From NCBI GenBank assembly GCA_037042915.1, contig CM073199.1:1798001-1862000 (forward strand): a DNA stretch of 64,000 nt. Direction: 5' to 3'. The notes beneath the pieces were generated by a model. It had not been told where the DNA came from. It searched no databases and saw only the letters and a list, made by a program, of their open reading frames with translations. The translations under genes were made by a program, and so were the position numbers. The stretch is from Auricularia sp. M13 (taxonomy: Eukaryota; Basidiomycota; Agaricomycetes; Auriculariales; Auriculariaceae). Shown one piece after another: positions 1 through 64,000 of the stretch (the first letter of the stretch is position 1; each line of letters starts with the position of its first letter).

Positions 1-896
1 TTGGGCATCTCGCGAATGACACGCTCTGACTGAGACGCCTGCGTATCCACAGAAGCAGCTTCGGTCTCCGAGCCCGCATCGTCAGAGTCCTCGCTAGTAT
101 CGGCCGCGTATTAGTACTAGGGCCTCAGACGCCACAGATCGACCAAGCGCACGACGCGGCAACTGTCTGATAACGCGCTGATGCTGAGCCGCCTGCAGGG
201 CATCTGCAGCATCTAACAGCATCTTGACTTGAGCACTGCCGGAGTCGCTGATAGTGGTGGTCGCAGAGGCGGGTGCCACAGACGTCGCACACGGGCCAGG
301 CAGGAGATCCGCTGGAACAATGGAGTGTTCTGGCTCGTGCGACCCGCTATCCTCGGCTTCGGCAGCGAGCAGCGCGTCAAGCAGGTCCACGACAGTAAAA
401 GCTTCTGCAGTGGACTGAACAATGCTGTCCGTGGCACCGTGTTGGGGAGTTTGAGCCGAAGACACGGTGTCGGTGTAGGAGACGCCGGTGATCCTTGCTG
501 TAGTGGACAAGACCTCTGCGTCAAGAAAGGGCGCAAAGGGGGTGCGCTTCGGTTTGAGAGGCTGAGGACGCGCTGCAATGAGAGCCCCTGGCTCTCCATC
601 GGGTTTCTTTTTCCTCTCACGGTTGGTCCACCAGGTCACCTTGCTACTTTTTGGGGCATTTCTTCCCAGATTACCGGTCTGTTTATGCGTGAGTGTGCGT
701 GTAGGGGCGAGAAATGAGCAAGCTTGCACACATCGAGCTCCTCGGCGGCCGTTGGCTCGCCAGAGTCACTAAACGGCGACGAGTTTTGTGCCCTCTCACG
801 CGCATCGTAGCCCGCAACGACAGGAGTTGCTGCTGTCCGTGCATTACCGAGGAGCTCGTCGGTTCTGGGTGGCTCGGTATCCTGCTCTGAAGCCAT
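1..896 (-). CDS. hypothetical protein, 3' end beyond window
   Basis: The start is the ATG at 896 (MASEQDTEPP), about 80 nt downstream of a TATA box. Exon 1 ends after the codons EELD, and an intron with donor GTGTGC and acceptor AACAG near 685 joins it to TGNLGRNAP. The second exon stays open to about 94. It holds a basic patch (WWTNRERKKK) followed by a Ser/Thr/Ala-rich low-complexity stretch. Beyond 94 another acidic exon (EDSDDAGSE) is likely, reached through an intron with a CTAAT branch point, but I could not place its donor. No domain was recognised. The basic patch looks superficially like the end of a homeodomain helix, but no WFxNxR motif is present. Confidence 0.55.
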
Positions 897-973
897 GTGC
901 GAGGTCGCCAATGAATGAATGGACGAGTGTGGAGGCCAGGAGATGGTGATGAGGTACAGGAAGGACGACCACC

Positions 974-980
974 CTTTATA
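974..980 (-). promoter_or_regulatory. TATA box of the leftmost gene
   Basis: TATAAAG on the minus strand, about 80 nt upstream of the start codon at 896. This is inferred from sequence and position only. Confidence 0.45.
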
Positions 981-1277
981 CCTCGCCGATTCTAGTGATT
1001 TTTTCTCCACCACGCCCGATATTTGCAGGGGGTGGCACCTGTACAGCTTCGCTGGGAGCGGATAATCTCAATTTGGGGCATGAGACCAACTATCTGGAGA
1101 TGATAGCAGGATCCTCAAGGCCGCTAAGGAAGAGATTGTGCGTCTTTCGTACTTACACAGAAGTGCGTGGGTCAGATGCCACCGCGAAGCGCCGGAGGGC
1201 CGGCGGCGTGGGCCGTGGTTCGCCGTCTCTCGGCACGCGCTCTTCTTTCCGCTCCCATTCGCCGTCGCTTGCACGCC

Positions 1278-2526
1278 ATGGAGCCCGTTGCAGGCAACTA
1301 CAGTCATCTGCGCGCAGAGGCGCTCTACAACGTCACTGGACGCGTCGCGCTCGTCACGGGCGGCGGCACCGGAATGTACGTTGTCTGGATCGTGTGCGTG
1401 CTGTGGCTGATCAGGCTGACTGCCCGCCGCCAGCGGGCTCATGATCGCGCAGGGCCTGGCTATCAACGGCGCGCGCGTGTACATCGCCGGGCGGCGCAAG
1501 GACGTGCTGGAGCGTGCCATCGTCGACGTCGGCAAGGGCCCGGGCGAGCTCATCCCGTACGTGTGGCATACAATTCTGCTATTGTGGACTGATCAACCCG
1601 CTTGCTCTCAGGCTCGTACTCGATGTGACAGACAAGGCCAGTATCACCAACGCCGTCAACGAGATCGAGGCGCGCGAGGGCCGCCTGCACATCCTCGTCA
1701 ACAAGTGCGCGCTGTCGTCCGAGACGCGCCCGTCCCGCTGACATGACGTCGTGCCTCGTGTTCTCAGCGCCGGACAGACAGGACCCGTCTCCGAGTTCTT
1801 CGAAAAACCGACTTCGGACCCTCCCCAGCTTGGCCCGAAGCTCTTCGAGAATGAAACATTCGAGCAATGGGGGCAGTTGTTCCAAGTCAACGTCTTCTCC
1901 GCGTTCTTCGTGACCACCGCGTTTCTCGCATTGCTGGACAAGGGCTCGGACGACGGTGTCAGTTCTGGATACTCGAGCGTCGTGATCAACGTCAGCTCCA
2001 TCTCGGGCATCATGAAGATGTCCCAAAACCACGTACGTTGCCTTGCGCTCATTCTCACCGTTACTGCCTTATTGAATTCGCACTTCCAGTTTGCGTACAA
2101 CGCCAGCAAAGCAGCTCTGCTGCACTTGGGGAGGATGTTGGCAACCGAGTGCGCACTTAAGAACATTCGAGTCCGCGTGAACGACATTGCGCCTGGTAAG
2201 AGCCTCCCACGACACACTATCTACATATTTTTGAGCCGCTCGCTCCACAGGCGTCTGGGCGTCCGAGATGACAAGCCGCCAGGGAGGCCGCTTCACGGCC
2301 GAGGAAACCAACTTCGTCGGCAAGTCTCTGCGGCCACTCCCTGCCGGCCGTGACGGCTCGTAAGTGCCTTTTGCACCCGTTATATCTCTTGGCTTATGAT
2401 TCGCGTAGGGACGCAGAGATGGCGGCGACGGCGCTTTACCTGGCGTCTCCTGCGGGCGCCTACATGAACGGCCAGACTATGGTCATCGACGGTGGCTTCA
2501 TTGCGACCAATCCTGCTGTGATGTAA
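1278..2526 (+). CDS. short-chain dehydrogenase/reductase (SDR)
   Basis: Seven exons: 1278-1375, 1434-1556, 1612-1704, 1768-2032, 2090-2195, 2251-2359 and 2409-2526, giving 303 aa. The spliced protein shows the whole classical SDR pattern. There is a TGGGTGIG cofactor loop formed across the first splice, LVNNAG formed across the third, the catalytic Ser in NVSSISG, and YNASK with the catalytic Tyr and Lys. The tail is MNGQTMVIDGG, as in gluconate 5-dehydrogenase-like and RhlG-like SDRs. It is an NAD(P)-dependent oxidoreductase, probably cytosolic since no signal peptide is seen. The substrate cannot be read from the sequence. Every motif is intact, so I see no reason to call it a pseudogene. 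Confidence 0.93.
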
Positions 2527-2896
2527 GAGCTGTACGACGGAGGGAAGCCCACTCCATCTTGGACAATTGTGTGTATACTAGAGGCTCGCAATGAACGTCG
2601 CTTGTATAGATGAAATCTGCTGCCTTTTGGCAATTTCCCGAAACCTTTTCGCCTACACTTTACTGCGGCGTGTTCACCGTCTACGACACAGGCCAGAGTC
2701 GTCAAAAGAGACCTTGAGATTGAATATTTGTTGCAGGCGAAGAAAAAAGTATGCGACTAGAGAACATATCGACAACAGAGCTATAAAGCTATAGACAGCG
2801 GTAAGAGAGCAGGTACAGAGATACAAAGCACGACGCAGATGTCCATCCGTACTGTCCATTCCCAAAGCACAGTGCGCTAATAAAGGAGCACGTCAC

Positions 2897-3583
2897 CTAC
2901 GCGCGGTCCTTGCGCGCAGCCATGCCCTTGGCCTTGGCGACCTTTTTGGCGTCCCGTGCGTTTTGAGACTGCCGACGCTTCCTTCGAAGCTTCGCCTCTC
3001 GGTCTTTCGCCTTGCGGGAGGCTTGCCAATGCCGGAGATCGAGCACGACCGTCAGGCTCTGTACAGTAGGGAGGCCACAATTAGAAAGCTGCTCAAGAGC
3101 CCGAATGATGATACTTGCTCACCGACTCGGCGGCCTGCCGCTCCATCCGGCGCATTTTCGAAATCTCGAGTTTCCGTTTCATCCGACGCATGCGCCGCTC
3201 GCGCCTGAGTCGGGCCTCCTGGATCTCGTCCTAAAGGCGGCGTCAGCACCCTGCCATGGAGAGAAAATACACAGCGCTAGTTCACTCACGTCCGATACCG
3301 GCGACTGTTCGGCGGCGATGTCGGTGAATACGTGCCAGCGATTGGCTCTCGGGACGCGCTGCTTAGGTCAATCAGCTGGCTACTCAATAAAACCAGATGC
3401 AGAGCACGTACCGGATAACCTTCCGCCATGTGATGCGCAGCAGCGGCGAGAGTGAGGAGCGGGTCAACAGCTGGACGACGCTGTTAGTTTCTGAAGCTCT
3501 TCTCGAGGCTGCGGGGTGAGTGATTACTGACCTCTCGCTGGCTGCGTGGCGGAGGCGGGGGTTGTGAAGTCAATGGACTGCAT
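2897..3583 (-). CDS. small basic protein, gene A of a three-member family
   Basis: Five exons on the minus strand: 3532-3583, 3412-3470, 3290-3361, 3123-3230 and 2897-3058, giving 150 aa. The first intron has a CTAAC branch point before its acceptor. The N-terminal half is unremarkable. The C-terminal half is packed with Arg and Lys (RRERRMRRMKRK, then KVAKAKGMAARKDRA at the end), predicted helical and nuclear-localisation-like. No known domain was found. Genes B (8048-8642) and C (61945-62606) share the phase-1 first intron and similar exon sizes. Nuclear or nucleic-acid binding is an inference from charge alone. Confidence 0.7.
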
Positions 3584-3831
3584 TTTTCTGAGGGTGGAGG
3601 ATGCAGAGCAGAGACTGAGTGAGGAAACTTCCGGTCCCGGTCAACCAGCCGCACGCGTACGCGACGGGCTTACCGGGACGCGTCGTCCCTCTCGATGGCA
3701 CCAAGCATACGCTCCAGGAAATGCGACACTGCGAGCTCGATAATGCCAGAAGAACAGGACGGTAAGATCGCAAGGTCGGTGCGAGATGGACAGTCGGCAC
3801 ACGCCCTAGTGCGCGCTCGTCGCGTTCGTAG

Positions 3832-3863
3832 GACGCGTCAAAGCGCGTCGAAGCGCGTCAAAC
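3832..3863 (-). promoter_or_regulatory. GCGCGTC cluster upstream of gene A
   Basis: Three closely spaced copies of a CGCGTC(A/G)AA motif lie about 250 nt upstream of the gene A start. The first contains ACGCGT, the binding site of the fungal cell-cycle factor MBF. The same cluster sits at a similar distance from genes B and C. Confidence 0.5.
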
Positions 3864-5372
3864 ACAGGCCATCGAGTCGGGTCGACATGGTAGGCTTCAT
3901 GCCTGGCGAGGAAGCGTACGATCCTCTGGCCGAGAGGTCGGGCACGATGTGGTGGTCGACAATGGGTTAGACCGTGCCAGCACGCCCAGGCCGCCTGTGC
4001 ATAACGACGTCGCGCGCGCATCCTTTAAGAGCTCTGTTGGCGGGTTGTGGTTATGACCCCGGCTTTCTCGCAACCACGCTACGCAGACTTGCCTTGCTCG
4101 CGTGCTGTCCCGATGGCGATCTTTGCAGTGCCAGCTTCCGTACACATTGAGCGCGCGAAATCCATCGTCAACGCAAGTCAGCCGCTGTATCCAGGGACCG
4201 CGGGCCTTCACGCACGACTCGGACGCGACTGGGGTGTGCTAGGACAGCTTGCGTGAGCCTGCATTCTGGGTGGCTTAAATGGTCACGTACTCGAGCCTGT
4301 TGGATGGCCCACAACCTTTATTCAACGGGCCACCTATCTACCACACATGCCACACGCCTACATCGACACGACTCCCGGGCAACGTACCGACGTATCGTCT
4401 TCAATCGCGATTGCATACGCGCCGATGTGCAATTCCAGGACCTGCGCACAAGGCAGCGGCGGACCTGCCGGCAGCACAAGACCCAAGTATCTTCCCACGA
4501 TATCGGGAAGCGTATGCCATTGTCAGCCGATAGGACAAGTCCTGGTCTTCAGGCGTCCGACGACGGAGAACGACACGACATGACCACGTAGCGCAGTTTA
4601 TCCTAGCCAGCAGCTCGAGTAACGGAGAATTGCATGTGGTCTGCGCAGCAACGATGTCGAAGCCAGGTCGAGATTCGCCCCATCTGCTCGCTCGCTTCGC
4701 GCACGAGTCTACAGGCGCATCCGTGAATACCTTCTTGGGAGGTCGATACGGACAAGAGCACGGCTACTGATCAGCGAGCGGGCGACGTGGCCAAGTAATA
4801 ACAGCTCGGAGCTCCACGACGCGGCCTGACGATATCCCAAATCTGCGTGGATGGTCGACGAAGCCAGGATGAGCTACCTATGTCCAACCGTAGCAGGACA
4901 GCATCTCCTGGCAGACCGACCCAATTTCATACGGCGAGCAGCTTCAGAGAAGCCAAATAATGACCAGTGAGGTAATCGGCAGGAAGTCAGCAAGAAATTA
5001 GATTGTCGACCGAGGACATCGGGTGGTGGTCGCAGCAGTGGTCGGCGGTCCCAGAAGCACAGCTCGTCGTCCATGAATCTGCAGTTAAAGCGTGCCTGAG
5101 CTAGGTCACATAAGGTGCACTGGGGTCTCGAGAGGAACACAACGCTCTTCACGCGGGACGGCAAGGAGGTTGCGCCACGGGTTACGCCACGGTTCGTGGA
5201 CTTGTTTAGAGTTTACTTCCAGTCTTCGGATCTGACCCCGAAAGGTTCCCACGGAAAATGTTGCTATACATTGTAATACAAGCACGAATGCGTCAAGATA
5301 AATAAATAAGTTATCACCACCAATTCGCGGATCTGACTGCACAGGGGCTAGGATGTATCCGCGCATTGTCTC

Positions 5373-6681
5373 TTACTGTTCGCCAGACGGCGGGGTCACC
5401 CACACCTGGGCCATACTGGTCAGCGAGCACTCGGTGAGCACGACGGGGCTGTCTGTCGCCGTGATGCAGCGCCCGTCACTTGCGACGGCGATGCGGTTGT
5501 TGATGGCTGACTTGAATTGCTGCTCGGCCGAGCCGTCGCACTCCGCGAGCAGCACGGCGTCGTCGACTGCCGCCCAGCAGAAATCACCGACCTTCATCGC
5601 CTTGGTGGAACGATCGTACGCAGGCGACTGAGTCACATCCGTTTCGTCGCAGTTGAGCGTGACGACCGCCGCGCCAGCCTCCTGCGCCGTCGCGCCAATG
5701 CACATGTCTGGGTCCAGGTTGGACTCAAGCGCGTGCGGCGGCGGTGTGGGCAGCTTCTTCGGCGAGTACCACCTCTGGAAACTCGATTCCGTCACGCACT
5801 TCCGAAGCGCAACTGGCCAGACCCCCTGAGACGCGTCGCCGGGCACGAGGCACAGGCCAGACTCCACAGACGCGATGTGGTTCTCCTGGGCGGACTTGAA
5901 CTTCTGACTGGCGGCGCTGGAGTCGCACGTGCTGAGGGTGACCGGGTTGTTGGTCCCGTCTACGCATAGAGTGCCATTGAAGACGGTGATCGTCTGCGCG
6001 TCGTGATCGTAATGGAACCACTGCGCCGGGCTGGTGGTGTGGTCGCAGTCGGCCACGACGACAGCCGCACCCTCAGTCTCGGATGCCGCAGTCAGGCACT
6101 TCCATGGCATATCCTGCGACACAAACCAGGCACCGGTCGAGGTGGGCGGTGCCGGGGCGGGGGTGGGGGCGGCGTCGGTTGTCCCTGCAAGACGCGTCAA
6201 CCAGGGTGAACAGCGCCCGTGCTCGATCCCACTCACCTCGGAAGAATTTCTGGTCCGCGCTGTCGTCCACGCAGTCCTGTCCCACGATCGCGGTGCCCGT
6301 GCCGACGTCACCGCCGAGCGCGAAGCATGCCTGGCGCAACTCATGCCTGATCTGCATCTGCTCCTCGCGAATGTCGAAGCGCTGGTTGGCATCGTTCTCG
6401 TCGCATGCCTTGAGCGTGAACGGGTCGCCCGGCTTGAAGTCGTCCTTCAGGCTAACGCACATGTTCGAGAACACGCTGAGGAGGGCGGTCTCGGTCGAGT
6501 GGGTGAACGCCTGGTGCGCCCCGCCTGTGCACGCCCCAAGGACGAGAGGGGCACCTTCGACCATCGAGCCGTACTGCGACTGCACACAGTAGTACAAAGC
6601 CGCGTTGGGGCGGATGGTGTTCTGCGCGAGCGCGAGCGCGGGCAGTATGAGAGCCGAAGCCAGAAAAGTCGGCGACGGCAT
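5373..6681 (-). CDS. secreted ricin-B-like (beta-trefoil) repeat protein
   Basis: Two exons (6237-6681 and 5373-6184) encode 418 aa. Residues 1-19 form a signal peptide ending ALALAQ. The rest consists of repeated ~45-residue units with paired cysteines and Q-x-F/Q-x-W endings (NQRFD, DQKFF, QKFKS, FQRWY, EQQFK, AQVWV), the signature of ricin-B/beta-trefoil carbohydrate-binding folds. Two trefoils seem to be joined by a Pro/Thr-rich linker that starts at the splice site. The likely role is a secreted lectin. No catalytic domain is fused. A TATA box lies about 100 nt upstream. The family call rests on repeat pattern and disulfide spacing, not on an alignment. Confidence 0.8.
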
Positions 6682-6776
6682 GGCGATAACTGGTATGAGA
6701 GAATACAAAGAGAAGAAGTGAATCGCAAAAGAGGAAGTGAGAAATGTGGGGAACATTAGAGACGAGCAAAAGGCTA

Positions 6777-6784
6777 GCTTTATA
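6777..6784 (-). promoter_or_regulatory. TATA box of the lectin gene
   Basis: TATAAAGC on the minus strand, about 100 nt upstream of the lectin start codon at 6681. Confidence 0.45.
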
Positions 6785-7828
6785 CCCTGTTGCCAGCGCA
6801 AAGGTATCAATATGATGGCATTAGAAGAGCAGCTCGCGGGCCCGGGCGTTCAGGAAGATACGAAGAGACGCTAAATGGACGATATGTGGTCACGGAGACA
6901 GCAACGAAGTTTAGGGGCTTCAACACCGCGCCGTTTTACATTGGGAGAAGATGCTCGTATACTCACGGTCATTCGGTACGTTCTCAGGCTGAGGTATCGA
7001 CGCGAGCCGCACAGGGTCCCGTCGTCCGAAGGGACGTCCACTGACTCTTGACTCGAGCCTGTCAATTTCCGCTCACCACGTATCGCATCATTGAGAAGGC
7101 AATATGCACCCGGTCCCGATGGCAGCTTCGCCTGGTATCTCGGACTTGCAGATCTTGCACAGGCCAGTACGTCACGTGAGACGTTCGCTGGCTGCACAGC
7201 CGTAGTACATCACGTGAGACTCAGAGACGCAATACCTACAGGATGACACAGTTCTTAAAAGCAAGAGAAGCAGGACAAGAACTCAATTGATAGCTTGTGG
7301 CGGCCCTGGTCACATCGGGGTCGTCGGCATATCATTCTCATTGATCAGCAGGGGTTTTGCAATATTATTTTCAAATCTACCAGATATGATACGTCAGTCG
7401 CACTGATTGACTCCGTCACGACGGCTTGGAGTCGGACAGATGCGCCTGCGCGTCGAAGCCATACAAGCTGCATCGACACCAATAAGGCAATTGTGAGTGA
7501 GACGGCTGCAGTCCCGCACTATTGATGAGCAGATTGGGCCCTTCTCTTACTTCAGAACTGTGTCACCTGCAGCTTATCGCCCCGCGTCCTGCCTGTCAGT
7601 CACGACAGCTCCCGTGAGCCTGTCAATACAGCATGTCACTTTCCCTGGTTAATTATTATCGAACGTCAAAGTCTGCGAAGGAGACTAGTAAATTGTATAG
7701 GGGCACAGTCGGAGTAATGAGCTTCCATTAGATAAACCGAATCCAGACAATACGCTGAAGTCCTTACTCAGGCCTCAGTTATGGATCATGTCAAGATGCC
7801 GCACGATCGCAACGCAAAGAAACGAAAC
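6785..7828. other. intergenic region with paired E-boxes
   Basis: No supported gene. The stretch is AT-richer than its neighbours and contains a pair of CACGTG sites at 7173 and 7211. It probably holds the lectin promoter distal elements and the 3' flank of gene B. Confidence 0.5.
7168..7219. promoter_or_regulatory. twin CACGTG E-boxes
   Basis: Two near-identical 16-mers (GTACNTCACGTGAGAC) contain the palindrome CACGTG at 7173-7178 and 7211-7216. CACGTG is the core site of bHLH factors such as Cbf1 and Pho4. Which gene they would serve is unknown. Confidence 0.4.
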
Positions 7829-8047
7829 TCGAAAGTTAAATATGTTGCAAGAGAGAGGAAACTGTACCGGCAACAGATCATATCAACGGTACAGATAGAC
7901 AGCTATACACAGCGTTAACAGAGCAAAATACAGAGCTACATACAGCGACGTAGGTGTCCGAGAATCCGAGTATGCCATTCCCAATGCAATGTTCTATGCG
8001 AATGAACGATCATCCCTTCTACACGCGCGATGCTTGCGCTGAGCGGT

Positions 8048-8642
8048 CTAGTTCGCGTTGCGAACCTTGCGAGCATAGCCGGCCTTTGCGGCAGCACGGC
8101 GCGTCGCCCTCTTCTTCTCTGCAGACGCCTTCGCCTTGGCGATGCGCTTCGCCTGCTTCGCGGCCTGTGCGAGGGGAGTGGCCGAGTCAGAGCTCTACTC
8201 GAGGGCGCGAGTAGAAGTTCCTGCTCACCTCCTTCTTATTTCTTAGACGGGCCTTCAAAATCTCCAGCTTACGAACGCGCCTAATGTGCCGGCGTAAGCG
8301 CCTGAGCCGCTTCTGTTCTGCTGCCTCGCACTACAGGCGCAGTCAGCACACTCAGTGGAATGAAGAGACGGTTTGCACTTGCTTCATGCGCGGCCACCAC
8401 GAGTGCCGGGATGCTCCATGGATCGGACGCAGCCTGCTGGATATATTAGCTGGCGAGGTGTTCGGACTATGTGAGGAAACGTACCGCGTGGCGTGTATCG
8501 ACCGCCGTCACGAGAAGGTGCAGACCACCATCTGGGCGAGCCGTCAGTTAATGATGCTCATGTCCCGCTGACGGGTGGATTATTAATGACCATCAGTGGG
8601 CCGCGGGCGGGGAAGGTATGGAGTCTGGGTGGAAGATGCCAT
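8048..8642 (-). CDS. small basic protein, gene B of a three-member family
   Basis: Five exons: 8591-8642, 8485-8531, 8383-8433, 8229-8330 and 8048-8164, giving 122 aa. Exon 1 (52 nt) has the size seen in gene A. Exons 2 (47 nt) and 3 (51 nt) have exactly the sizes seen in gene C. The tail is rich in Lys, Arg and Ala (RRLRRHIRRVRK, then AEKKRATRRAAAKAG). The third intron would use a GC donor (GCAAGT), rare but known in fungi, because only that junction keeps the frame. The gene sits in the second copy of the duplicated segment. Its function is unknown. Confidence 0.62.
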
Positions 8643-8947
8643 TGTTCAAGTCTCTTCGTTGTGGTTGAAAAAGGTGGCCGGGGGGGGAGGGGGGAGGGGG
8701 GTCTTCTGGACAGAGCTGAGAAGAGGCTGAGTGAGGAAATTTCCAGTCCCGGCCAACCGGCCGGACGCGTGCGAGACGGACCTACCTGGACGCCGCGTCC
8801 CTCTGGCCGCCGCCACATCCACATCCCTGCGAGAACGACGCTTGTAACTCGACAACGCCTGCATAATATCGCTATCAAGCCGCAAGACCGGGAATTCGAC
8901 GAGCTGGCAGCGCATACGCTCCAACCCGCCGCGCGTCGCGTCCGCAG

Positions 8948-8979
8948 GACGCGTCAAAGCGTGTAAAAGCGCGTCAAAC
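8948..8979 (-). promoter_or_regulatory. GCGCGTC cluster upstream of gene B
   Basis: Same arrangement as at 3832-3863, about 305 nt upstream of the gene B start. The outer two motifs are intact and the middle one has changed to GCGTGTA. Confidence 0.5.
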
Positions 8980-10595
8980 CCAAGCCATATATCCGGAGCG
9001 AAGATCGCACGCTTCATGCCTGGCGAGGACACGTACGATCAGCAGGCCGAAACGTCGGGCACGATGTGGTTATCGACGGCGCACCCAACCGTAGCAGCAC
9101 GCCAGGGCCGCCGAAGAACGAAGTTGCGCTCGCATCTCTTTCAGAGCTTCCTGGGTGGTTTGTGGTTATGACCACGTTTTTCTCGCGACCACACACCGCA
9201 GACTCGCCTGGGTATCGCGCAGTCACTGGGCGGTCTACAATCGCACCTAGGCAGCGCGAACGCAGCGCTGGCACAGGCCGAAGGCTCAGCATCGTCCGTA
9301 CACCCGCGGGGCCCTTGGCAGCCGACATGGCGCGACTGAGGCGCGCTAGGACAGCTTGCGTGAGCCTGTATTATGAGCGTTTATATGGTCACGTACTCGA
9401 GCCTGCTGGATGGCCCACAACGTTTATTCAACGGGCGACCTATCTACCACACTTGCCACACGCCTAAACCGACACCACCGACCGACTATCCTCATGGTTC
9501 ACGATTGCATGCGCGTCGACGGGTGATCGTAGGACCTGCGTGGAATTCACAGTGGACGAACAGCCTGTACTGGAGCCGGACGCGCCAAGAGCCAAGTCGC
9601 TTCCCAGTACATCGCGAGACATGCCATTGCAGCGCTTCGGACGAGTCCTGGAGCTTCATGAGTCTGACGATGGAGAACTACACGACACGGGTTCGTAGCG
9701 CAGTCTAGGCCCAGCAACACGAGCACAATTGCATTTGGTGTGCGCAGCGACGATGTCGAGCCCAGGTCGAGGCTGCACCTTCTGAGCACGCTGGTCCAGT
9801 AATTGGGCCCCTTTGCCCGCTCGCTTCGCAGTCCGCGCACACGAGGATACAGTCGGCCATTCGTCGCATATCTCCTGGGGTTATCCGTTTCGACAGGGAC
9901 GAGAGCACAGCTACTACTCAGCCTGCGGGCGGCATGGTCAAGTGCCCAACAGCCCAGATTTCCACTTCGCAGCCTGACGATACCCAAAATTCGGGCGTGG
10001 ATGGGCGAAGAAGACTTCCATATCCCAGACAGGCGAGAACACAAAATGACTTCCGCCATAGCATCCCGCTTGACCGGTCACGAGTATAAACAGAGCCTAC
10101 TAGGAGGACAGACGATCCGAACCCGTCTGACGTACGACCCATTTCCATCCGGCGAGCAAACTTTGGGAAACCAGATAACGACCGGCGACGAGTTGGTCAA
10201 GAAGTTAGCAAGAAATCGAGCTGTGGGCCCAGGACACTGGGTGGTTGTTGCAGCGGTTGTCGACGGTCCCAGGAGCACTCGTTCGCTCGTCGTCCACGGC
10301 GAAATCGTGCCCGAGCTGGGTCACAAGTTACACTGGGGCCGCCAGAGGAATAGACCGCCGTTCAAGATGGAAGGGACGGAGGTCGTGTCTACAACACGGT
10401 GCGTGGCTGGTTCGTGGACTGGTTTAGAGTTTGCATCCAGTCCTGATTTGCCTCCGAAAGGTTCCCACGACAAATTAGGCCACGAGTATCCTAATATTTG
10501 CATTCAACTGGGCAACGTAGTTGCAAAAGAAATCGGCACATTATGGTCTAGAATGACAAGTTCTTTATGTGGTACAAGCATGATGGCGTCAACTA

Positions 10596-11156
10596 TTACA
10601 CGTCGATAACGGGTTGTCCAAAGTCCACCTCGAAATGTACAGTCAGTTCATCTTCCCGATCACCTTCCTCAGCGACAGTCGGTCTAGCGACATAGACGCC
10701 GACTTCGACCACAGCATCGGGCTGTTTGGCCAAGAACCAGGTGATCTCGCGCAATGGAACTTTTGAATTATCCTCTGCGATGTAGAAGAGCCATAGATTC
10801 CCCTTGACAGTCGCAAGCTCGAGCGTGACCTTTCCATCCTTCACGAGGCCAGGAGCAAGGCTCAAGTCCGCCGCCGTGTCGCAGGTGACACAGGCGACGT
10901 ACGGTACGCCGTCGAAGAGCTCGATTCCACATTTGATCCAGAAGTTGCCCGACGGCGAAAGGATAACGAGTCCACCCTGGTCGTACTGACGCGTCCAGCT
11001 CGCGTGAATGGTCGCGCGCAGTTGTTTAAACGACGTCAACGGGACCTGGATAGTCTTTCGTGGCGCGTTGTCGCGGTTGACCGGCGGATTGCCAGGCTTG
11101 CGCCAGAGGTCCGAGGGGGCGATAGTGGAAAGCGTGAAGGTGTCTGAGCCGGGCAT
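10596..11156 (-). CDS. DUF1349-family protein (concanavalin-A-like fold), copy 1
   Basis: A single exon of 186 aa starting at MPGSDTFTLS. It is clearly paralogous to 18386-18940: both share WTRQYDQGG, KCGIE, PGxVKDGK and LREITWFLxKQPD. DUF1349 proteins resemble yeast Ree1 (regulation of enolase) and adopt a lectin-like beta sandwich. Their biochemical activity is not established. No signal peptide is seen. A TATA-like GTTATAAGGC lies about 40 nt upstream of the ATG. The C-terminus (FGQPVIDV) differs from the paralog. Confidence 0.85.
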   Translation of the reverse strand: MPGSDTFTLSTIAPSDLWRKPGNPPVNRDNAPRKTIQVPLTSFKQLRATIHASWTRQYDQGGLVILSPSGNFWIKCGIELFDGVPYVACVTCDTAADLSLAPGLVKDGKVTLELATVKGNLWLFYIAEDNSKVPLREITWFLAKQPDAVVEVGVYVARPTVAEEGDREDELTVHFEVDFGQPVIDV

Positions 11157-11190
11157 GGTCGCGTGTGAGGAAGGCAACGGCAGGCAATCC

Positions 11191-11200
11191 GCCTTATAAC
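11191..11200 (-). promoter_or_regulatory. TATA-like box of DUF1349 copy 1
   Basis: GTTATAAGGC on the minus strand, 35-45 nt upstream of the start codon. Confidence 0.4.
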
Positions 11201-11609
11201 TTGCACGAGTCGCACGACGTCGGACCTAGGAGACAAACGTGTTCACAGCCGCCAGTGACACGTTCGAACGCTGCGAGGTGACGCGTACGATTGTATGACA
11301 GATCGAGACGCTTAGATCAACGTGACGAGAGCCAAGTTGATGACTGAACCAGGACTGAACGTTGAACGTTGAACGTGGATATACGTGTCAAGTGGGATGT
11401 GGTTCGAGAGTGCAACGGAAGCGAATCTCGTTGATCCTTTCCGCCGCGGAATTCGACGCGAATTTTACACGACGCTCCTCGCAATGCTGGATGCATTACG
11501 TTGGTAATAACGCCAGGAAATATTTACACTCGACCAGAATGCATCACAATCTATAGCATTCTAAAACCGGTTACAAGATTAGACCACAGAACAACTCAGC
11601 CCCGAAGAA
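11201..11609. other. intergenic
   Basis: Promoter side of the DUF1349 gene and 3' flank of the WSC gene. A short tandem of GAACGTTGAACGT occurs near 11357-11373. No gene is seen. Confidence 0.4.
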
Positions 11610-13121
11610 TTAAGATGATCCGGAAAACCTGGCAGAAGGTAGGAAGTAGACTTGATTGACGCCGGGACCGCCGCAGAACTCGTCGGCGTTGGCGTTGCAC
11701 GCCATGCTGCAGGCGGAGTCGTCCATCACGCGACCAGGGGGGAGAAGGACATTCCCACAGCTATCAGCTGTATGAGTTTCCCTCGTAGTTAGAAAAACTA
11801 GCAGCACTTACCGGCATTCTTGACCAAACTGGAGACCGGCGACGTTAAATCCCGCAGCTTCGCAAGCCGAGGTGCAGGAATCGACAGTCATGTTCTCAAT
11901 GGGGATGCTCATGGACGTGGGGATTGCGCGAGGGCCGGAGGCGTTATCCCTGACAACTATGTGAATTGTCACCGGCGATGCAGCAGCAGAGGGACTTACT
12001 GAGTGCAAGCGAGGAAGCTGAAATTTCCCGACGTCTTGGGAATAGAGGCAGGCCCGGAAGTGAAGGAAAAGTCGCCGACGCGGTACAGGTTGACAGCGTC
12101 GAGTCCACCGCACATCTCCGTAGGGTCACCAGCACAAGCGATGTTGCACTTGCTCTGCGAAATCGGGCCGTGGTCGTTCAGAATGGCGTTTCCACAGACT
12201 GCGTTCCGTGAGTAAGATTGCGAATAGTCAGTTATCAGGCTGGAGACTAACAGCACTGGAGACCAGCCTCGACGCCGGCAAGGGAGAGCCCGGCAGCCGC
12301 GCATGTGTTGATGCAGTTCTCAACCGTCTGGCCGTCAGAGCCGCCGCCGTCGTGGTGGAGAGCGCGAGTTTGCTGTCCGTCGCTGCGGTTCCGCTCAGTG
12401 AGTATGAATTAGTCGCACGGACAGCCAACGACACCTGAAGCATCCGACCGAGTTGAAGCCTGAAAACGCGTCGAGGACCTTGGGCTGCACGATTGGCGTC
12501 TTCTCGTAGATGAGCATCCGCTGGCCACGAACACCGCCGCACGAGATTGTCGAGTTACCACCGCAGCCCACGGCGCAAGCGTCAGCGGAAGCCGCGGTGC
12601 CTCCACCTTTAATTATGTTGCCGCACCCTATTTTTTCGATCAGAACAAGATTGTGGAAATTTGTATAAATTCCCACTCACAGCATCTGCGGGGGTTGCGT
12701 TAAATAAAGGAGTAAATAAATATCTGGGAATGCCATGCACTCACTGCGTTCCGCCGGTGAGCCCAGCAAGAATGAATCCCGCTGCGTCACAGAGGTTCGT
12801 ACAGCTCGCCGGTGTCATCGTCGGGCTGTCCCTCAACTCGAACGAGAGCGTGCCCGCCTCCGTGTCACTGTCAGTGGCGCTTCAGTGTTAAGCCTCTTCG
12901 CGCAGGTAAAAATCGTACACGAAGCATCCCTGGCTCCGGAAAGAACCAACACTTTGGATCGTGGTCGGCGGGTTAGTCCTAGCCGCCAGCCGCGAACTGG
13001 CGTCGACCGCAGTGCCGAGCACGCCCTGCAAGTGCCACGCCGTCAGATTCAACGCGCCAGTCGGGTGAACGCCGCGCACCGACGAGACAAGCGCAAGAAC
13101 GGTAAAGGAAAGCGAGAGCAT
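11610..13121 (-). CDS. secreted protein with three WSC domains
   Basis: Eight exons: 12919-13121, 12745-12867, 12681-12685, 12435-12627, 12252-12382, 12000-12198, 11812-11949 and 11610-11760, giving 380 aa. After a signal peptide (MLSLSFTVLALVSSVRG) come three WSC modules. Each has the CxxxC spacing, an AGxxxAGL core and a CxCGN motif (QCWCGN, QCFCGN, ECRCGN). Each module is cut by an intron inside the CxCGN motif. In the first module that place holds two introns with a 5-nt exon between them. WSC domains bind polysaccharide and occur in wall-stress sensors and secreted fungal enzymes. No transmembrane segment or catalytic domain follows, so this is a secreted wall- or glycan-binding protein rather than a Wsc sensor. 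Confidence 0.87.
12681..12685 (-). other. 5-nt microexon (ATGCT) of the WSC gene
   Basis: It is flanked by a 59-nt intron (GTGAGT...CCGCAG) and a 53-nt intron (GTGAGT...AATAG). Only its inclusion keeps the frame and yields the expected QCWCGN motif. Joining the outer exons directly would shift the frame. Confidence 0.7.
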
Positions 13122-13633
13122 GGTTGTAAGAGGAGTCGAGACTGTCGGAGGACTGGGAGCAGGCCGCACTGAAGCTAAGGGCCCACACCGCTCAGCCTTT
13201 TGTACCCATCGCGCGCGGCTAGATCAGCTTTGCGCTGCCAATACGCATCAAGGAGAGCGGGCGAGAGGACGTTCGAGGCGTGTCTATTCATGGCGCAGTG
13301 CTGTACGTGGGAATCCATGCTGAATCGCCAAAGGCTAAATGTTCCCCAAAGAAAGAAATGTGCTATGTGAGTGTCCAGTCCCAGCTGAAGCAGGCGAGCG
13401 TGCTGATGGCGCCCGGATCGTGACAGCTGACAATCCGATGATGGCTATACGAAGGGATGCCTCCCAGCACGGCGGCCGATGTCGTCTGCCGCACTTTGCG
13501 CGGGTCCGGAAAGCGCCAGGTCGCTCAATGTACGCGGCCGCGCTGTGCGGATGTTGAGCCAAAGCTCCCAGTGCGGCCCTGATGACCTCTTCCGAGCCAC
13601 GCGCCTCCAGAAAAGGGTGTAGTGTCCAGAGTG
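13122..13633. other. intergenic between WSC gene and TAH18
   Basis: Promoter side of the WSC gene and 3' flank of TAH18. No gene or repeat recognised. Confidence 0.4.
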
Positions 13634-16006
13634 TTAATTCCAGCCCTCCTCGAAGAGCCGTCCCTCGCGCTCCATGCGCACGAGCAATGCCTGGGCATCT
13701 TCAAGCGACAGACCGCCACACGTCTGCGCAGCGTGGCACAGCGCCGCTCTGACGGCCTTGGGCATCTGGTTGGCGGACCTGAAGTGCCAGAATAAACGCG
13801 CGCGATGCATCAGCAAAGTGTACTTGATATCCGAAGACAGACACGCTAAGGAATGAAATGAAACGCGAACGCTAACGCACCCAGCGATGTACACTGCGCC
13901 TTCGTCCCGAATGCACGCCCAGACCGCGCTGGCATCGTGCCGAATTAGGTCCTGCACGTACACCTTCTCGCGTGTCTGGGCATGTTCGTCTGGCAAGCCT
14001 GATGCAGCCGGTGCGTCTCGGGAGAATGCTGGACGGTATCGCAGCAGCTGCTCGGCCGCGTACCGCGTCCATTCATCGGCATAGTGTTCGTCCTTCCTTG
14101 ATGATCGGCATCCAAAGTACAACGTATTGTCTGAATTTCCAGGCTAGTCAGAAAAAACGAAAGAGGGAAGGTATACGCTATCGACGCACTTCGTGACCCA
14201 GCAGCAACGCGCTCCTCAATAATGGCGCGCATGGGCGCCACGCCAGTTCCAGGTCCGATGCACAGGATGGGCGTAGACGGGTCCTCGGGCAAAGTCATCG
14301 TACCCTTCTGGAATCCAACGCGTATTCGGCTCCCTATTAGGAGCGTTAACAGTGCAACGTAGTCTGGGGTGGGCAACAGACCTGCATCTAGGCGTGCAAG
14401 GTAGGTAGTACAGACTCCCTTGCGTGCTGTCTTCAGCCTGGTCCGATAGGTGACTATCGCGATGCATAGTTGTACTTGGCGGGGATGTCGCTAGCGACAT
14501 GTGTGAGCAGAACCAGCTTTGCGGCTGTCGTTATGCTTACCTTCAGCGAACTTGCTATCGAGAACATCCTCGGCCTCATCGGTGGGAAGACGTCAAAGAC
14601 GTACTCCTTGGGTATGACCACCGACTTGAACTCGGCGAGCACCTCCATGATTGTCCTGCGAACACGATGCACGTAGTCGTAAAGATCATCCTACGGTCAT
14701 CGAGGTCAGTATACGCAAATCTTTACTTGGGGTCCTACAATATCTGACGCACCTGGCCTTCCTGAGTGCAGAAGTCCTCCAGCTTCTCTTTGTGCTGCTC
14801 GTCGTCAGTGAAGTGACGAATCAACTCGAAGAACGACAGTCGTGGTACAGCAGCAATGTCGACGTATTTCGTGAGGATATCGCGTAGTGTCACTGGTGCG
14901 CCTACGGGGAAATGGGCTGGGAGACTGAGGTCTATGGGGAGTGGTCAGCATTAAAGTAGCCTATTCATTCGTGCACTTGCATACCTGACGACGCAGGATG
15001 AACGAGCAGCGGTGCGTCTGCGTCCGCCCAACCCAGCCGCTGCAAGAAGGACTCGACGTCATCGTTGTCGGCCTCCGGATACAGTAGGGCTACATCCCCA
15101 GGCGTATAGCTGGCGGCGGAAGATGAGTGGCTGATAGCGACGGTTGAATATAACTAACTCGATGTCAGTATCGAAATCGATAGTCAGATGTCGCACATCC
15201 TGTGCCCAATCTTCTGCAGTTATACGCCTGTTTTCACTCAGGCGGCCGAAATGGTGGTGCGGGAGGATCGTTTCTATTGCTGGAGTTGACGTTGAAGTCG
15301 AAGGGACTATCGTGGCGCGGGGAGCGGGCAACGTATCGTCAGGCTCTACCATAGCACCGTCAGGTAGAGGATACATCGCCAGCAACGCGTCGAAGAGGGT
15401 CTTCATCCAGGGTATCAGAGCACCGTATATCCTACGTGCGCTTATCAGATAAGATCGAGTAAAGGTAGAAAAAAAGAGCGCCAGCATACCCCAACCGATG
15501 CTGTTCGTCGCCCTCTCCGCGCTCGACGATGTGCCGCGCGCCGAGACTCTCAAGCCGACGCGCAAGCTTCTTCGCTGCCCAGTTGAACTTTTCGTACGCT
15601 GAGTCGCCCAGGCCGAAGACAGCGTAATCCAGGTGGTCGAACAGGTCGTGCGGGAGGTCCGACCTGAGCAGTACGTTCCACAAGTGCGCCATGGGACGCG
15701 GCTCTTGTCCTGTGCCGGTTGTGGAGAGGACGAAGACGACGAGTGTTTCGTTGATGAGTTCCGTCTACATTCGAGCGTTAATTCAGAAAAAAGCGCTTGG
15801 ATTATTCAAATTGTCCTCACCAAAGGATAATCGTCCATCGCGACGACGCGAGTATGGAAATGGCGCCTGCGAGCATCGCGCGCGACGCGCTCCGCAACGT
15901 CCAGCGAGTTGCCGGTCTCGGTGGCATAGAGCACGAGTAACGCGCGGTCTTCGTGTTCGTGTACGTGTCCGTCGTCCTGGAGAACCGTGTGGCGAAGCTC
16001 GGCCAT
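13634..16006 (-). CDS. TAH18: NADPH-dependent diflavin oxidoreductase (Tah18/NDOR1)
   Basis: A multi-exon gene running from MAELRHTVLQ (16006) to the terminal FEEGWN. Domain order is flavodoxin, then the FAD-binding ferredoxin-reductase type, then NADPH-binding. The flavodoxin part has LYATETGNSLDVAERV, VLSTTGTGQEP and FGLGDSAYEKFN. The FAD part has YTPGDVALLYP and RMFSIASS. The NADPH part has GPGTGVAPMRA, LYFGCR and the C-terminal VYIAG stretch. In yeast Tah18 passes electrons from NADPH to Dre2 for cytosolic Fe-S protein assembly. The length of roughly 600 aa and lack of an N-terminal membrane anchor separate it from cytochrome P450 reductase. Introns are 45-65 nt and all visible junctions keep the frame. 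Confidence 0.92.
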
Positions 16007-16829
16007 CGTCTACGCGATGAGCAGACAGTTTGCAAGCCACATTTGCTGCAGTACGGTCGGACCGCAACCGGCCGAACACGCCGAACACTTGCCGCTCGCC
16101 AGTCGGCTTCAACTCAAGTGAAGCTTGCTCATGATCACCACAACCTTATCCTCACAGCGCTCAATATATGCTGCCTCACATGCCTTACCCACGATGAATA
16201 TTTCCTGGAATCTTGCTGATCATTGCCATATCGGCCCTTGTCCCCCCATTTGAGAGTCGTTGTTCCTGGACCTATACAGAACACCTTGTTCTCCAGACGC
16301 GCCCTTGTTCGTCCTGCATCTCAGATCTGCCCCCGCACCCGCCGTTGTGGGCACATCGCGGCGATTTGCATGCCCTGATTCTGAAGGCCTCGTCCTACCC
16401 ATCGATGCGTTCAACGCTGCACAGATCAGATCCAGTCTGGTCGAACGCACTCGAGACAATCATAAAGGACTTTCCATCCAGATTTCGCTGCAATGCCTAG
16501 GCCCGAGCTGGCGCGCGCGCGAAAGCAATCCCGCTCTGATGCTCAGTAGTCAACTGTGCGTTCAGCGTCACCGTTCACCTCGTCATCCGCACGGTCATTT
16601 GTGTAGTATGAACGTATAGCTGGGTGGGCGGCACGATGGCCGGCACGAGGCGGCATCAGGGCAGCAGTTGACTGTTGAGTAACATGGTGCGCGGGAAGGG
16701 ATGGGATGCATTCTTGGGGTCGATAAGAAGAGCCTAGATCCCCTCTCTCTTTGCGCGTGCTCGAACATCCCTTCCTGGTTCCCGCCAGCTTCGAATCTTA
16801 GCTCCAGCACACAGAACATAGCGAAGACC
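16007..16829. other. divergent promoter region
   Basis: It separates TAH18 (minus) from the small gene at 16830 (plus). Several frames are open by chance, but none has splice support or a recognisable product. Confidence 0.4.
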
Positions 16830-17264
16830 ATGTCGACCAAGTGCGTTGCACGCGTTCGAGTCGACGGCCGCTGATGCTAATGTGGCTCCGCGCAGGAAGA
16901 ACCAGTTCATCTCGACGCACAACTGGGGTATCACGCCGATCACGGTGCCCCAGCACGACCTCGAGGGCGGCCGCCTGCGCACGCCGGACTTCCCGGAGGG
17001 CAAGCGCGTACGGCCCAAGGGCACGGATCGCGTCGGCTGGCAGGTCTTTGGCAAGGCCATGTACAAGGATGGCGTACGTTCCGAGTTCCTCGCAATGACA
17101 GCTGATGCTGACGCGCGGCACGGAAGAGGAGCAACGGATCGACAAGCGAGACGTGGGTCGTGGTCCAGTTCGACGACTGCCGCGAGCGCTGGAGGCTGGA
17201 TGCGTTGGAGGTCATGTGCGTGCTGTTCGTCGACGGCAAAATGTCGCAGGCTGATTTCGGGTGA
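16830..17264 (+). CDS. small conserved-looking hypothetical protein
   Basis: Three exons (16830-16840, 16896-17073 and 17127-17264) encode 108 aa starting MSTKKNQFISTHNWG. The middle exon is rich in Pro, Gly and charged residues (RTPDFPEGKRVRPKG). The last one encodes ETWVVVQFDDCRERW. I do not recognise the family. Support comes from the coding-like composition and a consistent frame across both introns. The second acceptor has close alternatives, so the residues around RSNGSTS may differ. It is close to TAH18 and mL60, but a functional link is not implied. Confidence 0.6.
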
Positions 17265-17675
17265 ATTGCAGCCGTGGAAACAACGGCGTGTAACGTGTCG
17301 ACTGCGCCGCGAGTCGAGGCGATAAAGAGGCGCGTTCTGAGCGCTTATTATGATGATGACTGGGTGGATGAGCTTTCGGTACTGCTTTCGTGGGTATTGG
17401 TCTCCTTTGGGCGGTATCGTGTGGTGTCTTTTGGTCTCGCAGTGTCGTTGACTTGATGTATCCTGTAGCATAAGTGATCTTCTGGAATGGCAAGCCAGTA
17501 AGCGTCTTAGAACTCCGGATGACCTTTCTGCTGCCACAACGCCACAAACGCGCGCGGCTGGGCTCGGTTGACAGAGCTTGGACGCAAGGGATTGTGCCGT
17601 TCGTTGCATAAATTAGAGCACGTGCGCGAGAGCAATAGGGTACAGCTGGGCTCTTTGTGTCGCCAGAAGACAAGC

Positions 17676-18139
17676 TCAGAACCCCTTCGGGTTGACTCGT
17701 TGTGTTATCTGAAAGAAATGGGCATTCAGTGGGATAGATTAGGCGAAAGAAATAAGGAAAACTGACACGCGTAAATTTTGGCACCTTGTGGATGCCTTTC
17801 CTGTACCCTCTTGAGTGCGCATTGAACACAGTATACTTGTCCTTGGGCAGCATCTCGTGTTCCTTCGGCAGTTCCATCGCTTTCTCCTACACATGAACCA
17901 CAGTCAATCGCGTTTCTGGTTAACACAGACAGACAGACCAATGCGTAGCAGGTAATGCCGCTCTGCCGTACGGTTTCTATGACCTCGTCGACGCGCTTGA
18001 GGCGCTCGCGCTGGTTTGCCTTACGCGTTCTGGACAGTCGCCATGGCGTTTTCCTGAAAGCTGCGTTAACGAGAGCACATGGGCTTATCGTATGGACGTA
18101 CCAGAGCAGGCCACCTAGACGCGGAGCAGTTGGCAGCAT
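17676..18139 (-). CDS. MRPL31: mitochondrial large-subunit ribosomal protein mL60 (Mrpl31)
   Basis: Four exons begin MLPTAPRLGGLLW and continue KTPWRLSRTRKANQRERL, VDEVIETVRQSG and ALEKAMELPKEHEMLPKDKY. They run on through YTVFNAHSRGYRKG and HKVPKFTR and end ITQRVNPKGF. This is the diagnostic order of fungal mL60: a GGLLW start, the PWRLSxxxKxNxRxRL helix, the KDKYTVF block and the KxVPKxTR and NPxGF ends. The final ten residues come from a separate 3' exon whose stop is at 17676. The small basic protein of the mitochondrial 54S subunit functions in mitochondrial translation. Confidence 0.93.
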
Positions 18140-18385
18140 TTCGGGGAAGACAAGGTGAGCAGCGGACCCTAAAATCCTTGCTTTCCTGTTATATTCACGA
18201 GCGTGACACCCATGGCATTTGCAGGGCTATTCTCTCGACTATTCATACTGTTAACTCGGGCTATTCAGGATATTCCTGTTGCAGTATCCTTCCAGGCACC
18301 GTGATTGGATCCTTGGCGCTCCGGGCCGTCCACAACTGGAAAGCCAAAACCGGCCCGTGCTCTCTTGCTTCAGCGTCCCGCTACG

Positions 18386-18940
18386 ATGCCTAGCTCTGAA
18401 CCGTTCACGCTCTCCGCCACCGCGCCCGCCGACTTCTGGCGCAAGCCAGGCAGCACGCCCATCGATCTGCACAACGCCGCGCGCAACACCGAGCCCGTCG
18501 CTCTGGCGGAGCTCAAGCGCGTGCGCGTGACGGTGCACGCGGACTGGACACGGCAGTACGACCAGGGCGGGCTCATCATCGTCGCGCCGTCCGGCGGGTC
18601 CGCGTTCTGGGTGAAGTGCGGCATCGAGTTCTACAATGGCGTGCCGTGCGTGTCGTGCGTCGCGACCGACGCCTGGTCCGACTGGAGCGTCGTGCCCGGG
18701 ATTGTGAAGGACGGCAAGATCACCATCGAGCTTGCACCCGCAGAGGGTAGTCTGTGGCTCTATCTCGTTGGGGAAGACGGGACGCGCACGGCGCTTCGCG
18801 AGATTACCTGGTTCTTGACCAAACAGCCGGACGTTGTCGCTGACGTTGGGGTCTATGCTGCGCGGCCAACTGCTGCTAAGGATGGCAGTACCACGGACGA
18901 GCTGGCTGTGCACTTTGAGAACTTTGTGCTAGAACATTGA
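18386..18940 (+). CDS. DUF1349-family protein, copy 2
   Basis: A single exon of 184 aa starting MPSSEPFTLSATAPADF. It is a paralog of 10596-11156, with near-identical motifs WTRQYDQGG, KCGIEFYNGVPCVSCV, GIVKDGKITIELAP and ALREITWFLTKQPD. It lies on the opposite strand from copy 1, about 7 kb away. The coding sequence is more GC-rich than copy 1. As for copy 1, the fold is lectin-like and the activity unknown. Confidence 0.87.
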   Translation: MPSSEPFTLSATAPADFWRKPGSTPIDLHNAARNTEPVALAELKRVRVTVHADWTRQYDQGGLIIVAPSGGSAFWVKCGIEFYNGVPCVSCVATDAWSDWSVVPGIVKDGKITIELAPAEGSLWLYLVGEDGTRTALREITWFLTKQPDVVADVGVYAARPTAAKDGSTTDELAVHFENFVLEH

Positions 18941-19418
18941 GCTCGCAGGGCTCAAATTCGCGTGGCCACCTGCTCTCATCGTTTAGCTCGGTCGATCACA
19001 AGGCTTACAGATCGTACGCCACGCTGTAAGAATAAATGGAGTCCACGAACTCGGAATGACAGTGTCTAGTTTGCTCGGCAGCAGGACATGCGCATCGATT
19101 GAGTGCTGCAGATGATCTGCACGCTGAATTGCTTCTGGGAAAGCTTAAGCAGTACAGATTCTCTAGCTCCTCATTCGCTTTCGATCGACAAAGTGTCTGC
19201 AATAAACAACTGTGTTGAGTCAGGGGGGTTGGATGCAGATAAAGTACATGCTACTCTGCAAATTAGGCGGCACAATATCATACTCTGGGAGCGAATGAGT
19301 GGTGAGTAAAGCGCAAGGGGAGCAAGTGCACAGCAGAATAAGTCAACCGTAAATCCAGAGTCCCTCAAAATCCAAAATCCTATGCCTGGTGTCGTCCTGA
19401 GCAGCCTCCGAATGCCTA
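18941..19418. other. intergenic, convergent 3' flanks
   Basis: It lies between two convergent genes. AT-rich, with no gene or repeat recognised. Confidence 0.4.
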
Positions 19419-19781
19419 TTGAGCGGCTTCAGGCTCAGGCTCGCCCTCCGGTTTCGACCCGTCGCCTTTCCACCAGCGCCATGCCGCTCTGGCATAGAAC
19501 CAGGACTCAATCGTGGCGCAGATGCCAAACAGCCCGTAGATGACCAGCTTCATGTTTCTACTGACGCCCAGCGACTCGAGGCTGAACGACGGCATGTCCG
19601 GGTTGCTAGCTTTCGGCCGTTCCGACTCTGCGTTGCGGACAACAGCGCTCGTCGACAAGTGTGCCCTGCCAGTGCTTGTGCGAGATGCAACGAGGAGGCG
19701 TATGCATGCAATGGGTGTGCGTATACGCAAGGGAGAGCGCGAGGTGGCGGTGAGGGTGAGGCCGACGATGGGACGAAGCAT
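19419..19781 (-). CDS. small mitochondrial-type single-pass membrane protein
   Basis: A single exon of 120 aa. The first 50 residues are rich in Arg, Ser and Thr with almost no acidic residues and end in the typical STSAVVRN pre-sequence pattern, which suggests mitochondrial import. A hydrophobic segment (LVIYGLFGICATIESWFYA) is followed by a basic WRWWKGDG patch and an acidic tail. I do not recognise the family. The start at 19781 was chosen because the pre-sequence begins there; an in-frame ATG at 19823 is possible. Confidence 0.65.
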
Positions 19782-20128
19782 ATTGGATATGGGTGTGCTG
19801 CTGTGCAGTGGGAATCTGCGCAACGCAACACAGGAGGTGACTCAAGCCGTATTATATGGACTGCGGCACGGGATGTGTTCAGTTGTTGCGGTGGCCTCCG
19901 TCGTCGGGAGCGTCAGGAAGGAAAGGACACCGCGCTTCGGGCTGCCCCGGATCGCGTCAACACATGACTCGAAGTGGTCACTTAACGCCGCAACGGCGAG
20001 GGCATATGACGAGTGGAAAGTACGATTACAGCATTCTAACCCATTGCATGCATTTCAGATACCAAAGAAATAAATCTATGTAGGGATAGTCACCCAGCTA
20101 TCATGGGAAATCAGAGAAACCTCAAGCC
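19782..20128. other. intergenic
   Basis: Promoter of the small membrane-protein gene and 3' flank of the flavoprotein gene. Nothing else recognised. Confidence 0.35.
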
Positions 20129-22269
20129 TCAGTCGTTCCAGATGAGGCTCTCCATGAGTCTATTGCCAAACCGTTCGCGCACCTCGCGCGTACTGCTCCC
20201 CCGCCTCCTTAGGATACCCTCCAGCGCCTCCCTGAACTCAGCAAACGACTCCTTGTACGCCTCCTCGCGCAAGTAGTCGCGGATATCGCGTCCTCGCACT
20301 TGCAGGTCCGCCCATTGCTTGTTCCAATGCGGCCGCGCGAGCGCAGTGCCGGAGTCGCCGCCGGGGCCATACGACGACCAGCGGTCGACGACGGCCTGGC
20401 GGAACGCGCGCCACTCCTCGGCGGGCGTGGTGAGCAGCGTGAAGACCTCGAGCGACGCTGTGCCGAGCGCGCCGTTGCCGCGCTGTGCGGCGAGCAGCGC
20501 GTCGGAACCCGCGGTCAGCCGCATCTCGAGCGCGGCGCGCACGGGCGCATGCGGCGACGCGTAGAGCAGCGTGATCGCGTCCCACCATGCGCGCTGAATC
20601 ATCGTGTAGTCGCGTTTCTCTTCGCCATTAGGCGACGGCGGGATGGGCACCTCCCATTCCATCCCGTTGAACGGGAAGATCTCTGCGATGCATGAAGGCA
20701 TCAGTTTTCTGGCTCGTGTCGTGCGCAAAGCTGATACTCACGGCTGCCGCCGCGGAAGTGAAGAGCTTCGCTCGTGAGTGTTGTCAAAGGGGAGCCTCCG
20801 GGTTGGACATTGGGCAGGCCAGCGAGAGAGGCGGTACCGAAGGCGTATGTCTGGTGCGGGCCAGGCAAGTCTGTTTTCTTTGCAATCTCCGCAGATAGAG
20901 CTGCATACGACTGTTCGGATATTGAGAGCCCGTAATGTTAGTGAGTCGCCTGTTCAAACATACCGACATCGCTGCAAGTTCGTCCGCTGGCACGCCGAAC
21001 TCCGGATACCGGCCCAAGTCGGTGTCGTGCTCGGTAAGAGGTCGACCTAGCAACTGTAGGTCAGAACATAGAAAATCGACGAGACAACAGGCACCGACGC
21101 ACGTTTCCATGTATTGAGCCAGGCATTCTTCTGGTACGGATACCAAAAGAATTCGTGGAAGTGATCCTCCTCCGCGCGCCGGACGAACTCCTTCCTCGCG
21201 GCATCGATATCCTTCTGCGTGATACCAGCTTCTTCCACCTGCCTCTTCACAATGTCGGGCAACGGATATCCGATCGGAGGCGGGATGCAGAGCACCAGCG
21301 GGACCTGCGTCGGCCTCATCTCCGCAACAGACGCAGGCTCAAGACGAAGCACGACGCTCGTGACGATCCCGAGGAAACCAAACGCGCCGGAGGCAGCGCG
21401 CAGCTCGGCGGGGTCGCTGACGACCTGGTCCCTCCCCCTCGCGTCGATATAGCGTACCTCCTCGACGAGGTCGGAGAGCGTGGGCGTGCCCATGCCCGCG
21501 CCGTGGCAGATCGTGCTCGTGCTCCCGCCGAATGTCACCTCGGCCACGACGACGTTGAAGGGGAGCGCCCACTGCGGCTTTCCCGCGTTGAAGCACCACT
21601 CGCGGAACTCGTTGTTCGATGTGCCGGCCATGACGCGCGCGAACGCGTGGCCCGCCGGCGGGGTGCGTCCGTCGCCGACAGAGGAGACGAGCTCTACGCC
21701 ATGCAGCTCCGAGTTCCAACCGGCCGGCGCATCGCGGTACGGCAGCGTCTCGCGCCCGTCGGGGTGCACGAAGGTCAGTATGACTTCCCCGGGCTCTGTC
21801 CACAGCTCGCTGCAGAGTGCAAAGCGTCTGTCAGCGTCCGAACCAGCGGAACGTCCTGTACGCACCTCCAAGTGTGCCGGTATCCCGCGACGCGCAGCTT
21901 GCGGTCCGTGCGCGCGGCCCAGCGCACGACGCGGCGCACGCCCTCGAGCGAGCGCGCGAGCAGCACGTGGCTCGGCGCGAAGCGCACACACGCCACCCAG
22001 TTCTTGAACTCCTGCGGCCCGCCGCTCCCGTCCGCGGCCAGGATCTCCTCCACCTCCCACGGGGCGAGTCCGGCTGCTTCCTCGCCGGCATCGAATGCAA
22101 ACGGGCGCGTGGGTATGGCTGCGGTCGGCTCCCTATCGGTGCTAGGCTTTGGAGGAGGAAACGCAGCGCTCGATCCCGCCCCTAGCAGCGGGAGTAGAGG
22201 CTGCAAACTCGCGTCGTCTCGTGCGCGACGTACGAGATCGCGTTGAAGGTAATCTGCCTGCGCGATCAT
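20129..22269 (-). CDS. FAD-dependent D-arabinono-1,4-lactone-oxidase-like protein
   Basis: A multi-exon gene with a conservative start at MIAQADYLQRD (22269). In-frame sequence extends upstream (CPSNISTYAIFTVSDS), and an ATG at 22411 could be used only through an implausible 25-nt intron, so the N-terminus is uncertain. The FAD-binding part has FAPSHVLLARSLEGVRRVV and VAGYRHTWSELW, where ALO enzymes have GxGHS. It also has CHGAGMGTPTLSD. The C-terminal part (DYTMIQRAWWDAI, HWNKQWADL) matches the ALO domain. Yeast Alo1 makes erythroascorbate, but this branch may act on another sugar lactone or alditol. No signal peptide. Confidence 0.8.
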
Positions 22270-23184
22270 GAGGATCCCAGGTCCAAAGAGGGAATCAGAA
22301 ACAGTAAAAATCGCATACGTCGAGATGTTCGACGGACAAGCTCTAAACACGCTGATAAGCTCTGGCGTCTGCGTGTGGTGCCTTGCAGCGTACCTCTGCC
22401 TGCGCAGCCATGGCGGGGTGGAGGAGAGGATGCAAGATGCGAGATGAGCAAGCAGGACGCGATCGCGTCATTATCAGATTCGGGCCCAGATCCGTGCCGG
22501 AGCCTGGGAGCGGTGTCCCCACATGCTGAGCAGGTCTGAGTATGGAGCAGGATCGGGACAAGCTGCCTGTCGCGGAGAACGCCGTGGGAAGCTGCAGGAC
22601 GTGCGCATGTCAGGGAAGCGTTCTAAATCATCCGTCGAGGCGCATCAAAGATCGCGCCGGGCATGCTACAGTACAGCTCGGTTTAGATGCGTCAGAACGT
22701 TCACAGAGCAGCAAGCACAGGGCGTCCAGGTTGCTGAGAAGATATTCAGGCGCCAACTTGTCCGATCAGGCAGGTAGGGATTAGCCGCTGAGGGGACACA
22801 CAATCCTGAAGCAGACCAGACTAGGAGCAGCAGAGCAGGATGCAGCCAGGACAGAGTGGGCGCCAAGGGCCACCGATTCAGCCGCCGAAGTGCCAGTCGA
22901 TGCATTTACCAGCCGTTGGGATTGGACGCCGAAAGTCAGAGAGGGTCATCAAGGGCAAGCCGAGCAGACAGACAACCTTCATAGACATTCGAGGGAGAGA
23001 AAGGAGCGCGGAGATTGAAGCTGTTCGCGTCGCGATGTCGATGCGCTCACACAACACGCAGTTCGTGACGTAACGCGTCCGTAGCCAATCCGCGACCATA
23101 AAATTATGCAGATTCCAGTCCTACAGTAGCACAGTAGCGAATTACAACAAGACAACACGAGAGCACGAAAACACATTATAACAT
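22270..23184. other. intergenic
   Basis: It holds the 5' region of the flavoprotein gene and the 3' flank of the PL7 gene. No further gene recognised. Confidence 0.4.
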
Positions 23185-24351
23185 TTAGGTACTATGGTCG
23201 ATGCTGAGACTCCGATACGCAACGACGGTGGCGTCTCCGTCCGCGTTCCCGACATTATCGACGGCGTGGTACGCGCCGGCCTTGAAGTACACGGGAGTAA
23301 GTAGCCAGCTGTTGTCGACTGGCGCGACGGTCAGGTTGCCGTTGACGGTCGCGCGGACGGCGTTGTCGTAGAACACCAGACTATAGTCGATCACGTCGCC
23401 GAGCTGCACGGGCTTGCGCACGGTGTACGTCGTGGCGGAGGCGCCGTCGGCGTTGGCGTCGTAGACCTTGAGCTCGATCGAGCTCTTGCTCGCACGGTAG
23501 ATGAGCAGCGCAAAGGCGAACTGCTGCCCGTGGATCTGCGCGAATGTCGCCTGTGTGCTCCCGCTGGCGACAGAGCGCACGCGCAGGCTCCCGGTCAGCG
23601 CGCCGCCGACAGAGTTGATCCAGTCGCCGTTGGCGTCGCCGCCGCTCCACACCTCGCGCAGCTCGCTGCGCGTGTGGTCCGAGCCGCCGCCGGGCGTGGT
23701 GACCGCGCCGTTCGCCGGTGCGGTGAACACGGCCTCCTGCGTGTCCGGATCCGCGTAGAAGTAAGCGTCCGCAAAGCCAGCAGTGAGATCGCGCGGCTGC
23801 ACGGTCCACGCGAGGGCGGCGGGGTTGGGCTGGCGGTACATGTCGACCGGCAGCGTGAGCTTCCAGGTGCTCCAGTCGAATGGCAGTGTGGAGGGCGCGA
23901 CGAATGTATTCTTGATGCTCACGATGGCAACGGGGACCTGGCCGAGCTGCGCGCCAGCAGAAGGCTCGCACAATGCGAGGTGGAACGTCTTTTTCACGTC
24001 GGAAGGTGTAGTGTCGAGGATTTTGACGCTGACGGTCCGGTTGGACACATCACCTGCGAGCCAGGTCAGGGTGCCATTGGTGGCCGCGTAGTCGACGCCG
24101 GGCACGGCATTGCCCCCGGCCGTTCTGTACGAAACCGTGACGTCGCCAGAGCTGCCGCCAATCCGTGCCACGAAGAAGTTTGCCGTGCCGCCGCTCTGCG
24201 CAACGACCTGCGTTCGAGCCGCAAACGAAAGAGTGCCCGGTTCATCGACAAGCGCAGGCCGCAGGTCCAGAGAACGCCGCGAGGCCAGAGAACGCCCGGA
24301 AGCGAGGAGGGAGAGGTCGAGGAGGCAAAGAGCGAACCGGAGGGAGAACAT
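23185..24351 (-). CDS. secreted polysaccharide lyase (PL7/alginate_lyase2 type) with N-terminal Calx-beta-like domain
   Basis: A single exon of 388 aa. Residues 1-19 are a signal peptide (MFSLRFALCLLDLSLLASG). Residues about 40-140 form a Calx-beta-like domain (VSYRTAGGNAVPGVDYAATNG and GTLTWLAGD are typical). Residues about 150-388 carry the alginate_lyase2 motifs HTRSELRE, AQIHGQQF and YFKAGAY, which contain the Arg, Gln/His and Tyr of the PL7 active site. The enzyme should cleave uronic-acid polysaccharides by beta-elimination. In a land fungus beta-glucuronan or another polyuronide is more plausible than alginate. A TATA box lies 33-39 nt upstream of the ATG. Confidence 0.9.
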   Translation of the reverse strand: MFSLRFALCLLDLSLLASGRSLASRRSLDLRPALVDEPGTLSFAARTQVVAQSGGTANFFVARIGGSSGDVTVSYRTAGGNAVPGVDYAATNGTLTWLAGDVSNRTVSVKILDTTPSDVKKTFHLALCEPSAGAQLGQVPVAIVSIKNTFVAPSTLPFDWSTWKLTLPVDMYRQPNPAALAWTVQPRDLTAGFADAYFYADPDTQEAVFTAPANGAVTTPGGGSDHTRSELREVWSGGDANGDWINSVGGALTGSLRVRSVASGSTQATFAQIHGQQFAFALLIYRASKSSIELKVYDANADGASATTYTVRKPVQLGDVIDYSLVFYDNAVRATVNGNLTVAPVDNSWLLTPVYFKAGAYHAVDNVGNADGDATVVAYRSLSIDHST

Positions 24352-24383
24352 TATGCTGTCTGAGAGGCAGTAGGCCGGCGCAT

Positions 24384-24390
24384 CTTATAG
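24384..24390 (-). promoter_or_regulatory. TATA box of the lyase gene
   Basis: CTATAAG on the minus strand, close to the start codon at 24351, which implies a very short 5' UTR. Confidence 0.4.
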
Positions 24391-25554
24391 CAGCATCGTG
24401 AGAATGCTATGCCGCGCTGGCGGCAAATCCGTCTAGTGAATGCGCCACCGCGATTGGCACTGACATGCAGGGGTCGCCTTAACCCCTACCAGACAGCGGA
24501 TGATATGCGAGCTTTGTGTGCAGCACTAGCATGGCAATGACCAGCGAGACACGAGTCCACACAGTCAGAGCGCTAACCGGCAGGCAGTGTCCGCGCAAAT
24601 CCCAGCATGGCAGGAGGACAAGAAACTCCGTCGGACTTTGCATTGTGACCCTTGGCCACAATTTCCGCTTCTACCTCCGAGGGGTAGCTCATCGGAACGA
24701 CAGGTCTCGACTTGACTCGCTAGCCCGGGCTCTGCTATCGCAAGTTTCACGGAAACTCGATCAGCTCTTTTGGCCACTTGAATGCCGCGCCAGCGTGCGA
24801 CGAACCAAAACCACGCCATGAATCTCGAGAAGTGGCCGCCAACGCGCGCAACGTCCATGTCGCCCCAGCGCGAAATCTTCTGCATGTAGCTCGAGCGTGC
24901 AATGCCAAAGACGTCCGCACGCCGGCCCCCGCGATGCTAACGTGCCTTTGGAACTGTAGACAGCCGCCACATGCAGCAAGCCCGATTCCGACAGAGTCGG
25001 GAATGTCGGGCGATATCCTAGCTGACTGCTGAGTCTGGAGCGGATAGGTTGCGAGCCGCGGTGATGCAGACCGCCATTGGTCTGCTGCCCCGCCTCTATG
25101 ACCCGCCGCTGGGCGTCTGCCAGCCGCGCCTGAGTCCAACAAAGCGTCACGTAAATGGTCGCTGAAACCGCGCAGGCCAGGTCGGCCTCTGACAGCTAGC
25201 AACCAACTGTGCGTATTCGGGTCTTTCGTCCTCGAGACTGGCGAATAGTGTCCTCTGACTGGGCTTGAAGAGAAATGGCGGTGCGCTCGAAGTTCAAGAA
25301 GAGAGTCGGACTCCGAATCCGCGTTTTCTTCCAGTTCCACCGCGCCGTGACCGCGGCGCCCTGGCAATTCTTCTACTATTACGCGCATCCAAAGCCACTT
25401 TCCCATCTGGATCAAATTTAATCTTACCTAGGCTTATGCCTCGTCTTTGAATAAGGTTCGTCGTGTCTGTCGCGCATAACACCCATGAATTCGTCAAGTC
25501 GTCACATATATACCGTACACAATGCCCTAAAGATAACTCGAAACGAACGCAAGT
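24391..25554. other. gene-poor region
   Basis: A minus-strand frame at 24747-25415 is open but has no recognisable domain and overlaps a second open frame. I do not call it a gene. No repeat was noticed. Confidence 0.35.
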
Positions 25555-26543
25555 TTACGCATCAACACTTCCGTACTCGCTCGCCTGCGCTCCTTCCTGG
25601 TCCTGAACAGAAGCATCGTCACTACCCTCTGACTCATTCGAGCTTTGAGTGTTGCCCGAAAAGTCGAACAGGCCGAGAGCCGCGTCCGTGGCCGCAGCGG
25701 CCGCAGACGTGACAGGGGTAGCGAAGCCAGTGATGGTGGAGGTAAGCGAGGTAGCAGACGCGACCGAGGTCGCCGTCGACGTGAGCGAATCGGTGAGGCT
25801 GAGAGTCGAGGTGAGGGCAGTGGCGGATTGCGCAGCGTTAACGAGATCCATGAGGTGCGCGACGACGAGGTCGAATTGAATGGAGGAGGAAGAAGAGTCA
25901 GAGGAGTCGTCCGAAACGTCGTCGTCGACGTCTGCGTCGGCATCGTCGTCGGTGCTGTCGCTGCCGAGGTTCAGCGCGCCGTTCGGGCCGCCCTCAGTCA
26001 TCTGCTTGACGCTGTCCGCGTCGTCGAGATAGCTGAAGAGGTCCGCGGGCGCAGCAGCTTCGCCCAGGGGCGCGGCGAGCGTGGGAAGGGGCGTCACGGC
26101 CGTGGTGACCTGCGACGCCGAGGTCGCCGTCGTCAGCGCGAACGGGTTGAGGAACGAGTCGTCCGAGTCGTCATTCGCGGCGTCGGTCTGCGTCGGGTCG
26201 TAGTCCGAGCGGGTCGCAGTGACGAACCCGGCGGCCGAGGCGTAGTTGCAGTACTGAGCACCCAAGTCGTTCAGCTCGCCGTTAGCGAGAAGACCATCGC
26301 AGTCGGAGGACAAGGCGCTGCCGGCGACGTTCACGGAGGACGGGACGCCCTCGGTGTCGATGGCGCGGCGCATGCCGTAGTAGCCCTCGGCGGGCGTGTT
26401 GGGGTTCTGCGATGACAAAGGAGTCAGTCGTCAACAGCGCAATGATAAGGTCAAGGACAGACCTCGTAGAGAGGAGCGGCAGCAGCGTGGGCGAGGAGAG
26501 CAGCCAGGACGGCGAGCTTGGGCTTGGAGATGAGCATGGCCAT
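25555..26543 (-). CDS. secreted acidic Ser/Thr/Ala-rich protein
   Basis: Two exons (26463-26543 and 25555-26406) encode 310 aa. Exon 1 encodes nearly the whole signal peptide (MAMLISKPKLAVLAALLAHA). The mature part begins with a short region containing two cysteines (SSDCDGLL, QYCNYAS). It continues with a Ser/Thr-rich region, an Asp/Ser run (DDDADADVDDDVSDDSSDS) and long Thr/Ser/Ala repeats, and ends acidic. This resembles heavily O-glycosylated secreted or wall-associated fungal proteins. No GPI signal is seen. The family was not recognised. Confidence 0.75.
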
Positions 26544-26889
26544 GGGAGCGGAGTGGAGAGTGCGGGGGGCGTTGATAAACGAAGGTGGGTGGCCGAAGCT
26601 CTGCAACGCCAACGCCGACGACGACGGTCAGCACGGTGCGCCAGCGACTGCGGCAGGAGAGGGACGACATACGTGGGTCGTGGGACGAGGGAGAGGGATG
26701 AGAAACGCATTTCGTCCCCCGCGCCGCCCTTTATCCCCACCCGGGATCAATCCGGCCCTCCTCTTTCGGAAGGCGACCTTCTGCATTAGGAACGACGTAC
26801 GTCATGATCGTGCACTTTAGGCTTTTGGCATTGGCTGCCTGCACAGGGGCAAAAAATCACGAGGGCGCGTCGCGTCCCTATTCACGTGA

Positions 26890-26928
26890 GACCCCTCAGA
26901 AGCCCGCGTTTGGGGCTATTGAGGGGTC
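26890..26928. other. inverted repeat (potential hairpin)
   Basis: Arms GACCCCTCA and TGAGGGGTC (9/9) enclose a second shorter pair AGCCC/GGGCT. A CACGTG lies at 26883, just beside it. It is located upstream of the acidic secreted protein gene. The role is unknown. Confidence 0.4.
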
Positions 26929-27092
26929 GAATCGCCTGTACCCACCACCGCAGTCAGAAATTGACGTGTCTGCATAATGCACCAATAACATAATATTTCT
27001 GCGGTCCTGTGAAAACAAAGTGCTCCACTGAGCGTCACCGCGCAACAGTACCAGCTCGCACGCGGCTCAAATTAAATATAACCGTACTGTCG

Positions 27093-28492
27093 TCAACCGG
27101 TCAGCACATCCTGACGGACCGCGAGCACTCGATGCCCAGGATGATAAGAAAGACGCACCTTTCTCGTCGAAGACGCTCTCGTGCCAGTGGAAGTCGGGTA
27201 AACCGACGCCGGCTGCGCAAACGCCATCCCTTCTTTCGCCGCACGATTTGTCTGCGCCGGCAGAGCAAGCCTACGCCCATGGTTCTCAGCGCCGTCGTTC
27301 TCCGGCTCCTGCATGGGCAAATGCCAGTGAGGCGTGTACGCGCTGATGCGCCGCGCCTCGCACGCAATCGCCCGACGGCGGCGCCACCTCCACACGCCGA
27401 ACGCCGCCGCGAGCAGGACGTTCGCCCAGACGACGGCGCAGAGCACGATGATGAACGTGCGTTTTTGCTGCTCCTTCTTCGTCGAGTTGGACTCGGGTGC
27501 GGTGATTTCGCCTGAGGTGGGAGCGGGCGCGGAGGCTGCTTCCTGGGAGAAAGAGCCTGAGGGCGCTTCGCTGCAATCCGCCTGGAGTGTGAGTTGAAGG
27601 GCTGAAAAATGCTGGTAATGCGCGTACCCCGATGCTGCTGATAGGTTCGGTGTAACTAGTGCCACGGTTGGGTGTTCCGTTGTGGTCGCGCTAATACTGC
27701 GCGCAGACTCGGACGTACCACCGTGACTTGAGCTGGAAACGAGGACGGGGGCTCTTGAAGTCTCAAAGCTGACTTCCTGTTGCAGGGCCGTGGTTCTCGG
27801 GCCCTCTCTGCGCCGTTCACAACAGACTCAGGATGCAACGCAAGTGGACAATCGGCGCATACGTACGATGATGTGGGGGGCACAGGCGAGTCGAGCACGA
27901 TAGCCGAGACGGAGAGAACCCCGTCCGGCGCTGCCAGCAGCAGCAGGGGCGCATGGGCCAGCACAAGCGTGTGCGACGTGCCGGCGTCAAGGTTGTCCGC
28001 CATTAACAGCGTGCCCATGCCGGCCGTGTCCACAGGGAGAATGACCCCGTTCAGCGACGCAAAGCAGTAGAACGGGTCACAGCTCCCGAGCACCTGTATA
28101 CGCGTAGCACCTACAGTATGTCAGAATAAATAGCAACATATCAGCTATCCACAGCATTCACCAGTGAACGAGAAGGTGAGGTTGGCATCGGGACCCATCG
28201 TCGTGTACGCATCCGAGTTCAGTTCTCGCCACCTTCGCAAGGACGTCGGTAAATGGCACCGTTTACCAGTGATACAAATTTAAAGTCCTGGCAGTCTCAC
28301 TCACCAGACATTCCAGCAGAGCGGAGGGTATTTCCAGCACAGATCGCGGGTAAGTCTGAGTGGAGTAACGCGCTGCCAGTAGTGGATGCATGGGTCGGAT
28401 GCGGCGAATGTGGTTATTCCGCTTGCAGAGACGCATTGAAGGAAGAAACCGGCGAGGAAGGTAAGGAGCGTGAGTTGCATATGGGGCACCAT
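27093..28492 (-). CDS. single-pass membrane protein, receptor-like
   Basis: Four exons (28305-28492, 28162-28232, 27867-28110 and 27093-27807) encode 405 aa. There is a signal peptide (MVPHMQLTLLTFLAGFFLQ), then an ectodomain with ANLTFSFTGATRIQV, SCDPFYCFASLNG and a Ser/Thr-rich juxtamembrane stretch. One transmembrane helix (IIVLCAVVWANVLLAAAF) is followed by a basic stop-transfer RWRRRR and a cytosolic tail of about 80 residues. This layout is common in basidiomycete surface proteins with a jelly-roll-like ectodomain, many of unknown role. No kinase or other catalytic domain is present. Confidence 0.82.
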
Positions 28493-29137
28493 GGTGAGAA
28501 CGATGGACTCGGGTGGCTGGTGGGCACAGGACGCGCGAGAGATCGCAGCGAGGGAGTTTAAGTATCAAGTAAAAACAAGGCACTGGAGCGGGCATCAGTC
28601 CTGGGCGCGGTGCCGTCGTGCATCCTGCGGCTCAAGCAACACCACTGCAGGACGGCTCCCACCCAACTGTCCTTGAAGGCGCACTCCACCACGAACGCAG
28701 AGCAATTGCGGGGCAGCACCACCGATAGTCCAGACTGACCAGGCCAGAACCCGCCGACTAGCCACAAGCCACAAGCCTTAGAGTCGGTTCGTCTCGAGAC
28801 ACAGCGCGGGCGACGATCGCATTGTGGACGATTCGCAGGCGTGACAGCGACGTGTAAGATCTTCGTACGGAGGTGAAGCCAAGCAGTGCGCGTACACAAT
28901 GCGCGTGGATCCCGGGAGGCCGGGAAAGCACGGGGGGCAGGGCAGCGCGGCGAGAGTTCGAGGCATGGTTCCTTCCTTTTGCACTCACCCGCAGAGCCGG
29001 ATCGTCTGTCTCTGTTCCCTCAATCGCGTGTAAGCAAATCATTTGTTGACATTGCGTGCATCGTCTGATTTAGAGCGCGGGAACGTACTTCATTCGGTTG
29101 GTCGGTGTGTGCGGGCAGCGGAACAGGCCAGCACGGT
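28493..29137. other. intergenic
   Basis: Promoter of the membrane-protein gene and 3' flank of PNPO. Open frames here lack any recognisable product. Confidence 0.35.
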
Positions 29138-29908
29138 CTAGGGTGCAATCCGTCTAATCGTCCATTCCGGCGTCTCAGAGTCTGTTGTTTCTCCCTTGCG
29201 CAGGTACTGGATGCGGTCGTGTAACCGGGACGGCTTGCCAATCCAAAACTCGACCTCGCTGCGAAGGTTGGTCAATACCGTCGGAGCAACCTCAAAGCCA
29301 GCTCACTCTGGGATAATCCTCCAGCCTCCCCAGAACTCTGGCCGGGGGATATCGGAATTCGCAATCTGCGAGTTGAACCGCGCCTCGACGTCGTGCACGC
29401 GTTTCTGGAGCTCGTCTTCGGCGACCGGCTGGCTCTGCGGGCTGGCCCAGGCGCCGACGCGGCTTCCCAGCGGTCGCGAGGCGTAGTAGGCGTCGCTCTC
29501 CTTGTCGTCAACCTTCTCGACGCGGCCGACGACGCGGATCTGGCGCGATATCTCCTTCCAGTAGATCGCTATCGCCGCGTGGGGGTTCGCCTTGAGCTCC
29601 TGGGACTTGCGCGAGTCGTAGTTGGTGTAGAAGACGAAGCCGCGCGGGTCGACCTGCTTGAGCAGCACGACGCGCACGCTGGGCACGCCGGCGGGCGTGC
29701 TCGTCGCGAGCGACATGGCCTCGGGCTCGGGCACGCCGCTGTCCTGCGCGTGCTTGAACCAGGCGCGGAACTGGTCGATGGGCGAGGGCGCGACGGCCGA
29801 CGGCGAGAGGGAGTCGGGGATGTTGTACTGGTTGTGCGTGGTGACCTTGATGACGGCGTCCATTGCGCGCGCCGACGAGCTCAGCGTGCGTCGGACGACT
29901 CGGAGCAT
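29138..29908 (-). CDS. PDX3: pyridoxamine 5'-phosphate oxidase
   Basis: Two exons (29307-29908 and 29138-29258) encode 240 aa. The reaction is the FMN-dependent oxidation of pyridoxamine or pyridoxine 5'-phosphate to pyridoxal 5'-phosphate, the last step of vitamin B6 activation. Diagnostic motifs are [65 protein letters not shown] and [11 protein letters not shown]. After the single intron, [16 protein letters not shown] and RRIAP give the complete C-terminal FMN/PLP-binding end. Two starts are possible. [15 protein letters not shown] would add a mitochondrial-type leader, and MDAVIKV at 29863 would not. The upstream neighbour starts only 78 nt away on the other strand. Confidence 0.95.
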
Positions 29909-29986
29909 CGGCCGGCATCGCCCGGTGGCTCTCTCCTCAGGCTCGCCGTCGCATGCTATAGACACCCTGGTTTGACTCCGCCATCC
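29909..29986. promoter_or_regulatory. 78-nt divergent promoter (PNPO / glycosyltransferase)
   Basis: The start codons of the two head-to-head genes are separated by only 78 nt, so the core promoters must overlap each other or the coding regions. Confidence 0.5.
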
Positions 29987-31478
29987 ATGGACGCCCTCCA
30001 GCACCTCTGGGCGCGCGCCCTGGGATACAGCTCCGTGCAGCAGCAGGACGCAGAGAAGCCGGCCGCCGCAAAGCCCACCCTGAAGCGCGTCCTGCTCGTC
30101 GGCGTCCTGTTCGTTGTCCCCGCGACGCTGCTGCTCACATACCTCCTGGAATGGGCGATGCCGCGCACGGCTCCGGCGGCCCCGCGCCGCTTCCCGTTCG
30201 GCCGCGTGCTGCAGCTCGAGGACGTCGCGGCGCGCGAGGCCCGCCTGCCGCAGCACAACCCCGACCTGCCCTTCCCCGAGGGCCGCAACGGCCGCTTCGT
30301 CCGCTTCGCCGGCAAGACCCAGAGCGCCGGCGCGGACTTTGCGACGCTCTGGTCCGAGGTGACCGTGCTCTCGACGCTCGCGCTGCTCGCCAAACGCGCC
30401 TACGTCTTCCAGCCGCTCGTCCTGCCCGACGGCGAGTGGCCCCTCGGCCTCTTTCTCTCCGGGCCCAGTGCGGGGGGCAATTGGGGCGCGGGCGTCGACG
30501 CGCCCCGCGCGATAAGCAGTGTATTTTGGGAACAAGTCTGTCCGCCTGAGCGCCGGCGCATCCTCGACCTGGACACCGTCGAGGAGCAGCTGAATATCAC
30601 ATCTGACACCGACGGGAAGACCACTATCGATCTCTGGGCAAGGTACCTCTCAGGGCTCTCGGACAACTGCGTTGAAGTGCAGGGCTCGCGGCCGCTGCTC
30701 TCGTACGTTCAAGCCAGCACCAATCTATCTCCATTTCTAACATTATTCGACCAGATGGCTCTCTACCTCTCGCGCAAGATCGTTGTGGCCTACTATGGCC
30801 TCGTCACCAGTCATCACCCGCCGTGTCTGGTCTATGCCCGTCATGCTGGGAGTCGCTCGCAACCTCCCGCGCATACTCTCGAATTTCCCCACGACGGCCA
30901 ACTCGACATTCATGAGAACATACGACGACCTCCTCCGACCCCTTCTCGTACTGCACGTACCGCGCAGCACTCAGTGTAACGCAGGCGCATCGTTCGCCGG
31001 CTGGGCCCAGCTCCCGTCGCTGCCGGACCACCAGGCCGACGCCGTATGCGCGCCCAGCGTCCAGCAGATCGTCACCAAGACTGCACTGGCGCTCGAACAG
31101 TACGCTGCGACACTCCCGGCGGCGCAGCCACCCCCAGACCATGTATACATCTCAACGGACGGCGACGCCGCCTTCGTCGCCCAGCTCAAAGCCGAATTGC
31201 TCAGGGATGACGACGGGATGGGCAGCAAGAAATGGAAGGTCGTCACCAGCTCGGCCGACATGATACTCATGGGCGCGGAGATTGAGGCGAGGCAGGCTGT
31301 GGAGATTGAGATTGCGAGGCGCGCGGCGTTGTTCGTTGGGAGCGGGGTGCGTCGCCGTTCTTGCCTCTACTTTCTCACAACACTCTGACGTTCCCGCCAG
31401 TTCTCGTCGACCAGCAGCGCTGTGGTGGCGCTCAGACTCGCACAGGGCTCCCTTCCCAGTACCATTCGCTTCTTTTGA
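29987..31478 (+). CDS. type II membrane glycosyltransferase, O-fucosyltransferase-like
   Basis: Three exons (29987-30702, 30755-31346 and 31401-31478) encode 461 aa. Residues about 35-57 form a signal anchor (VLLVGVLFVVPATLLLTYLL), giving a Golgi-type type II topology. The catalytic part has RFVRFAGKTQSAGAD and LLAKRAYVFQPLV. Later come ARNLPRILSNF, LLVLHV, YISTDGD and a C-terminal GSGFSSTSSAVVALRLAQG. This resembles GDP-fucose O-fucosyltransferase-like proteins of basidiomycetes. Where the family usually has HxRRGD, this protein reads HVPRST, so its GDP-sugar binding may be altered. The last 26 residues depend on the third exon. Substrate unknown. Confidence 0.75.
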
Positions 31479-31938
31479 GGTCGAATGCTCCTCTTTTATG
31501 CGTTCTACCCTGGGATCTCAAAATCAACCAAATATTCTTGTCGACAAGCGGCGCGATGGTAACAGTCGAACTTGCGCAAGAACTCGTTCCCAATACGATT
31601 CGCGTTTCCAGAAGTTGAACGCGTCAGACGTTCGTGCATGCATGCATGTCAAGTTATTATCCAAGCCGTCTGCTCATCGCCAGCTTGCGAACATGTAGAA
31701 TGCCCCTAAACCTGCATGAGCTACGTGCGCGCGCTCCCGGCGCCTGGGGGTCGGATTCGGAACGCGTTTTATTGGTGTTCATTCCGAGCGCCCCTCTCGC
31801 TCCTGTCGGGCGAGTACAAATGCACGGAGAGAAGCATCCCTCCTGTCCGCCGTCTCTTTCCCTCCTCCCCTCACCAGGCTATCCCGCAACCACCCGCACA
31901 CCCACCCTCGTCTTTACACCGCACCGCCGACTTCCAAG

Positions 31939-33208
31939 ATGCGCGCCTCGACCACCATCATCATGCTCTCGTCCATCTCGTGCGCGCTCGCCGCGCCCAT
32001 CGGCGTCGGGGTGCGTCCTCTCTCTTTCGCTCTTCTGTCTTGGGGGCGAGAGTTGACGCGTCGTGGGGTTGTGTTTGCAGGAGATTTCCGCCACCGTAGG
32101 CAGCCTGGTCGACGACGCTCCAGTGCGCACACTCGCATTTCTCGTCTCTCCGTTGCATCCCCTCCTGACTTGCACGCCTTTGGGTGCAGGACGCGGTCTC
32201 TCCCGGCGCGGGCGACCCCGACCTCGTCGCCGCTGCCGCTGTTCTCGTCCCCGGCCTGGTATGTCCTGCCCCCCTGTACCCTGCATCCGCTCCTAAAGAT
32301 GCCCCGCGCGCTATTAGCTATACACGGACGCGACCGTGACGACCAATCTCTGCGGCATGCTCAACTCGGTGCTCAAACTGCTCGAGATAGACGCGTTCGA
32401 CTGCGACCGCCTGCCGACGTACTCGCCGCCGGCGTCGTCGGAAGAGTGCGACGCCTCTGCGCCGCCTACCCTGCATGCCGTTACGCCCGAGGATGATTCT
32501 GGGGATGACTCGGGAGGCGATGGTGGTGATTCGTGGGACAATGGAGACGGCTCGGATGATTCTGGAGACGCTGATTCCGGAGACGACGCCGTGGATGGGT
32601 CTGGAGACGATGGCTCAGACGCTCCTGGCGGCGACGATGACGTTGACCTTGGTGGCCTCGGCCTCGATGATGGCGGAGCCGACGATAACGATAGCGGTGA
32701 GGACGCCGGGGACGACAACGAAGACGATGGCAACTGGGACGATTGCGAGTGCGACGAGGACGAGGACGACGGAAGCGATGCCGGCGACGTTGATCTGGAG
32801 CTGCCCACTGAGACGTGGGTGGCTGCTGAGCCGGCTGAGACTGCTGCACCTGAGGAGGACAGTGGCGACGACGATGTCGCTGCGCCTCCTGTCCTCCACG
32901 CCGTGGCGCCGACAAGCGCGGACGACGACGACGACGACGAACCGGCCTCGGGCGGCTCTAGCCTTCTTCCCTGCCTTGACCCCTGCGTCAGCGGCGTCCT
33001 CGACCACCTCGCTGTTGGCGACCTTCTGGGCGGCGATTCGCCCGTCGGCTCGCTCGTCCATGTCGCGGCTGGCAACGTGCTCGGCGGGGACGACAACCCT
33101 GTTTCGAACCTTGCGCATGTTGCTGTAGGCAATGACGGTAGCGGTCTTCTCGGCGGTGGCGGCCTCCTGGGCGGTGGTGGTGGCGGTCTCCTAGGCGGCG
33201 TCCTCTAA
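31939..33208 (+). CDS. secreted Asp/Gly-rich protein
   Basis: Four exons (31939-32010, 32081-32122, 32190-32258 and 32318-33208) encode 357 aa. The signal peptide is MRASTTIIMLSSISCALAA. A short N-terminal globular part with two cysteines (NLCGML, FDCDRL) is followed by about 140 residues dominated by Asp and Gly (repeats of DDSGD). Two LHAV(T/A)P motifs bracket the acidic stretch. The C-terminus is Leu/Gly-rich (GLLGGGG repeats, ending LLGGVL). The acidic middle could bind calcium or other cations; that is inference. Family not recognised. Confidence 0.8.
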
Positions 33209-33454
33209 AACCTTTCACTCGCTTGACCTTGCACATCGTTACGACCCTCACGACACTTTCCCCATCTCTTGCTGTATTCTAGCTCGTTGCTTTCGACTGT
33301 GTAACTGTACCGGATGATTTGTAGAGCATACCCCCGTGCTTGTATTCGAGTTTGTAACAATGCTGCCGCGATTGTAACCTCAACTGTGGCGCCCCTGCCG
33401 GCTAACGGCGACCATGCCTCTTGACCTGCTCCAGTATCGTGTGATTGAGGACGC
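33209..33454. other. intergenic
   Basis: Short spacer between two same-strand genes. No elements recognised. Confidence 0.35.
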
Positions 33455-34993
33455 GTGCCGCCACGTCGTCGATTCTGCTCTGCCACGCGCCGGAAGGTGC
33501 GTTCTACGGTGGTACACGTCCCCGTTGTCAATAACGCGGCCGACAGCTCAGACCCATGGCCAGACCTGGTGCGCACTATCGAGGACATTCGGGCGAGCAT
33601 TATGGACATCCTCGAGCACATAGAGTGCAGCTGGAAGTCTGTCAGGAACTCTGGCGCGCTTCCGAACAAACTGTCGCCTGAGATGCTCTGTGCTATCTTT
33701 TCTCATCTGGACTTTGGCAACCGCGTTACGGCTTCGCATGTCTGTCGACAATGGAGGCATGTGGCGCTCGGAGAAGTGACACTGTGGACAAAAATCACCA
33801 TCGTCCAGCGCGGGAATGCGTCGCGACGGGATGCATTGGAGGCTCTGTTGAATCGTACAAAGGCTGCGGCAGTGGACGTCTCTATTGAATTCCGCAACAC
33901 CGAGTGGCCGATGCATATCGAGCAGTGCATACCCCCGCATATGTCTCACATACAACGGCTGTGTCTGGTCACCAATGCGCCGCACTTCCAGTGGCCGCCC
34001 ATTTGGGAGGCCCTGTCCGCACCGGCACCGGAGCTGATGTCCCTGGAGCTGGACGGTGTGCGCGCGGGGTTCATCCCGCCCAGCATATTCGCGGGCCACG
34101 CGCCGCGGCTGCGGCGACTGGTGCTGGGCGGATTCATGGTGCCGGCGCAGTGCCCGGCGTTCCGCACGGTGGAGTCGCTCAGCGGCTCGTTCGGGCTGGA
34201 CGACGAGACGCGCGCGGCGGACCTCTTCCCCGAGCTGACGACGCTGGCGTTCCCGCTGCCGGACTACCCCGCGCTGCCGGACGTCGCGAGCTTCGTGCCG
34301 GGCGTGCGCACGTTCCAGTTCGGGAGCAGCGGCGGCACGCTCAAGGCGGACATGCGCCAGCGTCTGCGCGCGGAGAGCCTGCGCGCGATCCCGCGCGTCG
34401 TCGCGGCCAACGCGTCGAACGACCAGCTCAAGTTCCTCGTGCGCTGCTTCGGGCAGCCGTATGCGGTCGACGTGGACCTGGACGATGGCGACGCGCGCAA
34501 GCTCGACATCACGCTCTCCTCGGCCAACCAGGAGCTGAAGCTGGCGTACGTCGGGATACCGTCTGCGGCGCGGCTCGTCTCGGAGAGCGGCATCCTCGCC
34601 GCCGCCGATCTCGCGTACTTCTCGGAGTTCGCGGTGCCGCCGTACTCGCCCAACACGGTGGCGGTGGCCGTCGACCTGCGCTGCCTGACTATCCGCGTGT
34701 CCATGCGCCACGTGCGCGCCGGCAGATACAGCGTGTTGAACCCCGTGGAGTTTCAGAACTCAGGTTGCGTGCTGCGTACGCCTGCGTTGCGGCAGCTTGT
34801 CCTCGTCGCAGACGCGCGCGACGGCTACCTGCGGGTCGTAGAGACCGACGCGCTTGAACAATTCCTTCGTCGCCGCTTGGAGCTTCGCCAACTGGACGAG
34901 TTGGTCCTTGACGGTGTTGTTCTAGAGCGCGGTCGTTCTAGCAGAACGAGCGTGCTGGAGAGGATGGTGCAGCGCATTCTCGCCGTCTCTTAG
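33455..34993 (+). CDS. F-box protein
   Basis: A single exon of 512 aa. The F-box spans roughly residues 66-110 (LSPEMLCAIFSHLDFGNRVT, then ASHVCRQWRHVALG and LWTKI), the usual pattern with WR and LW. The remaining 400 residues lack a recognisable repeat but keep the amphipathic beta/alpha texture of the large Agaricomycete F-box family. Expected role: a substrate adaptor of an SCF ubiquitin ligase. The exact start is uncertain. 33455 is the first in-frame ATG, and later ones (for example near 33602) would still include the F-box. Confidence 0.85.
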   Translation: MPPRRRFCSATRRKVRSTVVHVPVVNNAADSSDPWPDLVRTIEDIRASIMDILEHIECSWKSVRNSGALPNKLSPEMLCAIFSHLDFGNRVTASHVCRQWRHVALGEVTLWTKITIVQRGNASRRDALEALLNRTKAAAVDVSIEFRNTEWPMHIEQCIPPHMSHIQRLCLVTNAPHFQWPPIWEALSAPAPELMSLELDGVRAGFIPPSIFAGHAPRLRRLVLGGFMVPAQCPAFRTVESLSGSFGLDDETRAADLFPELTTLAFPLPDYPALPDVASFVPGVRTFQFGSSGGTLKADMRQRLRAESLRAIPRVVAANASNDQLKFLVRCFGQPYAVDVDLDDGDARKLDITLSSANQELKLAYVGIPSAARLVSESGILAAADLAYFSEFAVPPYSPNTVAVAVDLRCLTIRVSMRHVRAGRYSVLNPVEFQNSGCVLRTPALRQLVLVADARDGYLRVVETDALEQFLRRRLELRQLDELVLDGVVLERGRSSRTSVLERMVQRILAVS

Positions 34994-35231
34994 ACGATGG
35001 ATTCGAAGTTCGAATAATGGGTCTCGTAATATTTAGAGGAGTCCGTATCATAGATACTTTGTAGCCACCCTACTGTAGCCTTAGCGAGTTTCCCATGTAG
35101 TGCTATTTGACCGTTATTCACACACCATAGAGCAATCGAAGTCACTCTCCAGTTTTACACGACTGATGTTAGATGCAACATCGGATAGCGCGGCCGTTGT
35201 GCAACGGTAACCAGGTCGCGCAGGCCGCAAC
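34994..35231. other. 3' flank of the F-box gene
   Basis: AT-rich and non-coding, ending at the left target duplication of the hAT element. Confidence 0.35.
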
Positions 35232-35674
35232 GATGAGTATAGGGCTCGGTAAGTAACTCCGAGTTTGTAACTAAGTTTCAAACTCCGAGTTTTAAACCCG
35301 TTTTAAACCCGTCTGGCGACGCTGGGCCGGGTTTAAAACCTCGGAGGCAAATATATAACGAGCTCGCCGTGCAATCATGCAGAGCAGCGAGGCCATTCCA
35401 AGGAGCTCTCAGTGTCCTATGAGTACCCTTTGATCTTTTGGGATGTGTTCTATTTTAGTATGGTCGATTATACTCATTTCTCATAGAAATCGCTTAGAGA
35501 ATCCAGCGGCAGCCGCTGCAGGCAATCGCGACCAGCATGAGAATCTGAACGATCCGTAGTTGTAGTGCATGAAGTTAACGTTCCTTCAATCTCTTAATCA
35601 AATATCAAGAGGAATGACCAATGCCTGGTAATGTTAAGAGCGCCGAGGAGGCGTCAGTAGGACCACGACCCCAC

Positions 35675-36866
35675 TGTCTCAAAAAGTGCGAAAGGCCGAT
35701 CGGGCCAGACAAAGCCAGATAACTAGATCTGGCCAGATCTTGCACCAGCATGGGTCAGATCTGGCAAAATCTGGCTCATTCGGGCAAGATCATGTATACA
35801 GTGAGAATACAACAAGGAATCGGAAATTGTACTTGAACGACATATACAAGCATTCATTCTGCCTTTTGCACTGAGTATCTACAGCCATTTGCCGCGGTCG
35901 GCCCGCGGAAACAGCTCACCGCTCATTCGGCCGCAACAGAAACTGAGAAAGGATATTCCATGCGCCAGGCGGGACCTGAAAGTAGGATATGTCAATGCCA
36001 AGCCAAAGAAGAGGGCATGAAAGTCTCTGATGAGTCGAATTTGGGCGGTGTACGTTTGGCATCCTTCGGAGCAAAGCAGCCACATCACCATGGCCATTGA
36101 CCAGGTCAAGCGGAAAATTGACGTCGCCACGAGCTGAGCTGGAGTGTGAGGAGGCATGCGGTGAGGACATGGCATACAGTAGGAGGCCATACCTGGTCGG
36201 TGCGCCGCATTGTCCTCATCCGTGCATTTGTCGCCGACTCGCCGTCGCCCAGCACTGCAGCAGGTGAATCATCTCCACAGTCGCCATGCCCGCCTTCGGC
36301 CAGTGCCAAGGACCAGGTTTCCACCCACATGGGCGTAGCGTGAGGCTCGTTACATTCGGAGCCAGGCTGGCGGTAACTCGGAGTGCAGTGCCGCAGTGTG
36401 GAGCGGGCTATAGTTCCGGAAGCTCCATTGCTGACAGTCTCCACATTAGCTCAGTTGTATATTGCGCGCGACGCTCCAAGTCTACGTTAGCGGAGAGCCG
36501 CGGGTTCGAACACGCTGAAGTCATCAATACTAATTTGGTAGTACCTACACACAATATAAAAGTACAGTAGAAGCAAGTAATAAGTAACACAACGTAAGTA
36601 ACTGAATGTACAACTGGTACACAGTAAGAGCCCGCCGGCGGGCAAGTGGCGATAGTATTTTCTTATATATGGGCCCCCAACCAGGTCGACGTTGACCGAG
36701 CCAAATCTGAGTAGATCGGGCTGTCTGGCCCGATCCGGCCGATCATGCCAAAGGTGAATCGGTCGGGGCTTTGCTTCCCAGATCTGGACTATGAGCTGCC
36801 AGACGACCAGATCGGGGTCGATTGACCTCGAGAGAGCCCGATAAGGCGTACACACTTTTTGAGACA
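35675..36866. mobile_element. second inverted-repeat element nested in the hAT element
   Basis: The perfect 14-bp inverted repeat TGTCTCAAAAAGTG (35675-35688) / CACTTTTTGAGACA (36853-36866) continues weakly inward (ATCGGGC shared). Both ends are rich in CAGATCTGG-like motifs. No convincing target duplication was found and the superfamily is not assigned. It may be a separate insertion or an internal part of the outer element. Confidence 0.5.
36440..36515 (+). other. tRNA-like A-box/B-box segment
   Basis: TTAGCTCAGTTGTATA resembles a pol III A box and GGGTTCGAAC a B box, about 50 nt apart. D- and T-arm pairing is poor and no acceptor stem forms, so it is not a working tRNA. It may be a tRNA-derived SINE head or a tRNA relic inside the transposon. 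Confidence 0.4.
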
Positions 36867-37060
36867 ACCGAAGGACCTGGGTGGGTTATGCCATGCTTTA
36901 TAGCGTAATTTATACTCATAAGTTGCTTAATACATCATTATATGAGTAGTTCATTATTTAGTGGTTTGAAACCCAGTTTGAAACCCTGAGTTTGAAACTC
37001 TTGGGGTTTCAAACGGGTTTTCAAGTCCCGGGGAGTTAAAAACCGAGCCCTAGATGAGTA

Positions 37061-37557
37061 GGTTTGGTATAATCCCAAGAGCATCTGCACCAGGTGAACA
37101 TAGGCGTTTGATAATGCGTGCGCCGCGACTCGCGAGCAGACCAAGTACTTAAACAACCTGACAAAACATATGGATCACTGATCCCACCGACACAGGGCCC
37201 TTGATCCAGTCCCGCTTGTCGAGCTCATTACCCTCCGCTCCCTGTACCAACGCTGCTGGAGCAGAGGATGGTGGTCCTCCGGTGCCACTACTAATCACGG
37301 TGAAGCGGTCGTCTCTAAAGGTGGAAAAATCAGGCACTTCGGCGACATGTGGGACAAGCAACGAACCTGCGGCTATGCGTCCAAGAAGACAGTGAGAGCG
37401 TATCGCATTCGCGTCCGCTGAAATATGTAGTATTACGGTAACAACAATATGGGATTTTCGAAGATCATTTGAGGAAGCTTTTCGAATGTGGCCTTCAGAC
37501 TGTTCAGATGTCATAACAAACGGTGATTGATAGCGTACCGTCGGTTCCGCCGAATAT
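37061..37557. other. intergenic right of the hAT element
   Basis: A minus-strand frame (37149-37697) is open but overlaps the 3' end of the next gene and has no recognisable product. Confidence 0.3.
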
Positions 37558-38851
37558 CTAAAAACATGGGCCTGCAAAGCCCGCCTCCTCTGATTCGTCG
37601 TCGTCGCCGAACCAATCTTCTTGGTGATCCCATTTGATGCCACGAGCAGCACATAACGATCGGATTTCGTCCATCTGCGCCGGCGTGGCCTTATCACCAG
37701 CTCCGGGCCCGACGTCCCGCTTCAGCATACAGACAGTCTCCAGCTGCATGAGCGAGGGATGGTCGAAGCGGCCTTTTAGCCACGCGATGATGTGCGACGC
37801 GGGGAGAAAGTTGAGGAACGACAATCGCAGATGGCGCAGTTTCGGCGGAAGGTGCTTGAATAGTGTCGGGCGCACCGGTATGTTCAGCAATTCCAGGACC
37901 TCCAGGTTGGGCAGACTCGCGACAACGTCGAGTTCCCAGGCGTCCGGTTCGTTCATTTCGCCTTGATGATCGACCAGGACCAGCTCCTTCAACGTGCTGG
38001 CTGCGGGAACCAACGCCGCCCTTAGCCCTCCGCTGGGAAGTGGGGCCATTTCGAGATGCGCATGTACGAGACGTGGCATGGTAGCAACAAGAGAGACCAG
38101 GCTTTGCGTCAGGGGCGTCATAATGCTGAAAATGGAAAGGTTGGTGCATGTCGAGCTGCCGGGCTCGATACCCTCCAGAGGACCTTCGTTAAGCCAAAGA
38201 CGATACCAGACGATTTCGAGCTTCTCGAGGGCGGGATATGCGACCATAGGTGCAAGCCAGCCAGGAGAAAGACGTGCTTCACATTGCAAATGGATACATG
38301 CGATGAACTCGAGGGTTTTGATTCGACGAACACCCAGGCAGCGAGCAACAGAGATGGACGCGAGGGCGGGGATGAAGTCAGGTCCACTCACGTGGAGCCC
38401 TGTGAGGCGCGGACAAGCATCGAGAAACCAGGCAACAGGACGATCGCTGATCAGAAAGGGTGTAGGGTCCCGTGAGCCAGGAGCATGTCCGTCGATGTTC
38501 GTGAGCTGATTGCACGTCGAGTTTAGATATGCAGTCTGCACGAAGTGCGCAAGATGCGGACAGAAGCGCAGTTGGCCCACTAGCATCAGGAAGCGCTCGC
38601 CGCCTTCGATATGCAGGTTCTCGTATACAGCTCTCCTGACAGGGTAGACAAAGGCCTTGGATACTGTGGCTAGGCAAAGGAACCCCTGTAATGCCAGTGA
38701 GCCGTAAGGTCGGTGACACAGTGCGCAGAAACACCAGCACCTTGGGGAGACATCCGGTTTCATCGCATGCGCCATCATCCGTGCTTTTATCGTAGAAAAC
38801 GTGCTCTACAATGTGTTCAATAATTTCTGTGGAAAGCGCTGATTTGGACAT
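37558..38851 (-). CDS. F-box protein with LRR-like tail
   Basis: Two exons (38741-38851 and 37558-38685) encode 412 aa. The protein begins MSKSALSTEIIEHIVEHVFYD and continues across the intron to GFLCLATVSKAFVYPVRRAV, together an F-box. The rest contains irregular leucine-rich strands (LEKLEIVWYRLW, LKELVLVDHQGE, LEVLELLNIPV, LRHLRLSFLNFLP). It ends with an acidic tail (GDDDESEE). Expected role: an SCF adaptor. Its sequence is unrelated to the F-box protein at 33455 beyond the F-box itself. The transposon inserted between them does not interrupt either gene. Confidence 0.83.
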
Positions 38852-40188
38852 GACGACTTGGCGGTCAAGAACAAAGGACCAGTGAGTTGACGGCGCTTGC
38901 CGTCACGACACGGGTGGGCTTTCGTGCGGAGGAAGCTGAGTGAGTATAAGCAGCTTCCTGCGTCCGCCAGCACAGTGTTTCGGATGAAAGAGATAGAGAT
39001 CGAAAAAAACAGCACCCAGTGAACACTGAGAGGAGAGAAATTATGAAATGTGACATTCAAGTGGCGGCCCGACACGGCATGCTCTAGTAAAAGGCGAGAA
39101 CGTGATGCGATATGCTGAGCCGCCAGCCACAGCTTTTAGGTAGATAGATCAGAAGAGCAATCATTTGTTGGTGTTTTGAGTGCGATCGACGGCTGTTGCA
39201 ATCACAACGCAGAACCCAGGAGTTCTCTGCTTTCCTAGTCAAAACGGTTGGGTGCGACACTCATTATTCATACTAATATGTGAGGTCAGCTCATGGTTCA
39301 GAACGGCCACTACATGCCAAATGGCAGAGAGTCGCTTCCAGGCGCAAAAGTCGGCATAGCACTGACCACGCGCGACGAAGGGCGGCTCATGAGAAAGAGA
39401 AGAATGAGTGAAACAGGGCACGAGTGATCTTGGATGCGTTGGAGCTGGTGGATACAGCTGACTCCGATGTATTTGCTTGGCCACGGTAGGAGATCACAGG
39501 TATTCCAGCATATGAACGTTCGTTCATGGAGGGAGCAGACGACATGAGTCGAAGGCGTGCGCACGAACCAATGGCAATATGAAGTTATGTCTGGATCCAT
39601 GTTGGGAGGGACGAGGTGGCAAAGGGGGGTGAAACGGATGGACTGCCTCCAGTGCACAGTACAGTAACGCAATACGGGGTGACAGCTGTAGGAACGTTGA
39701 AAGTTGCTAGAAATGGTGAACCGGAGGTCGTCCGGCGGGTCGAACGTTCTTGAACACGAATGTGACAAACTCGACACTGAAAGCCGAAACCTGCGAAAAA
39801 AAAGCCGCGAGGTCAAGCAAGCCACAAGTAACTTCCGCGTGGCGCGGCTATCAGCCCCAAGGTGCCATGTCTGAAAGCTATACAGCGACCCCGCCCGCAC
39901 CGCCAGAAAAGGGGTCGCTGTATAAGACGTCGCTTTGAGGTAGACTAATATGTCTGGAGCTTGAAGGCGTGATGTTGGAAAGCAGAGGTCAAGTGCCTGG
40001 AGGGAATTGTTCATCCACGAACATCCTAAGGGATAGCAGCGTTCTAGATAGAACATTTCAGTGCCAGCGGTAGGCCGTGTGGGATAAGCCAGGATATTGT
40101 GAACATTTTGCACCACAGACGAACCGGAAAGAAAGGGCGACGCGTTTCGCGCTCCGCCCTCCCGCGCTTTCCGTCACGTTGCCCGGAC
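38852..40188. other. gene-poor region with a 14-bp perfect hairpin
   Basis: A long minus-strand frame (39310-40116) is open, but its product is rich in Ser, Arg, Cys and Trp with no domain, and I do not call it. The region also contains the inverted repeat at 39879-39924. Confidence 0.4.
39879..39924. other. perfect inverted repeat, 14-bp arms
   Basis: TATACAGCGACCCC (39879-39892) and GGGGTCGCTGTATA (39911-39924) are separated by 18 nt. It could be the end structure of a small palindromic element, or a hairpin in RNA. Confidence 0.5.
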
Positions 40189-41742
40189 ATGGAACCTCCT
40201 AAAGCCGTAAAGTGAGTCGAGTCCCAGCCTTACCGCCTTTTGCTGACTGTATGAGCGCAGGAAACGCAAGATCACGGACAAGACGCTGCCTGCGTCCCTC
40301 GGCGCCGAGTTCGAGGAGTCCAAGCTCTACCAGCAGTTGCTGGACATGGAGCGCAAGCTCGACTGGAACATGACCCGCAAGCTCGCTGAAATTACGGACG
40401 CATTGGGAAAGACACCCACTGTGCGTGATTATCCTGAGATATTTCGCCAACAGTCAACTTATAATGTTTCATTCAGACTACGAGAACATTGCGCATTTTC
40501 CTTTCTCATTCGGTCGCCAACCAAGCATGGCAAGAGGCCCCAGCACCAGATGCTACTGGCGTGGACTATGAGTCTGGACAGGGCATTCCGTCCTGGACGT
40601 TCCGTGTTGAAGGGCGCCTTTTAGATGTGCGCGGTCCAACGCGTTTCGCTTCACTCACTGCCGTGCTCATTATCTGCTGTAGAGCGCAACATCCCGGCAG
40701 AACAAGGCCCCTTCGCGTAAATTCTCGTCATTCATCCGCCGTCTCCTTGTCGAATTCGACCAGGACAGCACTGTTTACGCCCAACCCAACGTTGTCGAGG
40801 TATGCCCTCTCATTTTGCCAATTGTCTGCCTAAACTGACCTAGTATTGCAGTGGCAGCGCGGACCTGGCGTTCCCGAACAAGACGGCTTCGAGGTCAAGC
40901 GGCGCGGCGACCAGAATGTCAATGCCAGAGTGGTGCTGCAGCTGCAACACACGCCGGAACGCTTTGCCCTTGCGCCCGAGCTTGCACGCGTGCTCGACAT
41001 CCAGGAGGACACCCGGACGAACATTGTCAGCGCGCTCTGGAATTACATCAAGGTCAACTCGCTCCAGGACAAGGTCGACCGCAAGATCATCCGCGCCGAT
41101 GCCGAGCTTCGTCCCGTGCGCATTTCAACTGCACAATCCATGCCGCAGTCTTCATATTTTATTGTTGCAGATATTCGGCGCCGACGTCGTCCAATTTCAT
41201 GAGCTCGGGCAGCTCGTCAACCGATTCCTCGTGCCCTCCCCGCCCATCGTCCTCAACTACGCAATCTCCGTGCAGCCAACGTCGTCGAGCGGTATGCAGG
41301 CGTACGACATCGAGCTCGAGACGGAGGACGTTGCGCTCAAGGCGCGGCAGAACGCCGTCGTGCTCTCGCTCACCGCGGACAGCGCGAAGCAGCTCGCGGC
41401 GCTCGACGAGGAGATCGCCACCGTCGCGCAGGCCGTGCGCAATGCCAAGCAGAAGCGCGACTTCCTCATGAGCTTCGCGGAGGATCCCAGCGGCTTCATC
41501 CAGAAGTGGCTTGCGAGCCAGAGTCGGGATCTTGAGGTCATCGTGGGCAACGAGCATGGCGTCAAGGATGAGGACCTCAAACGGAGCGATTTCTTCCGGC
41601 TACCTTGGGTGCGCTTTTCTTCTGTTTTGCTGCTGTGGTTGTTCGCTGATGATGGCGTCGTGTGCAGGTCGAGGAAGCCGTGGCTATTCAGGAGGGCATG
41701 CGGGTTGCGAATGCGCTCCAGCCCGCAGGCCCGCCGCGCTGA
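40189..41742 (+). CDS. SWIB-domain chromatin-remodelling subunit (Snf12/Rsc6/BAF60 type)
   Basis: At least six exons starting MEPPKAVKKRKITDKTLPA. An N-terminal helix (YQQLLDMERKLDWNMTRK) matches the conserved start of the SMARCD core. The middle (TRTLRIFLSHSVANQAW, then PSWTFRVEGRLLD) is typical of BAF60 proteins. The SWIB domain spans FALAPELARVLDIQEDTRT, ALWNYIKVNSLQDK, KIIRADAELRPIFG and FHELGQLVNRFLVP. A coiled-coil C-terminus follows, with the last exon VEEAVAIQEGMRVANALQP. Expected role: a core subunit of a SWI/SNF-class remodeller in the nucleus. Orthologs often have a longer Pro/Gln-rich N-terminus, so an upstream exon is possible. Confidence 0.88.
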
Positions 41743-42454
41743 TCATATCAAAACTAGTGTATATCTTGTTGTTGCTATCTAACGCTGTGTGTGCTTGTAG
41801 CCAACTTCCTGCGCGGGGATCGTTAAGGCATGACAATTCCGAGCGATGCGCCTGCGCAACGCGTTGTGTGCTCGACATGCGCCGGTAACTTCAAGGAACG
41901 CGAACATGGTCAAGGCATCGTCGATTTGCACGACCTAGTAGAAAACATCGCTCATTATTATGAAGGCCTCACCCAGCTCGCAGGTTTCTAGTCTTTGCAT
42001 GTCAGTCTGTTATCGGGAACAAGTAAGATAAGCAGATAAGGACGCAGCGGCACGCGCTGCGATAAGAGCTCATGCTCTTGGTTTGCACCACGTCGTTTTG
42101 AGGCAAGATGCTCTCATCGTTGCGCGAGAGTACGCCAGGTTGCGAAGGCAGCTTGCTCGCAAGGCCTATCCAGTTCACTTGTGAGCTGGTATCTTCTCCA
42201 TTTGCAGCGGAACACCTGCGCTGTGAATTGCTCACGAGTCAGTTGACAGCTTGTGCAGGAGATCATCCATTCAATCCAGACATAGTACACGACGAGGAGC
42301 AAGTTGCATAGCGAAGACGAAAGCAAGACAGAACTACTGTACACGAGCTCTGTAACTCGACGCGCTGGGCGGTAGCCTACTTCCTGGCGGCAGCCTGGCG
42401 CCGTTGGCTGTTGTCCGCGGAAGAGCTGGCGACGATCGCTGTCATTAGTCCTAG
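41743..42454. other. intergenic, convergent 3' flanks
   Basis: Between the SWIB gene and the small minus-strand gene. No element recognised. Confidence 0.35.
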
Positions 42455-43012
42455 TCACGCGCGCTGCAAGGCAGAAGTAGGTACTCGCCTCGATTTCGCG
42501 GGCGCCGTCGCGGCCTGGCTCTTCTTTTGCTCTTGGAGCGCTGCCGTGAGCTAGGACGATGGTCAGGTTGGCGGCAGAGAACAGGGGTCGGCCGACGCAC
42601 CAGCGATTGTCCACCCTTTTGCGCCGAGCGCGCAGTGGACGCCGTCGATTGCGCCGCGCTCGGCGTCTGCTTTTGCGACCCGCGGTCAACACGGAAAGTC
42701 TTGACTGCATACAATTGGGAGGTGACGGACCTGCTGGGGCCTTTGCTGCTGCTGTTCCTGCCCCTTCGGCCTGACGAGGCGCGGGTCGAGGTCGCCGATG
42801 ATGTTGAGGAACTTCAGCTGCTGCGCCGAGGACGCAGCGCTCCTGCTGCTCGGACCTCCGGCGTCCACTGCACGTATTGTATCAGCCTCAAACGCAAAGC
42901 CACGCAACAGCCGGGAGGGGGGGCGTAACGCACGACCGTAGCTCGCCTGGACGGCGGCGAGGCGTTTGGCCTTCTCAGCGCGTGCGAGCCAGTCGTCAAA
43001 CGAGTCAGACAT
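42455..43012 (-). CDS. small hypothetical protein
   Basis: Three exons starting MSDSFDDWLARAEKAKRLAA. The first intron is 64 nt (donor after RPQQ, acceptor AAAAGCAG) and the second 50 nt (GTGCGT...CCTAG). The frame holds through LTAALQEQKKSQAATAPAK to the stop at 42455. The N-terminal helix and the block FLNIIGDLDPRLV look structured. The tail is Gln/Ala/Lys-rich and probably disordered. Family not recognised. The model rests on splice-site quality and frame only. Confidence 0.55.
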
Positions 43013-45432
43013 TCTTGGAGTCAAATAGCGATGAGTAGGGCCTGGGAGATGGAGGTGGTGGTGTTTGCGCCATTGGTGCAGGATGCCAGCCCTGTTTAAG
43101 AACAGGCAGGTGAACAGGCGATGCCGTTATCGTGTCCTCGGACCTACACTGCTGACCCGCGCCATCGTGTTGCCTTCTTTCGCAATCCCGGCCCTGCAGC
43201 AAACAGAACTTTAACACTGAACAGAAGCCCTGCCTGTTCGTCGTCAAATCGGGCCTGGTAACAGCCTCTTCCAGCTCTGAGCGCAAGTCACGGGTTCGCG
43301 TCGCCCGCATGCGCACATTTTAAAACATAGCTCATCTGAGCGTGGACGTAACGCATACACCCACGTGCGCCTGGCTGCGTACATAGGGACACGTTCGAGG
43401 AGGACATGTCCGTCGTGAAAGAGGCTTAATTCGCAATGCTCAGCCAATTCGAGAGAGAACCTGTCGACCGTACGGCACGTCGACGCAAGCTTTTCGGCTA
43501 CCTGGGCATACCGCGGCGTCAAGAACCAGGTCATGTGCGCGATCGCAATGACCTTTGCAATGCTCCGATGCACTGCTAGGGTGTACACGCGACCAGGGCG
43601 AACGGAACACATTCAGAGGGGTAGACGTACTGACAATGCGCCGCCGACAGCTGATTCGGACAATTACTCAAACGCTACATGTCACTTGCCCACTGGGCAC
43701 GCCTATAGTCACAGCGTCCCAATGGTAGAGCGCACTCGAGAGCAAATTTAGCCTACTCGTCCTTCTCGCGGGCGTCGCGGCGTTTGTGTCCCGAAGATTG
43801 ACGAGACTTCCAACAAATGAGCTGGCCTCCCGACTCTGCACCCGCGAGGAACGGCATCCAACGTCAGGAAGGTGAGGGCGAGGGTCTGGAATATTTCGGC
43901 CTGCATCGGCCGTTCCATTATCGATATGCTCGAAAGCTGCCCATCGCAACTTTTCCTGTCCGGGGAGAAAGAAGACGGGGCGTGTCCAAGGCGTGTGCAG
44001 TCGTTTCCCGTTGTGTCTGGTCGTATAGACGTTGCCCAGGCAAAGAGGGACGCAACCGAGCGTCTAAGCCTTCTGCGAGGTGCTAGACCTCAAGCCACAC
44101 GGGTAAGCCTCCTACAAGGGTGTAATAGGAGCAGCTGGGTGCTGCGCTGGCCTGCCGCAGGCACTGTAGAGGAACCATCGGCCGCGAATTGACTCGGGAG
44201 ACACCCAGATGGGATGCGCTAGTGAATAGCTGCGTGCTTTGGACGAAGAGAGGGTGGTTCTTCAGCCGAAATTTTTCGGTTACATGACGGTCAGAGCCAA
44301 AGATATTTGAAGCCGGATCAACGTCAACATTCGCCTTGGCCTCCTGCGGACAGCTCGATTTTCTGCAGCCTAGGGATCTCGCGCGACTAGCGCTGTCCAG
44401 GATACTGATGCTTCACTGGGGTGCGAAGAAAGCAGAGAAAACTCTTGCTGCACGGCAGCTACGTCTCCAAGCATCCTCGCGAGTGTCGCGCGGATTCGCA
44501 ATCCTGCTTGCTACTGTTGCAACGCATAGTTGCCGCTGCTCTGGGTGACTACGAGGCGCGGCATTCTCGACGCGGCATGGCTCGCTCTCGCCACTGGTTC
44601 GACAGAAAGCGGTTCGTTGCGTGCAGCTGCAGCTTACTGGCTGTTGTAATACCCGCATTCTTCTTTGAAAGTCATCTACGTTCAGACGCTCAGCGGTCCG
44701 TCGAACTCGACGGCCTCGTTCGTCCTCTGTACACAATATGGATGGTGGCGGCTCGCAACTGCGCTCGCGTTGCTTGCGTTGGTATCATATTCCTGCCTGA
44801 CCATCGCGACGTCTACTAGCTAAACGAGCCATGGCGCCTTGCTATGTGTCTCTCAGACGCACTGCTTCTTGAGCCTGTGATGGTAGCAGCGTGCATTCTC
44901 TAGTCCTTGAAGTCGGGGGGCTCTGCTTTCGAATCTGGCCACTATCCAGCATCCGCCTCAAGGTGTTCGCCGTTCTTTTCTGTACGCGAAGTGTTCTATG
45001 TTCCAGGCATTTAGCTCGGGTGATCTGTCTGCCTGCTTTTTTTCTACGCTGGCTCCCCTGGACGACCGTGTTCCAATGGCCATAGTGAGGAGTTTTCGGC
45101 GCACACGATCCCCGCGACGTGTGCTCTTTACAAAGGGTACCGGGTACTGGGTACACAACGCCTACGTATCTTTGGATTCGCGAAAGGGATCGCTGTCTGA
45201 CGGGCTACGAATACGCGGTAGGATTGGCTCGCATCCTCTTCCTAGTAGAGCTGCTCGTTTTTGTTCTTCATCAAATGAACACCCTGGCCTTGACTGTCCA
45301 CGGCGCAAGAAAGATATCAAATGCTTCATAGTTTGAAAGCAGCAGCGCGCTTCAGGGGGGACAAGACTTTGTGGTCGCCGGAGCCTGAAATTCCCGCAGT
45401 TATTTCAACCGCTTCCCACCACTCGCCCAGGC
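43013..45432. other. 2.4-kb gene-poor stretch
   Basis: Several frames of 100-130 codons are open on both strands (for example 43244-43612 minus and 44421-44819 plus). None has splice support, a recognisable domain or coding-like composition. A D-arm-like TGGTAGAGCGC at 43722 has no B box and is not a tRNA. The 3' end contains the kinase promoter. Confidence 0.4.
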
Positions 45433-47250
45433 ATGGTTCCCTTCCCCCAACGAGACATCCCACAAAACTCCATCTTCAAGGCCATGAAGCTGCAGCCCAG
45501 CACGGTCCAAATCGTACGTGCCCTCTTCGCCGATCGCTGTCGAATCTCGAGACTGACTGAACTGCTCGCGCGGTGGCAGGGCCTGACCGTCCCGACGGAG
45601 GACGCGTCCTTCCAGCGCTTCTGGCAGCACAAAAGCGCGCTGCGCGGGCCCCTCAACTTCTCGCGTTTCAAGACCTCGCGTGTCCTGGGACACGGAGGGT
45701 ACGGAGTCGTGGTGAAGGCCCGGCTGCTCAAAACAACCACCGTCTACGCCCTCAAGGCCATCCCCGCCGATACGCTATACGACGACGAGGTCTACGAGCC
45801 CGAGGAGTCCAATATCGCACGGTTCATTACGAGCTCCCGCGTGCCGTTCACGTCCATCCTGTTCGGCGCTTTCATGGATAGCGACCTTGAATGCCTCGTC
45901 ACCGTGCGTCCCTCCTCGCCTCGCTGCAGCGTGGTTACTTCTTGATGACTCATCTCCACGGTAGGAGGTTGCATACCACGGTGATTTGGACTCGCTTCTG
46001 CTCAAGGAGCGCGGCGCGAGCCTCAGGGATACCTTGCGCTGGACCGTCGAGTTGGTCAGCCGTCTTCTGCCATCATAACCACGTTGAACCTCGGACTAAT
46101 GCTGCTGCTGCACCACCTTCAGACCGCAGCTCTTTGCTCGCTACACGGTCACGGCATCATCCACCGCGACCTGAAGCCCAACAACATCCTCATTGACGCG
46201 GAGCGTCACGTGCGCCTGACGGACTGGGGCATGGCGTACTGGGCGGCGCGCGACCACGCCGAGCACTGGGCCGCACACAAGTCCATCCCTGAAGTCCGCG
46301 GGATGCTGGGCACCAAGCGGTATATGTCCCCCGAGATGATTTCCGGCGAGGCGTACGATGCTGCGATCGACTGGTGGGCGCTCGGCGTGATTCTGTACGA
46401 GATCGTCGTGGGTCGGGTGAGTTTCTCGTGCCGGGCTTCCTGCGCAGTTCATATGCTAATGTGCCGATGTAGAACCCCTTCGAAGACGCGAAGGGCCATG
46501 TCCGCACGCATCTGATTATTGGAGGGCCCGTTCACGTCCCGTTAGAGGCGGAGGAGAGATACGGGGATGACGCCGTCAGCCTCATCCGCGCGGTGCGTGC
46601 TTGTAGATGAACGTTCTTCTACATTGTGTACTGAGATTCCTTTGCCATAGTTGCTCAACCGCGACCCTAAGCAGCGGCGAGGAGACCGCGACATCAAAAA
46701 CTCTGCATACTTCGCCGGAATGTACGTCCCGTACTCACAGGCACTCATCATCCTGCGCAACATAAGCCTGATACATTTGCTTTATGACAGAGACTGGGAC
46801 TACCTGCAGGGCCCCTTTTGCGACAGCAACAAGGTTCTCAAATTCGCGTACAGCATGCTCCCGCGCGAGGACGAACTACAGGGGCCGCGACCGCTCAGGG
46901 TGGGCGATTCGCAGCCTATTTCGTGTTCGTCTTCCGCGACGTCTGTGGCGACAATTGCGTCGTGTTCTTCGTCTACGTTCTCGTTTACTTCGGATGGGAC
47001 GGGAACGGAATTCGAGTTTGCCGACGCGAACGACGCGAGTATGGTCCACCCAAAGGATTGCGAATCGGAGCTCGTGCTTCCTGTTCTGGAGCAGGATGGA
47101 GGCTCCAGCGCGACCGCGATCGACTCGCCCACTCAGCTCTCCGAGTCGCACATCGACCTGAACCCTAAATCGGTCGCTGCCGCTGCTTCAGAGGAAGGCA
47201 TACGCGCCCCTAGCTACCTGCGGGAGTTTACTCGTTTCTTCGGCCGGTGA
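45433..47250 (+). CDS. protein kinase (AGC-like) with DWG in place of DFG
   Basis: Six exons (45433-45903, 45965-46054, 46123-46416, 46473-46592, 46651-46721 and 46791-47250) encode 501 aa. The glycine loop is GHGGYGVVVK, the ATP lysine is in YALKAI, the catalytic loop is HGIIHRDLKPNNILID, and the activation segment starts LTDWGMAYW and ends KRYMSPEM. WWALGVILYEIVVG is helix F. The usual DFG is DWG; its metal-binding Asp is kept, so activity remains possible. A C-terminal AGC-like extension (DWDYLQGPF) and a Ser-rich tail follow. The gene is paralogous to 52109-53732, and four internal exons have identical lengths in both. Confidence 0.88.
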
Positions 47251-48147
47251 GGACTCTTCGGCGCTTGATGTCGTGCGTTTGTGTTTGCCACAGCGTGTGG
47301 GCTGCTCCCGTACATCTTGCTGTCGTCGCTGTCGTGTTTGTCGTGTTGTATCTTTCAGGGGTCCCATGCTCTACATTTTGTCTCTATCTTATCGGCTGCC
47401 GCAATAGAACATCTTAAACTGGAATGGCGAAGGAAGCCCTGAGTCAAAGCCGTTGTCAGGACTCAGGATATGTTCGGAGTCTATAGGCAGCAACAACCTG
47501 AGGATTGGTTAGACAGTTGATACGCATTACCTGAATACAAAGACAACACAGCAGCCCCCTCCACAAGCTCAGTTGACATCGGTTGCGCTGAGCGTCGCAG
47601 CGATGTTTCCGGATATCATGTCAGGACCCTGAGAAGAAGCAGGCAATCCCCCGACGCACGTGACAGCGAGCTTTGATAGCGTCGGAGGCACCAGGGGCAA
47701 GATGGAAGCAATAGTCAATTTCGAGATTGTCGCCGACGTCGTTCGGAAAGTGGCATTCGCGTTTGCCTTGCGGAAAGGAAGGCGTTCAGAGGGCAATAAT
47801 CCTAAGACGTAAGATCTGCATGGAAAGGATCCTTCGGAAGCTATGCCAAGCTTGCGTGTTGCCCGTTGCGACGGCGCTAAGCTCCGAGGGACCGCCTGCA
47901 TTATTTTCTCAGGGGATTTCGTTGCTCGTAGCCAATGCTAATGGCGACGCTATACTGAACAACAATGTTGATCTAGTTGGCTAGAGAGAACAAGAGACAG
48001 GGTTGTTCTTTTGGAGCCAGGCCAAATGCCGGAGCCAAACGGAAGTCGTACCACAGCGCCAGCGCAGCGACCAAACTTGTTCTTGACCTCTTCCCCGCAC
48101 CTATCAATCCGGACGTACGGTCTCCAGCGCCGTGCTCATATCCCACG
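47251..48147. other. intergenic
   Basis: A minus-strand frame (47569-47901) encodes a hydrophobic, Thr/Ser-rich 110-residue stretch that might be an exon of an unmodelled gene. I could not complete it. The right part is the BAR-SH3 promoter. Confidence 0.35.
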
Positions 48148-50907
48148 ATGGCGGGCAAGCAGGTGCGCTCCCCCCGCTAGCCGCCAGACGCGCTGAAATT
48201 TATTGGGGCCACAGCTGGGCAAGCTGAAGCAAGTGCGCATGGTTGCACCACGCTGGGCGCGCGCTGGGACTGACTCTGAGCTCGCTGCAGTGGGCGGGCG
48301 AGATGATCACGTTCTCGAAGGAGAAGACGGTGCTCACGGACGAGTTCCTCGAGCTCGAGCACGACATCGAGCTGCGTCGGGTGGGCGTCGAACGGTGAGC
48401 CGGCCCGTTCCAGCCACGCTGAGGCCTTGCTAAGCGCCCGCAGGCTGCATACCGCCTCGACCGACTACCACCGTTACCTGCTCAAGAAAAAGCAGAGCGA
48501 GGCGCTCGCAGAGCCGGCCAAGGTGTCCCCCGTCGAGGCCCTCGGGCTCGTCATGATCAACCACGGCGACGAGTTTGGCGACGAGTCCGCCTTTGGTCAG
48601 TGCATCATACTGGGCATATACACTCTGCGGACGGCAGCGACAATCACTGTGTGTTGCCGGGCGCTCGTTGCGCGTAGCTGAGATGGTGCCGGACCTCCTG
48701 GTCACGGTCGATCGTCTCATGTGCACCTGCACAGCGACACAGCACCTTCATTCTAAGCCCACCATTTCGTACCACCTCTGGTTCCATCATCTGAGTATTC
48801 ATAACGGGGTGCTGACAATCCACGCACAGGCCAATCGCTCGTCAAGTACGGCCGCGCGCAGCTCAAACTCGCGTCTCTGCAAGCCGATTATGCCGAGGCA
48901 TTACACGAAGGCTACATCGCCAACGTCGAGCGCACCCTAGCCGAAATATCAGAATACCAGGCCCAGCGCAAGAAACTGGATTCACGCCGGTAAGCAGATC
49001 TGTCTGCCAGTTCGCCAAGCACCAGCGCGATTGTTCGTGCTGTTGCGCAGCATGTGTATGGCTAGGCTAGTGGCCCTTTCGAGCGGTTGTCACATTGCCT
49101 ATTGCCAGCGCATATGACCACTTCACAATGGTGGCGCGTTGCTTCTGGCAGCAGGCTCTTTCACCGTAGCGACGCGGTGCAATTGACCAGAGCTTGCCCC
49201 TTGCGTCCCTCGGTCACATGCAACTGACGACTTGCCATTCTGCAGACTGACTTATGATGCCGCAATGACCAAAGCCTCCAAGCAATTTAAGAAGGAGAAA
49301 GAGCAAAAGGAGGCCGAGGATGAATTGGCAAAGGCCAAAGACCGCTAGTACGCTCTCTTCTCGTCTTTCACCCTATGCGCTTGCGCTTATTATGTCCACA
49401 GCGAGGAAATAAGCGAAGACGTCCAGGCGCGCATGACCGCCATCCAGGAGAACGAAGTCCAGCAATGGCATGACCTTACGGCGTTCCTCGACGCGCATGT
49501 CAAATTCGCAATGGACTATCTGGCAGTGCTGCAGGATGTCAAGGAACAGTGGATATCTGAGTGCGTCGCGCACCTTTTCACCCCTACGTTAGCTGATTGA
49601 CATTTCGTACCAGATCATCTATAAAGCGACTTGCACTTTCGCGTTCCAAGAGTACCGCACACCAATTTCCACGAGCGACGACGCCAACAGTGCCCCCTCG
49701 CAAAGCTGCAACATCAGCAGTTGTTGACTCCGATTCGGATTCTCCAACGACGACGTCGAGTAATCGCAACGCCAGGACCGACAGCGTCTCTCGTTCGTCT
49801 GCAAGCGCGGCTCGCAAGCGCGCGGACAGCGCGGGCACGGCGAACAGCGCAAAGCGCATCTCGATGGCGGGCTGGGCGGCGAGTGCAGTGGGCTCCGTTG
49901 CGAGCATTGGGCGGAGCGGGAGCAGCAAGGACCGCGATGGCTTTGCGCATGTGCGCGACGACGGCTCGGACGGCGAGGCGGGCAGCTCGCCCGAGCGCCC
50001 CGCGAGCCGCGGCTCCGTGCGCACGCTCTCCAAGCGCTCACCTTCCGCGCGCAACGCGCCGCTCCCGCCAGTCTCGACGCCCAAGAAGATCCAGGCGGCG
50101 CCGAGCCTGCAGACGCGCAAGGTCGCGCGGGCGCTGTTCGACTACGCGCCGTCCGCCGGCGACGAGCTGCCGTTCCGCGCGGGCGACGAGATCACGGTGC
50201 TCAACGAGGTCGCGGAGGAGTGGTGGCAGGGCGAGACGGCCGACGGGCGCCGCGGGCTGTTCCCGTGCAGCTACGTCGAGGTCGTCGCCGCGAGCAAGAA
50301 GCCGAAGCCGCCGCCCGCGCTGCCCTCGCGGCCGCGCATGGGGTCCGCGGCCGCGTCGTCGTCCAATTCGGCGAACGACTCCTCCGCGAGCTTCTCGTCG
50401 GGCAACTCGGGCTCGCTGAGCCTGCAGGAGAAGGCGCGGCGCGCGCTCGCGGACGAGCCCGAGCCGCCGCCAACGCCCAACGACGACGTGTTCGGCGACG
50501 CGCGGTACGCGGTGCGCGGGCACCCGCAGGACGAGACGGAGGAGAGCGACGACGACTCGGACGATGAGGGCGGCGGGCGGCCGCTCGTGCGCAAGGCGTC
50601 GTCCACCTCCGTCGGGCGCAACGGCGCGGGCACGCCGTCGGGCAAGAAGGCGCCGCCGCCCCCGCCGCCGTCACGTCGCGGCACCAGCAGCAGCAGCATA
50701 AACGGCCGCGCGCACCCCGGGCGCAGTCAGAGCGTCGGCAGCCTCGCGGGCGTACTCAAGGGCTCGTTTGGCGGTGGAAACTCGAGTAAGGAGGAGGAAA
50801 GCCGGAGAGGCGAGTGCGAGGAGTGCGGATGCGAGGATTTCGCGCAGAATAAGTTCAAGGCGCGAGGGTACTGCAATTCCTGCTTCCACGTGCATCCTCC
50901 TGCGTGA
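48148..50907 (+). CDS. BAR-domain and SH3-domain protein
   Basis: Eight exons (48148-48162, 48215-48232, 48291-48394, 48444-48595, 48830-48989, 49246-49347, 49402-49560 and 49614-50907) encode 667 aa. Residues about 1-240 form a helical BAR domain: MAGKQLGKLKQWAGEMITFS, DYHRYLLKKKQSE and LVKYGRAQLKLASLQADY. A coiled-coil helix KEKEQKEAEDEL and FLDAHVKFAMDYLAVLQDV follow. A Ser-rich linker leads to one SH3 domain (ARALFDYAPSAGDELPFRAG, EEWWQGETADGRRGLFPCSY). After polyproline and acidic stretches the protein ends in a putative zinc-binding CEECGCEDF...YCNSCFHVH. Expected role: membrane curvature and actin/endocytosis at the plasma membrane. Confidence 0.9.
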
Positions 50908-52108
50908 GATGGGGCTGGCTATGGACTACTGACGGACGGTGCGGCCTTCGCTCGATATTTGTATACCCTGCATCCATCCTATCTCTTCAGTCATGAGTTC
51001 ACGAGGTTTCTTATGAGTCTCGCATCATATCGTATGTAGTATCGTTCGCGTTTGAATACATCCAATGGTACTTTATAATGGAGGAAAGGATTGGTTGCGG
51101 CCCGGTAAGAGGAGTAGGTTTCGGATCAAACGCGTCCCGTTTGTATCTTGACCTCTTGAACACCGTTATCTCAGTGTCAAATCGACCAATGCGTTTCAAA
51201 GCAGCACTTTAACCTGCTATTCGCCTGTCCAAGCATCTTCTAGCCGTATCCTTGCGCCTATCAACATTCGCTAGCATCGTGGCGAGCGTGATACTGTATG
51301 CTGCGTCTGTTGCCTGCCTCTCGTCTGCCGACACCTGCTGGAACGAAGCCATGCCCTGGACCGTATCGAACTCCTTGGTCTGCGTCACCGCTTGAGCTTC
51401 AGAAGGATCCCGTCATGTTTTTTTTTCTGCCACAGTTGCGCTGTCGGATACGCCTAGTGCCGCTGGATGCTCGAGTTGTTTCGCCGCCTGCAAGGCCAAT
51501 CGATATATCCACAGGCCAAAATAATCCACCAAGGTAGCGTCTGCGGGTCGAAGCACAGGATTTTGCTTTCCAGCGGCCAGAACGGGCGTCCTGAGGCCTA
51601 TCATCGAGTCGCACGGTTTTGCTGGGATGCTGCGTGCGTTCGCGGCGGCCCACGGGATCATGACCGGCTGCGTGGCACTTTGCGTACACCACGCACCAGA
51701 GGGATGCTGCACCGGCGCTTCTTACTGTCTGCACGCTCTTGCTGCATGCTCGTTGCACGCCCTGGTTGCTGCGGCGCATGGAGATTGTTGTTTCCGGCTT
51801 TGTGCGCTCAATATGCGGATTTCGATGTAGAACCAACGGCTGCTATGATGACGGATTCACAAAACGGTTGGTGCCGCTGTCAACTTCCTGTCGAAGAAGC
51901 TGCATCAAGGATTTGTACCCGTATTGTTTAGCGCGGGCGCTTTGTCTTTCCTTTTTGGTCCTAAGTGAAGCGCAGTTTGCAGCAACGATGGCCTTGCTGT
52001 GCACTGTGTAGAATGGCTGTTTGAGCTTGGACCGTCGGATTTCAGACCACTGTCGGAGTCTCGAAAGCACTGCACACCTTACCACTCTCCACCATCCTCC
52101 AAGCGAGA
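50908..52108. other. intergenic
   Basis: 3' flank of the BAR-SH3 gene and promoter of the second kinase. An octamer T-tract occurs near 51420. No gene recognised. Confidence 0.35.
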
Positions 52109-53732
52109 ATGAACCCCTACACGCCTGCTGCGCGTGTTCCTTTCCACCCGTCCAGCCATATTCGCCGCGAGACCGATGAAGACGACCTGGTGGGTTGAGC
52201 CTGCGCGTGTATCTTAAATACTCTCACTGACGCTCGTATTCAGGATGTGCCTCTCGAAATGGAAGCCCTTCGCCGCCACTGGGCGCTCAAGCGCCTGTTG
52301 CCTCACGACCTCTCCGTGTCCTGCTTCGACCAACCTCACCTCCTGGGTCGTGGAGCACACGCCGCTGTCGTCCGGTTAACGCTACACGGCACCAACCACG
52401 TTTACGCACTGAAAGGCGTGGAGCACCCTGAGGTTGCCATGCGCGAGGAAGTCATATCCAAGCTCGTGGATGAACGTCATATTCCCTTCGTCGCTGGCGT
52501 GCTCGCGTATTTTGTCGAGGAACATGTTCCGGTCATGGTGATGGTAGGTCGCAGTGATTTGCGGAAGACGCAGCAGTCTGAGAGCAGTAATTACAGGAAG
52601 TAGCGCCATATGGCGACTTGTACACTGTCCTTGACCACAAAAAACGCCTTAGCGTTGAGGAGACGTTCCAGATGGCAGTCGAGCTCGTGCGTTTCAGTCT
52701 TTGACAGCTGTCACCCCTCCTGACCCTGACAACCCCGCAGATTGCAGGTCTATCGGCCCTGCACCGAATAGGGATCATCCACCGTGACCTGCACCCCGGC
52801 AATATCCTCATGGACGCCGAGCACCATGTCCGCATCGCGGATTTCGGGTTAGCGTACTGCGCGCCACTGGACGACCCCATTAGCTGGCAGGTCAACGGAT
52901 GCATTGCGCCGCAATACCATATCGTCGGCGCCTCGGACTATCGCGCGCCAGAGATGATACTCGGCACCGGATATAATGAAAGGGTCGACTATTGGGCACT
53001 GGGACTTGTGCTCTACGAACTTGCGACTGGGATGGTATGTCTGTTCTCACGACATCCTTTGCACTCTGCTTACACAAACCAGCACCCCTTTTCAGACCAT
53101 AAGGGAAACGTGGATCCATTGAAAATCATCAAGTCAGACCTCAACGTGCCCAGCCACGTCGTCAAAGAATACGGCATTCACTTCCTCCATCTTCTCTACC
53201 TGGTCCGTACTGTTCCTCCATCGTTGGACCCCCATTCTTATGCTATGTTTCACAGCTCCTTGAGAAGGACCCCGCGAAACGTCTCAACGACGCGAACATC
53301 AAATCTCATCCGTATTTCTATGGAGTGTGCGTCCCATATATGACTGAGTTTGTGGCTGCGTGCTGACGGTCTCTTAGGCGGTGGGACCTACTTCAAGGAC
53401 CCTTCTGCAACACAGGAGTCATCCTGAGCATGGACGACGCCGAGACAATCAGCTGCGATTCCGTCCAGTCCGAGGGCAGCACGTGTGCCGCTGGCGACTG
53501 GCACGAACTGAATCGCGGCCATGATGCGACCATCCACATGCCGTGGAAACCCGCCATCAACTTCCACCCTCGCCCACCTTTTGCGCGTTCGCAAACTCTC
53601 GTGGCGCCCATGCGTGCTGCCCCGCCTCCCAAATGCGGGCACCAACCCAAGCCTCTCAGCTTCAAACAGAAGCTGAAGACATGGAGGACGCGCTTTGCAA
53701 ATCGCTCGACCCTCTCGCTCTTCCGCTCCTGA
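52109..53732 (+). CDS. protein kinase (AGC-like), paralog of the gene at 45433
   Basis: Seven exons (52109-52189, 52244-52543, 52597-52686, 52741-53034, 53083-53202, 53256-53326 and 53378-53732) encode 436 aa. The glycine loop is GRGAHAAVV, so the third glycine is Ala. The ATP lysine is in YALKG, the catalytic loop is HRDLHPGNILMD with His for the usual Lys, and DFGLAYC and YRAPEM are intact. WALGLVLYELATG is helix F. Exons 3-6 (90, 294, 120 and 71 nt) have exactly the lengths of exons 2-5 in the other kinase, so the pair arose by duplication. The C-terminal tail begins RWDLLQGPFC. The HRDLHP change is uncommon and may lower activity. Confidence 0.87.
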
Positions 53733-54142
53733 AACGAAACGAAACGACACGCTCTGCACTTCGACTTCTTAGCTTGGTTCCCTATTGGGATTTGCGTCGC
53801 TGGTTCTTCGCAGGATATTCTGTCGAACATTTTTCACTGTATCTGCATATCAATTGCCCGCAACTGTACAAACGCAACTGTAGCTTATTCTTCGTGTGCA
53901 AAATCATTGTGGTCCCAGGAGCTGCTGGCTCATCATGCTCATGGTGATTCATATTTGCAAGACGTCGACGCCCCTGGGTCTCATTTCCTTACTGCTGGTG
54001 CGATGCTATTAACATTTTCTTGCCGGGATCGCTGAGTGTAAGCGTGTACACAAGGACACAGGTCAACGTACGTGCATTGATCACGCGTCAGTAAAAGGAA
54101 CTAGGTATCGCATTCCAGAGGTCCATGTCGAGTCCGAGGGCA
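53733..54142. other. intergenic, convergent 3' flanks
   Basis: Between the kinase and the carboxylesterase. Nothing recognised. Confidence 0.35.
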
Positions 54143-56058
54143 TTAAATGAGCAACTCATCCGCGACGGAGTAAAGCACGTCCATGCCCTTCTTGCGGAAA
54201 ATATCGCGCTCAACCCAGCTCTTAGTGACGTTGCCCTCGAACACGAGCGAATGCTGGAGCGGGCCATAACCAGGCCACGCGGGGAGGCCCTTCACATTCG
54301 GGTTCCCATTGACGATGAAGTTAATCCAGCGGCGCGGCATCTCCTCTGCGAGCTCGAAGTAGCGCTTGGGCGCGCCGGTGAACGGGTTGACGTCGTAGCC
54401 CCTTCCAGCAGTGTTGCCGAACACATAGGGGATCTCGTCGAAGTGCGCGACGCCGAGATACGCGGGAGTTGTGAGCGGCTTGGTGTCGAAGCGGTAGCAG
54501 TAGATGGGCAGGCCGTGCGCGGCCCACGTCTGGCACGTCCAGCGGCGCGGCCCGATCTGCGTGCGGTCCGAGTGGTAAGTGTCCACGCGCTTGTACTGGT
54601 CGTACAGCGGCGGCGGCGCGGGCAGCGGGATGTCGTACGACGCGGGGATCTGGTGCTTGGGGTCGTTAGGGTAGACCTTGGCGAGCTTCTCGATTGTCTT
54701 GTTCGAGAGGTAGACCTCGACGTTGTCCGCTAAGTAATATGGGTTAGATCAGTGTTGAAATGTCAAACTGTGCAAAGCTCACGGGTCCGGACGAAGTTCT
54801 TAAAGGCCTGTTCGTCGTTGATGCCCAGGTTGAGCAGGTATGCGCCTGCCTCGTCTGAGGTGGTACCGGTCAGAAGCGGAACCTTCGCGAAGCGGCCCTT
54901 CTTCAGACGACGGCTGGGGAACTCGTGCATCACGACGTTGTCGATATCGGGCATGGCCCAGACCTCTTGCTGGCCAAGGTCTTCGACAACCTTTTGAATC
55001 GCGGCGAGGGGAAGGGCGCGCAGGCACTCGAGGTGGTCACTCGCGGTGCTACAGCCCGTAGCGTGGAGGTAGCGTTTATACTGCGGCTCGAAGTACTTCA
55101 AGCTGCGGTCTATGTCGAGGTTCAGCACAGCACTATGCGAGGGCAGCTAAACAGACAAGTGCCGTCCAGGAACGGTCCACCGCTCTGGCAGATGGCAGAC
55201 CTGAACAGGCCTTCCGAATTGCCATTCCAGCCGAGCATATGCTGACCAACGGAGAACCCGCCGCTGGGTTTCGTTTGCACAATGAGCTCCACTCCAAGAC
55301 GGTGGGAAAGGCGTTCACTCACGCGCTCTCTCCCCAGATGGTGACCTTGCGGGGGTCGCCGCCGAACGAAGCAATGTTCTCCTGAATCCAGCGCAGCGCG
55401 AGGCGCTGGTCCTTCATGCCGAGGTTGGCGACACCCTGGTCGACGACCTCCTGGCTCGCGAGGAAGCCAAGCTGCGCGAGGCGGTAGTTGAAGCTGACGG
55501 CGATCAAGGGAGTGTCGTACTTCTGCGAGATGCGCACGAAGTCGGAGAAATTGTAGTGCGGCCAGGACGAGCTGCCCGTGAAGTAACCGCCTCTGAAGAC
55601 AAGATGAATGCGCTGGCAATTGAAGAAGGGAATTATACGCGTACCCATATATCCAGACTGCGACAGGCAATTTTGCATTGCGAGGGAGGCCAGCGGGACG
55701 AACGACGTTGATGGTCAAACAGTCCTCAGACTGCTCTTCTGGACCAGGCAGCTGCAATAGACAATGAGCTCAACTGGACGCATTTTGGAGCACAACGCAC
55801 TCCGTATCCGACGCAAGAGAGCGAATAAGCCTTCGCGCCGCGCGTACCGTTCCAGCGCGCGTTCAGGCTGGCAGGATCGCGATAGCGCAGCGGTCCAATT
55901 GGCGGCGCCGCGTACGGCATGCCCAGGAAGTAGTCCTGGTTGAACGACGCGTCGTGCACGCCCTCGTATGTCCCATTGCGCACCGTGACGTGCGGCGCAG
56001 CGTGAATGAGCGCCGGGAGGACCGTGACGGCGAGCACCGACAGCGCCCGCAACAACAT
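54143..56058 (-). CDS. secreted type-B carboxylesterase/lipase
   Basis: A multi-exon gene of roughly 550 aa. A signal peptide (MLLRALSVLAVTVLPALIHA) is followed by FLGMPYAAPPIGPLRYRDP and SEDCLTINVVRP. An oxyanion-hole block GGGYFTG is formed across an intron and is followed by AVSFNYRLAQLGFLAS. The nucleophile elbow GESAGG is also formed across an intron (exon ends GES-A, next starts GG). TSDEAGAYLL carries the catalytic acid and GVAHFDEIPYVFG the catalytic His. All triad residues are present. The enzyme belongs to the alpha/beta-hydrolase family of fungal cholinesterase-like lipases and esterases; the substrate is unknown. Confidence 0.92.
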
Positions 56059-56109
56059 ATAAAAAACGAGGGTGAAAGACTGGGGGTCTGGATGCCGTAG
56101 CCTCCACCG

Positions 56110-56126
56110 GGTTTCTTATATGATTT
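56110..56126 (-). promoter_or_regulatory. TATA-like box of the carboxylesterase gene
   Basis: ATCATATAAGAAACC on the minus strand, about 60 nt upstream of the start codon at 56058. Confidence 0.4.
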
Positions 56127-56914
56127 TCACCCAGGGGGCCACGGGGACGTCGTTCAGCACGGCTGGACAGATCCGCTTGGCAGTTGGCCGTCGCTGGCTC
56201 GCCGCAGCGCTAGCAATCGTTGGCGCGAGGACGAGTGTCGCTGGAGCCATACGCGCTCGGTGTGCCAGGCTGGTGCAGCGAAGAAACGCATTCGAGCCGG
56301 GTTGTCCATGAAAGGGACTGGCGAAGTCAGCGCACGAAAACGAGCTTGATGAGCGCACGTGGGCTACAATCCATGCCTGATTGAGGACGGTGCTGTGCAC
56401 TGGTTATGTTATGTTGACCTGACGATCTCCGAGGCCATGAGGAGCCTTGCATGAGCAGAGGTATGCGCGAATTGCTTGAAGTTTTTCCCGCTGGGCTAGT
56501 TCGCATGGAGCCGGTCTTGGCAAAGTGTACGGCGAGCTATTTAGCAAGAGAGCACCGTCGACGAAGCTGCGTATACTCTAGCAACGAGCCAAGACAGATC
56601 TCCGAGGGAGCGGGACAACATCGGTCCAACCTCGGTGAAGAGATTCTCGGCCAGCTCCGCGGGCGACTCACGGGAGTTCAACATTCAACGTTCAATACGT
56701 TCAGTTTCCACAAGTCATCTGTTGAAGACGCATCTAAAGTAAGTAGTAGCAATACAACATGTTGAATATCCATCCACTCAGCCTCGACAGAGGAACATCA
56801 GAGTCAAGAAATTGATATAATAATCCACCCTTCACCACCCCGCCCCGCTCTACTATACCAACAAAAACACACCGCAAGATATTCTCGAACTGTCAACTTG
56901 AGGGGCAGGCGGCC
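56127..56914. other. intergenic
   Basis: Upstream region of the esterase and 3' flank of the permease. It contains a short GTTCAACATTCAACGTTCAA repeat near 56680. No gene recognised. Confidence 0.35.
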
Positions 56915-59033
56915 TCATGAGCTGGCAGCCTTCAAGGTCGGCTTCTCGTCTGCGTCCTCGACGATGCTGGGTTCCTTGCTTGCGTGCGTGCTCGCGATGT
57001 CCGACACGGGGCCCTTATAGTGGTGTCGCGCCTGGATAATATACCACAAGATCGAGAGCAGGACGACGCCCGCCGTGATCGGCTGCACAACGCGCGGATA
57101 AGTACATGACTGCGCGAGGGGTAGGGCGCGCGGAACGTACGGCAGCATAGTTCATGTTGGCCGCCGTGACGGGCAGCACGGTCGGCAGCGCGAAGATGAT
57201 GCACACAAAGAGCGTCCAGCAGATGCAGATGATATTCGCGCCCCAGCCGATGATGCCGTCGCCCATGTAGAACGGCCCCGGGGTGAAGTGCACGTCGGGG
57301 TGGTTGCGGTACCATCTCCGCCTACAAATACAAAGTTCAGTTCAATGTTCAACACTCAATAGGTAGCCGGGCGACTCACAGGAAAATAGGATAAATATAA
57401 CTAAGGTCGAGCGCCATAGCGGTGAGCGCGAAGATGGCGTTGGCCGCGATGGGCGACGCGAGGTCGAGCAGGCCGGGGAGGATGGAGAGGAAGGTGGTGA
57501 GCGCGACAGCGCGGAGCGGCGTCTGGGTGATGCTCGAGACGTGCGCGAAGTACTTGCCGTCCGGCAGGCCACGGTCGCGCGAGAACGCGAAGATCGTGCG
57601 AGAGCACGCCTGCAGCGCCGTCTGCACCACGAAGAACGCCGTCGCGACCACCGGCACCCACAGCACCAATGCACCGGCGGTGCCAATGCGCTGGTGCATG
57701 ATCTCCATGAACGCGAGCCCGGACCGGCCTGGGAGCTGGTCAAGCGGCGGGGAGCAGAGGACGAGGACAATGTTGAGCAGCCAGCCGATGAGACCCGTGC
57801 CCAGGACGGCGATGAAGATTGCAGATGGCGCGGCATACGCAGCGCGCTTCACTTCCTCGGAAATGTGGGCTACATGGCAGTCAGAAGGTGAATATGAGCG
57901 ATGGGGGAGTTTGGCATGCCTGTCGCGTCGTAGTCCGTCATTGTCCATTGGACGGAAAGCAGGCCGAAGAGGAAGGCGATTCCCGTGTTCCACTCTGTCT
58001 GGTTCACGATGCCTTCAGACCCAAAGACGTATCCAGCAGAGTTCTACGCCGATATGAGCCTGGGTGAGCAAGAGCAACCCTTTGCGTACCATGTTCTCCC
58101 TGCCCGTGCATGCCAGCAGGACGATGATGATCAGCACAGTCGCACCCACTGCAAGTCGCCATTGATCAGTATGAATCCAGCTCCAAACTTTCAGACGGTG
58201 TCCGCACCGTTGACAAAGACGAAGGCAGACGTGATGCGCGCCAGCATGCGCGTCGCGAGCGAGTTCTATGACACCGAACACATGAGTGAACAACATGAAT
58301 GCCCGTCAGCAATCACAGCGTACCAGAATGCCATGGACGACCAGCAGGGCCACGAACAGGCCGACGACCTTGCCCTGCGTGATGTTGAAGTCGCCGCCCT
58401 TGCCCACGGAGACGGCGGCCCAGATCATGTTGCTCAGGCCGAACTCGGTGGACGAGATTCCAGCAATCTGGCCGAGGATGTTGAGCCAGCCGATGAGGTA
58501 TCCCGTCTGCGAATCGCCGTCATGTCAACGTCAATGTCAGGTGTAAGCACGCAGAAGCACGTACGGTGGCGCGTTGGCTGGGCGGGCACAGTTGTGCGCT
58601 TGCCGTGTACAGGCCGCCACCTAGTAGACGCGCGCCGCTGGCTGTCAGCGGGTGCGGATGACGCGCGGGGTCAAAGCAAAGAGACGCACTGGTGGGGAAG
58701 GCGCTGACAATCTCAGCTATAGAGGCGCCGAGCGTGAAGCACATGCTGGCTCCCAGGATCCAGCACCAGGTCGCCGATGCCGGGCCTCCCAGCGTCAAGG
58801 GCGTGTTGAACGTCGTCGCTATGCTGCTGCACATGCCCATGATGCTGAACGCGAAGCTAATCGTCGCCAGATTCGTGCTGCGTACGGAGTGCCCATCAAC
58901 GCGTGCAGCAGCCAAGGCACGGCGGTAAGACGTACAATTCGCGCTTGAAGGACGGCTTGTAGAGGCCGGCGATGACATCCTCCTCGTCGAGCGAGCTGGC
59001 GGTGACAGACTCGGTGTCGCGTGCGGGCGCCAT
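56915..59033 (-). CDS. amino acid/GABA-type permease (APC superfamily)
   Basis: A multi-exon gene starting MAPARDTESVTASSLDEED. The conserved early block FAFSIMGMCSSIATTFNTPL is followed by GGPASATWCWILGA and GASIAEIVSAFPTSGGLY across two splices. Then come GWLNILGQIAGISSTEFGL, VALLVVHGI, the helix with FVVQTALQACSRTIFAFSRD, and RGLPDGKYFAHVSSITQTP. About 12 transmembrane helices are expected. The order and motifs match the Uga4/Bat-type fungal permeases that import GABA, choline or other amino-acid-like solutes at the plasma membrane. The C-terminal tail (EDADEKPTLKAASS) is cytosolic. Confidence 0.9.
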
Positions 59034-60889
59034 TTTTCGTGGTCAAAGGCAAAGGAACAGGAAGGAAAGGAAGGAGAGAGAGGCGACCAAAGGAGGATCA
59101 AACAGCGTGAAATCTTGGGTGGCCTTATCAGCGGCAGCCCCCAGCCTTGGTATCTTTGATCAACCCGCCCAGCCGTTGGCACGCCCACGGCCGCTATATC
59201 CTGGTTCAGCGGCGCTACCAGAGTCCCTAGGGCCGATTACGCCGGTTTTTCGAGCGCGATTGCACGCACGTGCGTCGGTGCTGGGCGGCCTAACACCGTG
59301 TCGCGCCCATGTCGCGGGAGCACAAGCACATGGTCGCTGGACGGCCATCACGCGGCCGATATTTCATCTTTTGACGAGCCAGAGCCTTTGTCGGCGCGCG
59401 GAGCAGCATCCACGGACAGAACATGGCGCTGACGAGACAGCGCGCAAGAAGAGAATGAGGTCAACAAACAGTCCCGCGCCGGTACTTACTTAGGTGTGCA
59501 GAATCACCTGATTACCCATGAAACTGGCGCATCGCGACGAGTCGCAATTATGATTCACGCGCTTGAAGACGAGTCTGCATTCAGTGGGGGTTGTCCCAAG
59601 TTGAGAGGCTGAAGCAGAGAAGCGTTGCGAAGGCTTTGAAGTTCCGGAATCCCCAAATGGCCGCGAATTGATTCTATGAAGTCAGGTTAATGATGAACAG
59701 CTCCTGTGGTCGATATCCTCAAGCTGACCACGCAAGTAATCCCGATTTCACAACGACCGAAGGACGATGAGGAGGAGCTCATTGTGTAATATCGCCCTAT
59801 TTTCCGAAGTGGATACTCGAATAGGCAGACCATGGCGGCCGCAGGCGATATGGAACGAGAGAGGAGGTTCAGTTGTCATCCAGAACCATTACTGTATCCG
59901 AGATTGGGGTATTTCGACGATTGTTCGGTGCCGCGAGGTCTAGTTCGAGAGTTCAAGTGGCCTGTCTAGACTGCTCCGCGGAACAATTCCGCGAAATCAG
60001 CATGGATGCAAACTCTAAAGCGGGAAGGATGTCCACAAACCACTGCGCCACTTCCCATGCCCGTCGAGTTCTGCATCGCCCCTGAAACTTGTGTGCTGCC
60101 AGCGCGACACTCTTGCATCACTGAAATCGTTGAATCGCCCAAATCAACCGCTTTACTGCGTCCATTTCTTGCTGACGCGTTCATGGGCAATGAACGTGAC
60201 CACTGCCGCTACCACCCACTACTGGCTTCACAACGTGCTTTCTGGCTTTGGGCAGATCGCTTGTGGCACTGGACCGTAGCTTGTCAACAGCAAGCACTTC
60301 GTCTGCCTGCCTACTCACGAAAATATGATCCTGTCTGGCTTGCGGTCGTCCTGAACGCCAAACGGTGCTTCTACTTGCGGCAAGCAGAAGTCCTCGTCGA
60401 ACATCATCGATGTCTACTTCTGTGCGTCGCTGGACTACGAGTTGGGCTTTGGGGCGGTTGTCGTCGGGCTTCATGGTCTGGCGCTGGGTCGCTGAGTCAT
60501 CGCCGAAATCAGACGTCGTGTGATGGGTTGCGAAAGGTTTGGTCGACGCTTGCCTGCTCGCGAGGCTGGCCGGGAACCTTGCGCTGACGCTGGGTGGGAC
60601 CGCGCATGGCCAGAAACGTGTGTTCGCGGTGCGTACGGTGCTGATGTTGCATTGGTCGTGCTACTGGGATCGGGAACGATACGAGGTCAAGGGCTCGCCC
60701 TTGAAGAATCTATTCTGGGCGAGACAAAGCGACCGCGCAGACGAGTCTGTTGCTGGTAAGGGGTCCCTGCTTACTTCGCCTGGGACTGGCGCGCGAACAT
60801 ATGCTCTGCCTGTCGTGCCCGCCGCCTGCATGCTTTGGGACGCGCCTGTCTGGTCGTGAAGGCCCTAGTCGAATGTTTCCACGCGCTGG
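59034..60889. other. gene-poor region
   Basis: A 193-codon plus frame (60006-60587) overlaps a minus frame and has no recognisable product. No element identified. Confidence 0.35.
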
Positions 60890-61944
60890 GCTGGTTTATT
60901 CAGACCACCAGGGTGGTCCTTGAGTTGTGGTAGGCCCGCGCAGCAGGACGACCTCGCGAGATTCCCGGGATGCATGTTGGCGTATGCGAAGTGTCGTAGA
61001 TACGAGGCCCGTTGAATAGACATCGTTCGCCGCCTAATAGGCTCGAGTGCGTGACCCATATTAATCCGTCCCAGAATGCAAGCTTATGCGAAGTCGTCCA
61101 GTGTCCCGCGTCCCACCGCGCAGTCGAATGGTTGACAGAAGGCATCTGCGATGGTTGTAACCACAACCACGGCGGGCGATGGCTCTTAAGCAGCGCGAGC
61201 CGGAGCCGCGTCGTGTCGAGAAGTGGCGGTCGGCCCCGTGACGAACAGCTGGCTAAGCGCTGCTTGCCCTGTGTGCGCGTGCGCCGCTGGTGTGCATTGC
61301 TGGCAACAGGCCATCCTGTGTCGATGTGGGCATTGCAAGCGTCCGCAGCCGGTCATGCTGTCGCCGATGCTGGTCGTTCAGCAGGGCGAACGCCAGGTAG
61401 GTTCGCATCGTATCGTGTCGAGACTCAGGCCTGACCACGGGGTTCCTGCAGTTGCTCCTCATCAGTCGTGAAGACCGTTCGCAAGAGTCGTTGCGGAGTC
61501 GATGTTGCGTATAGCCCCGGCCGACGATAACCACACGCCCGACGCCCCGGCGCGACGCTTCGACGCGTCTTCGCCCAGGATAACGTGCTTCAGCTGCCCG
61601 CCGAGCCTTACGCCTGGATTCGACGCGCTTTGACGCGCTTAGGATGGTCATGCATGCGACTCGCGCACAGTGCAGCGTGTGCTCACCGTCTCGCCCATCC
61701 ATTGCCAACCTTGGTCCCCAGCCGCAGTGAGCTCAAGGAATGGGCCGGCTTCGCGACGCCCGTTTTTGTTGTGGCGCATGCATGCCAGGGAGCTCAGCGG
61801 GACGAGGCGTTTTGGACTGCACGGCACGTTCGGCAGCTGGCCCGGGTATTTCAGGTTCAGATATTTCGCTCTCAGCATCTCGACACTCTTTGCCAGAGAC
61901 TTTCCCCCCCTACACACAACATCCTTTCCCACAACCCACACACG
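60890..61944 (-). repeat. upstream block of the basic-protein module, third (inverted) copy
   Basis: Read on the minus strand, 61170-60900 matches 4255-4390 and 9360-9480 (shared ACTCGAGCCT, TTATTCAACGGG-like and CACGCC blocks). The GTTGTGGTTA block near 61150 matches 4040 and 9155. Together with gene C this forms a third copy of the module in inverted orientation, about 50 kb from the other two. Confidence 0.6.
61552..61640 (+). promoter_or_regulatory. GCGCGTC/GACGCGC cluster upstream of gene C
   Basis: CGACGCGTC at 61560 and two adjacent GACGCGCTT copies at 61622-61640, about 305 nt before the gene C start. This is the same motif set as upstream of genes A and B, seen from the gene's strand. 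Confidence 0.5.
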
Positions 61945-62606
61945 ATGTCCCCCACCAGCACCAAAATTTCGGTCGCGAACGGCGCTGCTCGAGGTAAGAA
62001 CTATGTCCACCACTCAACACCCGCGTTAGGAATTGATGTGTCTTGCCAGACACCTCCGGTCTCCACATTCTCGCCTCAGTGGCGGGCCAGCAACGGGTAC
62101 GTGCCCCCTCGAAGCGTCTGGCCTTACTCCTGGCAGGCTGCTGACAATCCATAGCATTTGCCCGTAGCCCCAGCGCCGCTTGTCGGCCTCGACGCCCTCC
62201 CGTTTGTAAGTGTAGACCATCCTTTCTCTTGCTCGAGTACTGATTGCACCTGCAGCCCACGCCCAAGCCCGGACCGCTTACGGTTCGAATATCCGCATCA
62301 CGGCTGCCTCGACGCAGCCAATTCGTGCGCAATGGCCGTTTCGCGCTCCCCGAGCATAACCCGCTCACGCTAATCAAATTCCAATTGGAAGAGATTGAGC
62401 GTGGGCTGGAGCGGTTGAAACGCGCCAGAGCCGCGCGCAGGGCGGCCGCGAGGGCTGCGCGAAAGGCAGCCGAGAAGGCTGCAGAAGAGGCCCGCAAGGC
62501 CGAGCGCGGTTCGCGCAAGCGCAAGAGCAAGGGCGGCAAGGCCCCCAAGACGAAGAGCGAGGGCGTCAAGGCCCGCAAGACGAAGGGAAAGGGCTCGCGT
62601 TCGTAG
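61945..62606 (+). CDS. small basic protein, gene C of a three-member family
   Basis: Four exons (61945-61993, 62050-62096, 62155-62205 and 62256-62606) encode 165 aa starting MSPTSTKISVANGAAR. Exons 2 and 3 (47 and 51 nt) match gene B in length and phase. The last exon corresponds to exons 4 and 5 of genes A and B without the intron. It encodes a helical Arg/Ala/Lys stretch (RLKRARAARRAAARAARKAA) and a Lys/Gly/Ser tail (GSRKRKSKGG, KGKGSRS) resembling linker-histone tails. Family unknown; nucleic-acid binding is inferred from charge. Confidence 0.7.
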
Positions 62607-62902
62607 GCCATTTGCGTCGTGGCGTGCGGGATTTTCTCACTGGAGATCGGTTGGTTTATGGAACGTGGACTCCTCTGTGCCGTTGTTGATAGCTCTGTGT
62701 CTGCTCTGCTCACGCTCTGTCTGACTGTATCGCTCTGTCGCCTGTGCGCTCTGATGTTATTGGTAGGTATCGTTTGTGCTCGCATCAATTTTACGATTCT
62801 GTCTGGGTCTTCTCTCTTTACACGTGCTACGTATGGTGACCGCTCAGACCGGGACCTTCTCTTCCACACTGTCACTGCAAGTGTATACGATGGAGATGGG
62901 CC
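62607..62902. other. intergenic, convergent 3' flanks
   Basis: Short spacer between gene C and the DUF917 gene. Nothing recognised. Confidence 0.35.
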
Positions 62903-64000
62903 TCACTTGCGACTGCTCTTGTATTCGTAAATAACGCTCAAAGGCTCCTTATAGGATGCGATGGACGTGTACGGAGTGTCAATGCTGAATCATTGTCAGC
63001 CTCTTGGCGTGGAATCCACATTCGGCTTACAGGAAGGTGGCAGGTCCACCGACTGCCAGACCTTGCGAAGTTTTCCATTGCGGGTGACCCGCCATTGCGA
63101 TGACCGTGACGCGCAAGCCGTAGCGGTAGTCCTGCGTGCCAATCGCCGCCCCGCTCTGGGAATCGAGCACCGCGATCAGGTCAGGGACGGTACACAGTAC
63201 CTAGAAATATTCTCAGATATAGGTAGACGAGTTTCCAAATTACTAGCGAACCTGTTCTGAGCCTGCTCCACGTCTGATGGCTGCCAAATTCTCGTTCTGG
63301 AATGGAATCACTAGAGTCGCATCGGCTATGTGGACCTCGTCATCTGCGCTTTCGATTTCGTCCTTCCGAAGCCCTGCAATGTGCAGTTCCCCAAAGGTGA
63401 AACCCCCACGAACTTCCTGCTTTGATTCAGGCGAAACCCGCGGAAGCTTCATCAGAAAATGCTTACCCTCGTAACTTCCACAATCTAGGCATTCATGGCA
63501 ATTCAGCTGAATACCCCAAATATTTTACTGTAACCCAATCAAATCGCACCTTGCCCATGAAGAGTTGCTTTCCATTCTGAACGGCCAGAATGGCTTCAGC
63601 AATGTGTCTAATACGCCTAGATGCAAAGTCAATTCCATTCATCGTCGCGTCGAAAGGAAGCTTTTCTACTTCTGCTGACGACACAGTGCGATAGCACGGC
63701 CTATTCGCCATGCTTGACTGGTCGACCGTGTAATTCCGTACTTGCGGAACTCGCCAACAGACAGGGGGCGCATGCAGCCGCCGACTTTAGAGCCTAGCGT
63801 CTCGCACACTGCACGCAGGATGTTCTCTACATTGGAGTTGCGCGACGCCGTAGGAACAATCTGCGGCGCGGCCGTTACGATTGAGAGGAATAGCGAGCGC
63901 AAGTTATTGAGCGCACTCACCGTCGTGTTGCCTGCTCCGTCTGAGACAGCACAAGGGCAAAGACTAGGTTGAAGTCAGACTCGGAGGGATGGAAGGCATT
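62903..64000 (-). CDS. DUF917-domain protein (hydantoinase-associated), 5' part beyond window
   Basis: Several exons on the minus strand join in frame. They read GGCMRPLSVGEFRKYGI, SQAWRIGRAIALRIRHIAEA, VQNGKQLFMGKIVEVTR, EVRGGFTFGELHIAGL and IPFQNENLAAI. They continue VLCTVPDLIAVLDSQSG, AAIGTQDYRYGLRVTVIAM, PQWKTSQGLAVGGPATF and the final SYKEPLSVIYEY. This is the full C-terminal order of DUF917 (S-methyl-thiohydantoin desulfurase family). In fungi the domain often follows hydantoinase/oxoprolinase domains, which would lie to the right of the window. Expected role: hydantoin or related N-heterocycle metabolism. The exon at 63920-64000 is the least certain. Confidence 0.85.

What the first reader, a model, noticed from the sequence alone, without database searches (positions are those of the whole stretch)
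2897..62606. An unrecognised three-gene family of small basic proteins with conserved exon phases
Genes A (2897-3583), B (8048-8642) and C (61945-62606) can all be spliced into proteins of 120-165 aa with Lys/Arg/Ala-rich tails. The first intron is phase 1 in all three. Exon 1 is 52, 52 and 49 nt. Exons 2 and 3 are exactly 47 and 51 nt in B and C. This cannot be chance and shows a real gene family despite weak protein similarity. No known domain is visible. The tails suggest nucleic-acid or chromatin binding, but that is inference.
Basis: partly seen in the sequence, partly recalled or inferred. Interest (0 to 1): 0.75.

Follow-up and report, generated by a model that had tools for sequence, protein, structure and literature searches.

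The report
Local orphan family of basic proteins
Three small fungal genes that look almost unrelated at the protein level are true duplicates of one another, shown by their shared introns and control regions; they encode unknown, very basic, fast-changing proteins that may act in the nucleus, an interesting but modest find.

Summary
A (2897-3583 -), B (8048-8642 -) and C (61945-62606 +) splice as stated: 150, 122 and 165 aa, first intron phase 1, exon 1 of 52/52/49 nt, exons 2 and 3 of 47 and 51 nt in B and C. "Cannot be chance" from exon lengths alone is too strong: 1,110 of 30,876 random model pairs share such lengths. The family is real for better reasons. A and B lie in a duplicated unit of about 2.6 kb at 69-71% DNA identity. 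C shares three collinear flanking blocks with both. Five of ten intron pairs tested align well above shuffles. A C-like gene (D) and an A-like fragment lie about 20 kb outside the window. Coding is supported by C/D (omega 0.31; codon-position mismatches 25/15/5 of 55). Unusually, exons diverge faster than introns in both pairs. No Pfam match reached its cut-off. Most likely these are fast-evolving basic proteins, probably nuclear, under one shared promoter design. Function is inference; relatives in other fungi could not be searched.

The parts
2897..3583 (-). Gene A, 5 exons (3532-3583, 3412-3470, 3290-3361, 3123-3230, 2897-3058), 150 aa, pI 11.45
   Evidence: model; introns 1, 3 and 4 homologous to B; composition
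8048..8642 (-). Gene B, 5 exons (8591-8642, 8485-8531, 8383-8433, 8229-8330, 8048-8164), 122 aa, pI 11.6; intron 3 is GC-AG
   Evidence: model; intron 3 homologous to C intron 3 (0 of 2000 shuffles)
61945..62606 (+). Gene C, 4 exons (61945-61993, 62050-62096, 62155-62205, 62256-62606), 165 aa, pI 11.86; no counterpart of A/B intron 4 in the model
   Evidence: model; coding supported by comparison with gene D
2726..5259 (-). Duplicated unit 1 (gene A, 3' region and about 1.7 kb upstream)
   Evidence: blastn of window to itself: 3603-4863 vs 8715-10013 at 69%, 4917-5259 vs 10135-10475 at 71%, 2726-2915 vs 7840-8039 at 69%
7840..10475 (-). Duplicated unit 2 (gene B, 3' region and about 1.8 kb upstream)
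   Evidence: as above
4242..4363 (-). Conserved upstream block of A (about -660 to -780)
   Evidence: matches C block at 76% over 126 columns; no RNA structure signal
9349..9464 (-). Conserved upstream block of B (about -710 to -820)
   Evidence: matches C block 60979-61099 at 73.6%
60974..61099 (+). Conserved upstream block of C (about -850 to -970)
   Evidence: E 1.5e-19 vs A, 1.1e-15 vs B in pairwise comparison
3834..3861 (-). GACGCGCTTT-type direct repeats with 10-nt spacing, promoter of A (-276, -266, -256)
8950..8977 (-). Same repeats in promoter of B (-333 and -313; the unit between them altered)
61620..61637 (+). Same repeats in promoter of C (-323, -313)
62674..62738 (+). Conserved block 3' of C, matching 2839-2775 of A (and, from 62667-62728, 7959-7899 of B)
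   Evidence: E 2.3e-5 and 1.7e-4 in pairwise comparison

Best explanation
Shown: A, B and C are paralogues. A and B lie in a head-to-tail segmental duplication that includes promoter and 3' region; C, in the opposite orientation, shares intron and flank blocks with both; a C-like member D and an A-like fragment lie about 20 kb to the left of the window. The three share an upstream design (a conserved block about 0.66-0.97 kb upstream and GACGCGCTTT repeats about 0.26-0.33 kb upstream). Each model encodes a 122-165 aa protein with a variable N-terminal part, which in B, C and D holds a short GLH-like motif, and a Lys/Arg/Ala-rich C-terminal part. Inferred: C is the older split; the proteins are intracellular and nuclear, the basic part binds nucleic acid or chromatin, the variable N-terminal part meets a fast-changing partner, and the common promoter switches the copies on together. 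I take it for an orphan family in local birth-and-death evolution; that it is restricted to one lineage is likewise inferred, since no other fungus could be searched.
For: Models. DNA homology A/B, C with A and B, C with D at 71% over 599 nt. Intron homology: A1-B1, A4-B4, B3-C3 0 of 2000 shuffles, A3-B3 1 of 2000, A2-C2 6 of 2000. Basic halves more alike than composition allows: A/B and C/D 0 of 2000, B/D 2, A/C 17, B/C 30 of 2000 shuffles. Coding under constraint: C/D dN 0.25, dS 0.81 over 114 codons; mismatches at wobble/first/second position 25/15/5 of 55, p=1e-4. In C/D the gap columns are 0 in exons 1 and 2 and 27 in exon 3, against 2, 0 and 7 in the introns. pI and charge; best 19-residue Kyte-Doolittle mean 0.62-0.93, so no transmembrane core. 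No Pfam match over cut-off.
Against: No transcript data and no orthologue. N-terminal similarity is at shuffle level for A/C (636 of 2000), A/B (337) and A/D (164), and modest for B/C (74) and B/D (23); the basic half of A/D is also at shuffle level (185 of 2000). Intron pairs that do not clearly pass: A1-C1 355, A2-B2 100, B2-C2 68, B1-C1 57, A3-C3 30 of 2000 shuffles. C/D exon 4 (first part) has 4 gap columns that shift D's frame. A/B codon-position bias is weak (32/28/44 of 70 codons, p=0.019). An antisense frame through C is also open (ORF 61910-62875) and shows a low ratio with D (0.52 in exon 4 against 0.38 for the sense frame; 0.38 against 0.42 over introns 1-2 with exon 2). NLS-like strings are short and few. 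Nuclear role and binding were not tested.
Confidence: 0.6

Rival explanations
1. Decaying family: the genes were once coding but are now largely unconstrained, and only the cis-regulatory islands and splice-competent introns remain because time has been short.
For: A/B exons (196 of 397 identical) are as diverged as the least conserved flank window (4050-4199, 76 of 142 identical; p=0.43); A versus its fragment A' shows 6 non-synonymous and 1 synonymous change in exons 3-4; truncated A-like fragment nearby.
Against: Open frames survive in A, B and C despite great divergence, although spliced ORFs are easy to find (249 of 400); C/D omega 0.31 and codon-position bias.
Confidence: 0.2
2. Selfish or recognition genes (for example spore-killer-like, or self/non-self factors) under diversifying selection: exons are driven to change while introns and promoters stay.
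For: Exons less conserved than introns in two pairs: C/D 233 of 332 vs 139 of 162 identical, p=1.4e-4; A/B 196 of 397 vs 137 of 222, p=0.003. Clustered multi-exon family with a conserved upstream region, as described for wtf genes (passages of PMC5478261 and PMC6526906). Same contig as the only STE3 pheromone receptor matches returned for this genome, 240-320 kb away.
Against: omega is below 1 where it can be measured (C/D 0.31); wobble sites, not only amino-acid sites, outrun introns (25 of 55 vs 23 of 162 differ), which points to intron constraint; no Met beyond position 1 in B or C, and no transmembrane core.
Confidence: 0.08
3. Non-coding or antisense locus: the conserved parts (upstream blocks, introns, 3' block), or an antisense reading frame, are the functional element, and the spliced ORFs are incidental.
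For: Flanks (1,282 of 1,805) and introns (137 of 222) are better conserved than exons (196 of 397) in A/B, likewise introns in C/D; many random places allow spliced ORFs (249 of 400); an antisense ORF of 321 aa spans C and antisense frames show ratios of 0.38-0.65 in C/D.
Against: The sense frame has the lowest ratio in exon 4 (0.38 against 0.52 antisense) and second codon positions are the most conserved (5 of 55). No RNA structure in the conserved block on either strand in three copies (z -0.51 to 1.40); no Rfam match there. Over the whole C/D region the best antisense frame has a stop in D.
Confidence: 0.07
4. The copies are a non-autonomous mobile element carrying a passenger gene.
For: Dispersed copies in both orientations.
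Against: No convincing terminal inverted repeats at the ends of the A or B unit (best opposite-strand match 20 columns at 75%, E 3.3); clear copies found only in one stretch of about 85 kb, although those searches miss distant copies.
Confidence: 0.05

Closest known systems
wtf gene family of Schizosaccharomyces (passages seen: PMC5478261, PMC6526906)
   Same: Multi-exon (5-6 exons), fast-evolving local duplicates with a conserved upstream region
   Different: [quoted passage not shown] no shared Pfam family found; presumably a different phylum
Linker histone / protamine-like basic chromatin proteins (recalled)
   Same: Lys/Arg/Ala-rich tail, very high pI, small size
   Different: No Pfam match over cut-off, so no recognisable globular domain; fast-evolving locus
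bZIP-type transcription factors (recalled)
   Same: Basic stretch that may form a helix in the C-terminal half
   Different: No Pfam bZIP match; leucine heptads were not tested
Snake venom phospholipase A2 genes with introns more conserved than exons (recalled; two paper searches returned nothing)
   Same: Introns and flanks more conserved than exons between paralogues
   Different: Those are secreted proteins evolving with omega near or above 1 (recalled); here omega is 0.31 in the one measurable pair and nothing suggests secretion

Membership tests
wtf-like poison-antidote meiotic drivers | Several predicted transmembrane segments | tested here: not met
   best 19-residue Kyte-Doolittle mean 0.62-0.93 in A, B, C; feature from PMC5478261
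[quoted passage not shown]
   B and C have Met only at position 1; A has Met 32, near the end of exon 2; feature from PMC6526906
wtf-like poison-antidote meiotic drivers | Biased transmission or spore killing | not testable with these tools
   needs crosses
Linker histone | Winged-helix globular domain (Pfam Linker_histone) | tested here: not met
   not among the matches up to E=1 for A, B, C or D; HMMER filters drop most matches above 0.1
bZIP transcription factors | Pfam bZIP domain | tested here: not met
   not among the matches up to E=1 for A, B, C or D; same limit
Secreted effector or venom-like family | N-terminal signal peptide | tested here: inconclusive
   best 12-mer mean hydropathy in the first 35 residues 1.06-1.57, low for a signal core (recalled); no dedicated predictor was run
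Single gene family A-B-C (this report) | Homologous introns and collinear flanks | tested here: met
   five of ten intron pairs clearly above shuffles
DNA transposon / MITE | Terminal inverted repeats at unit ends | tested here: not met
   ends of A and B units compared

The most novel reading that the evidence does not exclude
A nuclear self-recognition or drive family in a basidiomycete, linked to the pheromone-receptor contig, in which a constant regulatory frame and constant introns carry exons that turn over so fast that paralogues of one gene share almost no N-terminal sequence.
Probability: 0.06. Interest if true: 0.75.

Novelty: new member of a known kind. Interest (0 to 1): 0.33.

Why it matters
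It shows that a gene family nearly invisible to protein comparison can be recovered from introns and promoters, and gives a small system in which introns outlast wobble positions. If the proteins are nuclear and diversifying, it would be an entry to recognition or conflict genes in mushrooms, where few are known (recalled).

Tried and rejected
Pfam for A, B, C: best are TCAD7 15.8 bits against a cut-off of 24 (A) and DNA_primase_lrg 14.8 against 22.4 (C), none for B; rejected as chance on basic or helical stretches. Pfam for D: two matches at 12.4 and 11.8 bits, cut-offs 25.2 and 27. PDB sequences: none up to E=1 for A or C (B was not searched alone); a profile of A-D gave one hit at E=0.034 to a putative splicing protein over profile positions 78-113; rejected as weak. 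Genome contigs and viral contigs with C exon 4: 593 and 251 pattern matches, none confirmed (prokaryotes and viruses, so little expected). Conserved upstream block as RNA: no signal. Hidden coding upstream of A/B (3600-5249): mismatch counts by frame in 11 windows show no consistent period by eye; no test was run. Mobile-element ends: none convincing. Positive selection as the sole reason for fast exons: not supported, omega 0.31 in C/D; A/B exon 4 synonymous sites are saturated (pS 0.77), so omega could not be had there. D as a plain pseudogene: the C-like frame is shifted in exon 4, but of 637 splice models that keep the exon 4 frame, 12 keep exons of 49 and 47 nt, one being 49/47/75/351 nt with an acceptor inside exon 4, so its status is left open. 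Mating-type locus membership: the STE3 matches lie 240 kb or more away on the same contig and the one homeobox match is on another contig; not a member on this evidence. Paper searches for such families or for the intron pattern gave nothing useful; the search for the organism's name was inconclusive (listing only).

Limits: the genome searches are insensitive. The A protein query did not return B, nor the B query A; B's 3' DNA did not return A, and B's promoter DNA did not return C. Copy number is therefore a lower bound. For dN/dS I aligned pieces of C and D exon by exon in the C frame, leaving out the stretch around D's shift, the diverged tail and the codons split by intron 1; the basic half of D was likewise read in the C frame, not in the spliced model. 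The A/B exon count first used rounded fractions and was recounted exactly (196 of 397, not 195).
Full report
Setting. The window is contig 7, 1,798,001-1,862,000, of an unnamed 52,096,326-base genome in 14 contigs; the tool holds no relatives of this genome. I did not identify the species.

Check of the observation. All three spliced models were rebuilt from the sequence and agree with the finding in coordinates, exon sizes and phase. Because short introns are easy to find, I asked how often unrelated places allow the same. From 400 random ATGs in the window, 249 allow some ORF with at least four exons and 300 nt. Among the 30,876 pairs of these, 1,110 share the exon 2 and exon 3 lengths with exon 1 of the same phase and within 3 nt; 97 do so under the stricter rule that B and C meet. 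The length argument is suggestive, not decisive.

What makes the family certain is DNA. A self-comparison of the window shows 2726-5259 and 7840-10475 as two copies at 69-71% identity, with the match lost close to the ends of the gene bodies. C shares with both A and B, in the same order and orientation, a block of about 126 nt upstream (60974-61099; E 1.5e-19 and 1.1e-15), a promoter stretch (61525-61840 with A at 59%, 61520-61682 with B at 65%; E 2e-11 and 3e-12) and a 3' block (E 2e-5 and 2e-4); these are pairwise E-values with relaxed scoring. Of ten intron pairs tested against 2000 shuffles, A1-B1, A4-B4 and B3-C3 were never reached, A3-B3 was reached once and A2-C2 6 times. The other five were reached 30 (A3-C3), 57 (B1-C1), 68 (B2-C2), 100 (A2-B2) and 355 (A1-C1) times.

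Further copies. At C7:1,777,307-1,777,903 (minus) lies D, a C-like gene (71% over 599 nt), and beside it at 1,776,528-1,776,926 an A-like fragment (91% to A from intron 2 to the start of exon 5), joined to an A-type promoter at 1,776,259-1,776,528 (77%). D's ATG is at 1,777,880. DNA similarity between another local duplicate, E2, and E1 ends at 1,777,913, and the E protein match at 1,777,885, just upstream of that ATG. D keeps exons of 49 and 47 nt; the exon 4 frame of C is shifted in D, but a splice model (49/47/75/351 nt) stays open. Outside the gene, C and D do not align usefully: 5' UTR 19 of 45, 3' flank 58 of 193 identical.

Coding or not. Between C and D, exon 4 shows mismatches at wobble, first and second codon position of 25, 15 and 5 of 55 (p=1e-4). 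Over 114 codons dN is 0.25 and dS 0.81. This is what protein-coding DNA under constraint looks like. For A/B exons 4-5 the bias is weak: 32, 28 and 44 of 70 codons, p=0.019. Against this, an antisense frame through C is open for 321 aa and mirrors part of the signal: pN/pS 0.52 in exon 4 (sense 0.38), 0.38 over introns 1-2 with exon 2 (sense frame of exon 2 0.42), 0.65 over the whole region with one stop in D. I take that as the mirror of the sense signal, but it is not excluded as a gene.

Odd tempo. Introns are better conserved than exons in both pairs: C/D 139 of 162 versus 233 of 332 identical sites (p=1.4e-4; the exon 4 tail, 83 of 153, was left out of that count) and A/B 137 of 222 versus 196 of 397 (p=0.003). 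In C/D even wobble sites of exon 4 (25 of 55 differ) outrun introns (23 of 162 differ; p=7e-6). Since omega is low there, I read this mainly as constraint on introns plus fast exons, not as proof of positive selection. The A/B flanks (1,282 of 1,805 identical) are better conserved than exons (p=5e-16), but unevenly: 4050-4199 has 76 of 142, no different from the exons (p=0.43). The A/A' pair has 7 differences in 180 exon 3-4 sites and 3 in 123 sites of introns 3 and 4, but 9 of 50 in intron 2 and 9 of 39 at the start of exon 5, where alignment may fail. One other duplicate pair in the window, the DUF1349 genes, shows the opposite: its match lies inside the two ORFs.

Anatomy. pI is 11.45, 11.60 and 11.86 and net charge +19, +22 and +27; the N-terminal halves of A and B are near neutral (pI 6.25 and 6.82), while that of C is basic (12.0). 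B, C and D share a short GLHLL / GLHIL / RLHDF motif in exon 2; A does not clearly have it. The A-B-C-D alignment has 13 invariant columns of 200. No transmembrane-like stretch is present in A, B or C. The promoters of A and C carry GACGCGCTT-type repeats at 10-nt spacing, at -276/-266/-256 in A and -323/-313 in C; B has units at -333 and -313, the one between them altered. With up to two mismatches, an 18-nt form of this motif matches 17 times in the genome against 11 for its reversed control; 5 of the 17 matches are in these three promoters.

Extent. Genome searches with A, B, C and D proteins, promoter and gene DNA found clear members only between 1.776 and 1.861 Mb of contig 7; the other rows, on other contigs, had E-values of 0.24-0.36. 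These searches did not find B with A, or A with B, so more distant members elsewhere cannot be excluded.

Mechanism. The best-supported reading is an orphan family in birth-and-death evolution whose products are small basic intracellular proteins, probably nuclear and nucleic-acid-binding, expressed together through a common promoter. Family, shared introns and duplication are shown; coding of C/D is well supported; coding of A and B is likely; location, binding, co-expression and restriction to one lineage are inferred. It is not a member of the wtf family, the linker histones or the bZIP factors on the features tested.

Verdict. Observation confirmed, interpretation partly supported, interest modest. 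What stays open is why introns outlast wobble sites in this family.

Noticed in passing
window 39013-39131 (-): U5 spliceosomal RNA gene, Rfam RF00020, 71.2 bits against a gathering score of 40.
   Followed up: no
C7:1786772-1787191 (+) in L006, and C7:1777885-1778172 (-): A second local duplicate pair (E1, E2), 97% identical over 260 bp; E2 breaks off just upstream of gene D. Clear matches only at these two places; no Pfam match for the E1 exon.
   Followed up: partly
C7:1865154-1865281 and 1865813-1865940: 128-bp inverted repeats at 99% identity bounding about 787 bp: looks like a small terminal-inverted-repeat element.
   Followed up: no
C7:1494922-1495901 and 1536717-1537722: The only STE3-type pheromone receptor matches returned for this genome, on the same contig as the family (nearest 240-320 kb away); the one homeobox match is on C3.
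   Followed up: partly
window 10599-11177 (-) and 18305-18940 (+): DUF1349-type paralogues whose DNA match lies inside the two ORFs, a contrast to A/B (Pfam run on the first only).
   Followed up: partly
window 61994-62049 and 62097-62154 (introns 1 and 2 of C): Introns 1 and 2 of C are 89% and 83% identical to those of D, with a 30-nt identical run in intron 2, far above wobble sites; reason unknown.
   Followed up: partly
window 61910-62875 (-): Antisense ORF of 321 aa spanning the whole of gene C; mirrors part of the coding signal with D.
   Followed up: partly
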